64,000 bases of DNA from Loxodes magnus (taxonomy: Eukaryota; Ciliophora; Karyorelictea; Loxodida; Loxodidae), in the NCBI GenBank assembly GCA_946699065.1, contig CAMPDV010000683.1, forward strand, positions 62,001 to 126,000, given 5' to 3'. Shown here one piece after another: positions 1 to 64,000 of this stretch (within the stretch, counting starts at the first letter, position 1; every line of letters starts with the position of its first letter). The position numbers were made by a program, and so were the translations under genes. Under the pieces are notes generated by a model. That model was not told where the DNA came from and ran no database searches. It saw nothing but the letters and a program-made list of their open reading frames with translations.

Positions 1-379
1 AGAATTATTTTAAATTAATCTTTTTAATTAAAAAGAAATAAAAAATTTCAATGTGCGAGTAACAACAACAAAAATAATAAAAAGAATCAATAAAGTATAA
101 ACTTTTTATATAAAGACACTAATATATAAAATAATTAGTTAATAAAATACAAATATCTCATTAAAAGCTTAAACAAAAAAATTACAATAATTCTTAAGCA
201 AGAAAATTAAAAATATTGTTATAATTAATTTAAATTAAAAATTAAAAAAATGCTTTTTTTTTTAATAACCAATATTAAAGAAAAAATTATAAGCAAATTC
301 TTTATATAAGCCAAATTACTAAACTAAAAATATTAATAAGAAATATAATATAATTAAGAAAGACATATTTATAAAAATG

Positions 380-1350
380 ATACAAAAAAAGTTAAAAAAG
401 ATAGCTTTTTTAATTAATACAAAACTTACAATTAAAAAAAACTTTGATAAAATCAATTTAAAAATATCTCAAAAGACATTTGTTAGCATAACATAATAAT
501 GCTGAAAATCTAACTTAAACAAAATTTTTACTTTAATTTACCTTTTGGTAAATTATTTTTAGAAATTTGTATTGAAAATGATCTTTTCTTATATAGCCTA
601 AGATTTTTTAAACTTTGAATCAAATTTTAAATCAAAAAACTCAATCATAAGATAAATATATCTATAAACCGTCATTATAGTAAATTTAAGGGAAAATTTT
701 ATATACATAAAGAATCGTATGAAAAATTGCAAAATTAGAAACTTTAAGAAAGAAGCAATCCTTAATATTAAACGACTTACCAGAATTAGAACAAAAACTA
801 TAAAAATTATATTATAAACAAAGAAAAATAATATACTGATATTTCAAAACATTTTTAAATAATATACGACAATTTAGACAAAAAATTGAAAATAATGCAT
901 AATATATGAAAAATTTATTCACTCAAGAAGTTTTTTTTACATTAAAAACGCACTTAAAAAGGATAAGATACTTCCTTCATCTAAAAAATAATTAATGAAT
1001 TATAGAGAATTCGATTGAAATTTGATCTATAGTAGAAAATTAAGAAAAAAAACTTAATTTCATCAAAACCCATGTAGGTAAATATCACATAAAGTACTAA
1101 ATCCACATATTTTTTAAATAAACTAATATATGGATTAACTAAGAAAAGGTGACAACTCAAATATAAAAAATGTTATGTTATGTTATGCAATTTATTCAAT
1201 CGTTTAAATCTAAGCTAAGAAAAAATCATCTTACTAAAAGAGACTAGTTGATATAATCCTATAGATGTTAGATAAGATATATCGAGTTTAAAAGTGAGGC
1301 TGATAAATGGCTTTATCTCCTATTCTTAAGAAGTATTTCTTAACTTTCAT
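380..1350 (+). CDS. Unassigned coding segment, partial
   Basis: I do not recognise this protein. With TAA/TAG read as Gln and TGA as Trp, the frame starting at 729 is rich in Glu, Lys and Leu. Glu is near 10% over about residues 1-125 of that stretch, far above what DNA this AT-rich gives by chance. The plus strand is also purine-rich here and turns pyrimidine-rich after about 1,350, where signal moves to the other strand. A run near 735-830 reads as a Leu/Glu/Lys helix, probably coiled coil. The start is not fixed: an ATG at 377 lies in another frame, so an intron or frameshift may lie between it and 480. It could be a real gene or a decayed one. Confidence 0.4.
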
Positions 1351-1399
1351 AAATCTTAATTCATTTATTTTGAAATTAGTTGAATGTTTCTTGTTAAAA

Positions 1400-2560
1400 T
1401 AAACTCTCTTAGTCCAACTTATTTAGAACAATCTGAAAAAAGGAAACTATTTAAAAAGATAATTGGACTTTTAATTTAAATCCTATTGGATTTATTTATT
1501 TAACTTTGCAAAATAAATATATAACTCTTTCGTAATTGATTTAAAGCCAGATTATCTAATATTTTAAACCATATATTTTATAATTTTAACTCTCATATAA
1601 TAACACATTTTTAATAGTTTAATCATACACATGATTATCTAATTTAATTGTCACATTTTGCTAGTAATTTTCTTTAATTTATATGTTTAATATATCTATA
1701 TTATTTTTTCACTGAAATTAAAGTCTAAAACTCAGAAATGGGAAAGACTTTTTTATTTTCCACAACTATTTACATTTCTTCATCAACATTAGTCTTTTTT
1801 GCTTTTACTCAAATTTAATTTAATTATTAGACATTAGGTCTAAATTCAGGCTTCTTTCTTTTTAAGAAATTAATCCTCTTTTTATTATTTAAAATATTTC
1901 TCTTAAATAACCTTAGAATATTTAGAATATGTTAAATATTTAGATGAAAGAAGATTTGTATATACTTAGAAAAAAATTAAAGCTTATGCAAAATGAAAGA
2001 TATTTTAATTAGATTTCTTTAGCATTATATACACTTATTTGTCTTAATCAAATTTACTATTTAAAAGTAACTCATCTATAGCTTCTAATGCTCTATGCTT
2101 TGCATTTATTTAAATTATTTTATATATTTAAATATATTCCATTAGCATGATACATTTACTTTACTCATTATAATTTGTCTAAAATCATATTTACTTTCTA
2201 CCTTTAGACTCCAAAGCTTTAATAATTCAAGCCTATTGTCATTTCATAGCAAATCAAAGTCTCTTTATCTTTCTCTTGGTGTTTTATTTAATTTTTTTAT
2301 ATTTTGATTCTATTTTAGTTTTACATTCTAGTCTTAAAGCTTCATTATAGTATTTTAATGCTTCATACAATTTTCAAATCTCTCAATAGATTTCTCTTTA
2401 TCGATATATTTCAACATGATTGATAATTTTCTTAAAACTGAGTTTTTGCTTTATATTACATCTTATAAATTCCTAAGTTCTTTATATATAATTTAATCTT
2501 TTTAAAAAGCTTTACAATTTTAAGTGCTAGCTTTAAAAAATGTTACGAAAGATGTTAATA
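1400..2560 (-). pseudogene. Possible TPR-like protein remnant
   Basis: The minus strand is purine-rich here. Around 2,330-2,400 it reads LYEALKYYNEALRLE, which fits the helix-turn-helix pattern of a tetratricopeptide repeat. A second similar helix pair (AKHRALEAIDELLLNSKF) appears in the same frame near 2,050-2,100. TPRs are protein-interaction scaffolds of about 34 residues. Between and before these, the better-looking reading moves to a neighbouring frame (MLKYIDKEKSIERFE near 2,410), so the gene is either frameshifted or has short introns I cannot place. Assignment rests on two motif-like stretches only. Confidence 0.3.
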
Positions 2561-4070
2561 AAAAATGAGAAAAAATGCTTAAAAGTTAATAATGAAGTAA
2601 TGATATAACTTAAAGATAAAAGTTAGACTTATAAATAATAACTAAGAATAGAATATCATAAGATGAACTAACTAAATAGAAAAACAAATAACTATATGTA
2701 TAATAATAGTCTCTAAAGTATATGCTAAGTTTAATTTTAGTTAGTTAGAGAACTACATAAAACCAAACAATGCTGATGATATAAGAAAGTAAGAAATAAT
2801 TTAGTTTAGTATATTAGCTGTAAATCGTTTAAAAGCTATTTAAGATATTAAAAAGCTAATTATAAGCTTCTAAAATTAATTAGCTCTATTAAAACAATAA
2901 TTAATAAACAACTCTATGATTATTAATAGATACTCTAATGGCATTTATAAACTATCAAATTAAAATTAGAGATATTTAATATTAAGGAATATATCCATAT
3001 ATGCTAGATCTATTTCAAATTCTTAATTTAATATGTTCAAATTATAAATCATATAGCTATTAGTTTACTAATTAATTATAATTAGTGAAGGTATTAAGCA
3101 AACACTACTAAAAGTTAAAGCTAATTCTTAATTGAATTGTAACTAAATAAACTTAAGAATATCAATTCAAACCAAGAGCAACTCTTTATATATAGAAGTA
3201 CCAATACTCTGTATTGATTAGAGTTTAAAAGAAGAGAGTATTAAAATATTAGAATTTATAAGTTACTAATCTTTAAAAAGCTTCTGAATAAGAGTTATTT
3301 AGAAGTCTTCTTCTAAATTTAAAAAAGTGGTATTTCAAGAAGTAGTATAAGAATAACAACTAGCAATATAATTAAAATATAAGTAATTTCATTTTAAAGT
3401 TTCATAAACCTTTGATTAAAAGTTACTAAATTTTCCTGCTGATTTCAAACAAAATGGAAGATTACATTCATATAAATAGAAATTTTAAAATAAAGATTAT
3501 AGAAAAAGAAAGACACTAATTAATTTTAAAATAGTCAAAAATATATAATAAGGTTAGGTAAGTTTGAATGGCTTCTAATTAATTTAGAAGTTTGATATAT
3601 AAAAATAACTAACCCCAGCTTACTCTAGAAGTCCCCAAACCCTTTCTTAAAAAATTAAGTTTAATAGAAAACCAATCTTTCTGAACGCACATATTATGAA
3701 GTACTCCAAGGTATTCTTGCTAAGAACTGGTTTAAATTGTATATTTATAAACTCTAGAAAAATGTAGAACTGTCTCGCATTTATAATAAAAATCTCATAT
3801 ATGAGCAACTGCCAACTCTTTTAGAAACTTTGCTAGATGATCCAAATATTTTAGAATATTAAGTAGCATTAAGAACTTTGATTATTCTAGTTCAGATTTA
3901 TTAGTAAGAATATGCAAGAATTTAGAGCGCTTAACCAGCCAAGAGAATGAGCTTTGAATGATCAGTGGAGAAAGAAGATCCTGTTGAGTTTGATTCTAGT
4001 CTGATGCGTAAAGCAGAGTAGGAGGTGTAGAATAAATGGGAGACCTCGATCTTGAAACACCTCTATTCTT
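2560..4070 (+). CDS. Unassigned protein-coding segment
   Basis: Not recognised. From about 2,560 to 3,560 the frame of position 3,195 reads as a Lys/Gln/Ile/Glu-rich protein (for example EVPILCIDQSLKEESIKIL near 3,195). From about 3,620 to 4,070 a different frame reads even better (LLETLLDDPNILEYQVALR near 3,820-3,880, then MSFEWSVEKEDPVEFDSSL near 3,950, its Trp written TGA). It is mostly helical, like HEAT or armadillo repeat proteins, but no repeat is clear. The frame change needs an intron of length 2 modulo 3: GT 3,562 to AG 3,587 (26 nt) or GT 3,590 to AG 3,618 (29 nt) would do it. A frameshift is the alternative. The start is unknown. It converges on the minus-strand segment at 4,080-5,099. 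Confidence 0.45.
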
Positions 4071-4079
4071 TATTTAATT

Positions 4080-5099
4080 TTACTTTCCCTGTACTTCTTA
4101 GAGCTAACTTATATAATTTTAACGTAAGTTCAAGCTTAAATGTTAAAATTCCAATTTAGTTTGTTTTAATCCTTGGGAGCTTATTTAAGGCTACTGACTA
4201 TTCATTATATATTCAAGAGAAATTTCTTTTTTATGCTAAATAAATAAAACAGATATTTCTAAAGTTTATTTAAGAAACTTCAGGACTTTCTTCTTCAAAT
4301 TAGTTAGTGACTATTTTCAGTTGTCAAAATTTTCACAAGTAATGATGACAACTATTTCAAATTAAAAACCCTCTTTCTAGCACTCAAGCCCATGAATCTG
4401 CTTTTCTTAATTCTTCAGAATTTGCAAAGAAACTTAAAAGTTTCAATTAAATTTATCATTTTTCCTGTCAAGCATTACTATCTCTATATCAATTACTTTA
4501 GCATACTTTCTCTATTTTATTAATTAGATCTGTTCTTTATATATTCTGTTAAAAATTCCTAATCACTAGTTAGGAATTAAGAAAACTTGAAATCGAACTT
4601 GTTAAAAAGAAAAATCTTCTTTTCTAATGTCCATTTAAAGATACTTAAAATCACTGAACTAGTTCTGCTCAGATTAGAATATTCGGACCTTATCATCTTT
4701 TTTCCATACTTATTTTTGATTGAAAGGAAGTTCGGAATCCATTTCTTTTCACGCTCTGAATACTGTAAATGTTGTGCTTTTAAGAATATTCTTTTTAGGA
4801 TTAAAAGGTAATTTCATTCTTGATTAATCAGAAGTAGACACGTTAAAGACTTATCTTGATTTCTTCTTTCTATTTCAGCTATAATTCTTTTTACGTAGAT
4901 AAAACCCTCCTAGTATTTTTTCAGAGCAAAAGAATCAAATGTGCTATAGAATAAGAATCTTCTATCACTTTAGTTATTTCTAATAGAAAGATTCATCTTT
5001 CATCTCTTCCTTATTTTCTAAATACTTGCTAGTCTTTATTTTTGATATAGATAAGTGTTTCTTTAGTTGTGATTGAATATTTTCCATTTTATTTGACAT
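4080..5099 (-). CDS. Unassigned protein-coding segment
   Basis: Not recognised. The minus strand is purine-rich and, from an ATG at 5,099, reads as a charged Lys/Glu/Gln-rich protein (KEEMKDESFYQKQLKW, then FRAWKEMDSELPFNQKQVWKK) with Trp often written TGA and Gln written TAA/TAG. Past about 4,580 the better frame shifts by one, suggesting a small intron or a frameshift, and it stays protein-like to about 4,080 (KVIDIEIVMLDRKNDKFNW). The opposite strand is also open under this code and not absurd. I prefer the minus strand for its composition. It would converge with the upstream plus-strand segment; a short inverted repeat (AGGTGT/ACACCT) lies between them near 4,022-4,066. Confidence 0.4.
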
Positions 5100-5759
5100 C
5101 CAAATTTAAAAATTAAGTAAAACTAAAAAAGTTACTAAGCTAGATTGCAACTAAAGCATTTAAAGAGTTAAAGTTAAAAGATAATTAAGTGATTTAGTTA
5201 AGCTACTATATTTAATATCTAAAATAATCTTAAATTAAAGGAAAACTTTAGCTCTTTAGAATAATAACTCCACTCTAGTTTTAATGTTCTAAGTTTCATT
5301 TTGCTATTCTAAGCTTATAAGTCTAGCTTAATTGCATTTTAATCATCAGTTATGTGAACTATAAATAATTAAGTTTTAACTTGTAGATTCTATTATTCAA
5401 TCTTATATCCAAAATAAAGACGCTATTTAAATACTTGAGGTAAATAAATTTACCATAGTTTGCTATATTAGTGATTAGATCTATATTTCTTTTATTCATT
5501 TATTCTAGCTGTGCATCAAGCTCAGTAGTTTGCTTATTTTATTTTCAAATCTTTTGTATCTTTCTAATATTTTAAGATAATTTTCAGCTAATGTACTTCA
5601 TTTAATTCTTTAAGTGGAAATATTGCTTAATAATAAAAATAAATAGAAAGCTAATAAATATATAGTAATAGTATAAGATACCTATTGATTAAGATTAACT
5701 TAAGAAAGGAATAATTAATCTATTAGTTACTTTTAAAATACTAAGCTTCTTAATATTAG
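5100..5759. other. No supported gene
   Basis: AT-rich spacer between an unassigned segment and the 3' side of a LINE copy. I see no RNA gene, repeat or convincing reading on either strand. Confidence 0.4.
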
Positions 5760-8060
5760 TTATATAGCCTTAGTTCTTGGAATTCTACAGGGCGATACTA
5801 TAGAGGTCTGATAATTGCTAAACTTGATCATAGTATTGAAATCCTTTTTTTCAGTTGGTAATGAAAAGAGAGCCTATTGTCGATGTTGAAAAATCAATAC
5901 TTTCTTAGTTCATTTTATAATAGAATTTAAAAAACTTTATTGCCATAAGGTGTTTGAAAGATAACCAGTTTAATCTATGAAAAATTACTTATTAATTGCT
6001 GAAGTTGCTGCTTAAAATGCTTTTCTTGAAATCATTCTCATACTTGATTCAATTCTATTCAAAACTCCAGTTTTTCCTTTCTGAATACACCATGGTACTA
6101 CCTCTACTCCATATTCTGCTTTAGGCAATGTAAAAAATCTGCATAAAGTTTTAAAATGTCAAGGAGTCACATTCTTATATCTCATAAGTTAAAAAAAAAC
6201 TTTTTCATTGCAAATAAATACTTGATCGCGACTTCTCTGCAATGAGGATTAAAATTATTCTTCTAATGTAGCATTACATTTAAATATGTTACTTTTTCCT
6301 TTTAAATAATTGATTAATTATCTAATCATAAATTTAAATTTTATGATTTCTAATGTTTCTTTAAAATTTAGATGCATTCAGATTTGATAAATTTTATCTT
6401 TAATTGTTGTTATGTAAAAATCTTACTTGTTTCATTTAATAACTCCTTCATCTACTTTGCAGTTTTGGAAAGAAGAATCAAATCATCTGCTCATCGTCTA
6501 CATGCGAAGCTAATATTCCAACCCTGGCATTTGAATCCCAATTAGGTACTTTTACTTTCCAAATATCTAATTACTACGTCATATGGTCCATGTGACTTTC
6601 CTTACATAACTCCATTGTTGTATTATAATGTTCTGGTGTTCTTTCCTCTATTTTAAATGAAGAATTTAGGTTTTTGTAAAAAGATTCTAAGGCTATTATT
6701 ATTCCAAGTGGTAGTTTAACTCTCTTAAGTTAATCAAACAAAAGTCTTCTTTCTATTGAATCAAACATTTTTTCAACATCTATCAGTGTTGCTATCAATT
6801 TAGTCTTACTTTTAACATTTTTCCGATAGTTATCAATTATTTGCTATATTATTCAAATTTATTAAGTTGTTTATCTAATTTGTATAAATCCCATTTATGT
6901 AGGGTGAATCAAATTTCTCTAATAAATCAGATTTTATAGTCTTTGTGTTTAAGCTTTATCATATAGTTTTATAATAATATTAATAAGAGAAGCAGGTAGT
7001 CAGTTTTTCCAGTCATCTTTATTTCCTTTTTTTAATATTGGAATTACCGCTAATGTATTTAACTCCTAAGGGATTCTTCCAAATCTTAACATATTATTCA
7101 AAAAAGAGTGAAGAATTATTAAAAAATATTATCCATCATATTTCAGAAATTCACCTTTTATTCAAGCTGAAACAGCTGCTTTTCCATTCGTAACTTCTTT
7201 TATCATTTTTTGTATTTCTTGTATGGTAAAAAGATAAAATCCTTATAAATATGAGAGTTGATAATCTTTAATTTCCTAAATACTATCTTATATTTTATCT
7301 ATTTTTTAATTACTAAGATTTATTTATTATTGAGTTAGATTAGAATGTTTGTTAAAAATAAATTCTTCCATGAATCAATGGATTTATTTTTGACTTCTTA
7401 ATTAAAGTTCATTTAATTTATTTTTTTAGGGTTTTTAATTTTCTTAGTATGTGAAAATATTTCTTTAGCATCTCCATTTAGAAGTAAAAGTTTCTTTTTT
7501 GCTTTGTTTTTTCAAATTTTCACAAACTAGACTTGAAGTCATTCAGAATGTCGTTTCACTTTTTCATGAATATTAGTTACTTATTAGTTTATTCTTCCAG
7601 ATATAATGTATGCTTCTTATATACTGAGTTAACCCTTTTAGGCCTACATATTTCTTAATAAAATCTCGAGGAAATGTGTTATAACTTGTCTGGAATAAAG
7701 GATCCTAATTTTAATCAGCATTGTATTAGATGTTATTTTTGATAAATTAATTTTAAACTTAAAGATTATCTTAATCTATCTAAAAGAATTCTAGATAAGT
7801 TAGCACGAAAGATTCTAAATATTTTTGACGATCTATTACATCTTATAACCTATTTATTTTATATTTCCTCAAATTCTTGCTCATCTTCAATTAATATCAT
7901 ATAAAATTAAGTTTTGTTTTATAAATCAATTTGCAAGAAAAAATTTTCTTTTTAAGCTATAATATCATCTTATTACTGTTTATCTTATAAAAGAATTGTT
8001 TTAAGAATTAAGTTTTTATCTTTAAATAATCTAGCAATTTTCAGTTGATATCATACTTTA
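5760..8060 (-). pseudogene. LINE ORF2 (reverse transcriptase), copy A
   Basis: Reverse transcriptase of a non-LTR retrotransposon, which copies its RNA at the target site. Read from high to low coordinates, the RT motifs occur in order: IPILKKGNKDDWKNWLPAS (motifs 1-2), QMGF, TLIDVEKMFDSIERRLLFDQL (motif 3), the Gln-Gly of motif 4 (VMQGKSHGP, Gln written TAA) and the catalytic WADDLILLS at about 6,470-6,493 (Trp written TGA). The region after the catalytic domain, LPKAEYGVEVVPW, lies near 6,100. The N-terminal side to about 8,060 also reads as protein, but I could not recognise an endonuclease there. Two or three frame changes (near 7,190, 6,620 and 6,560) suggest a decayed copy. It closely matches copy B at 34-35.6 kb. 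Confidence 0.85.
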
Positions 8061-8099
8061 TTAATAAATATAATTACAATCTTTAAAACATCAATCAAG

Positions 8100-9352
8100 T
8101 AGATAAATGAACAATAAATAACGACTATTTAATTAGAAAATGAAATGTGGGCTATTAGCATTATCGGCTCAGTAGAAGCTTTGCTTTTACTATGCTATAT
8201 ATGTTTCTTTTTATATTGTACGAAATATTTCCCATTTTTTATAGATATAATTAGCATAGTTATTAAATTACACTCTGTATATTATTTTAATTAATACAAA
8301 AGATTTAAGCTTTTCTTTTAACCTTTTTTGGATGAAATGAAGGTATATTGATTTCTTAATTATTTACACTTTCATTTTGGTAATTCGTATTATTTAATAT
8401 TAGAATATAGTCTTACTCTTATTTTATAACTTTAAAATTTTTAAAGCGAATTTTTTCATTTACTCGAAAAGAAGTTCAAAATTAAAAATTGTATTTTTTC
8501 CAAAGCATAAACAAAAAAACAAATAAATTTTGTTAAAAATTTTTAAAATCTAAAAATTTTCCTAACAAAAAAAATGCTTTTTATTTTTCAAAATACCATT
8601 TCAACAAAAAAGATTTCCAAATTCTATTTAATATAAAGTTTTTTTATTCCTGTTTTTTCTCAAAAATCTTTTATATTTGGAATGTTTTCTTGAAATTTTA
8701 TTCCTATTTAGAATTTTTTATTTTTCAAGAAATCCATACTCTTAAATTGAAAAATAAATATAAAACTTACCATCAGAATATTTTTTCCCAGTCGAAAACG
8801 AAAAATGATAAACTTAAATATTAAAATTAAAAAATTCTAATAAATACTAATAAATAATAATAAAAAACAAAATTTAATTTAAAATAAAATAAATAAAATG
8901 AAATGTTTAATTAAATTTTTTAATTAATAATCAAGATTATAAACTAACTTTGCCACTACAAATAATATTTTAACTACTTCACAAAAAAAATGAAAATTTA
9001 TACTTAACTTGAAATTTTTACAAATCTAAAAATAAATCTATAAAACTTTATAGAATAAAATTAAATTTAAACTTATTATTTTCCTTCATTTAACAAAATT
9101 ATATTTTTAATATTTTTAAACATTACCACTTTAAATCAACATACCTCACTAATTTCAATAACCTATATTACTCAACCTTTTTTTTAAACCAAGAATGCTT
9201 AAGAATATACAACCTTTTAATAATCAAATAAATAAATAAAGCAAACACTTCATATGCAAAAAACATATTTATCATTAAACATTCATTTAAATACATTACC
9301 AATATCTTATATCTTTAATCGTAAAATTTAATTAAGTCAAATACCAAGTTAT
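8100..9352. other. AT-rich spacer, no supported gene
   Basis: More than 80% A+T with long homopolymer runs. It holds the 3' flank of the WD40 gene that ends at 9,353. I see no supported gene, RNA or repeat. Confidence 0.5.
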
Positions 9353-10562
9353 TCAACTCGAAACTCTCCACTTTCTTATTGTCTTGTCATCCGCTCCCGA
9401 TACCAACCATCTATTATCAACATTCAATGCTATAGAAGATATATACAATGTATGTCTTTATAAAGTCTATATACACTCACCCTTATCAAAGTTCCATATC
9501 TTGATTGTTTTATCCCATGAGCCAGAAAATATAACACTTGAATCAACACTTAACTGAATACTTGATACAGTGCTTGCATGACCTTAAAGAGTACGAATAC
9601 ACTAACCAGAAGAGAAGTCCCATATCTTAATAGTACTGTCTCGAGAACCAGATATTATGTATCTATTATCCTTAGACACTATTACCGATAAAACTCAGTC
9701 TGAATGCCCAGTTAGAGTTCGCACAAGCTGGCCTGTCTAGAAATCTCAGATCTTTATAATTTTATCATCAGATCCCGATACAATATATTTAGAGTCATAA
9801 CAGATTACTACCGAGTAAATGTAATCAGTATGTCCCGTTAAAGTTCTTATGAGAGCACCATTGTGGAAATTTCAGATCTTGATCGTGTTATCGTAAGATC
9901 CTGATACGATATAGTTAGAGTCTAGAGAGATTACTACCAAGTAAACATGAGAAGTATGTTCTGTTAAAGTTCTTATGAGAGCACCATTGTGGAAATTTCA
10001 GATCTTGATCGTGTTATCGTAAGATCCTGATACGATATAGTTAGAGTCTAGAGAGATTACTACCAAGTAAACATGAGAAGTATGTTCTGTTAAAGTTCTT
10101 ATGAGAGTTCCAGTCTATAAATTCCAGATCTTTATGGTTGTATCACCAGATCCTGATACGATATAGTTAGAGTCTGAGGAGATTACAACCGATGAAACAT
10201 CATAAGTATGTCCTGTTATAGTTCTTTGGAGAGTACCTGTCTGGAAATTCCAGATCTTTATCGAATATTCAGGATCTCCTGAACCTGATACAATTCAATT
10301 CAGGTCATTTGATATGGCTACCGACCAAACACGTGAAGTGTCATTAATGACCTAGTCTAAAAAATATTAAAAAAATACCTTTACTTTGGTCATAACTGAT
10401 CTTATTTATTAGCTTTTAGTAGCATAAATTAGGCAGAATTTCATACTTTAAATGAAGTAGAGATATTTTCCCTAAAATATGGTTTCTCGCTCTTAGGAGT
10501 TTTCTTAAAAAAATACATTTAGTAAATTACTTTTCTTTTTTCTCCATTTCTTTTTTCACCAT
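9353..10562 (-). CDS. WD40-repeat protein with one 22-nt intron
   Basis: A 395-residue protein made almost only of WD40 repeats, a beta-propeller that serves as a protein-interaction platform. The ATG is at 10,562. A basic N-terminus of about 70 residues is followed by eight blades, each ending in the family signature (for example YIVSGSGDTTIKIW). After removing a GT...AG intron at 10,357-10,378 the frame is exactly continuous to a TGA at 9,353-9,355, placed just after the last blade (DDKTIRKWRVSS). In-frame TAA/TAG fall where WD40 repeats tolerate Gln. In-frame TGA falls at the invariant Trp of the IKIW signature in several blades. Two neighbouring blades are an exact 126-bp duplication, so the ancestor probably had seven. 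Partner and function are unknown. Confidence 0.85.
9841..10092 (-). repeat. Exact tandem duplication of one WD40 blade
   Basis: Two head-to-tail copies of 126 bp (42 codons), at 9,841-9,966 and 9,967-10,092, that look identical by eye. Each encodes one full blade, so the duplication keeps the frame and changes a seven-bladed propeller to eight. Confidence 0.85.
10357..10378 (-). other. 22-nt spliceosomal intron
   Basis: On the minus strand the sequence runs GTATTTTTTTAATATTTTTTAG. Removing it joins an open N-terminal frame starting at ATG 10,562 to the WD40 frame without a break; keeping it shifts the frame. It is pure A/T between the terminal GT and AG. Confidence 0.7.
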
Positions 10563-11636
10563 TTTAATTTTATAACTTACTTCAATAACTATTTAATTAA
10601 AATAACTCAATAAATTTTACTTACTTAATTTCAATAAAATTAAACAATTAAATTATTTATTAAGCATACTTATAAGTATCTAATTTCTAAAATATTGATT
10701 TTTCTATTTTTGTCTTAAAACAAGACAAGATATTAAACTAATAGTGTACAAGCTTTTACAATTTTAATTATTTTATATCTTTTTACTTTTAAATAAAAGG
10801 ATAAGTTATTATTTCAAAAGTTTATAACCAAGAATTTATATCCTTATTATAATAACTCTAATATACATTTATTAGTTACAACTTATTTGTGCTTTTAATC
10901 AAAAAATCTTAATAAGAAAACCTTACTTCTTTGTAAACTAATTTAAATGATAAATAAAATATTACAATTCTTTTAAAGCTACTGTTATTAATTATTGCTT
11001 TTCTCTTATATTTAATCAAAAAAAATATTTTTTTAAGCTTTTTACTAATTAAAAAATTAAATAAAATTGAGTTTCTTATTAATTAGTTTGAATAAATACT
11101 AAAAAACATCAAATTATTACAAAAAATGAATTTTTAGAATTTATAAGATAAACTCTTTTAATCGTCCACTTTCTTACTACTATTTCATTAAAACTTTTTA
11201 TTTATAAAGGTCTCTCTTAAAATAATAAAATAATATAATTTATTACTTATGATGTTGATTCTAAGCAAAATAGGTTATATAAATGTAATAAATAGAAGTA
11301 GTAGAAAGTAAATATTTAAAACTAGCTAGAAATGGTTGATCACAATTTTATCTTACAATTATTAAATAGTAATATTTAATTTTATTATTAAAATAAGCTT
11401 TAATATGTTTAATTATGTCTATTAAATACTTAATATTTTATCCTTTTAGCTTTATTAGTTATTAGTAAATTTCTCTTTAATTTATAAAGATATTAGATTA
11501 GTTATAATTAATAATATATTTAGATAACTTTCTCTTTTATTAATTAATTAATTTTAACTATAAGGGTTAGGGTCATCTTTAATTAGAGGAAATGTTTCCT
11601 CAAATTAGAGACAATAAAAGTTTTTATATTCAATAC
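10563..11636. other. Intergenic, no supported gene
   Basis: AT-rich sequence upstream of the WD40 gene and downstream of a gag-like copy. Promoter elements are presumably here but I cannot point to one. A few poly(A)/poly(T) runs are the only pattern. Confidence 0.45.
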
Positions 11637-12485
11637 TCAACTGTACATGTCTTCATCTGAATCTATTTCAAACTGAGATAATTCTTCTTTCTCTTCAATA
11701 AGCTCATAGAATTGTTCTTCCATCTTCTTGTAATTTTTCTCCAGCTTTCTAAACAAATTCTAAAATCATTGTTGTCCTTTTAAAGCTATCTATTCTGTTA
11801 CTATTAATTACTTAGATCCTGTTTGATTAGTGTCACACTTGAATCATTTAATATCAGCTTCTGTAAGTACCTCCAAAGTAGTTACAATATAGCCTCCTCG
11901 ATGTTCCAAATTATTTACGGTGCTGCTCAAGCACTCTTCTTCACTTCGGACATTACCTCCAAAAATGTCTAGCCTTTTGACAACAATAGCAACTTTTATT
12001 AAGGGCTTGAATTAAAATTTTTATTCTGTCTACATTTTTTCAATTTCCATCTTTTCTGATTGAAGTTAGTTTTTTTTGATTGGCAATCGAATTTCTTCTT
12101 TAATTTTCTATTGATTTGCTTCTAGGTTTTTTTCTAATAGTTCAAATTAGGAAGTTAAGGCTTCAATTTAAAACTAAACTTTACTTACCAAGTCTTGATC
12201 TTCCTTTTTTTTATCTTAAAAAAGAAGCCGAAGTTTCAACTTTTCCGCCTTCAGGATCTATATTTCGGTATTAATTTTCTCAATTAATGAATAAAGCTAA
12301 ATAATGTCTTGCTCGTGGGGTTTCTCAAGCTTTTTCAGTTTGCTAGGAAATTCCTTATTTCCCAATCCTTAACAGGAATAGATTTATCTTTTTTGAATTC
12401 TTGGTTCTTGTTAGTTAACTGAGACTTAAGATTGATCTTTAAGGTTAGAATTCAAAGTTTAGATTCCCTCATTTTTTGTTAGCTT
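11637..12485 (-). pseudogene. LINE ORF1 (gag-like), copy D
   Basis: RNA-binding first protein of the non-LTR element. From about 12,485 down it reads as a long charged coiled coil (KLKKLEKPHEQDIIQLYSLI; EKMEIEKMQTEQK). It is followed in another frame by a perfect CX2CX4HX4C zinc knuckle at 11,950-11,991, CYCCQKARHFWRQC, its Gln written TAA and its Trp TGG. After the knuckle comes a weak match (YCNYFGGTYR) to the PxGxIY motif shared by the other copies. The acidic C-terminus (ELIEEKEELSQFEIDSDED) is back in the first frame and ends at a TGA at 11,637. Two frame changes therefore surround the knuckle, so this copy is probably dead. The start is unclear. Confidence 0.7.
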
Positions 12486-12489
12486 TCTC

Positions 12490-13078
12490 TTTTATAGCAA
12501 ACTAATATTATATTTACTATTTATGTTATTTTTGTAATTATCATTTCAAATTAATAATACCTAAACTATTCTAGATTATTTAAAGATAAAAACTTAATTC
12601 TATTATTCTATACAAATCTATATTATATTGATACCATTATTAATACTCTCTTTCTTAAAATAAGTTGTTTGCTATTAAACTTTTTAAGAAAGAAAGCATA
12701 TTTTTACTATCTTCTACTATTATTTTCTGAATTAATAGAAAGAGTAAACTTTACATAATATGCTTCTTTGTAATAAGCATGAGATAATATAAGTATTAGA
12801 TTAGCTAATATAAGCTATTTAAAACTAAAATTGATGTCACAAAAATCATAGTCTAGTTGACTTTAGTCATAAGATTTAAAAAGAATACAGTCATTAGTAG
12901 TAATAAGAAAGGATTTAAATAAACATAATGAAAGTGAGAAAAAAATTAAACCTACAAGATAAGAGTTTTAAATCTTAAATTGAAATTTATTAATTAAAAG
13001 ATTTAAGAATATCATTTGCTATCTAGAATGAAATAGCTTCTAAAATACTATTTTTTCTGAATAAATTAAAAGAATAAA
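12490..13078. other. No supported gene
   Basis: AT-rich spacer. The plus strand becomes purine-rich after about 12,850, so the segment starting at 13,079 may begin earlier, but I see no recognisable protein. Confidence 0.35.
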
Positions 13079-13850
13079 ATGCAACGAAAAGGCATGATTG
13101 ATATTTAAAAAATATTTAAGTTTGAAAGTAGTTACAGAATGGATATTTAGCATGGTTTAACAAGTGTTTATATAGATAAAATAAAATAACAAAAGTTTTA
13201 TAGAAGAATTGAATATTATAGAATTCCAGTGCTTCTAAATGAATAAAAAAGAAGTCACTAATATTTAATTAATCAAAGTTATAAATAAAAAAGCTGCGAA
13301 TAAATTAGAAATGTACATGTCTAAAGTGGTTGCCAAAATGTCTACTTTGAACTTATAAATCTAAGAATTGTCCTTTTGAAAAAAACGAAAAAATATAAAT
13401 CCTTTTAGAACTATAAGTATTAAATGGCTTTTATAAAATTTAGATTGAAATATTCATGCAATAGTTTGAGATTTAAATTCTTAAAGTAGCATAATTGTAC
13501 GCACTCTTTAAGTTTTTCAATTTCTTGACTATCTTAAATCAAAAATTTTTAGTTGCGCTTATTTTTTATATTCTAAGGAATGTAAAAAATTGCTGTCTTT
13601 TTCTCCAACTTTGCAATATATTAGACTTGAATTTCTGCTTCATTCACTACACTATTCAATAGGCATAAATTTAAATCCCAAAATTATAACAACATTCATA
13701 CTTTAGTCTCTTGAAAACATTATCAGTCTAATCCTTTAAAGCCCTATCTGCTTAACTTCCCTCTTCTTAATTTAGATCATATTACCCTAATTGATTTTCC
13801 TTATATCTCTAAACTTAAACTATTAACTACCATAAAAAAGCATTAAAGCT
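13079..13850 (+). CDS. Unassigned protein-coding segment
   Basis: Not recognised. From ATG 13,079 one frame stays protein-like for about 255 codons with Gln as TAA/TAG and Trp as TGA. It has a basic first half (QRKGMIDIQKIFKFESSYR), a middle rich in Phe, Ser and Leu, and a Leu/Pro/Asp-rich end (PLLNLDHITLIDFPYISK, about 13,765-13,820) that resembles the spacing of irregular leucine-rich repeats. No terminal TGA is obvious; the frame fades into AT-rich sequence after 13,850. It could be a small host gene or a relic. Confidence 0.4.
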
Positions 13851-14389
13851 AAATTTTATTTTTAAATTAGTTTAATGATACTTATTAACAAATCTCTTGT
13901 AAATAAAAGCTTAAAATGAAATATATTGTATATTTAAAGGTTTAATGTACCTTGATAGTTTATTAAGATACATAAATAAGAAGTATTATACAGAATTAGA
14001 CTATCTTTAATTAAAGATACTGAGTCTAGTAATCATAATAATTTATTTATTTAGCTAGTAATGCTCCAATATAATAAATAATCAATTAAATACTTTAATT
14101 AATTTATTAACTCTGAGGCTAGTACTTTAAAGTTGTTTTTTGGTCAATTTGAACTTGCTTTCTTCTCTATTCATTTCAATTTACTGCTCATTAATATGTA
14201 GTTCCTCGCTCTTACATTTAGTTTGTCTTTCTTTAACATAAATTTTTTAATTAGATAAGCTGAAATAAATTGAACCAACAACTTAACTATCTTAATTGAT
14301 TCATATAAGCAAGCAGCAACTTTGAAGTTAAATCTATTTCCTAGCCTCAATATTGTAAATCTTCTAAAAAAGAATAATATGAAGTTGTC
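13851..14389. other. AT-rich, no supported gene
   Basis: No recognisable reading, RNA or repeat. The second half is T-rich, so the minus-strand segment at 14,390-14,850 may extend into it. Confidence 0.35.
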
Positions 14390-14850
14390 TATTTTCTTTT
14401 ACGAAAAGCTTAAAAATAAATCTATCTAATGTTTTTCGTTTTAAGCTCCAGATTCTACTTATTAGATAAGTAAATGATATACATGCTCCTTAATCCTTAA
14501 ATCTTATAACTTAGATTGATTATTTTTTCTTTTTTCTTCCCTTTTAAAGAAAGTTACTTAGAATCTTTTTCTGCTAGATTAAACTCCTCATTGTAGTGTA
14601 GCTCCGAGACTAAACTTGCAATTTAAAAAATTGAAAGTAGGGAGATTAAAAATTTTTATTAGTTAGCTTTATTTGGCAGTTATATTCAGCATGTTAAAAA
14701 CAATAGGAGACTCATTGAGATTCTTTAATTTTAAATATCTTGCGTTGCTTGGATATTCCCCTAATTTTTTCTTTTTTTAATTCCTTTAGCTCAAGCTATT
14801 CTTTCAAGAGTAATAATTCTTCAATATAATAAAATATCTTTAATTAAGAA
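14390..14850 (-). CDS. Unassigned coding segment, partial
   Basis: Not recognised. The minus strand begins near 14,850 with a charged helix (EELLLLKEQLELKELKKEK), continues through a Cys/His-containing stretch (VSYCFQHAEYNC) and stays Lys/Gln-rich to about 14,390. It sits downstream, on the same strand, of the gag-like copy at 14,950-16,123 and could be part of the same retroelement. It lacks any defining motif. Confidence 0.3.
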
Positions 14851-14949
14851 TTTAACTTTTAGTTATATATATAATTATTATATAAGTTATAACAATAATT
14901 AATTATAGTTTTATCATTTTTCAATCGGGTTTATCACTGTTCTAAAATT

Positions 14950-16123
14950 TTAAAGTAGAGTATATTGGAAGCAATCTTCATAATCTTTCTCTGTCTTATG
15001 CATCATGATAGCTAATCATCTATTATTCTTTTCTCCTGGTCTTACTATAGATATTTGATTTAGATCATATTAATTGTCAAATTTTTATTAGAGTTTGAGT
15101 CTTTTACCTTCACACATTTGATTTGATAATCGAATTTGTACACTATCTCAAGTCTATAAATCTTACCCTCTGGAGTAATTTACAGATTATTTAATTTTCT
15201 CATTCCTTTTATAGTTTCTTAGTTTCAACTGTTTGCTTATTTAAAATTTCTAGCAATTCTTATGAAATATTCCTGCGTTTTACAGAGCCAGCATCTAATA
15301 TTTATCTTTTCTCCATTTTTTTACTAGCTGCATTGCTAGTTAATATCATATAAAGTTAAAAAGTTAAAAGTTAAAAAGCTTTGTTAAAGCCTTAGTAGTC
15401 AGCCATCTAACCTATTCTATCAGCTTGTCTCCATTAGTTTGTCTTGAATTTCTACTAGGCTTAGTTAGGCGGTGTAGCACTTCATTAGCGCACCATCCTT
15501 TAATATTCTGAATAGTTTTCATCTTGCATGTAGTCCTAATTATTTCTCAAAGGATTAAGATTTGAATTAAAGAATTTTTTTCTATAAATTTTTCCGCTTT
15601 ATGTTGGATATATCCTAAATAGTTTTCTAAAAATATCTTATTTATTCTTTCTTTAAATTTCGCTTAGTTAGTAGCAGTATTTTTATTGGTGTTATTTATT
15701 GCACACGTAGCATTTTATTCTTCTTTTAACCTATTATTCCTGTAACACTTATTTAATTTAAATTTACTACTTATTTTAAATAAACGTTTACTGTTTATTT
15801 TAATTTGAGGCTTCATTTTCTATTTCTATAGGATCTGATTAATTCTGTTAAAACGAAAATGGCGTTACCTTAGTTTATTATTAAGGTTAAAGAATTCTTT
15901 GTTCCAGTTTGTTTTCTATTTCTTATGATGATTAATATTGTTTCTCAAGTAAAGATGTTATTAATTTTTCTACTTTATCAGTGAGGTATCTATTTTTGAA
16001 CATAAACTCTTTTAATGACTTAGATAATATTTCTATTTGAGTTTGTGTCGGGAGTTTTTTTAGTTCTGGATTTCCAAGTGGTTAATGTTCGTCATATCAA
16101 TCATATTTCTCACTTTCACTCAT
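14950..16123 (-). CDS. LINE ORF1 (gag-like), copy E
   Basis: The most complete minus-strand gag-like protein. An ATG at 16,123 opens MSESEKYDWYDEHQPLGNP, with a TGA inside. A helical coiled-coil zone follows, then a Gln-rich linker written mostly with TAA/TAG. A zinc knuckle lies at about 15,672-15,712, CYVCNKQHQQKYC, spaced CX2CX3HX4C, one residue shorter than in its sister copies. About 30 residues later comes SGKIYRKK, the PxGxIY motif shared by the family. The frame runs on without a visible break to about 15,190. A second, out-of-frame match to the motif (TPEGKIYRLE) near 15,170 suggests a second truncated copy fused behind it. Expected role: binding the element's RNA. Confidence 0.7.
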
Positions 16124-16653
16124 TGTAATTATTTCGCTTTTTTATTTTTTAGATTATTTTCCTGTTTAAATGTTTTGTTCAAAGTTCTGTTATTTCTTAG
16201 AAGCCATTTTATATATATATAATAATTATGAGTTAGATTATTCAAAAAAAGACTTTCAGCAAATTAGTTTAATTTCTCCTCTGTTTACAGTATTCTCAAA
16301 TCGAGTTCTTAAACTGAAGATGGTCCCTAGTTTCATATTTTCTGTTTTAGCATATTAATGCTAGCTTTAAGGCATTAAATTTGTTCTTTAAGTGAGTGTA
16401 ACTGTACTGATAGTTATTAGTTTATCTATTACATATATTTTAGATTTCTCAATAACCATATGCTGAGAATCCATTTCATATGGCTATTGCATAATTTATT
16501 TCTTAATTCGCTAAGTTTTCTTTCTGTTAACAATCTATTGGAGAAAAATGGATTAGTAAAAGCAAAGGCAGGGTAAGAGAATATGTTTCTAGTTTTCTCT
16601 GGTGATATGAGAATGTAATAACAATTTAGCCATTTTATATTATAAATAAATTT

Positions 16654-17105
16654 GATTATAGAGCGCGTAGCACTCTCGTTGGTGCGCAGCTCTTTAAAAA
16701 AAATGTTTCATACTGACAAGAATGTTTGTTACTGATAAAATTATAAGATACTGATAAAAATGTTCAATACTGATATAATTTTAGAATACTCGTAATCTTT
16801 AATACTTGCTGGAGGTCCAAGGACATGGCAGGATTGTGTCTCATTGCATCACCAAAGCAGAGGACGACATGTGTCAATTATGGGTATTTAAATTCCCCAC
16901 CTCTGATGAAGCTCGCAATATTATTTCTTTTTAGTTCCAGAATTAAAAATAAATGAATCCAAGCCAGTGTCGAAGATCTAAGAATCTTATGTCTCGAGGT
17001 CAAACCAAAGCAGAGGAAGACATGTGTCAATTATGGGTACTTAACTTCCCCAACCTCTGATGAAGATGACATTGTTGTTCACCTTCGAACAACTATGGCG
17101 GTTTT
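16654..17105 (-). mobile_element. SINE-like element with LINE 3' tail and doubled body
   Basis: Read on the minus strand, a body with two 65-bp direct repeats is followed by four short TTATCAGTA-type repeats (about 16,705-16,780). The element ends with a hairpin tail at 16,654-16,695. That tail (AGAGC and GCG...GCACC arms) is almost the same as the tail ending the LINE at 37,525-37,565 and the SINE-like elements at 33.5 and 62.7 kb. The tail is probably what the LINE reverse transcriptase recognises. The body differs from the other two SINE-like copies. I could not identify its RNA ancestor. Confidence 0.55.
16851..17069. repeat. Two 65-bp direct repeats, structured
   Basis: Copies at 16,851-16,915 and 17,004-17,069 differ at only a few positions. 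Each carries complementary arms CAGAGG and CCTCTG about 35 nt apart, so each can fold alone. Between them lies about 90 bp of unrelated sequence. Confidence 0.8.
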
Positions 17106-17654
17106 AAAGAATATAATAATTTATATTTAATTTAATTAAAAATAGGAAGAAAATTGTCTCTAGTTATACAACTTTAATCAGAGGAATAAATTAAGAAAAG
17201 CTAAATATTAAAAAAGAAACTTAAATGCTTCTTAATTATTACTTTAATCAAATTTTATAATTACTTCAAAGATAATTTACATCATATCATGAGAAGGCTT
17301 TTCAGATTAGTAACTTAACTAGTTAATATTTTCTATATAATATATAAGATAAATGAAAAAGCTTAAAATATTTCAGGAAGTTCTTTTAATTTTATTAATG
17401 TATTATCACAAAATAATTAAAATCTACATTTTTTAAAGCAAACATTAATTCCATAAATAAATGATTATAACTAGTCTATTAGGATAACTTTAGTATTGCT
17501 TTAAAGTTATTGGTGCTAAATAAATTATTTTATATAATAAGGGATAAAAAATGGAAATTTATTTGAGTTAATTAAAATATAAACTATAAGAATTCTTAGA
17601 TAACTTAGAAACTAATTTTTCATATTTAAGAAATTGTTGAGGGTATAATTAAAA
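17106..17654. other. AT-rich, no supported gene
   Basis: Spacer before the tRNA pair. No repeat or protein-like reading found. Confidence 0.5.
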
Positions 17655-17727
17655 GGGGATCTAGCTCAAATGGTAGAGCGCTCGTTTCGCATACGAGAGG
17701 CAACGGGATCGATACCCGTGTTCTCCA
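17655..17727 (+). tRNA. tRNA-Ala (anticodon CGC)
   Basis: A 73-nt cloverleaf. The anticodon stem CTCGT/ACGAG closes a loop TTCGCAT, giving anticodon CGC, which reads GCG (Ala). The acceptor stem contains a G3-U70 pair, the alanine identity element. The T arm shows GGGATCGATACCC. There is no intron and the 3' CCA is not encoded. It is followed 76 bp later by a tRNA-Lys on the same strand. Confidence 0.93.
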
Positions 17728-17803
17728 GTTTTATGAAAGTAAAATGATAAATAAACTATAAAGATATTAGTTATTTTTAAATAAGTGATATAATAATAAA
17801 TAA

Positions 17804-17876
17804 GCCGGTTTAGCTCAGTCGGTAGAGCGCCAGCCTTTTAAGCTGGTGGTCAAGGGTTCAAGTCCCTTAGTCGGCG
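17804..17876 (+). tRNA. tRNA-Lys (anticodon TTT)
   Basis: A 73-nt cloverleaf. The acceptor stem GCCGGTT pairs with AGTCGGC. The D arm TAGCTCAGTCGGTAGAGC matches box A and the T arm GGTTCAAGTCC matches box B. The anticodon stem CCAGC/GCTGG closes loop CTTTTAA, anticodon TTT. No intron and no encoded CCA. Neither tRNA here is a reassigned-stop reader. Confidence 0.95.
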
Positions 17877-17879
17877 TTT

Positions 17880-18600
17880 TTATCGTCTAAATACAATTTT
17901 TAGGTTATAATTAAAAAAATAAACTTTTAATTATACAACAGTCTATAATATATCTATAAAGCAGTAATAAAAAGACTTCAATAAACCTTAAAAAAGAAAT
18001 ATTTTACATTCTAAATTTGAAAAAATAGATTGAAGCTAGTTAAATAAACATTAAAGTTTAGTATAAAGGCTAATATTGAGATTTGTAAAGAAATTTAGGA
18101 AAATAAATGTATACAAATTTTATTTTTTAAATTAAAAAACTAAAATTATTAGATGGGAATAATTGAATTCAAAAGTATATTATATCAAATAATTAAATTT
18201 TGTTTCCAAATAGTGATCAAAAGTTCTTTTATTGATTTTAAATATTTTTAGAAAGCTTATTATTTTAATAAATTCTAATGTTTTAATTTAAATTTTTAAA
18301 CTAAAAGAGTTTTTTGACACTTATAGCTGTAAGAATTACTTTCTTCAATTATAGTCATTAGTAAATATTTTTAAAGCTTTTTAACATTTTTAATGCTTTG
18401 TTAATTAATCTTGATCTCATCAATTTTTAATTACCCATGCTATAGTCTCATCTTTTATTTCTTCCTTTTTTTACTTTTTCCATTTCTAATGATTCTAGTC
18501 TTCTTGATATAAGTTTCTTGCGAAATATTTTTATTTATAAATCTAAATATCCCAAATAAGACTTCCGAAAGGAGTTTATAAGTCCTTAATCATATAATAT
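17880..18600. other. AT-rich, little supported
   Basis: Downstream of the tRNAs. The last part (about 18,300-18,600) is T-rich and could be a decayed 3' extension of the LINE fragment at 18,620-19,010. No motif is visible. Confidence 0.35.
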
Positions 18601-18619
18601 AAGTGTCTTAAGTTATAAT

Positions 18620-19010
18620 TCCCAATCTTTTAAAATAGTCAATTCTTATATTATAATAACATATATATTTAAAAATGTGCTAGATGTATCATACTCTCCA
18701 CACATACAGTAGGGATTATCAATAGGATAATGACGATATTAGAGATATTTTCGAAAATTATAAGATTGAGTTCTAATTTTATACATACTGGCAATTGTTA
18801 AACTTAGTGTAAGTAATTAGTGGAAACTGGTAAATATTATTAAACAGCTTAGTATATATTTTAGCTTTTTTCATTCTCTTAAGCTTTTTAGTAGCTGTAT
18901 TATAGAAATAATGTTCTATTTTGTCTCTTATATATTTAGTTAAATTTTTGAACTTATACTAATCTAGGAATTCTACAAGTCGATATTATAAAAGTCTGAT
19001 CCATGTAGAT
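18620..19010 (-). pseudogene. LINE ORF2 C-terminal fragment, copy C
   Basis: Read on the minus strand this matches the C-terminal end of LINE copy B. DFYNIDLQN (about 18,990) corresponds to QFYNIDLRD. YNFRKYLQYRHYPIDNPYC (about 18,740) corresponds to YNFRKELQDRHYSIDNPYC. It continues into MCGEYD, the start of the Cys-rich zinc site (C-x-C-G) at the end of non-LTR reverse transcriptases. The expected His/Cys pair after it is lost. No catalytic domain is present. Confidence 0.7.
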
Positions 19011-19079
19011 TTTTATTCAAAATTTTTCGTAGAAATCTACTAAAAAAAGAATTTAATTTGTAGGAAAAAACACAAATAG

Positions 19080-19225
19080 TTAATTGGCGTCTGAAAGAGC
19101 AACTAGAAAGCACAAGAAGCAACGGGTAAGAGTTGGAAGATGAAACGAACGATACATAACTTCATGGACTTAATTAAAGTGAAGTATCTGATTCATATCA
19201 AAACTTAATTTAAATATCATTTTTT
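19080..19225 (+). pseudogene. Coiled-coil fragment, gag-like
   Basis: A short plus-strand stretch reads LKEQLESTRSNGQELEDETN, a charged helix like the coiled coil of the gag-like copies but with no zinc knuckle. It lies head to head with the copy C reverse-transcriptase fragment. Probably a broken retroelement piece. Confidence 0.35.
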
Positions 19226-19229
19226 AATG

Positions 19230-19560
19230 AATTCTCAAGTAAAAGATTGATATTATTTCTTTCTTATACATTTGCTAAGTTTAATATAGTTATTTTCTGG
19301 AAATTTCTAAAATCTTTCATGTTGTTATCTGAATATATGTGCAGTGGCATGTCTATATAACGTAATTTGCTTCTTAATAAAATTTTAATCTAATTTTTTG
19401 CTTTTATAGTTCTCAAAAGGAAATTGGCTAGAAATCATAATTTCGTCATCATTTCTATCCCATAAATCTAAAAGTTAATTACATTAGCTGAAAGTATTAA
19501 TTGAGCTATGATAATAAAATAAGTCTATTTTAGTGCTTTAGTATAAAAAGGCATAATTAA
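19230..19560 (-). CDS. Unassigned coding segment, partial
   Basis: Not recognised. The minus strand is purine-rich and reads IKILLRSKLRYIDMPLHIY, then MKDFRNFQKITILNLANV, with Leu/Ile spacing similar to leucine-rich repeats. About 100 residues in all. Start and end are not visible. Confidence 0.3.
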
Positions 19561-19599
19561 TGCTTCTAAACTAGCGTTTTCTGATATAATTACTTTTAT

Positions 19600-20689
19600 G
19601 GATATAAATAAATGAAAAGTTAATAAATTAAGAAGTAATTTTAATTTAAAGATAAGAAATAAAAGTTATCACTTGTGGAACTGAATTAAATTTTAAATCT
19701 ATTTATGAGCAAAAAGTTTAGCTTATTACTAATCTGAATATATTTCTACTTTAAGACTAAAATTATCTTTAAGTAATTATAAAATTTAATCAAAGTAGTA
19801 CTTTTTAGAATAGCTTTATTAATAATTAATACTTCTTTAAAATATTTAATTTATTCTTTTTTATTAACTTGTTACTCAAATATTGTAAATACTAAAGTAT
19901 AAAAATGTATACTATTTTTTTAATACTAAGCATACTAATTATTATCTTTACTTAGCATTTAATTTTTTAATAACTAAATGCATTTTAATATCTCTTCAAT
20001 CGTAAATAAAGTATTAAATATCTTATTTATTCTAAAAATTATAAGATATACCATAATTATTTGTATTTAATAAAAAGCATAACTTATTTTAAATAGAATA
20101 GTTAAAAAATTATTTAAAAGATATTGTTTAGTATCAAGAAATTTTATAAATTTCCATACTAAAAATATTTAGAGCCTTCAATTTTCTTATACAGTTAATC
20201 ATATATCTTTCTTATTTTATTCAAATACAAATTTTAAAATTATAATTAATAATGAATTTGCCTTAAGATATTTTGCTTTTCTTTTATTAAAAAAATAATT
20301 TTCGGCATTTTAAAACTTCTGAGATGGAAAAAGTTTATTTCTAATTTAATATTTTCACTTGATAAATTTTCTATTAAGGTACTGCGATTAACATGTCAAA
20401 AAAAGCTTTGATATTGAATTATTAGTCTGAAGTTTTTCAAGCAAATTTATTCCGTCTGAAAAATGTCTTATAGTATAAAACGCTGAGAAAAAACAAATTT
20501 TTTATTTTCACAAGATTTAACACTTAAAAATTAATCTAATAACATTCAAATTTTTTTAAATAAAATGCTATCATATAAATTCTTACAACAGAAAAAAATT
20601 ATAACCAAAAAATTGTATATAAAAAGCTTTTATAACAGTAACTTTATAATAAAAAATAATTACTTTTACAATTTTCCAATGCTTACTTT
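19600..20689. other. AT-rich, no supported gene
   Basis: Long AT-rich stretch with poly(A)/poly(T) runs. Short open frames are what this composition gives by chance. Confidence 0.45.
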
Positions 20690-23365
20690 TATTTTTATAC
20701 TCTTAAATTATTCTATCTTCTCTCTCATCACAAACATAATATTCAATCTCTCATTATTACTAAATCTCCACCTTTCCTTCACCATACTCATCCAACCTTT
20801 TAAAATATTTAATTAATAAATTATTACTCTTGTCAATCTTTCATATATCACATTCAATCTTTAATTTCTTAATTTTCTAAATACTTACTACCTTTTTTAC
20901 TTAAATATAATTATATCACAACATATTTTTATCTTACATACATAAACTCAACAATACTCTCACTCAATCATTAAAATATATTCATATATAAACATAAGCA
21001 TATAGTAATTAGTAATTAGTAACATAACAGTATTATAGAATAGTTTAATTATGTATAATTACATAATAGTATAGTAATATAGAAGTATAATAGTATAACA
21101 GTGTAGTAATATTGTAGTATAGTTGTAAATAGCATAGTATTGTAACATAGTAGCATACTAGTATAGTAGAATATTGATTATTACAATATTTAAGTTCATT
21201 AATTTAATAAATATATTAATTTAATTATTATATCAAATTTAATCAACATCTCAACTCATACTTCTCTACAAGTTCTACTCACTCATCTTAATATTGTCAG
21301 TTATACAATTCCTCAATCTCAATCCATACTCAACATAAACCTGATCTCAATCCACCTACTTTATTAATAATTAATCATTAAATTGTTACTTACATATCCA
21401 ACAGATTCATCTGAACACATCAACCTCGAGATATTCCATCTTCTCAAGTTACCACATGAATCTCCAGAATAGATCCATCTTGAATCCTTTGATAATGCCA
21501 ACGACTGAATTCCAAATTTGTGACCACTTAGAGTTAATAAACACTAACCAGTTGAAAAAGACCATATCTATATTGTTCTGTCATATGATGTTAATACTAT
21601 ATAGCTAGAGTCAAAGGAGATTACTACCGATGTATCTTTATGATAATTTCCCTATAAAGTTCTTAGGAGAGTACCATCGTGGAAATTCCAAATCTTGATA
21701 GTTTAGTCTCATGATGCTGATACTATATAGCTAGAGTCAAAAGAGATTACTACCTTTGTAACTTCATCAGTATGTCCTTCTAAAGTTCCTAGGAGAGTAC
21801 CATCGCGGAAATTCCAGATCTTTATTGTTTTGTCATCAGATGCTGATACTATATAACTAGAGTCAAAGGAGATTACTACCGAGTTAATAGAAGAAGTATG
21901 TCCCTTTAAAGTTCTCAGGAGAATACCATTATAGAGGTTCCAGATCTTTATAGTTTTGTCACCAGATGCTGAACCTGATACTATATAGTTAGAGTCATGG
22001 GAGATTACTACCGAGTTAACTGGACGAGTATGTCCCGTTAAAGTTCTTAGGAGAATACCATTGCAGGAATTCCAAATCTTTATTGTTTGGTCACGTGATG
22101 CTGATACTATATAGTTAGAGTCAAAGGAGATTACTACCGAAGTAACTTAATCAGTGTGACCTTCTAAAGTATTTATTAAGGCAGATGTTTAATAATCTCA
22201 GATCCTAATTGTTTTATCCCATGAACCAGTGATGATATATTGATTGTCAGGAGAGATAGCTATTGAGCTGATGTTAGAGGAATTACCTTTAAGTTCATGA
22301 GGATATTCAGTTGTTATATCGGAGAGATTAGCATTAGTCAATGTACAATCGATAAACTTGGTATTTCTTAAATTGCATTGATGGAAACTTGAATTAGTGA
22401 AGTCACAGTTAGTAAATGTCACGTCCGATAAATCTGCTTGAACTAATCTCATGTTGGCTAAATTTTATTATGTAAACTTAACATTCATGTAGTTAAGTAT
22501 CGTTATCACATTCGATGATACCTACGATACTTCCTATGATGTTCTTGATAACTCTAACACCTAATTTAATTTATTGGCAAGTTATTGGTTAGATCCTTAA
22601 GATAACTATAATAAGACTGACGTCTAAAGTGCTAAGTTTTAGTTATTTAAAGGATGTTACTTCAAAAACTAAATATCGATATTAGATTATAGTAGTTGGT
22701 TTAAACTTTGATTTAACTAATCGAACATTTGAGTATTGGAATTAACTAAGGCTTGCTTTGTCAAGATAGGTTGCTCTTAAAGTTATTGAATTTAAAAGTT
22801 CTATTACTCAAGCTAAAGTTCATGGATATGTTGAAGTAACTGTTAATCATTACTTTAAATAGTACTTGAAACTTCTTTGCTTAATTTTAACAATGATAAG
22901 TCTTTTTATATTAGTTACTCTTAAACTTATTATTAGTCTTAGTTTTACTATATTATATTTCCTTAACCTTAATATAAGAATTAATATAATTGGTTTTCTT
23001 ATATTTCTTATTATTAAAGATCCTATAAATGTTCTTTTTGAAACTGTTTTTATTACTATAGACCTTAACATAAGCCTCTTATTACATTATCTTAACTAAA
23101 ATAAGATTCTATTTACTAACTGGCTTTTTACTGAGTTAATATCTAACCCTATAAATGATCTCTCAGAAAATTGAAGACATTTAAGAAATACTTCTGAATA
23201 TTATATCGCAAACCTTAATCATTCAAATTCATATCAGATTCTTCCTTTACCACATTGATTTCTCTTAGTATTTCCGTAAATTACTACTATTATTCTTACG
23301 GAAATTGCTAATGTTGATGTGCCTACTGCTGTATATGCTAGCGCTATTACTATTATTATTAAATG
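20690..23365 (-). repeat. Segmental duplication, copy A
   Basis: About 2.65 kb similar to 37,697-40,333 in the same orientation, with a constant offset of 16,971 bp over the pentapeptide region. It covers most of the RING/WD40 gene and its 3' flank, including a TAG/TAT-rich low-complexity patch (21,000-21,190). Identity is highest in 22,140-23,365 and lower in the WD40 blades and 3' flank. Confidence 0.85.
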
Positions 23366-23820
23366 TTGAGTTCCGATAATCGATTCAATAAACTCTTAAT
23401 TCTATTAACTCTTTAAGAATATTATTCTATCAAAATCTTAAATATTCATTTAATTGCTTACTAGCAGATATTATTCCACTATTAACTAACGCCATTGATA
23501 ACATTTCTTATAAGCTATAACTAATCTTATTTCTAATTCTATTAGTCCTATAACCAATTTATTTATTGATTTAGTCATACTTAATCCAATGCTTGCTACT
23601 GCTGAGGCAACTAAGGCTATATTGGCTATTATAACATATAGTTTTGTAGATTCTCAGGACTTATAATAAAGCTTTGATGGTGATTCCTACATGAAATCAT
23701 TGCAGTAAGCTGATATATGGCACTTAGACAGTTGAAACATTAAACACAGTTGCAAGGAAGTTGCTTGGCTTAAAACTAACCTTAATCGAAAGCATTTCTG
23801 CAGTTAGAACACTGTTACAT
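21319..23820 (-). CDS. RING-like / Gln-rich coil / pentapeptide / WD40 protein
   Basis: One frame of 833 codons from ATG 23,820 to TGA 21,319, with no shift. Residues 4-48 form a Cys/His cluster (C4-x2-C7, C23-x-C25-x2-C28-x2-C31, C44, H47/H48) like a RING or B-box. About residues 50-440 are Gln-rich, probably coiled coil, much of the Gln written TAA/TAG. About 450-510 hold pentapeptide repeats (ADLSD, CDFTN, CNLRN, ANLSD). Seven WD40 blades follow, one complete propeller; in-frame TGA gives the invariant Trp in blade 1 (IRIW). A GTAAGT at 21,393 may start a 38-nt intron, giving an alternative end. The order suggests a ubiquitin-ligase-like scaffold, but function is unknown. A second, truncated copy lies at 38,371-40,333. 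The 18S 5' fragment begins 286 bp upstream. Confidence 0.85.
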
Positions 23821-23974
23821 ATCCATTAATAAATAAAATTAGTTTTAGTATTTAGAAACTAATTACAATGAAATAAAAATAAAAATATTAAAAATTTAAT
23901 TATTTAATTTAATTTATTAATAAAATACAAACTATTAAATAAGAATTTCCCTTAAAAAATTAGGAAAAAGAGAT

Positions 23975-24105
23975 GGTTAATAACCAAAATAAAGGAGGCC
24001 AAATCATAAAAACTTTCCTAGACGTTGTCCTAAGTGTTGCCCTAGGTGTGACACTCTCCTAACAAAAATCTGAAAAGAGTAAATAACTCAAGGGGAAAGA
24101 CACTG
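23975..24105. other. Junction sequence beside the broken 18S, with 12-bp repeats
   Basis: Immediately beyond the broken end of the 18S 5' part the sequence is not rRNA. At about 24,018-24,055 it holds three tandem degenerate 12-mers (CCTAGACGTTGT, CCTAAGTGTTGC, CCTAGGTGTGAC). Origin unknown. Confidence 0.5.
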
Positions 24106-24540
24106 AATCTCCAATCACCGAGACGAAGCCCGGTCTCGTTATTTCTTACCTCCCTCAGTCAGGATTGGGTAATTTGCGCCCCTGCTGCCTTCCTTAGATG
24201 TGGTCTCTCAGGCTCCCTCTCCGGAATCGAACCTTAATTATCCGTTACCCGTCACTGCCATAGTAGTCCAATACCATCGAAAGCTGATAGGGCAGAAACT
24301 TGAATGACCTGCCATGCTTCCCAGCATGGTCCTCGTGTATTATAATTTCCACACGGACGATATTTAATAAATATCTTGAATGTATTAACTCTAGAATTAC
24401 TACGGCTATCCATCTAACACACCATTAAATAAACTATCACTGTTTTAACAAACCATTCGCAGTCCTACGAGTAAATGTTTACATTTACATGGCTTAGTCT
24501 TTGAGACAAACATATGACTACTGGCAGGATCAACCAGATT
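24106..24540 (-). rRNA. 18S rRNA, 5' part only (about 435 nt)
   Basis: The minus strand starts at 24,540 with AATCTGGTTGATCCTGCCAG, the universal 18S 5' end. It continues through ACGGCTACCACATCTAAGG and AAATTACCCAATCCTGA to ATAACGAGACCGGGC. At about 24,106, shortly after TGATTGGA, it diverges from 18S. The universally conserved GCCAGCAGCCGCGGTAA loop should follow within some 30 nt and is absent, here and elsewhere in the window. This is the start of the next unit of an rDNA repeat, cut inside the 18S. Not functional alone. Confidence 0.93.
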
Positions 24541-25570
24541 TATATCCATACTTTTCTATTTCCATTCACTTTTTCTATATACTCCTTTCCTCCCCCTTCA
24601 TTTATATTTCATAACACGTCCTACCCTTCAACTATCCATACTCCAGCCCACCTTTTACCCTATTTGTCTTAAAAAATATACGCTAAGCCACCACTATAGG
24701 CATCAAGATCTTTTTACCTTCTTAGCCAACCTTCATTTTATATATATGCATTTCTCAATTTTTAGATTCACACCTTTGTCACACGTACTCATTCACCAAA
24801 CCCATCATTTTTTCTTTCAAGTTTCTTTTCTACTTTTTATTTAATTATATTGAATCTTCTTTTCTCAAACGGTAACCCTTAAAGTGCTTCATACTTAAGC
24901 ATCATCATCTTCCTTCCATTCTTCATTTGTCCAAACTTTTTCTTTTGCTTTCTCTTTTTCAAATTTTCAAAATTTTCAAATTTTCACTTCTTTTTAGAGT
25001 CCAAGAAATCTTCTTATTTATGCTTTTTACTTCTCTTTTCATTCTTTTATCTTTATCCTTCTACTACTGATTAGCACTTAAAAATTCATCTCTTCTTCAT
25101 CATCATTAGATAGTCAAGCATCAATAACTTTTCAAGTTAGGTCTTTAGCATCTTTTATTTCAAATTTTCAAAAATTTGAAATTTTGTACTTTAATAATCA
25201 AAGTAAGTTAAAGTAAGTAAAACCCCAGCAGAGATAATAATGAGAATCTCGATGTAAAACCCTAGATAGATGATAAAAAGATAAATAACTAAAGGTATAA
25301 CTAGGTACTAATAGGTATATCTACTCGGTACAACTAGGTACGACTTGGTGCTACTAGGTACTACTTGTTACGACTATTTAGGACTAGGTACTATATGGTA
25401 CTACTTCTCGCTATCACTAGGTACAACATCTCGTATAACTAGGTACTACTTCTTGTTATAACTAGATACTATTAGGTACTATTAAGTACTACTTTTAGGT
25501 ACTACGTGGTATTTAAGTGAGTAATGCCCCAGCAGAGAAATAAAGAAGAGATAGATCGAGTGACCATGAA
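24541..25570 (-). other. rDNA intergenic spacer
   Basis: Spacer between the 28S 3' end and the next 18S start. It is more GC-rich than its surroundings and should contain the external transcribed spacer and the RNA polymerase I promoter. I cannot place the promoter. Confidence 0.7.
25285..25515. repeat. Spacer subrepeats, CTAGGTACTA type
   Basis: A degenerate array of about 10-20-bp units built on ACTAGGTACTA, more than ten copies. Spacer subrepeats like this are common in rDNA. Confidence 0.75.
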
Positions 25571-25911
25571 AGAGTCTCAGCAGATCGTAAGGCAAGCTTA
25601 CTCTCATGCGTACAACCCCAGGTTAATACTTAGTGGTCTACAAAGAATTAATTCTATCTACATGTATGTGATGAGTCGTCCTTATTCTGTTAACTGACAT
25701 GGGGAGGGTTTGGGGATATAAAAAGTATTGTTTTCATAAGTAGATAGAAGTCGTCGCTCCTGATTAGATTCTGACTTAGAGGCGTTCATTCATAATATAT
25801 GGAGATGGTAGCGTAGCCACACGGGCTGCTCAACCAATGGCGATACCAGAGATCTGGGCCAAAGGTTCCTCTCGTTGTTGGACTACTGTGTCGATGTAGT
25901 GATCAGTAGGG

Positions 25912-25958
<47 letters not shown>

Positions 25959-28411
25959 TTGACGGGTGAACAATCCGATACTTGGTGAATTTTGCTTCAC
26001 AATGATAGGAAGAGACGATATCGAAGAATCAAAAAGCAACGTCGCTATGAACGGTTGGCTGCCACAAGCCAGTTATCCCTGTGGTAATTTTTCTGATACC
26101 TCTGGCTTAAAACTCGTAAAAGGCAAAGGATCGATAGGCCATGATTCCCCAGTTCATCCTGACAATGAGAGGTTGAATGAAACCAGCTTTTCCCCTTTTG
26201 GTCTGTGAGGGGTTTCTATCCTCTGTCAGCTCTGAACTGGCCGTAGGACACCTGTGTTATCAATGTGTCGCCCTAGCCAAACTCCCCACCCGGTTACATT
26301 ACTAGAAAGTTACTGCATGACAGGATAAGTAAAGCGAAATTAAGAGTAATGGTATTTCAAGATCGCGGCCTCACACTTATTCTACGCCTCCCGCGCCGCC
26401 CTACGCGCCAGACTAGAGTCAAATTCAACAGGGTCTTCTTTCCCCGCTGACCATGCCAAGTCCGTTCCCTTGGCTATGGCTTCGCTAGGTAGTAGATAGG
26501 GATAGTAGGAATCTCGTTAATCCATTCATGCACATCACAAATTAGATGACGAGGAAATTTGTTTACCTTTAGAGAGTCATAATTTCTCCCGCCGTTTACC
26601 CGCACTTCGTCGAATCTCATCACCTTGACATTCAGAGCACTGGACAGAAATCATATTGTGTTAACATATCACCTTCACAATGCTTTGTTTTAATTAAACG
26701 GTCGAATTCCTCCTGCCGCTCCAGTTCTGAGGTGGCCATTCGCCGCAGGACCGATCACCTTCGGTCATGGCGACAAAAATCCCACTTCCGTGAAAATTAA
26801 GTCACACAATCCCTCCAGTGGAGACTTCTGCCTGGTCTCAGAGCTAATCTTTCTCCCGAAGTTACAGATCTAATTTGCCTACTTCCCTTACTTATATTGT
26901 CTTATTGATTAGAAGTTGCTAACCTTGGAGACCTGCTGCGGTATAGGTACGAATACTCCTGCATATTACATGCCGCGATTTTCATGGATCATAGTTGGTG
27001 CTCCAGACAACACATAAAGTGTGCTGCTCTTCCATACATCACGTCTCTCTCACTATAATGGATCCAGGCGCACATGTATGCTAGACAGAAAAGACAACTC
27101 TCCCCAGGACCAATCCCGACATATTGCGGCATATTGTGTCATCACTATGTAGTAAGTACCTAAGGAATACTAACCATATTCCCTTTCCCTCGTAAGGTTA
27201 GGATCGGATGACTCATGATCCGGTGCGGTTCTCATGAAAACCTTCTCCACTTCAGTCTTTCAAGTAGGCATTGGAATACTTGCTACTACCACCAAGATCT
27301 GCACTAATACCTGCTCCATAACTCTTCACAGATTTACTTCATGCAGATACTACGCCCTCCTACACCAGAGGACAGAGTATGGGTAACCCACCTTTCGCAA
27401 CTTCCATTTTCAGGGTTAGTCCATTCGTTAGGTGAGTTGTTACACACTCCTTAGATGGTTCTGATTTACATGGCCACAGTCAAACTGTCTAAATGGACTA
27501 ACGCCTTTACTTGTAGACGGGTTCTGTCGCCTTAACTCTATTTCAGGCTGGGCCCTCATCGCCAGTCCTGCTTACCAGGATTGGCCCACTAGGAACATTT
27601 ATATCATGTCACGTTCATTTATGAAACGTTACTGCACCCATTTAAAATTTGATAAAAGGAGGAAGGAGTGACTCTTTTCGAACCTCTATTCATTGTCTTT
27701 ACCGGATGCCACTAAAAGTCCCAGCTATCCTGAGGGAAATTTCGGAGGGTACCAGCTACTAGATGGTTCGATGAGTCTTTCGCCCCTATACTCAGGTCCA
27801 CAGAACGATTTGCATGTCAGCACCTACACGAACCTCCACCAGAGTTTCCCCTGGTTTCCTCCTGCTAAGCACTTTCATTTCGCCTACACATTTTTTATGG
27901 ACAGACTCGCGATATAGCTAGATTCCTTGGTCCGTGTTTCAAAACGGGAAGGTCCGTCCACTATATTCTTGCGATACTTCTTTTCAAAGCTTTGCTCAGA
28001 TTTATTGTAGACGCACAGCTTCCTCCTCAACTATTTCAGGTCTTTTAACTCTCTTTCCAAAGTGCTTTTCACTTTTCCCTCACGATACTTGTGCACTATC
28101 GGGCTCTGGACGTATTTAGCCTTACGAGGAGTTTACTTCGCACTTTGGACAGCAATCCCAAGCTGTCCGACTCTTAGATAGTTTGGTTTTAAATCTAATT
28201 GAACCTCACAGGGTTATCACCCTCCATGACGTGTCATTCCTGACCACTTTGGTTCTATCAAACTTACACTATTCCTCCTAGCTTACAATTCCAAAGATTT
28301 ACAAGTGGGTTTTGGTCGCTTCACTCGCCGTTACTAAGGCTATCCTTGTTAATTTCTTTTCCTCCGCTTATTGATACGCTTAAGTTCAGCGGGTTATCTT
28401 ACTCCCCTCAG
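25571..28411 (-). rRNA. 28S (large subunit) rRNA
   Basis: The minus strand begins near 28,411 with GATCTGAGGGGAGTAAGATAACCCGCTGAACTTAAGC, the usual large-subunit start. It passes conserved blocks (GGCGAGTGAAGCGACC, ACTTAAGGTAGCC-type core regions, the AACGAGAGGAACC sarcin-ricin area) and ends near 25,571 with CGATCTGCTGAGACTC, the conserved 3' end. Length is about 2.84 kb, short for a ciliate 28S and suggesting compact expansion segments. I saw no intron. Open frames inside it on the plus strand are antisense shadows. Both ends are estimated to within about 10 nt. Confidence 0.93.
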
Positions 28412-28489
28412 ATCACAAGTACATATACTCAGTTTTTTCACTTGGTAAGAGAATTCTTATTCACTTACATTTGTATTTTATATGATACT

Positions 28490-28636
28490 GAAAGGGACAT
28501 ACCTTGTTTTCCCCAAGGTGCCTGTTGCGTTGGGAAACATGATGACTCACGGAATTCTGCAATTCGCATTGAATTTCGCACTTCGCTGCGTCCTTCATCG
28601 ACGCCAGAGCCTAGGATCCATCGCTGGGGCTTTTGT
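28490..28636 (-). rRNA. 5.8S rRNA
   Basis: The minus strand contains GCGATGGATCCTAGGCTC, CGATGAAGGACGCAGCGAA and ATTGCAGAATTCCGTGAGTC in order, the conserved 5.8S core. Ends are approximate. It is flanked by a short ITS2 (about 28,412-28,489) and ITS1 (about 28,637-28,723). Both spacers are under 100 bp, unusually compact. Confidence 0.93.
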
Positions 28637-28723
28637 TTTGTTTAGGTTTATATATTTGATAAAATGAAAAAGCAGCATAAAGCTGTAAATAGATTTGAGT
28701 TTTGTAATGTTTGATATAAATGT

Positions 28724-29499
28724 TAATGATCCATCCGCAGGTTCACCTACGGATACCTTGTTACGACTTCTCCTTCCTCTAAGTGATAAGGTTCACTTAA
28801 CTTCCCATTAGTCTGAAAGGTTCACCTGATCTCTCGAAATTGGTAGAAACAACGGGCGGTGTGTCCAAAGGGCAGGGACTTAATCAGTGCAAGCTGATGA
28901 CTTGCGCTTACTAGGAATTCCTAGTTGATGACCAAGAATTGCAAGGGTCAATCCCAACTATGACGCAGTTACGAGGTTGCCGGAGTAGCTATACTTAGGA
29001 ACTCATTGGCTGCGTCAGTGTAGAGCGCGTGTGGCCCAGGATATCTAAGGGCATCACAGACCTGTTATTGCCTCACACTTCCTCCAACTAAAAGCTGGAA
29101 GTCCCTCTAAGAAGACAACTTCCTCGGATAGAAAGAGTCTCATTTAGCAGGTTGAAGTCTCGTTCGTTATCGGAATTAACCAGACAGATCACTCCACCAC
29201 TAAGAACGGCCATGCACCACCACCCATAGAATCAAGAAAGAACTCTCAATTTATCAATCCTTACTATGTCTGGACCTAGTAAGTTTCCCCGTATTGAGTC
29301 AAATTAAGTTTCAGGCACCACTCCTTGTGATGCCTTTCCTTCAATTCCCTTAAGTTTCAGTCTTACGACCCCCAAAACCCAAAGATTTTGATTTCTCGGA
29401 AGGTGCCGAGAAGATTTATACGATCTCCTCAATCCCAGTCGGCATAGTTTATGGCTAAGACTAGGACGGTATCTGATCGTCTTGGATCCCTTAACTTTA

Positions 29500-29542
<43 letters not shown>

Positions 29543-29722
29543 AGTTGGTCTTCAGTAAATCCAAGAATTTCACCTCTGACTACTAAATATCAATGCCTCC
29601 AACTGTCCCTATTAAAGATAGTAGATAGTCTCGCCAAGAATAGCCACTAGTATTATTCCAGCTGCGGTATTCAGGCAAGAGTCTATCTTAAACACTCTAG
29701 TTTCCTCAGTTAAAGGGCCCGC
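28724..29722 (-). rRNA. 18S rRNA, 3' part only (about 1,000 nt)
   Basis: The 3' end at 28,724 is the universal GTAGGTGAACCTGCGGATGGATCATTA. Upstream come the 3' domain and the central blocks (GAGGTGAAATTCTTGGATTT, AACTTAAAGGAATTGA-type). The upstream end breaks near 29,722, just before TTTAACTGAGGAAACTAGAGTG, and continues into poly(A)-like sequence leading to a gag-like retroelement. With the 5' part at 24,106-24,540, roughly the middle 250-300 nt of the 18S are missing. This unit cannot make a complete 18S from within the window. Confidence 0.93.
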
Positions 29723-30370
29723 CAAAAAAATTAAATAAATTTTAACCGATTTAATAATAAGGAATAGAACACTTTAATGTTAAAACAAATTGGAACAGCT
29801 AAATGAGAAAAATATAAAAAATCATGAATCCAATTTATATGCAAGACTTAATATAAACACTTATAATAAGAGTAAACATTGCAAGAAAATTAAAATAAAA
29901 AGAAGAAGTTGAGCCTAATTGGAGATAAAGAAACTCACTTCTGCGGATAATATAGAAACATCACATGAAAAAAAATGGTAAGAGATAGAGTTCAAATAAT
30001 GAAAACAAGATCTTAATTTTTAAGAATAAGATGAAAAAATTGGGTGAAGCAAGATTAAATAAGCACAGATATTAAAAGAAAACTGCAATAATTCCTACAA
30101 GAATCCTAATAGAGTGGTTGTATTTCAATGCAAATAGAGAAAATAAATTAAAAAACATAAATAAAATAAAAGGGAATAAGAAAATTATGCAGTATTTGCA
30201 AAAATTGATGGTACCTATGACGAAAATGTCCGCAGCAAGAGAAAAATAAGAGCAATCTGAAGATCGATCTGATATAAAGCAATAATTTTCTTTCCATCAA
30301 GCGATTGAAAGATCTGAAGAAAAAAACAAGAATAACTGGATAGGAGCTTGAGTTCTATTAGAAAAAGGAG
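29723..30370 (+). pseudogene. LINE ORF1 (gag-like), copy F
   Basis: Begins right at the broken 18S end with AT-rich sequence. The plus strand then becomes purine-rich and reads as Lys/Gln-rich protein. At 30,188-30,229 lies CSICKNWWYLWRKC, the family's knuckle with its His replaced by Tyr (TAC) and three Trp, two written TGA. A basic helix (LSIKRLKDLKKKTR) follows. Loss of the zinc-binding His suggests an inactive copy. It points away from the 18S, which it may have interrupted. Confidence 0.55.
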
Positions 30371-30499
30371 ACTTCTATAAACTTTAAGATCTTTTTAAAC
30401 TTCTAGCTGGAAGACATATTTTATTTATACTTAATTATTAAAAAAAATAAATCTATAAATATAAATAACGTGATTCCACCATTACTATGTTCACCACAG

Positions 30500-32000
30500 A
30501 TAAGAAACCAAATTTTACTGTAAATAATAGTCTAAAAATGTTTTTAGTTTCACCTGGCCTTCTTGATGATCATATACTTCTTCTATCTCCTCTTCCAATT
30601 ATCTAGAACTTGTTAATTTGAGAATTAAGGATCTATTTCTACTTTTAAATCTTTCTGGAGTAGTTACTTATTTATTACTACCTATTGTAGTCTTTTTTAT
30701 CTTCCTTGCTTTTATTTCATCCGAGAACCTTTTTTTACCTTTCTTAGATTATATTCCAACTTAGTGTCAAATTAGTTTTATTTTCTTTTTTCTACTTTTA
30801 GTTTTTCCTTGTTAACAAGTACTTTGTATATTCAGATATGATCACTTGAACAATCCTATATATCTTTCATATTATTTTATTGAAAGCAAGAGCCTTATTT
30901 AGATACTCCATTTTACTATTTATTAACAAATTTTCGATAAAATCTTTGAACCTATTAAAATTTTTTATTCTTTCTATAGTGATCTACTTAAGTTTTAAAA
31001 CTCGTAATTTTCCCAGACTATTTTGATTAAGGTTAATTTAATTAGCATTATATTTGTTTGGCTTTTTTTAAGTTCTATTTTCTTTATTTTTTATGCTAAT
31101 ATCTCTTTCTTGTAAGTATTGCTCACATATCTCAATTATGTGAATTTCATCTTCCACGCCATTTGAGCATAGTATTCATATATCATTTTATAGCAGGTGT
31201 CTTACCTTTAAAGTCTAAAAAGCTCCACTACTTTTGCCTCTAAATCTTAACAAATAACAAATTTCTTATTTTCTGTGTTTGTTATATCTTAGATAATTGG
31301 GTGGATCCATAATAAATGATTCCATTCATTAACTTTTATACATGAAACTTGTCGTAATATCCTTTATGCGGTTTATTGCTTTTACATTGATGAGGAATTT
31401 TATAGCTTCATTTAATATTGATTTTATCTTTTTCCATTTCATTCTTCCTAAACTATTATTCACTCATTGAGTTTCAGTTTATCAGAACTTTAAAGATTAA
31501 ATTATAAATAGGATGTTGTTTTTTAGCAGATACATTCAACCATCTATTGTTGATTTGAAATTTAATAGTAGTTTTTATCTGAACATTTACATCCGTTATA
31601 TAAATAGAATTAAATTTTAGTAAACTGTAATACGCACTCAAGTATTTTCGTTTTATTTGCGGAAATATCTATCTATTATCGCTCTAAGGGATCTAATTAA
31701 ATTATTTCCATTTTCTCTATTATGTTCTTACCTATAGTTTCGTCTTTGAATGGAAAATATTTATATCCGTATCCGAAAATTTAAACAAAGCTTTTAGTAT
31801 CATTTGCGCATTATATAGTGTAAAGCCTTCTTATAATGTGATTTAATAAAAGATTCATCCTTATGTCTTTTAGCATTCAGTAATCCTAAGCTCTATATGT
31901 TTTTAGTGTAATTCTTCCTCTTATATTTAGTGACCTAGATATTTAAAAGTAATTAAACTTTATATTTCCATACCACTTAGACCAGATATCTTTTTGATAT
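30500..32000 (-). pseudogene. LINE ORF2 C-terminal region, copy J
   Basis: Minus-strand remnant of a non-LTR reverse transcriptase downstream of the catalytic site. ISANKTKILECVLQF (about 31,650) fits the conserved N-x-x-KT element after the active site. LRFRGKSSGAFQTLKVRHLL (about 31,240) precedes LCSNGVEDEIHIIEICEQY (about 31,100-31,160), which resembles the C-terminal Cys/His site. TGA occurs at a Trp position just before this site. The catalytic ADD motif is missing, so the copy is truncated or too decayed. Sequence differs from copies A, B and C, so it may be a second subfamily. Confidence 0.6.
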
Positions 32001-32009
32001 GAATGGAAA

Positions 32010-33152
32010 AAAATACTTATCTAATTATGTGACTGACTTTGAACTTGCTAAATTGTACAAATAAAATAAAATTCACTAGTACATTCCTAATAGAGAAAAC
32101 AAAAGCTTGAATGGAAATTTGAGACATGTGTTCAGAGTTAATTGGGATTGATTAATCAAGACAATTTGGCTTAGAAAATATTTTAGGTAGGCTTATTTAC
32201 TTCTTAGGATCATATTGCCTGGGTAAGGAGGTAATAGTAGTACTAAACAAGAGAAGCATCTGGTTTATATTTAAGCTAAAATAAATGATTAAGAAAATAT
32301 TTCCAAGTATAAAATAAATTTTAGGCTATATACTTTTAACAAATTTAAAATGATTTAATAATTAAAGTATTAGACTATCTTATTTTATATTTTTTCTAAG
32401 TTCATTATTTATAATCTACTTAATGCAAACTCTAATATAGGCTAAAATAAAATTAATAGCTCTAAATAAATAACTACATGTTCCTTCAATGATATATCCT
32501 TTTTATCTAATTAAATGATATTTAAATATGAAAATTAAACTGTTGGAAGAGATTCATTATTTAGCTAAATACTAAAGAAAAAATCTAACTATAATCAAAT
32601 TATTTAACTTCTTTAAGAACTTAAATTTAAATTATTCATTTATATCTTAGTCGATAATTTGTTTGTCTCTACCATTTAAAATATAAATACAAATACTATT
32701 CAAAGATAATTATCTTAAAGATAAGATAAATAGACTATCAAATATCTTATTTAATTTTGAAAGATAGATTACTAAATTCTTTTATTTATTCCTTAAAAAT
32801 AAATTTCCTCTATCTGCAGTTACTTTATTTTACGATTTTCATGTTTAATATATATTTATCTTAAAAGGCTGAATTAAAAAGATAGCTAAATAGTAGATAT
32901 TAAAAACTAAGATTTTTTCACTTTCCTTTATCTTTAGGAAAAAGCAACTTCTTTTAATGGTTTTTAAATAAAAAATAAAAAAAGTATTTTTTCTATCCTT
33001 TTAATTTTAAATAGACTAGCTATTTTTTATTTTTATAATAACATTTAAATTAAAAAAAATTTATTTCTCTTCGAACAAAAATGTTAAATAAGCATAGCAT
33101 TTAAATAATTTAATAGCTTAATAAGATATTAATCTTTTATTATATATATAAA
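32010..33152. other. AT-rich, no supported gene
   Basis: Between a LINE remnant and a SINE-like element. No protein-like or RNA-like signal seen. Confidence 0.45.
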
Positions 33153-33560
33153 ATGGATGTAGGCCGCGTCAGACAAATTAGTAGGTAATCTGGTGCAGTG
33201 TATACTGCATTGCGAGTAATCTCGCACTAGATGCCACTACGGGGAAGGGTGGATAAGCTCCGTTGAGACATACCTAACTTACCCCGAGGGTTCTCTCTAG
33301 CATTATGAAAGTTTGACTGACGAGCCTTCTAATTACCAACTTAATAACTAATTCTTATTTTGGCCTTATTCAAGAAGACTGAAGCATTTGAATCAAAATT
33401 TAAGAATAAATGTTGATAAGAAGATTCCTCATTTGGAGAAGCTGACATAACTCATCGGACCTCTATAATTTTAACAAGAAACATAAGAACATTTTCCTTA
33501 ATATTAAATATTAATATTGAAAGAGCTGCGTGCCAAGGAGGTGCTACGCGCTCTATAATC
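33153..33560 (+). mobile_element. SINE-like element, copy 1
   Basis: A 408-bp element whose head (33,153-33,330) is much more GC-rich than the surroundings. The head is full of short hairpins (GCGAG/CTCGC; CCAC/GTGG). An AT-rich middle follows. The end is the hairpin tail AGAGCTGCG...CGCGCTCT at 33,521-33,560, shared with the LINE end at 37,525-37,565. A second copy lies inverted at 62,669-63,073. The head has no clear tRNA A/B boxes and I cannot name its parent RNA. Mobilisation by the LINE is inferred from the shared tail. Confidence 0.7.
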
Positions 33561-33599
33561 ATTTTTATTATTAAAATAATTAAGTTTTGCAATTTTCGA

Positions 33600-34060
33600 G
33601 GATTTTCACCTCTTCATGCCGATCCCAGATTGCTCCGGGATTAAAAAAAGGTTTATATGTCTCTACTTCTCTCCTACCCATTTGTTCTTGTTGTCTCTAA
33701 CTATGTCTTCAGTTCAGCAAAGGTTTCTTCCTATAAATATTTCCAAGCTAGTTCATGAATAGTCTCTCTCTAATTTTCCTTTGCTATAGTTGTCTCATTT
33801 TCTTTTGCTACGCTTCCTGCTTCCTCTATTTTCTCCAATACTAGTTCTTAAAGTTTAGGAATTAATCACATCTTCTTCATAGGTGTTTCTCTGAATTACA
33901 ATAGTAGCACTTTTTAACTACTTTGATTAGCTTAGCCTTCTTCTTCTTGTCAATTACCTCTATCAGCATTGGATCGCCTCTTTGCTCATTAAGTTTCATT
34001 TGCTGTTGCAGCTTCTCTTCTATTTCTTCCCAACCTGTTATAAAAATCAGTTCCTTAAGT
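33600..34060 (-). pseudogene. LINE ORF1 (gag-like), copy G, fused behind a reverse transcriptase
   Basis: The minus strand from 34,060 reads a charged helix (GWEEIEEKLQQQMKLNEQ), then at 33,868-33,909 a perfect CX2CX4HX4C knuckle, CYYCNSEKHLWRRC, with Trp written TGA. A basic Gln/Lys/Arg-rich stretch and GNIYRKK follow, the family motif. It begins out of frame with, and overlapping, the end of the reverse transcriptase at 34,047. An ORF1 normally precedes ORF2, so this is either two elements joined head to tail or a rearranged element. The 3' end abuts the SINE-like element. Confidence 0.65.
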
Positions 34061-35575
34061 GTTTATAATATATACATATCATTATATGATCAAAACTGTC
34101 ATATTTTCCACATTTACAATAAGGATTATCAATAGAATAATGACGGTCTTATAATTCCTTCCGAAAATTGTAAAACTGGGCTCTCATTTTATAAATGCTA
34201 TTAATTTCTCTTACGTAATGCTTATTAAGTTTTGTATATGTTATTTCTGGAAACTAAGACAAATTTTGAAATTATTTAGCAAAAATATTAGCTGTAGTCA
34301 TTCTGTTGATTCTTTAAATTGAATCTCTATAAAATCTAGCTTTTATTTAGTTTTTAACATGTATACTAAATATATTTAAATTTCTGTTTATTTTTTCATC
34401 CCTTAAATCAATATTATAAAACTGAGCCATCTTCATCACGTCATTATAGTATTAGTAACCTTCATTTCAGTTATTTTAAAATATTATTCCTATTGTCTAA
34501 TTATTTTGTTCCAAACTTTCTTTTCTGATTTTGTAAAAGAATTTGAAAAACCTTAGAGTCATAATATGCTTAAAGGGAAGTCAGTTTAAATCTACATAGC
34601 ATGATTCATTAAAAGATCTTGATTCTGTTTAGAAAGCTTTTCTTAATATGAATCTCATACTTGAATCAATTTTATTTAACATTGAAGTAATACTTTTTTA
34701 AACAGTTCAAGGTACTAATTCTCCTCCATATTCCGCTTTAGGTAAAGTAAAGAGTCTAAAAAGGTTTTTAAAAAGTCAAGGTGTCACGTTTTTATATCTC
34801 ACCAATTAATATACAGCTTTCTTTACTGCAGTTAGATATTTAAACCCTGCTTCCTTACAGTGATTAATGAGGTTCTTTTTTTAATGTAGTAATATTCCCA
34901 GATATGTGACTTATTGTTTTTAAAGGATTGGTTTCTCGTTAATTTATAAATCTCGTTTGGTTTATTTTCCTTTCTTTTTCAGAAATTATATAGCCTCACA
35001 ATTGGTAATATTTATATTTAAGCATGCCCATCTAAAAACTCTACTTGTTTCGTTTATTAGATTCTACATGCCTCTTTCCGATTTAGATAGAAGGATTAAG
35101 TCATCTGCCCATCCTCTACATGCAAAGCTATTATCAAAGTTATTGCATTTAAATCCAAATACATTAGCTTTGTTTTCTAAATATCGAATTACAATATCAT
35201 AATACAACAAGGCTAATACTGGTCCATGTGAACTACCTTGGATTACTCCATTATTATATTAAAGTCTTCTTGATTATGTTCCGTCTATTAGAAAAGATTA
35301 ATTTATGTTATTATAAAATGATTATAAAGCATTTATAAGGCCTAGAGGTAATTTTAACCTTTTTAGTTAATCAAAGTATAATTTTCTCTCTATAGAATCG
35401 AACATTTTTTCCACATCTATCAAGGTTGCTAGTAATTTAGTTTTCCCCTTTGGTTATTTACGAAATAAGTCTATTATCTACTAAATAACTAAAATTTACA
35501 TAGTTGTTTGTTTATTTTTCAAAAATCCCATTTGATTTTAATGCAGTAAATTTCTTTCGTATATAAAAATTTAAT
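34047..35575 (-). CDS. LINE ORF2 (reverse transcriptase), copy B
   Basis: One uninterrupted frame of about 510 codons under the reassigned code. In order: QNQMGFLKNKQTTMQ (about 35,535), ATLIDVEKMFDSIERKLYF (motif 3), GVIQGSSHGPVLALLYYD (motif 4, Gln written CAA), the catalytic WADDLILLS with TGG at 35,109-35,111, YLGILLH, LPKAEYGGELVPW, and the C-terminal zinc site YCKCGKYDSFDHIMIC, ending at a TGA at 34,047-34,049. The C-terminus is intact; the 5' end stops at about 35,575, before motifs 1-2, a typical 5' truncation. It is the best reference copy of the family here. Confidence 0.88.
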
Positions 35576-35579
35576 TAAA

Positions 35580-36195
35580 CTTATTATAATTATGTAAAAT
35601 TAATTATTTTATAATTGTCAGTTAAAGAAATTTAAATATAAGCCATTATTATTAATTTGCTACTAATAAGAAAGTTATACTTACATAAAATATTTAGCTA
35701 TAATTAAATTACTTTATTTCTTTTATTTATAAACATATTTTAACTAAAACTATCCTTTAACATTATAAGTGCTAAAAGATTAACTTTTATTTATCCTATC
35801 ATTTTTATTATTTATAAATATATCAGCAATTATATTAGAAAATTCCCATATTTTAGCTTAGAAATAATAAGTTATAATAATGAACTATAAGAGTTTAAAT
35901 ATTGACACATAATTGTATAATTATTGGTATTTAACCATGCAAATTACGCTAAATTTACAAATTTCTATATTTCATCATGGTTCTCTTTCACTCTCATCTT
36001 GATAAAGAATTTTCAGCTCTTTAAATCTGTTTATGGGTTTTTAATATAATATGCTTTCTCTTCATTTTTAATTAAAAGTTCTACAAATAATTAATTATTT
36101 TAGCTTTAAGATTAAATAAATATCAAATCTTATTTATTACTTCTCATATAATCAAATCATTCTTTTATAAATTTAGCTATAATCCAAATTAAAAA
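35580..36195. other. AT-rich, no supported gene
   Basis: Spacer between a 5'-truncated LINE and the next ORF1. It may hold the 5' untranslated region of the plus-strand element starting at 36,196. No other feature seen. Confidence 0.4.
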
Positions 36196-37107
36196 ATGCT
36201 TGAAGGTTTCAAGTCAGGTTTCTATGCCATCTCTTCCTAAGCCAAAAAGAAAGGGAGGAAGCAAGAAATCAAGTCTTAATAATCTTTATAATCTTCTCTA
36301 TCACAACCTTAACCAGCACTGAACTAATAACTTGGAATATAACAAAACGAATGAAAGCCAACCTTGAAGAATATACACACGGAAACTCCAACCTCAAGCG
36401 AAAAACTGAGGAAACAGATGAAGTCTGTTCTCCACCAGGAGGTATCAGAGTTCAACCCTTCTGGCCAGATGAGTATGGAGTAGCTCATCAAAGTGGTACT
36501 GAACCTCCAGGAAGAGGTCAAGAGATTGAAGAAGGACAATGATATGCTGATGGCAAAGCTAGACCTAGCAGAAGGAATTGAGTCAAGACTTATGTCATTG
36601 GAACGAGATATTAACGTCTTTTGGAATATCTCACAAAGTCAGACTAACGAATCCTAAAATTAGCTTTAGAAAAAGACTGAACTCGATAACAGACTCGGAA
36701 AAGTAGAAGAGAAATCGTAAACTTTTAAGAAAGAGTAAAGCGAAACTGGAGCTATACAAATGGAAATTGAAGCCTAGAAAGAGCAAACAAACCAAGGAAA
36801 ATAATTCAAAATAAAAAAGAAATGTTTCTGCTGTGGAAGCGTATGACATTTTTATCGGAAGTGTTAGAACTTCTAATAGAAATAAAGAAACTATTGGATA
36901 AAAGAACAATAAAAGAAGAAAAAAGAAGAAGCAAGAATGAAAAGAATGTATTGCAATCCGGATGGTTCAATATACAAGATTAAGATGGAACCAAGGCAAG
37001 TTAAAGGAGGGAAAACCTGGAAAAATCCGAGTTCCCAATCTCGCTAAAATTAGGCGACCCGAACTTTTATATTTAACAGCAGGGAGCATGAACTGCTATA
37101 TTCCTGA
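36196..37107 (+). CDS. LINE ORF1 (gag-like), copy H, intact
   Basis: A complete 303-residue frame from ATG 36,196 to TGA 37,105-37,107. The N-terminus is basic and Gln/Ser-rich. A Leu/Glu/Lys coiled coil covers roughly residues 75-180 (LNLQEEVKRLKKDNDMLMAK; KLDLAEGIESRLMSLERD). The zinc knuckle CFCCGSVWHFYRKC is at 36,823-36,864, a perfect CX2CX4HX4C with Trp written TGA. About 35 residues later is NPDGSIYK, the family motif. Codon use is less AT-biased than in neighbouring genes. This is the clearest full-length ORF1 in the window; the expected role is binding and condensing element RNA. Its ORF2 is mostly deleted. Confidence 0.82.
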
Positions 37108-37140
37108 CGGGGTTGGGAATCCCTAAAACGGAAAACTTAA
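37030..37140 (+). promoter_or_regulatory. Stem-forming junction between ORF1 and ORF2
   Basis: GAGTTCCCAATCTC (about 37,029) can pair with GGGTTGGGAATCCC (about 37,110). Inside that, AGCAG (about 37,078) and CTGCT (about 37,093) form a second stem. It straddles the ORF1 stop. It might affect translation of the second ORF, but no test is possible from sequence alone. Confidence 0.3.
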
Positions 37141-37480
37141 AATAATATATTGGGTAGCAAATAAAATTAAGAAAAACATTGCGAAGAAAATATCTCTTTA
37201 TACAGGAGAGCAACTTTGAAAACAACTACTGTACTTTTCAAATATGGCATTTATCTCCAATTAGATATAAGAACTTTTTAGAATTTACATTTTACCCAAA
37301 GTAGAATATGGAAGCAATATAACACCTTGAGCTATAATGTCAGAAATTAAAGGAATAATTAGAAATTACTAGAAAGACTTATATCAAGATTAGCTTTCAA
37401 ATCTTCTTCCTTTAATGAGACTTGTTTTATTGATCTAAATTGACTTCCATTTATCCACTCTTCGACATACCCATAAAATC
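37108..37480 (+). pseudogene. LINE ORF2 C-terminal fragment, copy K
   Basis: Directly after ORF1 copy H the plus strand reads KLKIIYWVANKIKKNIAKKI and then LFRIYILPKVEYGSNITPWA (about 37,275-37,335). The latter matches the LPKAEYGxELVPW block of copies A and B. All catalytic motifs are missing, so ORF1 is joined to the last part of ORF2 by an internal deletion. With the tail at 37,525-37,565 this forms a short internally deleted LINE, plus strand, about 36,196-37,565. Confidence 0.7.
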
Positions 37481-37524
37481 CTAAAATTTTTTTAAATAAA
37501 ATTTTGATACCAAAATATTATTAT

Positions 37525-37565
37525 AAAGAGCTGCGCACCAACGAGGTGCTACGCGCTCTATAATC
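37525..37565 (+). repeat. LINE 3' terminal hairpin
   Basis: AAAGAGCTGCGCACCAACGAGGTGCTACGCGCTCTATAATC: arms AGAGC/GCTCT and GCGCACC/GGTGCTACGC fold into one hairpin with a short loop. The same 40-nt end occurs at 33,521-33,560, 16,654-16,695 (minus) and, more diverged, 62,669-62,707 (minus). It is probably the recognition end for target-primed reverse transcription. Confidence 0.7.
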
Positions 37566-37696
37566 AAATTTATTTATTTATTATTATAGCAGAAACTTTC
37601 ATACCAATAAACTTTTATAATTTAAAAAATAATTACTATTAAAACTTTGTAATTTTTCTTCGATAAAAAATATTCAAAACATTTTTTAAACTGTTT

Positions 37697-40333
37697 TTTT
37701 AATTTTTATACTCTTAAATTATTCTATCCTCTCTCTCATCATAAACATTTTATCTCATACTTAATATAACTACACTTTCCTTTACCATACTTATCCACCC
37801 TTTTAAAATACTAAATTAATAAATTATTACTCTTTTCAATTTTTTTCAAAAATCATTAGCCCATTCATACTCTCTTATCACTTACTACCTTTTACTTAAA
37901 TATAATTATATCACAATATACTATTATCTAACTTGCACAAACTCACGTAATTAAAGCTTTCAATAATTAAATATATTACATATAAATATAACCATCTAGT
38001 AGCTTAGTAACATAACAATATAATAACTTAGTTTAACAATTTAGTTGTATAGTAGTATAGTAACATAATAACAGTATATCAGTATAGTAGTATTATAGTA
38101 TAGTTGCATAGTAGTATATTAGTATAACATAGTAACTTAGTAACTTAGTAAGTATATTGATTATTTAAATATTAAGTTCATTAATTTAATAAATATATTA
38201 ATTTAATAAGTATATAAAGTTAATAAACATCTCAACTCATACTTCTATCCAAGTCCTACTCACTCATCTATATGTTGTCAGTTATACATTTCCTCAATCT
38301 CATTCCATAATTTGAATATACCTAATTCCAATCCACCTACTTTATTATTAATTATTAAATTGCTACTTACCTATCCAACAGATAAATCAGAACACATCAA
38401 CCTCTATACATTTCATCTTCTCAACTCACCATATTCACCCCCAGAATAGATCCATCTTGAATCCTTTGATAATGCCAACGAACATATTGAATCTCTATGA
38501 CCACTAAGAGTTAATACACATTAACCATCTGAAAAAGACCATATCTTTAGTGTTAAATCATCAGATGCTGATATTATATAACTAGAGTCAAAGGAGAATG
38601 CTACCTAGGTAACAAAAGAAGTATGTCCCTCTAAAGTTCTTAGGAGAGTACCATCGCGGAAATTCCAGATCTTTATTGTTTTGTCAAATGATGCTGATAC
38701 TATATAACTAGAGTCAAAGGAGATTACTACCGAGAAAACAGAAGAAGTATGACCCTTTAAAGTTCTTAGGAGAACACCATTACGGAAATTCCAGATCTTT
38801 ATTGTTTAGTCTCATGATGCTGATACTATATAGCTAGAGTCAAAGGAGATTACTACCGAGTTAACATAAGATGAGTGACCTTTTAGAGTTCTTTAGAGAG
38901 CACCATTGTGGAAATTCCAGATCTTTATAGTTCCGTCATCAGATGCTGATACTATATAGCTAGAGTCATTGGATATTACTACTGATCTAACATAAGAAGT
39001 ATGTCCCTTTAAAGTTCTTAGGAGAGTACCATCGTGGAAATTCCAGATCTTTATAGTTCTGTCATCAGATGCTGATACTATATAGTTAGAGTCAAAGGAG
39101 ATTACTACCGAAGTAACTTAATCAGTGTGACCTTCTAAAGTATTTATTAAGGCAGATGTTTAATAATCTCAGATCCTAATTGTTTTATCCCATGAACCAG
39201 TGATGATATATTGATTGTCAGGAGAGATAGCTATTGAGCTGATGTTAGAGGAATTACCTTTAAGTTCATGAGGATATTCAGTTGTTATATCGGAGAGATT
39301 AGCATTAGTCAATGTACAATCGATAAACTTGGTATTTCTTAAATTGCATTGATGGAAACTTGAATTAGTGAAGTCACAGTTAGTAAATGTCACGTCCGAT
39401 AAATCTGCTTGAACTAATCTCATGTTGGCTAAATTTTATTATGTAAACTTAACATTCATGTAGTTAAGTATCGTTATCACATTCGATGATACCTACGATA
39501 CTTCCTATGATGTTCTCGATAACTCTAACACCTAATTTAATTTATTGGCAAGTTATTGGTTAGATCCTTAAGATAACTATAATAAGATTGATGTCTAAAG
39601 TGCTAAGTTTTAGTTATTTAAAGGATGTTACTTCAAAAACTAAATATCGATATTAGATTATAGTAGTTGGTTTAAACTTTGATTTAACTAATCAATCGTT
39701 AGATTATTGAAGTTCACTAAGGCTTGCTTTGTCAAGATAGGTTGCTCTTAAAGTTATTGAATTTAAAAGTTCTATTACTCAATCTAAAGTTCATGGATAT
39801 GTTGAAGTAACTGTTAATCATTACTTTAAATAGTACTTGAAACTTCTTTGCTTAATTTTAACAATGATAAGTCTTTTTATATTAGTTACTCTTAAACTTA
39901 TTATTAGTCTTAGTTTTACTATATTATATTTCCTTAACCTTAATATAAGAATTAATATAATTGGTTTTCTTATATTTCTTATTATTAAAGATCCTATAAA
40001 TGTTCTTTTTGAAACTGTTTTTATTACCATAGACCTTAACATAAGCCTCTTATTACATTATCTTAACTAAAATAAGATTCTATTTACTAACTGGCTTTTT
40101 ACTGAGTTAATATCTAGCCCTATAAATGATCTCTCAGAAAATTGAAGACATTTAAGAAATACTTCTGAATATTATATCGCAAACCTTAATCATTCAAATT
40201 CATATCAGATTCTTCCTTTATCACATTGATTTCTCTTAGTATTTCCGTAAATTACTACTATTATTCTTACGGAAATTGCTAATGTTGATGTGCCTACTGC
40301 TGTATATGCTAGTTCTATTACTATTATTATTTT
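37697..40333 (-). repeat. Segmental duplication, copy B
   Basis: Partner of 20,690-23,365 in the same orientation. The match ends at about 40,333 inside the ATT-rich (Gln-coding) tract and is replaced by the satellite. Confidence 0.85.
38371..40333 (-). pseudogene. RING/WD40 gene copy B, N-terminus replaced by satellite
   Basis: Same protein as the gene at 21,319-23,820 from the Gln-rich coil onward: coil, pentapeptide repeats (nearly identical at 39,169-39,423) and seven WD40 blades. The blade loops differ from copy A, while the pentapeptide zone and coil hardly do. In the last blade, copy A has RRWN with TGG and copy B has TGA at the same codon, direct support for TGA as Trp. The RING-like start and about the first 160 codons are absent; the (TTA)n satellite begins at the poly-Gln tract. 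A GTAAGT follows the last blade at 38,370. The copy has no start of its own unless the satellite is translated. Confidence 0.75.
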
Positions 40334-43300
40334 AATGATTTTGTAAATTATTTTTATTATTATTATTATTTTTATTAATATTATTATTATTATTACTATT
40401 ATTAACTTGTATACTATTTTATTAATATTATGATTATTATTATTATTATTATCATGTATATTATTTTTAATTATATTATTATTATTGATACTATTATTTC
40501 TTTTATTTTATTTAAATTATTTTTATTATTATTACTATTTTTATTTTTAATATAATTACTATTATTATCTTGTATTTTTTTTTTAATATTATTATATGTT
40601 TTATTAATATTATTATTATTATTACTATTATAATCTTGTATACTATTTTTATTATTTTTTTTATTTTTATTATTTTTATTATTTTTATTATTTTTATTAT
40701 TTTTATTATTTTTATTATTTTTATTATTTTTATTGTTATTATTACTATTTTTATTATAATTATTATATTTTTATTAGTTTTTTTAATATTATTATTATTG
40801 GTACTATTATTAACTTGTATACTATTTTTATTAAGATTATGATTATTTTTATTACTATTATTGTTATTAATATTATTATTATTTTTATTAATTTTATTTA
40901 TTATTATTATTTTTATTAATATTATGATTATTATTATTATTGATATCTTGTATATTATTTTTAATGATATAATTATTATAAATATTACTATTTTTATTTT
41001 TATTATTATTATTATTACTATTATTATTTTAATCATCTTGTATATTATTTTTATTTTTATTATTATTATTATTATTATTTTTATTAATATTATTATTATT
41101 ATTACAATTATTATATTGTATACTATTTTTAAAATTATTATGACTATTTCTATTATTTTATTTATTTTGTATATTATTTTAATTATTATTACTATTTTTT
41201 TTTTTTAATTATTATTACTATTATTGTTATTAATATTTTTATTAATATTATTATTATTAAAACTATTATTTTTAATTTTATTTTTATTATTTTTATTATT
41301 ATTATTGATATTATTACTATTTTTATTATAATTATTATTATTATCTTGTATTTTATTTTTATTATTATTTTTATTAGTTTTATTAATATTATTATTATTA
41401 TTACTATTAGTGACTTGTATACTATTTTTATTGATATTATGATTATTACTATTATTGTTATTAATATTATTATTATTATATTTTTTTTTATAGATATTAT
41501 GATTATTATTATTACTATTATTATCTTGTATTATTTTTTAATTATTATTATTATTAGTTTTATTATATTATTATTACTATTACTAACTTGTATACTATTT
41601 TTATTATTTTTTTTATTTTTATTATTATTATCTTGTATACTATTTTTATTAATTTTATGATTATTATTATTGTTTTTATCTTGTATATTATTTTATCTAT
41701 TATTACTATTATTATTTTCTTTTATTATTATTGTTACTATTATTATTTTATAAACTATTTTATTTATATTATTATTATTAAAACTGCTATTTCTTTTATT
41801 TTATTTAAATTATTTTTATTATTATTACTATTTTTATTTTTATTATAATTACTATTATTATCTTGTTTTATATTTTTAGTATTATTATTATTAGTTTTAT
41901 TAATATTATTATTATTATTACTATTATTAACTTGTAAACTATTTTTATTGATATTATGATTATTACTATTATTGTTATTTTTATTATCATGTTAATATTA
42001 TTATCTTGTAGATTATTATTATTATTACTATTATTGTCATTAATATTATTATTGTTATTATTATTTTTTTTATTATTATTATTTTAATTAATATTATGAT
42101 TATTATTATTATTGATATCTTGTATGTTATTTTAATTATTATTACTAATTTTATTTTCTTTTATTATTATTATTACTATTATTAACTAGTATACTATTTT
42201 TATTGATATTAAGATTATTACTATTATTCTTATTAATATTATTATTATTATTATTGCTTTTTTATTGATATTATGATTATTATAATTACTATTATTATCG
42301 TTTTTTTTATTTTTAGTATTATTATTATTTTAATTATCTTGCATATTATTTTTAATAGTATTATGATTATTATTATTTTAATTATCTTGTATATTATTTT
42401 AATTATTATTAATAATTTAAATTTTAATTATCATGTATATTATTTTTATTATTATTATTATTAATATTATAATTATTATTACTATTATAATCTTGTATAT
42501 TATTTTTATTAGTATTATTATTATTAAAACTATTATTTCTTTTACTTTATTTGAATTATTTTCATTATTATTATTGTTATTATTACTATTTTTATTATAA
42601 TTACTATTATTATCTTGTATTTTATTTTTATTATTATTTTTATTAGTTTTATTAATATTATTATTATTATTACTATTAGTGACTTGTATACTATTTTTAT
42701 TAATATTATGAATATTTTTATTACTATTTTAATTAATATTATTATTATCATTATTTTTTTTATTATTATTATTTTAATTAATATTATGATTATTATTATT
42801 ATTGATATCTTGTATATTATTTTTATTAGTTTTATTAATATTATTATTATTATTACTATTATTAACTTGTATACTATTTTTATTGATATTATGATTATTA
42901 CTATTATTGTTATTAATATTATTATTATTATATTGCTTTTTTATAGATATTATGATTATTATAATTACTATTATTATCTTGTTTTTTATTTTTAGTATTA
43001 TTATTATTTTAATTATCTTGTATTCTATTTTTATTATTATTATTATTTATATTATTATTATCATTACTATTACTAACTTGTATACTATTTTTATTAATTT
43101 TATGATTATTATTATTATTATCTTGTATACTATTTTATCTATTATTACTATTATTATTTTCTTTTATTATTATTATTACTATTATTATTTTATAAACTAT
43201 TTTATTTATATTATTATTATTAAAACTGCTATTTCTTTTATTTTATTTAAATTATTTTTATTATTATTACTATTTTTATTTTTATTATAATTACTATTAT

Positions 43301-45089
43301 TATCTTGTTTTATATTTTTAGTATTATTATTATTAGTTTTATTAATATTATTATTATTATTACTATTATTAACTTGTAAACTATTTTTATTGACATTATG
43401 ATTATTATAATTACTATTATTGTTATAAATATTATTATTATTATATTTTTTTTTATAGATATTATGATTATTATAAATACTATTATTGTTATTAATATTA
43501 TTATCATTATATTGCTTTTTTATTTATATTATGATTATTATAATTACTATTATTATCTTGTTTTTTATTTTTAGTATTATTATTTTTTTAATTATCATGT
43601 ATATTATTTTTATTATTATTATTATTTTTATTATTATTATCATTATTATTACTAACTTGTATACTATTTTTATTATTTTTTTTATTTTTATTATTATTAT
43701 CTTGTATACTATTTTTATTAATTTTATGATTATTATTATTGTTTTTATCTTGTATATTATTTTATCTATTATTATTATTATTATTTTCTTTTATTATTAT
43801 TATTATTATTATTATTTTATAAACTATTTTATTTATATTATTATTATTAAAACTGCAGAAAAAAAATGGATTAATCTCTTCGACTCTCAAAAAATTAACT
43901 TAGAAACCTAAAGAGAAAAGCGGCAAAAGAAATTTAGAAAAAATAATAACAATAGGAGGAGTCAAGCTCATCTTCAGAAGGTAAAGTTATGGTATGATAA
44001 ATAGAGATAAGTTAACCTAAAAACGAAACTAATAAAAAACTTTAAATTTAATTAGACCAAATGTAAAAAGTAATCAAAAATTATGAAGAAACAACTTACA
44101 ACTTAGGCGAAAAAATGCGGGAACTAATGAGTAACATAGAAGATTAGAACAACGAATTACTTATACTTAGAAGATAACTTATTTGTAGCAAATTAATAAC
44201 GGAGAATAACTCTGAACTTAATCATAATAAAATTTTAAATACGACACAAAAATGGAAATAGAAAAAATACCAATAGAATTAAAAGCAGAATTGAATCCAG
44301 AAAAAGAAATGATTGCTACAAGTTTCATTAAAAGATTAGAAAATATAGAAAATAAATTATCATAAAAAAGAACGAAATAAAGACAATAATACAAACTTTG
44401 TTGATGTTGCAAATCAAATCAACATATTTTAAAAAACTGTTGATAATGAAAGAAAATAAACGAATAAGAGCAGAAAAGAACATGGAGACAACTCAATAAA
44501 CTATGAATAACTCCAACAGGGATCTACAAATAAAAGCTTTTTGCAAGACTACTTGAACGGTTACAGTGGTAACCTTCCACTTAATAAAAAGGTCGTGGAT
44601 CACACCCACGTTAAAAAAACTGTCCGCAGGAACTGGTTGCAATTCCAGAGAATGCAAAACTCTACTAACTTTAAGTATATTATTATTATTATTATTATTA
44701 AAACTGCTATTTCTTTTATTTTATTTAAATTATTTTTATTATTATTACTATTTTTATTTTTATTATAATTACTATTATTATCTTGTTTTATATTTTTAGT
44801 ATTATTATTATTAGTTTTATTAATATTATTATTATTATTACTATTATTAACTTGTAAACTATTTTTATTGATATTATGATTATTATAATTACTATTATTG
44901 TTATAAATATTATTATTATTATATTTTTTTTTATAGATATTATGATTATTATAAATACTATTATTGTTATTAATATTATTATCATTATATTGCTTTTTTA
45001 TTTATATTATGATTATTATAATTACTATTATTATCTTGTTTTTTATTTTTAGTATTATTATTTTTTTAATTATCATGTATATTATTTTT

Positions 45090-45120
<31 letters not shown>

Positions 45121-48100
45121 TTATCATTATTATTACTAACTTGTATACTATTTTTATTATTTTTTTTATTTTTATTATTATTATCTTGTATACTATTTTT
45201 ATTAATTTTATGATTATTATTATTGTTTTTATCTTGTATATTATTTTATCTATTATTACTATTATTATTTTCTTTTATTATTATTATTACTATTATTATT
45301 TTATAAACTATTTTATTTATATTATTATTATTAAAACTATTATTTCTTTTATTTTATTTAAATTATTATTATTATTATTACTATTATTGTCATTAATATT
45401 ATTATTGTTATTATTATTTTTTTTATTATTATTATTTTAATTAATATTATGATTATTATTATTATTGATATCTTGTATGTTATTTTAATTATTATTACTA
45501 ATTTTATTTCTTTTATTATTATTATTACTATTATTAACTAGTATACTATTTTTATTGATATTAAGATTATTACTATTATTCTTATTAATATTATTATTAT
45601 TATTATTGCTTTTTTATTGATATTATGATTATTATAATTACTATTATTATCGTTTTTTTTATTTTTAGTATTATTATTATTTTAATTATCTTGCATATTA
45701 TTTTTAATAGTATTATGATTATTATTATTTTAATTATCTTGTATATTATTTTAATTAAAATTAATAATTTAAATTTTAATTATCTTGTATTATATTTTTA
45801 TTATTATTAATATTATAATTATTATTACTATTATAATCTTGTATATTATTTTTATTAGTATTATTATTATTAAAACTATTATTTCTTTTACTTTATTTGA
45901 ATTATTTTCATTATTATTATTGTTATTATTACTATTTTTATTATAATTACTATTATTATCTTGTATTTTATTTTTATTATTATTTTTATTAGTTTTATTA
46001 ATATTATTATTATTATTACTATTAGTGACTTGTATACTATTTTTATTAATATTATGAATATTTTTATTACTATTTTAATTAATATTATTATTATCATTAT
46101 TTTTTTTATTATTATTATTTTAATTAATATTATGATTATTATTATTATTGATATCTTGTATATTATTTTTATTAGTTTTATTAATATTATTATTATTATT
46201 ACTATTATTAACTTGTATACTATTTTTATTGATATTATGATTATTACTATTATTGTTATTAATATTATTATTATTATATTTTTTTTTATAGATATTATGA
46301 TTATTATAATTACTATTATTATCTTGTTTTTTATTTTTAGTATTATTATTATTTTAATTATCTTGTATTCTATTTTTATTATTATTATTATTTATATTAT
46401 TATTATCATTACTATTACTAACTTGTATACTATTTTTATTAATTTTATGATTATTATTATTATTATCTTGTATACTATTTTATCTATTATTACTATTATT
46501 ATTTTCTTTTATTATTATTATTACTATTATTATTTTATAAACTATTTTATTTATATTATAATTATTAAAACTATTATTTCTTTTATTTTATTTAAATTAT
46601 TTTTATTATTATTACTATTTTTATTTTTATTATAATTACTATTATTATCTTGTTTTATATTTTTAGTATTATTATTATTAGTTTTATTAATATTATTATT
46701 ATTATTACTATTATTAACTTGTAAACTATTTTTATTGATATTATGATTATTATAATTACTATTATTGTTATAAATATTATTATTATTATATTTTTTTTTA
46801 TAGATATTATGATTATTATAAATACTATTATTGTTATTAATATTATTATCATTATATTGCTTTTTTATTTATATTATGATTATTATAATTACTATTATTA
46901 TCTTGTTTTTTATTTTTAGTATTATTATTTTTTTAATTATCATGTATATTATTTTTATTATTATTATTATTTTTATTATTATTATCATTATTATTACTAA
47001 CTTGTATACTATTTTTATTATTTTTTTTATTTTTATTATTATTATCTTGTATACTATTTTTATTAATTTTATGATTATTATTATTGTTTTTATCTTGTAT
47101 ATTATTTTATCTATTATTACTATTATTATTTTCTTTTATTATTATTATTACTATTATTATTTTATAAACTATTTTATTTATATTATTATTATTAAAACTA
47201 TTATTTCTTTTATTTTATTTAAATTATTTTTATTATTATTACTATTTTTATTTTTATTATAATTACTATTATTATCTTGTATTATTTTTTAATTATTATT
47301 ATTATTAGTTTTATTAATATTATTATTATTATCACTATTATTAACTTGTATACTATTTTTATTGATATTATGATTATTACTATTATTGTTATTTTTATTA
47401 TCATGTTAATATGATTATCTTGTAGATTATTATTATTATTACTATTATTGTCATTAATATTATTATTGTTATTATTATTTTTTTTATTATTATTATTTTA
47501 ATTAATATTATGATTATTATTATTATTGTTATCTTGTATATTATTTTAATTATTATTACTAATTTTATTTTCTTTTATTATTATTATTACTATTATTAAC
47601 TAGTATACTATTTTTATTGATATTAAGATTATTACTATTATTCTTATTAATATTATTATTATTATATTTTTTTTTATAGATATTATGATTATTATAATTA
47701 CTTTTATTATCGTTTTTTTTATTTTTAGTATTATTATTATTTTAATTATCTTGCATATTATTTTTAATAGTATTATGATTATTATTATTTTAATTATCTT
47801 GTATATTATTTTAATTAAAATTAATAATTTAAATTTTAATTATCTTGTATTATATTTTTATTATTATTATTATTAATATTATAATTATTATTACTATTAT
47901 AATCTTGTATATTATTTTTATTAGTATTATTATTATTAAAACTATTATTTCTTTTACTTTATTTGAATTATTTTCATTATTATTATTGTTATTATTACTA
48001 TTTTTATTATAATTACTATTATTATCTTGTATTTTATTTTTATTATTATTTTTATTAATTTTATTAATATTATTATTATTATTACTATTAGTGACTTGTA

Positions 48101-51100
48101 TACTATTTTTATTGATATTATGATTATTACTATAATTGTTATTAATATTATTATTATCATTATTTTTTTTATTATTATTATTTTAATTAATATTATGATT
48201 ATTATTATTATTGATATCTTGTATATTATTTTTATTAGTTTCATTAATATTATTATTATTATTACTATTATTAACTAGTATACTATTTTTATTGATATTA
48301 GGATTATTACTATTATTGTTATTAATATTATTATTATTATATTTTTTTTTATAGATATTATGATTATTATAATTACTATTATTATCTTGTTTTTTATTTT
48401 TAGTATTATTATTTTTTTAATTATCATGTATATTATTTTTATTATTATTATTATTTTTATTATTATTATCATTACTATTACTAACTTGTATACTATTTTT
48501 ATTAATTTTATGATTATTATTATTATTATCTTGTATACTATTTTATCTATTATTACTATTATTATTTTCTTTTATTATTATTATTACTATTATTATTTTA
48601 TAAACTATTTTATTTATATTATTATTATTAAAACTATTATTTCTTTTATTTTATTTAAATTATTTTTATTATTATTACTATTTTTATTTTTATTATAATT
48701 ACTATTATTATCTTGTTTTATATTTTTAGTATTATTATTATTAGTTTTATTAATATTATGATTAGTATTACTATTATTAACTTGTAAACTATTTTTATTG
48801 ATATTATGATTATTATAATTACTATTATTGTTATAAATATTATTATTATTATATTTTTTTTTATAGATATTATGATTATTATAAATACTATTATTGTTAT
48901 TAATATTATTATCATTATATTGCTTTTTTATTTATATTATGATTATTATAATTACTATTATTATCTTGTTTTTTATTTTTAGTATTATTATTTTTTTAAT
49001 TATCATGTATATTATTTTTATTATTATTATTATTTTTATTATTATTATCATTATTATTACTAACTTGTATACTATTTTTATTAATTTTATGATTATTATT
49101 ATTGTTTTTATCTTGTATATTATTTTATCTATTATTACTATTATTATTTTCTTTTATTATTATTATTACTATTATTATTTTATAAACTATTTTATTTATA
49201 TTATTATTATTAAAACTATTATTTCTTTTATTTTATTTAAATTATTTTTATTATTATTACTATTTTTATTTTTATTATAATTACTATTATTATCTTGTAT
49301 TATTTTTTAATTATTATTATTATTAGTTTTATTAATATTATTATTATTATCACTATTATTAACTTGTATACTATTTTTATTGATATTATGATTATTACTA
49401 TTATTGTTATTTTTATTATCATGTTAATATTATTATCTTGTAGATTATTATTATTATTACTATTATTGTCATTAATATTATTATTGTTATTATTATTTTT
49501 TTTATTATTATTATTTTAATTAATATTATGATTATTATTATTATTGTTATCTTGTATATTATTTTAATTATTATTACTAATTTTATTTTCTTTTATTATT
49601 ATTATTACTATTATTAACTAGTATACTATTTTTATTGAAATTAAGATTATTACTATTATTCTTATTAATATTATTATTATTATTATTGCTTTTTTATTGA
49701 TATTATGATTATTATAATTACTATTATTATCGTTTTTTTTATTTTTAGTATTATTATTATTTTAATTATCTTGCATATTATTTTTAATAGTATTATGATT
49801 ATTATTATTTTAATTATCTTGTATATTATTTTAATTAAAATTAATAATTTAAATTTTAATTATCTTGTATTATATTTTTATTATTATTATTATTAATATT
49901 ATAATTATTATTACTATTATAATCTTGTATATTATTTTTATTAGTATTATTATTATTAAAACTATTATTTCTTTTACTTTATTTGAATTATTTTCATTAT
50001 TATTATTGTTATTATTACTATTTTTATTATAATTACTATTATTATCTTGTATTTTATTTTTATTATTATTTTTATTAATTTTATTAATATTATTATTATT
50101 ATTACTATTAGTGACTTGTATACTATTTTTATTGATATTATGATTATTACTATTATTGTTATTAATATTATTATTATCATTATTTTTTTTATTATTATTA
50201 TTTTAATTAATATTATGATTATTATTATTATTGATATCTTGTATATTATTTTTATTAGTTTTATTAATATTATTATTATTATTACTATTATTAACTAGTA
50301 TAATATTTTTATTGATATTAGGATTATTACTATTATTGTTATTAATATTATTATTATTATATTTTTTTTTATAGATATTATGATTATTATAATTACTATT
50401 ATTATCTTGTTTTTTATTTTTAGTATTATTATTATTTTAATTATCATGTATATTATTTTTATTATTATTATTATTTATATTATTATTATCATTACTATTA
50501 CTAACTTGTATACTATTTTTATTAATTTTATGATTATTATTATTGTTTTTATCTTGTATATTATTTTATCTATTATTACTATTATTATTTTCTTTTATTA
50601 TTATTATTACTATTATTATTTTATAAACTATTTTATTTATATTATTATTATTAAAACTATTATTTCTTTTATTTTATTTAAATTATTTTTATTATTATTA
50701 CTATTTTTATTTTTATTATAATTACTATTATTATCTTGTTTTATATTTTTAGTATTATTATTATTAGTTTTATTAATATTATTATTATTATTACTATTAT
50801 TAACTTGTAAACTATTTTTATTGATATTATGATTATTATAATTACTATTATTGTTATAAATATTATTATTATTATATTTTTTTTTATAGATATTATGATT
50901 ATTATAATTACTATTATTGTTAAAAATTATTATTATTATATTTTTTTTTATAGATATTATGATTATTATAAATACTATTATTGTTATTAATATTATTATC
51001 ATTATATTGCTTTTTTATTTATATTATGATTATTATAATTACTATTATTATCTTGTTTTTTATTTTTAGTATTATTATTTTTTTAATTATCATGTATATT

Positions 51101-54100
51101 ATTTTTATTATTATTATTATTTTTATTATTATTATCATTATTATTACTAACTTGTATACTATTTTTATTAATTTTATGATTATTATTATTGTTTTTATCT
51201 TGTATATTATTTTATCTATTATTACTATTATTATTTTCTTTTATTATTTTTATTACTATTATTATTTTATAAACTATTTTATTTATATTATTATTATTAA
51301 AACTATTATTTCTTTTATTTTATTTAAATTATTTTTATTATTATTACTATTTTTATTTTTATTATAATTACTATTATTATCTTGTTTTATATTTTTAGTA
51401 TTATTATTATTAGTTTTATTAATATTATTATTATTATTACTATTATTAACTTGTATACTATTTTTATTGATATTATGATTATTATAATTACTATTATTGT
51501 TATAAATATTATTATTATTATATTTTTTTTTATAGATATTATGATTATTATAAATACTATTATTGTTATTAATATTATTATCATTATATTGCTTTTTTAT
51601 AGATATTATGATTATTATAATTACTATTATTATCTTGTTTTTTATTTTTAGTATTATTATTTTTTTAATTATCATGTATATTATTTTTATTATTATTATT
51701 ATTTATATTATTATTATCATTACTATTACTAACTTGTATACTATTTTTATTAATTTTATGATTATTATTATTGTTTTTATCTTGTATATTATTTTATCTA
51801 TTATTACTATTATTATTTTCTTTTATTATTATTATTACTATTATTATTTTATAAACTATTTTATTTATATTATTATTATTAAAACTATTATTTCTTTTAT
51901 TTTATTTAAATTATTTTTATTATTATTACTATTTTTATTTTTATTATAATTACTATTATTATCTTGTTTTATATTTTTAGTATTATTATTATTAGTTTTA
52001 TTAATATTATGATTAGTATTACTATTATTAACTTGTAAACTATTTTTATTGATATTATGATTATTATAATTACTATTATTGTTATAAATATTATTATTAT
52101 TATATTTTTTTTTATAGATATTATGATTATTATAAATACTATTATTGTTATTAATATTATTATCATTATATTGCTTTTTTATTTATATTATGATTATTAT
52201 AATTACTATTATTATCTTGTTTTTTATTTTTAGTATTATTATTTTTTTAATTATCATGTATATTATTTTTATTATTATTATTATTTTTATTATTATTATC
52301 ATTATTATTACTAACTTGTATACTATTTTTATTATTTTTTTTATTTTTATTATTATTATCTTGTATACTATTTTTATTAATTTTATGATTATTATTATTG
52401 TTTTTATCTTGTATATTATTTTATCTATTATTACTATTATTATTTTCTTTTATTATTATTATTACTATTATTATTTTATAAACTATTTTATTTATATTAT
52501 TATTATTAAAACTATTATTTCTTTTATTTTATTTAAATTATTTTTATTATTATTACTATTTTTATTTTTATTATAATTACTATTATTATCTTGTTTTATA
52601 TTTTTAGTATTATTATTATTAGTTTTATTAATATTATGATTAGTATTACTATTATTAACTTGTAAACTATTTTTATTGATATTATGATTATTACTATTAT
52701 TGTTATTTTTATTATCATGTTAATATTATTATCTTGTAGATTATTATTATTATTACTATTATTGTCATTAATATTATTATTGTTATTATTATTTTTTTTA
52801 TTATTATTATTTTAATTAATATTATGATTATTATTATTATTGTTATCTTGTATATTATTTTAATTATTATTACTAATTTTATTTTCTTTTATTATTATTA
52901 TTACTATTATTAACTAGTATACTATTTTTATTGAAATTAAGATTATTACTATTATTCTTATTAATATTATTATTATTATTATTGCTTTTTTATTGATATT
53001 ATGATTATTATAATTACTATTATTATCGTTTTTTTTATTTTTAGTATTATTATTATTTTAATTATCTTGTATATTATTTTAATTAAAATTAATAATTTAA
53101 ATTTTAATTATCTTGTATTATATTTTTATTATTATTAATATTATAATTATTATTACTATTATAATCTTGTATATTATTTTTATTAGTATTATTATTATTA
53201 AAACTATTATTTCTTTTACTTTATTTGAATTATTTTCATTATTATTATTGTTATTATTACTATTTTTATTATAATTACTATTATTATCTTGTATTTTATT
53301 TTTATTATTATTTTTATTAGTTTTATTAATATTATTATTATTATTACTATTAGTGACTTGTATACTATTTTTATTAATATTATGAATATTTTTATTACTA
53401 TTTTAATTAATATTATTATTATCATTATTTTTTTTATTATTATTATTTTAATTAATATTATGATTATTATTATTATTGATATCTTGTATATTATTTTTAT
53501 TAGTTTTATTAATATTATTATTATTATTACTATTATTAACTTGTATACTATTTTTATTGATATTATGATTATTACTATTATTGTTATTAATATTATTATT
53601 ATTATATTTTTTTTTATAGATATTATGATTATTATAAATACTATTATTGTTATTAATATTATTATCATTATATTGCTTTTTTATAGATATTATGATTATT
53701 ATAATTACTATTATTATCTTGTTTTTTATTTTTAGTATTATTATTTTTTTAATTATCATGTATATTATTTTATTATTTTTTTTAATTTTATTATTATTAT
53801 CTTGTATACTATTTTTATTAATTTTATTATTTTTATTATTATTATCATTACTATTACTAACTTGTATACTATTTTTATTATTTTTATTATTATTATCATT
53901 ATTATTACTAACTTGTATACTATTTTTATTAATTTTATGATTATTATTATTGTTTTTATCTTGTATATTATTTTATCTATTATTACTATTATTATTTTCT
54001 TTTATTATTATTATTACTATTATTATTTTATAAACTATTTTATTTATATTATTATTATTAAAACTGCTATTTCTTTTATTTTATTTAATTTATTTTTATT

Positions 54101-57100
54101 ATTATTACTATTTTTATTTTTATTATAATTACTATTATTATCTTGTTTTATATTTTTAGTATTATTATTATTAGTTTAATTAATATTATTATTATTATTA
54201 CTATTATTAACTTGTAGACTATTTTTATTGATATTATGATTATTATAATTACTATTATTGTTATAAATATTATTATTATTATATTTTTTTTTATAGATAT
54301 TATGATTATTATAAATACTATTATTGTTATTAATATTATTATCATTATATTGCTTTTTTATTTATATTATGATTATTATAATTACTATTATTATCTTGTT
54401 TTTTATTTTTAGTATTATTATTTTTTTAATTATCATGTATATTATTTTTATTATTATTATTATTTTTATTATTATTATCATTATTATTACTAACTTGTAT
54501 ACTATTTTTATTATTTTTTTTATTTTTATTATTATTATCTTGTATACTATTTTTATTAATTTTATGATTATTATTATTATTATTATCTTGTATACTATTT
54601 TATCTATTATTACTATTATTATTTTCTTTTATTATTATTATAACTATTATTATTTTATAAACTATTTTATTTATATTATAATTATTAAAACTATTATTTC
54701 TTTTATTTTATTTAAATTATTTTTATTATTATTACTATTTTTATTTTTATTATAATTACTATTATTATCTTGTTTTATATTTTTAGTATTATTATTATTA
54801 GTTTTATTAATATTATGATTAGTATTACTATTATTAACTTGTAAACTATTTTTATTGATATTATGATTATTATAATTACTATTATTGTTATAAATATTAT
54901 TATTATTATATCTTTTTTTATAGATATTATGATTATTATAAATACTATTATTGTTATTAATATTATTATCATTATATTGCTTTTTTATTTATATTATGAT
55001 TATTATAATTACTATTATTATCTTGTTTTTTATTTTTAGTATTATTATTTTTTTAATTATCATGTATATTATTTTTATTATTATTATTATTTTTATTATT
55101 ATTATCATTATTCTTACTAACTTGTATACTATTTTTATTATTTTTTTTATTTTTATTATTATTATCTTGTATACTATTTTTATTAATTTTATGATTATTA
55201 TTATTGTTTTTATCTTGTATATTATTTTATCTATTATTACTATTATTATTTTCTTTTATTATTATTATAACTATTATTATTTTATAAACTATTTTATTTA
55301 TATTATTATTATTAAAACTGCTATTTCTTTTATTTTATTCAAATTATTTTTATTATTATTACTATTTTTATTTTTATTATAATTACTATTATTATCTTGT
55401 TTTTTATTTTTAGTATTATTATTTTTTTAATTATCATGTATATTATTTTTATTATTATTATTATTTTTATTATTATTATCATTATTATTACTAACTTGTA
55501 TACTATTTTTATTATTTTTTTTATTTTTTTTATTATTATCTTGTATACTATTTTTATTAATTTTATGATTATTATTATTGTTTTTATCTTGTATATTATT
55601 TTATCTATTATTACTATTATTATTTTCTTTTATTATTATTATTACTATTATTATTTTATAAACTATTTTATTTATATTATTATTATTATAACTGCTATTT
55701 CTTTTATTTTATTTAAATTATTTTTATTATTATTACTATTTTTATTTTTATTATAATTACTATTATTATCTTGTTTTATATTTTTAGTATAATTATTATT
55801 AGTTTAATTAATATTATTATTATTATTACTATTATTAACTTGTAAACTATTTTTATTGATATTATGATTATCATAATTACTATTATTGTTATAAATATTA
55901 TTATTATTATATTTTTTTTTATAGATATTATGATTATTATAAATACTATTATTGTTATTAATATTATTATCATTATATTGCTTTTTTATTTATATTATGA
56001 TTATTATAATTACTATTATTATCTTGTTTTTTATTTTTAGTATTATTATTTTTTTAATTATCATGTATATTATTTTTATTATTATTATTATTTTTATTAT
56101 TATTATCATTACTATTACTAACTTGTATACTATTTTTATTATTTTTTTTATTTTTATTATTATTATCTTGTATACTATTTTTATTAATTTTATGATTATT
56201 ATTATTGTTTTTATCTTGTATATTATTTTATCTATTATTACTATTATTATTTTCTTTTATTATTATTATTACTATTATTATTTTATAAACTATTTTATTT
56301 ATATTATTATTATTAAAACTATTATTTCTTTTATTTTATTTAAATTATTTTTATTATTATTACTATTTTTATTTTTATTATAATTACTATTATTATCTTG
56401 TATTATTTTTTAATTATTATTATTATTAGTTTTATTAATATTATTATTATTATCACTATTATTAACTTGTATACTATTTTTATTGATATTATGATTATTA
56501 TAATTACTATTATTATCGTTTTTTTTATTTTTAGTATTATTATTATTTTAATTATCTTGCATATTATTTTTAATAGTATTATGATTATTATTATTTTAAT
56601 TATCTTGTATATTATTTTAATTATTATTAATATTATTATTAATATTATTATTATTATTACTATTATAATCTTGTATATTATTTTTATTAGTATTATTATT
56701 ATTAAAACTATTATTTCTTTTACTTTATTTGAATTATTTTCATTATTATTATTGTTATTATTACTATTTTTATTATAATTACTATTATTATCTTGTATTT
56801 TATTTTTATTATTATTTTTATTAATTTTATTAATATTATTATTATTATTACTATTAGTGACTTGTATACTATTTTTATTAATATTATGAATATTTTTATT
56901 ACTATTTTAATTAATATTATTATTATCATTATTTTTTTTATTATTATTATTTTAATTAATATTATGATTATTATTATTATTGATATCTTGTATATTATTT
57001 TTATTAGTTTTATTAATATTATTATTATTATTACTATTATTAACTTGTATACTATTTTTATTGATATTATGATTATTACTATTATTGTTATTAATATTAT

Positions 57101-58790
57101 TATCATTATATTGCTTTTTTATTTATATTATGATTATTATAATTACTATTATTATCTTGTTTTTTATTTTTAGTATTATTATTTTTTTAATTATCATGTA
57201 TATTATTTTTATTATTATTATTATTTATATTATTATTATCATTACTATTACTAACTTGTATACTATTTTTATTATTTTTTTTATTTTTATTATTATTATC
57301 TTGTATACTATTTTTATTAATTTTATGATTATTATTATTGTTTTTATCTTGTATATTATTTTATCTATTATTTCTATTATTATTTTCTTTTATTATTATT
57401 ATTACTATTATTATTTTATAAACTATTTTATTTATATTATTATTATTAAAACTATTATTTCTTTTATTTTATTTAAATTATTTTTATTATTATTACTATT
57501 TTTATTTTTATTATAATTACTATTATTATCTTGTATTATTTTTTAATTATTATTATTATTAGTTTAATTAATATTATTATTATTATTACTATTATTAACT
57601 TGTAGACTATTTTTATTGATATTATGATTATTATAATTACTATTATTGTTATAAATATTATTATTATTATATCTTTTTTTATAGATATTATGATTATTAT
57701 AAATACTATTATTGTTATAAATATTATTATTATTATATTTTTTTTTATAGATATTATGATTATTATAATTACTATTATTATCTTGTTTTTTATTTTTAGT
57801 ATTATTATTTTTTTAATTATCATGTATATTATTTTTATTATTATTATTATTTTTATTATTATTATCATTATTATTACTAACTTGTATACTATTTTTATTA
57901 TTTTTTTTATTTTTATTATTATTATCTTGTATACTATTTTTATTAATTTTATGATTATTATTATTGTTTTTATCTTGTATATTATTTTATCTATTATTAC
58001 TATTATTATTTTCTTTTATTATTATTATTACTATTATTATTTTATAAACTATTTTATTTATATTATTATTATTAAAACTGCTATTTCTTTTATTTTATTC
58101 AAATTATTATTATTATTATTTTTATTATTATTATCATTATTATTACTAACTTGTATACTATTTTTATTATTTTTTTTATTTTTATTATTATTATCATGTA
58201 TATTATTTTTATTATTATTATTATTTTTATTATTATTATCATTATTATTACTAACTTGTATACTATTTTTATTATTTTTTTTATTTTTATTATTATTATC
58301 TTGTATACTATTTTTATTAATTTTATGATTATTATTATTGTTTTTATCTTGTATATTATTTTATCTATTATTACTATTATTATTTTCTTTTATTATTATT
58401 ATTACTATTATTATTTTATAAACTATTTTATTTATATTATTATTATTAAAACTGCTATTTCTTTTATTTTATTTAAATTATTTTTATTATTATTACTATT
58501 TTTATTTTTATTATAATTACTATTATTATCTTGTTTTATATTTTTAGTATTATTATTATTAGTTTTATTAATATTATTATTATTATCTTGTATTTTATTA
58601 ATATTATTTTTATTAAAACTATTATTTCTTTTATTTATTTAAATTATTTTTATTATTATTACTATTTTTATTTTTTTTATTTTTATTATTATTATCTTGT
58701 ATTTTATTTTTATTATTATTATAATTTTTATAAATATTTTTTTATTATTATTATTATTACTTTTATTATTATTATTTTTACGTATATATA
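40334..58790. repeat. 18.5-kb (TTA)n-derived satellite with higher-order units
   Basis: Almost only A and T, built from TTA/ATT triplets broken by recurring marks: CTTGTATACTATTTTTATT, CTTGTTTTTTATTTTTAGTATTATT, and AAAACTGCTATTTCTTTTATTTTATTT. The last mark recurs at about 41,780, 43,222, 44,698, 46,566, 47,196, 48,631, 49,217, 50,655, 51,299, 51,884, 52,509, 54,060, 54,689, 55,316, 55,689, 56,317, 57,448, 58,076 and 58,449. Spacings cluster near 0.59-0.64 kb and 1.44 kb, with some 0.37 and 1.1 kb. Repeat copies are closely alike, so the array was homogenised or expanded recently. A pure TATTTTTAT 9-mer run lies at about 40,665-40,735. Ile/Leu/Tyr-rich open frames in it are not genes. Confidence 0.92.
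43854..44680 (+). mobile_element. Gag-like LINE ORF1 fragment inserted in the satellite, copy I
   Basis: About 830 bp of ordinary complex sequence inside the satellite. The plus strand encodes a coiled coil (RRQLICSKLITENNSELN; KAELNPEKEMIATSFIKRL). The zinc knuckle CWCCKSNQHILKNC is at 44,399-44,440, a perfect CX2CX4HX4C with Trp written TGA. TPTGIYKQK follows, the family motif. The frame changes once or twice before the knuckle. Both edges carry the same satellite stretch, ATATTATTATTATTAAAACTGC (43,835-43,856 and about 44,677-44,707), as expected for a target-site duplication. No reverse transcriptase or 3' hairpin tail is present. Confidence 0.75.
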
Positions 58791-58832
58791 CGTGGAAATA
58801 GTTTATAAGGAAATTTTTTTCTTAAATTATTA

Positions 58833-59880
58833 ATGAATTCTGAAATTTTCTAGACTGCTAAATGTTTTTAGTGTCAAGGATATTTTGATTGGTAGATGAA
58901 AATCCCAATGTTATTGCCTTGCAAACACAACATATGTTATACTTGTGTCAATGATTAGTTTTTGAAAAGTTAGTCAATCGAATGTTTATTCTAAGACTGT
59001 AATTAACTTTTTAAATTGCATCCCTTAAATTTGCAAGAAGACAGCGACTTACTCAATCGACTTGAACAAAATAATTTCGATTAAATTATTAAGATTTTAG
59101 AGAATTAATCATTACGAGTACGACAAACATGCGCATAATTAGCTAATATCTAAATTGAGTTCATCTAGTCGTTGATCATGCATGTAATTAGTTACATTTT
59201 AAAGAACAATATCAACTTACAAAGATAGTTGGTTTAGCAGGATAAGTAAATTCAAGAATAGTTGAGGTTTTTCAAAATCTAGAAATAGATAAAGGATAAA
59301 AAAGTTACTGGCTTTTAGAAGATTATTTAGTAAGGATAATTTTCTTCTTAGAATGAGCAGTAAGTGTCAAAATTGCTTGCTGATGCCTTAGAAATAATTT
59401 AGTAAAACAATCAGGTGTCAACTAAAGTCTTTGAGGAATTAGACTCTTGCAAGTTTAGTTTTACTAAATTGACATAAGAAAATATCTAATTGAAGAATGA
59501 GATAGTAAAGTTGAGTGACTAAGTCTAAATTCAATAATTGTAGTTATCTTCTTTACAAGTTCAATAAATCTAACAGCAGCAATAAAAGAAAATAACAACA
59601 GTAGTCTAATCTTAACAATATTAGAAACCTCAAAATGTTCCTTAATAGACAAAACCTTAGGAAATCTAGATAACTATCGTATCCCCAAATGGTAAAACAG
59701 TCGCGTTATAAGTAAAATAAGAGACTACTATCTAGTAGATAAAGCAATAGATAAAATAAGAAACTAAGTTGTTATCTATCGGTTTGAATATCGTTAAGAA
59801 TAAGGTTATTTTGGATGACGGTTAAACTGTAGGAATTTTAAAGTTGTTGAATGGTGAGAAGATGCAAATGATATACAGTA
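58833..59880 (+). CDS. RING / coiled-coil / ubiquitin-like protein
   Basis: One continuous frame from ATG 58,833. RING finger: C11-x2-C14, C30-x-H32-x2-C35-x2-C38, C51-x4-C56 (LPCKHNICYTC is classic). A Gln/Leu/Glu-rich coiled coil lies at about residues 70-260. A ubiquitin-like fold at about 280-349 begins ITIVSPNGKTVALQV and ends ILDDGQTVGILKLL...MQMIY, as in ubiquitin itself (GKT, LxxGxT, final beta strand). In-frame TAA/TAG are frequent and I saw no in-frame TGA. RING plus ubiquitin-like domain suggests an E3 ubiquitin ligase, possibly self-regulating. A GTAAGT at 59,878 may start an intron; the true end is not visible, and the GTAAG-rich repeat follows. Confidence 0.85.
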
Positions 59881-59989
59881 AGTTCAAATTTAATGTTTGC
59901 CGTTTAAAAATTATCATAGACTGTAAATAGTTTTTAATCTTAATAAAGAGCAAGGTGAGCTTAAGGTTTACTATAATTTTTTCTAAAAG

Positions 59990-60860
59990 GATGTAAGTCT
60001 TAAATAATTTCTAATATAGGGAGTAAGATAGGATTAAATATAATCTTTAGATGGTAAGTTAACATTTAATGAATTTTAATATTTTAGGTAATGTTAATTT
60101 TAAATGTTTCGCAATTAGATTGTAAGTATCGGTTATTATAAATTACGATTAAAGGGGGTAAGATTCATTTTTTAATCTTATTTTCTTAATTTAGGTAAGT
60201 TAAAGTTTAAGGTGAAAATGAAGTGAGTAAGTTAAAGTTTAAGGTGAAAATGAAGGAAGTAAGTTAAAGTTTAGGGTGAAAATGAAGGAAGTAAGTTAAA
60301 GTTTAAGGTAAAATGAAGAAGGTAAGTAAAGTTTAAGGTGAAAATGAAGGAAGTAAGTAAAGTTTAAGGTGAAAATGAAGAAGGTAAGTTAAAGTTCAAG
60401 GTAAAATGAAGAAAGTAAGTTAAAATTAAAGGTAAAATGAAGTTGGTAAGCTAAAATTTAAGGTTAAAATGAAGCTGGTAAGCTAAAGTTAAAGGTGAAA
60501 ATGAAGAAAGTAAGTTAAAGTTAAGATAAAAATGAAGAAAGTAAATTAAAGCCTAAGGTGAAAATGAAGAAAGTAAGTTAAAGTTAAAGGTGAAAATGAA
60601 GAGAGTAAGTGCAAGTTTAAGGTTACATTTAGATAGTAATGGACTATTTTAGGATGTAAGGATATTTTTATGGTTAATTTATTTTCAGTTCGTAATGGAT
60701 TTAATCTTATTTAGGAAGTAAGTGCTATTTATAAGTAATATAGAATGTAAATTATTTGAAAATATTATAAGGGGGTAAGGAGGATTTAAAGAAATTTTAG
60801 GACGTAAGAACTAATGCTATTGTTGTAGTGATCAATTGGTGAGAGTAAGAGAAAGAACAT
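59990..60860 (+). repeat. GTAAG-rich degenerate tandem repeat
   Basis: The core (about 60,195-60,620) is some fourteen head-to-tail copies of a unit of about 30 bp, GTAAGTTAAAGTTTAAGGTGAAAATGAAG, with small length changes. On both sides GTAAG continues at 30-60-bp spacing, usually just after a TTTAG or TATAG. It lies directly downstream of the RING/ubiquitin-like gene on the same strand. Confidence 0.8.
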
Positions 60861-60869
60861 TAAGACTTT

Positions 60870-62660
60870 ATTAAAAATCTACTTAATTAATAATTAATAA
60901 ATAAAATCTCATATTTATCTTTATTATTTTTTATGAAGGTTTAAAGGTGAAAAATAAATAATAGTTTCTTTAGATTAGAACAGGTATGTTAGTATTTATA
61001 AGGTTACTAAATAAACATGTTCTTTTTTATCTATGATAAGTTATATTAGTTTACTAGTTCAAGACAATTTCTAAAATAGTATTTATCTTTTACTGTATAT
61101 CTGATAAAGATTGAGTAGAAAGTTTAATTTAAATAAATTGTTGAGTAAAAGGAGGTTAGAAAGTAAAGTTAATAAGATAATTTGTTTAATGATTGATGAG
61201 ATGCAGGTAAGTATATGTAAAGAAAAGGTGAAGCTATAGTAATATAAGGTATTAAGTTTGGATTGAAGTTTATGTTTATTTTTTAAGGTTTAATTGAAAT
61301 TAAATAAAAATTATGTAATGCGCTATTTTGGTTTAAGTAAAAGTAGTTGATATTAAGAAGTGAAGTTTGGATTTATCTTAGCAAAAGTTTACAAATTTTA
61401 TTTTAAATAATTTTTAGGTATAGTTAAGTTATTTAAAATTTGAATTAAAAAATTTATTTGATAACTTATATTTTTTTAGTTATTTGGTTAATAAGAATTT
61501 TTTTGATTTTGATTTTGTATATTTTATTTTTAATTTTTTTAATTAAGTTGGAATTGAAAATAAAAACATTTTTTATAAAATTATTTTAAAATTACTTTTT
61601 GAAATTTTTAATTTTAAAATAAAAAAAATTTTTTAGTTTTAATTTTTTTTAATTTTCTAATTAAATTAAAATAATATTTTAAATTTTGAAATTTTTTTTG
61701 TAAAATTTTGATGGTTAATTTTAAATATGTTTGAGTATAATTACAATTTTTTTTTTTGTTTTATATTATAACATTTTTTAATTTATTAATATTTTTATGT
61801 TTTTATTTTTTAGAAATATTTTTTATAATTAAATTTTGCAAAAATTTTATTATTTTTTTTTTGCTCAGCGATTTACACTATAGTAGAATTTTCGGATGGA
61901 ATAAAATTAAAAGAAAATTGCTTAGTCTTAATATATTTTTATCTAAATAAATCATTCAAAATACGAAAGTTTTAAAAAAAAAATGAAAATAGAGAGATTT
62001 GGTTATTTAAAAAATAATTTAAAATTTCTTACATGCTTTTTCACAGAGATTTTTATTACAAGCACCTTAAAGGATGGACAAAGAAAATATTAAAAGGAAG
62101 ATAAATCCTAAAATCAAAAAAGACAAATTCATAGCATAATCATCTTCAAAAAAATTTAAAATAATCCTTTATGAGTTTTCAATTTAGGTTAAAAAAATTT
62201 TGCTGACTTAGTTTAAAAAGATTTCAAAAGGTTATAATAGTTTTCTTAATCTTTTTTAAATAGTAATTTTTTTTATAAATAATAATAATAATAAGATAAA
62301 AATTTTTCAATACTTTGAGTATTGGGAAATAATTACCCTACTTATAGTTATATTTCATGTGAATTATGTTAAGTATAAGAGTTTATGTAAGCTTATTATC
62401 AACCTCTAGTTAGTTCTTCCTGCTCCTGTTCTTTTGTTTCTTCTATATTGTTCTAAATTGAGTTCTCGCATTTTCCTCTCTCTCTTCTTATTTCAATTTT
62501 CTTCTTATTTGTTTTCACAACCATTACTTAAGTTTATTTCTTAATTTATATTTTTTTCTCTCATCATATTTTCTTTTTGTTTCAAGTGTTAAATTTTTAA
62601 AAATTTATATCCTTTTTTAAGCAATTTTTGATGTAAATTTTTATTTTATAAAAAAAATAA
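60870..62660. other. AT-rich, no supported gene
   Basis: Long homopolymer-rich sequence (61,400-62,000 is nearly all A/T). Near 62,420-62,560 the minus strand reads briefly as an Arg/Glu-rich helix (MRELNLEQYRRNKR), which may be a retroelement scrap. Nothing else seen. Confidence 0.4.
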
Positions 62661-62668
62661 ATAAAGAT

Positions 62669-63073
62669 GATTATAGAGCGCAACTACACATTCTCGTTCA
62701 GCTTTTTCAATATTAGTATTTAATATTAAGAAAAAAATATTTCTCATACTTCTTATTAAAATTCTTCTAATCTAATCGTCATGTCAGCTTCTCAAATGGG
62801 AAATTTACTTATTAAACATTATTCATAATTCTTAACCAAATGTTCCAGTCTTCTTGAATAAGGTCCGAATAAGAATAAGTAATAAAGCCATTAATTAGAA
62901 GGCCCGTCAGTCAAACTTTCGTACTGCTAGATAGAACCCTCGGGGTAAGTTAGGCTTGTCTCAACTGAGTTTATCCACCCTTCCCCGTGGTGGCATCTGT
63001 GCGAGATTACTCGCAATCAGTATAAACTGAACTATATTACCTACTTGTTCTCTTGATCGCAGCCGGCATCCAT
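62669..63073 (-). mobile_element. SINE-like element, copy 2
   Basis: Inverted relative to copy 1 at 33,153-33,560 and similar over its whole 405 bp. The best-kept core is GCGAGTAATCTCGCAC, then GATGCCAC-ACGGGGAAGGGTGGATAA, CCTAACTTACCCCGAGGGTTCT and GAAAGTTTGACTGACG. The tail (62,669-62,707) is diverged: its hairpin arms no longer pair well. Substitutions inside predicted stems (GACGAGCC against GACGGGCC) hint at an RNA that was under structural constraint. Confidence 0.7.
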
Positions 63074-63270
63074 TTTTATATAATATAATATAATAAAATT
63101 AAAATCCACGAAAAAAAAAATCCGTCCCCAGTTATTGGAAAAGTAAAAAAAAAGCCTATTAAATTTTAAAATATTTATCTATTAAGCATTAGGCAATTAT
63201 AATTTCTTAAAAAATTAAAAATTATATACTTAACAATTTAATCTTAAAATTAAAATAAATATTTCAAAAA

Positions 63271-64000
63271 ATGGAATCTTTTAATTAAGAAACTTTTTTA
63301 GAGATGAAGGAGTTATCTAAACAATATTTACCTTAAGAATTAGTTTCTCTAAAAACAGGTCAAATTGAGGGATTTACGTAAAGACCTACGCTAGAGTTTG
63401 GAATATTGGATCCATTAACTTAGAAGAATTTACGTTGCATAAAAATCCTTAAATTAGATTTTAGAAAAAGTAAAATTTATATATTTTAACTGCTATCTGA
63501 AAATACCACTTAAAATGCTTAATAAATCAAGAATGAGAAAACAAAAAATCTTAAGAAATTCCAACCAAATAAAAAGCAAAAGATTAAAGGTAGCGAAAAG
63601 ACAAAATAGTTAGAATTAAAGTCGTCATTAGATTTGGCGGTAAAAAGATAAAGATTAAGATTAAATTGAAGATAAAGATAAAAATAAAAATAAAGAATAA
63701 GATTAAGATAAAGTTTAAGAAGATATCTAGATTTTTGAAGAATATGATATGCAAAATTTAAATTAAAATTAAAATCGGTTTCAAATTAAAAACTCTTAAA
63801 CTGTAATTTAGACAAAGAGTTAATTAGAAAGCAAGATTCATTATAATAGCAATTATTTGTTTGAAAATATTTGTTAAAATTAATCAAAATAGTTAAAAGA
63901 AGTTTAAATTTAAACTGATTTGAGATAAGAAGATAACATTATTAATAGTCTGAGAGAGATAAATTATTAAAAATTAGATAATGAAAATATAAGGAAACAA
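63271..64000 (+). CDS. Unassigned gene, 5' part, runs off the window
   Basis: Not recognised. ATG 63,271 (after AAAAA) opens MESFNQETFLEMKELSKQYL, about 120 codons of balanced composition (Gly, Pro, Glu, Thr present), then a Lys-rich stretch. From about 63,640 a neighbouring frame takes over with an Asp/Lys/Gln-rich repeat (DKDQDQIEDKDKNKNK) and a coiled coil (NIINSLREINYQKLDNENI) to the window end. The frame change needs a short intron of length 1 modulo 3, or a frameshift; I could not place it. Gln is often TAA/TAG. Confidence 0.5.

What the first reader, a model, noticed from the sequence alone, without database searches (positions are those of the whole stretch)
6482..44440. All three stop codons are sense, shown by paralogous columns inside the window
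TGA and TGG swap at the same conserved Trp: reverse-transcriptase WADD (TGA at 6,491-6,493 in copy A, TGG at 35,109-35,111 in copy B), the zinc-knuckle H-x-W-R column (TGG in copy D, TGA in copies F and G), and the last WD40 blade RRW (TGG near 21,450 in gene A, TGA near 38,420 in gene B). The universal Gln of RT motif 4 is TAA in copy A and CAA in copy B. TAG falls at tolerant Gln positions of WD40 blades. Yet TGA also sits exactly at the natural end of several genes (9,353; 37,105; 21,319). So TAA/TAG mean Gln, and TGA means both Trp and, near the 3' end, stop. Codes of this type are known for karyorelicts and Condylostoma; the lineage here is inferred.
Basis: partly seen in the sequence, partly recalled or inferred. 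Interest (0 to 1): 0.85.

Follow-up and report, generated by a model that had tools for sequence, protein, structure and literature searches.

The report
Ciliate that reads stop codons
The DNA comes from a Loxodes ciliate whose genes read two stop codons as glutamine and the third, UGA, as tryptophan inside genes but as stop at their ends; the evidence here is good, but this genetic code is already published for this organism.

Summary
The claim is right in substance and already known. The window lies in a 705,730,643-base assembly, the size of the published Loxodes magnus macronuclear assembly (706 Mbp); its eRF1 is 431/436 identical to Loxodes striatus eRF1. Loxodes uses NCBI table 27: UAR = Gln, UGA = Trp or stop. 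In three window WD40 genes the hallmark Trp column is TGG in 16 and TGA in 6 of 22 blades. Over 30 family loci it is TGG 59, TGA 48, other 2 of 109 distinct blades, while the terminal codon is TGA in 26 of 27 copies. Outside proteins have Trp there in 718 of 727 blades. Two eRF1 genes hold 41 TAA/TAG; Gln fits best. Decoding tRNAs exist: UUA (14 of 16 places sampled), CUA (2 of 12), and 66 tandem tRNA-Trp(CCA) genes with a 4-bp anticodon stem. Corrections: RT copy A is frame-broken, one zinc-knuckle claim fails, two of three "natural ends" are unverified. TGA = Trp was tested in one gene family only. Possibly new: the tRNA-Trp array.

The parts
9353..10363 (-). WD40 gene 1: 8 blades in one frame, 5 internal TGA, last codon TGA (9353-9355); the 5' limit is where I began to read
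   Evidence: Pfam WD40 7 stretches, E 5.4e-73, with TAA/TAG/TGA masked as X
9998..10000 (-). TGA at hallmark WD40 Trp
9872..9874 (-). TGA at hallmark WD40 Trp (blade duplicate of 9998)
9746..9748 (-). TGA at hallmark WD40 Trp
9353..9355 (-). terminal TGA after RKWRVSS; TGA in 26 of 27 distinct family copies
21319..22800 (-). WD40 gene A, part read (7 blades); TGA at hallmark Trp 22198-22200; first TGA after the last blade at 21319-21321 (end not verified)
38278..40338 (-). WD40 gene B, part read (7 blades), segmental duplicate of A (20687-23360 vs 37697-40331, 88.8%); TGA at 39169-39171 and 38413-38415; next in-frame TGA 38278-38280
6302..6658 (-). RT copy A, 3' piece: W of WADD is TGA (6491-6493), Gln of NNGVMQG is TAA (6602-6604); frame broken upstream
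   Evidence: RVT_1 15.5 bits with stops as X, 24.5 bits with stops as Q/W, both under the cut-off of 29.6
34750..35558 (-). RT copy B: W is TGG (35109-35111), Gln is CAA (35238-35240)
   Evidence: Pfam RVT_1 E 2.6e-16 with stops as X
11950..11991 (-). zinc knuckle C-x2-C-x4-H-x4-C, H-F-W-R with TGG (11959-11961)
33868..33909 (-). zinc knuckle, H-L-W-R with TGA (33877-33879)
36823..36864 (+). zinc knuckle, H-F-Y-R; TGA is just before the His (36844-36846)
44399..44440 (+). zinc knuckle, H-I-L-K; no Trp or TGA in that column

Best explanation
The window is DNA of a Loxodes ciliate, most likely the L. magnus macronuclear assembly, using the karyorelict nuclear code (NCBI table 27). UAA is read as Gln by a cognate UUA tRNA and UAG as Gln by a cognate CUA tRNA. 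UGA is read as Trp inside genes, most likely by a near-cognate tRNA-Trp(CCA) whose anticodon stem has 4 pairs instead of 5 (U-C mismatch at the top). UGA close to the mRNA 3' end is recognised by eRF1 and stops translation. Shown here: codon usage at conserved columns, the tRNA genes, the eRF1 sequence, the gene-end pattern. Inferred from the literature: that the 4-bp tRNA does the UGA reading, and that nearness to the poly-A tail switches UGA to stop.
For: Lineage: eRF1 431/436 and 415/436 identical to Loxodes striatus eRF1; assembly of 705,730,643 bases against 706 Mbp for the L. magnus MAC. UAR = Gln: 28 TAA and 13 TAG codons scored in two eRF1 genes against 116 of 119 outside homologues (3 dropped by length); Gln best for both (TAA +12.3 nats, next Ser -38.6; TAG +1.5, next Ala -16.1); 7 of 7 control codons return their own residue (CAA too, at -4.9); columns 183, 264 and 399 are Gln in 116 of 116 outside sequences. 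UGA = Trp: 48 TGA, 59 TGG, 2 other of 109 distinct blades at the hallmark column, which is Trp in 718 of 727 outside blades. UGA = stop: terminal codon TGA in 26 of 27 WD40 copies; both eRF1 genes have TGA where the L. striatus protein ends. tRNAs: TTA anticodon in 14 of 16 sampled places of a pattern found 189 times against 11 for the reversed control; CTA anticodon on a Gln body in 2 of 12 places; 66 tRNA-Trp(CCA) on C148:135001-175000, 4-bp stem by U-C mismatch. Published for L. magnus: UGA the only stop and also Trp.
Against: No RNA, ribosome or peptide data here. TGA = Trp was tested only in one repetitive gene family and in mobile-element pieces; requests for universal families (PF00118, PF00579) did not complete. 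The WD40 loci were picked by likeness to gene 1, several are identical copies, and all are paralogs, so counts are not independent and the TGA share is biased. Neither eRF1 gene holds an internal TGA. Between WD40 genes A and B, codons facing TAA/TAG are never CAA/CAG (0 of 8) and TGA faces TGG in 1 of 3; in the RT pair TAA/TAG faces CAA in 1 of 12 and 3 of 8. So in-window support for Gln is thin; it comes from eRF1. Some TGA in the WD40 copies lie in columns with no Trp in other copies, two of them at an Arg column 19 codons before the end. Diversity by codon position shows no clear break at the terminal TGA. Gln charging of the UUA tRNA is inferred from its body.
Confidence: 0.96

Rival explanations
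1. Only UAA/UAG are reassigned (Tetrahymena-type code, table 6); TGA always stops, and the TGA at Trp columns are decayed copies (TGG to TGA).
For: TGG to TGA is a likely decay step in AT-rich DNA; RT copy A is frame-broken; two WD40 copies carry TGA at an Arg column.
Against: Each of the 30 WD40 loci has at least one TGA at the hallmark Trp among 3 to 6 motif-matched blades in one frame; 48 of 109 distinct blades carry it and only 2 carry anything but TGG/TGA, where decay should also leave other changes (my argument); the terminal column stays TGA in 26 of 27 while some internal columns swap; a 4-bp-stem tRNA-Trp array exists; the published code of L. magnus.
Confidence: 0.02
2. Condylostoma-type code (table 28): all three codons are both sense and stop.
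For: All three are sense here.
Against: The lineage is Loxodes, published as UGA-only stop; both eRF1 genes and 26 of 27 WD40 copies end in TGA; TAA is sense 14 codons before the eRF1 stop (position 423 of 437). No survey for genes ending in TAA or TAG was made.
Confidence: 0.02

Closest known systems
Karyorelict nuclear code, NCBI table 27 (Loxodes, Parduczia)
   Same: UAR Gln, UGA Trp or stop by context, UGA-terminated genes; stated for L. magnus in PMC11441545 (section 9 read)
   Different: Nothing found that differs.
Condylostoma magnum code, table 28 (PMC4967479, passages)
   Same: All three stop codons are sense; termination by context
   Different: There all three also terminate; here only TGA was seen at the gene ends examined (two eRF1 genes, 27 WD40 copies of which one has TGG).
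Blastocrithidia code and 4-bp-stem tRNA-Trp(CCA) (PMC12153298 and PMC13092985, passages)
   Same: [quoted passage not shown] cognate UUA and CUA tRNAs; changed eRF1 at human Ser70 (Gly there; Ala in Loxodes by my reading)
   Different: UAR is Glu and UAA the stop there; Gln and UGA here.
Amoebophrya sp. ex K. veneficum (PMC12005148, passages)
   Same: A tRNA-Trp(CCA) whose unpaired bases are U26 and C42, the same bases and positions as in the Loxodes array
   Different: One such gene of 7 there; a 66-gene tandem array here.

Membership tests
NCBI table 27 (karyorelict) | Organism is a karyorelict | tested here: met
   eRF1 431/436 to Loxodes striatus; Loxodes is in Karyorelictea; assembly size
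NCBI table 27 (karyorelict) | UAA and UAG = Gln | tested here: met
   eRF1 columns; cognate tRNAs
NCBI table 27 (karyorelict) | UGA = Trp inside genes | tested here: met
   one gene family only
NCBI table 27 (karyorelict) | UGA = stop at gene ends, and the only stop | tested here: inconclusive
   TGA at the ends tested; that no other codon ever stops was not tested
NCBI table 27 (karyorelict) | Coding UGA depleted just before the stop | tested here: inconclusive
   Trp columns -5, -18, -47 and -89 carry no TGA in 27 copies, -173 and -215 are mostly TGA; but 2 copies have TGA at -19 and 2 at -30, and columns are inherited together
[quoted passage not shown]
[quoted passage not shown]
   needs a reporter or ribosome assay
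NCBI table 28 (Condylostoma) | UAA and UAG also terminate genes | not tested
   no survey of gene ends was made

The most novel reading that the evidence does not exclude
The UGA-reading tRNA-Trp (4-bp stem) has been amplified into a large tandem array (66 genes, mostly at 241-base spacing, in the 40 kb examined), beside three 5-bp-stem tRNA-Trp genes and one degenerate copy among the 40 places scored, so that gene dosage sets the balance between Trp and stop at UGA.
Probability: 0.3. Interest if true: 0.5.

Novelty: already known. Interest (0 to 1): 0.2.

Why it matters
Codes without a dedicated stop show how a codon can mean both an amino acid and stop. That is already established for this group. 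The window adds a within-family contrast (TGA and TGG swap at some internal Trp columns, TGA is nearly fixed at the end), and the genome holds a tRNA-Trp array that makes a dosage test possible.

Tried and rejected
Rejected: a standard code; the Tetrahymena-type code with decayed TGA; the Condylostoma code (see rivals). RT and zinc-knuckle columns were set aside as main evidence, since the copies are decayed or disagree. Codon-position diversity before and after the terminal TGA gave no clear contrast. A Pfam scan in six frames of two 10-kb stretches on the array's contig (L073, L076) found no domain in which to test TGA. In one search two WD40 genes and the RT copy A piece were given in wrong frames; they were redone. 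A 40-kb part of the contig was taken to count the array; the array may reach further.

My error: the protein query was one frame off (it should have ended at 10363). still gave 215 matches through DNA likeness; its stop counts are meaningless and unused. Its 30 loci (L012-L041) were re-read in the right frame by flanking residues. L012 is the window's own copy. In one search identical blades were dropped and blades not fitting the flank motif were not counted; 27 distinct of 30 copies were kept. The query was translated with TGA as Trp, so the outside set was found with it.

Literature limits: Seah et al. 2022 and Swart et al. (eLife RP93502) were seen only as citations in the papers named. 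For the tRNA-Trp array in print I ran; no title, abstract start or passage that I saw mentions it. I did not read those papers whole, and supplements were not open to me, so it may well be reported.

Full report
What the window is. It is bases 62001-126000 of contig C683 of a 705,730,643-base assembly in 7843 contigs. The published L. magnus macronuclear assembly is 706 Mbp (PMC11441545, passages). A search with the genome's eRF1 returned the UniRef eRF1 of Loxodes striatus as the top hit: 431/436 identical for one paralog, 415/436 for the other. Loxodes is in Karyorelictea. The species name rests on assembly size and is inferred; the genus is shown.

Checking the listed columns. Most are as stated. 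Three points need correction. RT copy A is decayed: its W-A-D-D and its upstream part lie in different frames and 6 residues are missing against copy B, so its TGA could be decay. The zinc-knuckle column is TGG in one copy and TGA in one; the other two of four carry Tyr and Leu. The ends at 21,319 and 37,105 are in-frame TGA codons without any homologue end to compare.

UGA = Trp. The best evidence is WD40. In the three window genes (22 blades) the hallmark column is TGG 16, TGA 6, nothing else. 9 of 11 TGA lie in columns that hold TGG in another blade; by my reading a tenth does so after allowing for an insertion; the eleventh is the end of gene 1. With all three stop codons masked as X, Pfam finds 7 WD40 stretches in each of the three genes. 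In 30 family loci of the genome, using only flanking residues to find the column, 109 distinct blades give TGG 59, TGA 48, TTG 1, CGA 1; the loci were chosen by likeness to gene 1 and are paralogs. In 120 outside proteins the same flank motif gives Trp in 718 of 727 distinct blades.

UGA = stop. After RKWRVSS the codon is TGA in 26 of 27 distinct copies and TGG in one, whose frame seems shifted beyond it (by eye). Trp columns 5, 18, 47 and 89 codons before it carry no TGA in 27 copies; 131 before it is 24 TGG and 1 TGA; 173 and 215 before are TGA in 25 and 23; 257 before is 17 TGG and 7 TGA. This fits the published depletion of coding UGA before the stop. Against it, two copies have TGA 19 codons before the end, where the others have Arg (or Lys), and two have it 30 before; and columns are inherited together, so it is not a strong count. 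Both eRF1 genes have TGA exactly where the L. striatus protein ends.

UAA and UAG = Gln. The two eRF1 genes have 15 TAA + 6 TAG and 13 TAA + 7 TAG in 437 codons. Scored against 116 outside eRF1 sequences with the Loxodes one left out, Gln is the best residue for TAA (28 codons) and TAG (13 codons), and 7 of 7 known codons used as controls return their own residue. The TAG score is low in absolute terms (+1.5), as is that of CAA (-4.9). The paralogs swap CAA with TAA and TAA with TAG. In the window itself support is weaker: between WD40 genes A and B no TAA/TAG faces CAA/CAG (0 of 8); in the RT pair 1 of 12 and 3 of 8 do.

Decoders. A 13-letter anticodon-arm pattern with TTA occurs 189 times against 11 for its reversed control; of the listed places I fetched 16, and 14 are tRNAs with a TTA anticodon on a Gln-like body. 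Two of 12 further places carry a CTA anticodon on the body of tRNA-Gln(CTG); the other 10 are Gln(CTG). tRNA-Trp(CCA) occurs in two forms: three genes on C110 with a full 5-bp anticodon stem, one degenerate copy on C7736, and on C148 a tandem array with a U-C mismatch at the top of the stem. In C148:135001-175000 ARAGORN finds 66 tRNA-Trp(CCA), 58 of 65 spacings being 241 bases; 32 of 32 copies in one 10-kb stretch are identical over the tRNA. No UCA-anticodon tRNA was seen, but 40 of 131 candidates were scored, so its absence is not shown. Loxodes was already reported to have the 4-bp form (PMC13092985 and PMC12005148, passages), and UGA readthrough by such tRNAs was shown in other species (same passages). 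In eRF1 the place of human Ser70 is Ala (my reading); that site is tied to UGA readthrough in Blastocrithidia (PMC12153298, passages).

Mechanism, step by step. UAR read by cognate tRNAs: genes shown, charging inferred. UGA read by the 4-bp tRNA-Trp: gene shown, action inferred from other species. UGA stops near the transcript end: end pattern shown, the role of poly-A nearness inferred from PMC4967479 and PMC11441545.

Verdict. Interest is low; the tRNA-Trp array is the one detail that may deserve a look.

Noticed in passing
G000:C148:155434-173067 (L074, L075): Tandem array of tRNA-Trp(CCA) genes with a 4-bp anticodon stem: 66 found, mostly at 241-base spacing.
   Followed up: partly
L042:719-791 and 1494-1566: A tRNA-Met(CAT) and a tRNA-Trp(CCA) lie about 700 bases apart and share acceptor, D and most of the T arm; an Arg(CCT) relative lies on the same contig. 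Suggests anticodon-arm exchange between tRNA genes.
   Followed up: no
L080: A tRNA with a Pro(CGG) anticodon on the body of tRNA-Gln(CTG).
   Followed up: no
window 24005-29874: One broken rDNA unit on the minus strand: 3' part of SSU, 5.8S, LSU over the whole model, spacer, then the 5' part of the next SSU; the SSU middle seems absent on both sides (my reading of the alignments).
   Followed up: partly
window 40316-58780: An 18.5-kb degenerate TAT/TTA triplet array, about 8% GC in most of it.
   Followed up: no
window 33523-33553 and 37528-37558: A conserved hairpin (0 expected by chance) near pieces of mobile elements; by eye similar ones near 16660 and 62670. A longer inverted pair 33138-33572 / 62656-63090 at 80%.
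   Followed up: partly
window 9353-10363, 21319-22800, 38278-40338; L012-L041: A large WD40 family (215 matching stretches with an off-frame query) with near-identical 42-residue blades and a few hypervariable columns, resembling fungal allorecognition WD40 genes (recalled, not tested).
   Followed up: no
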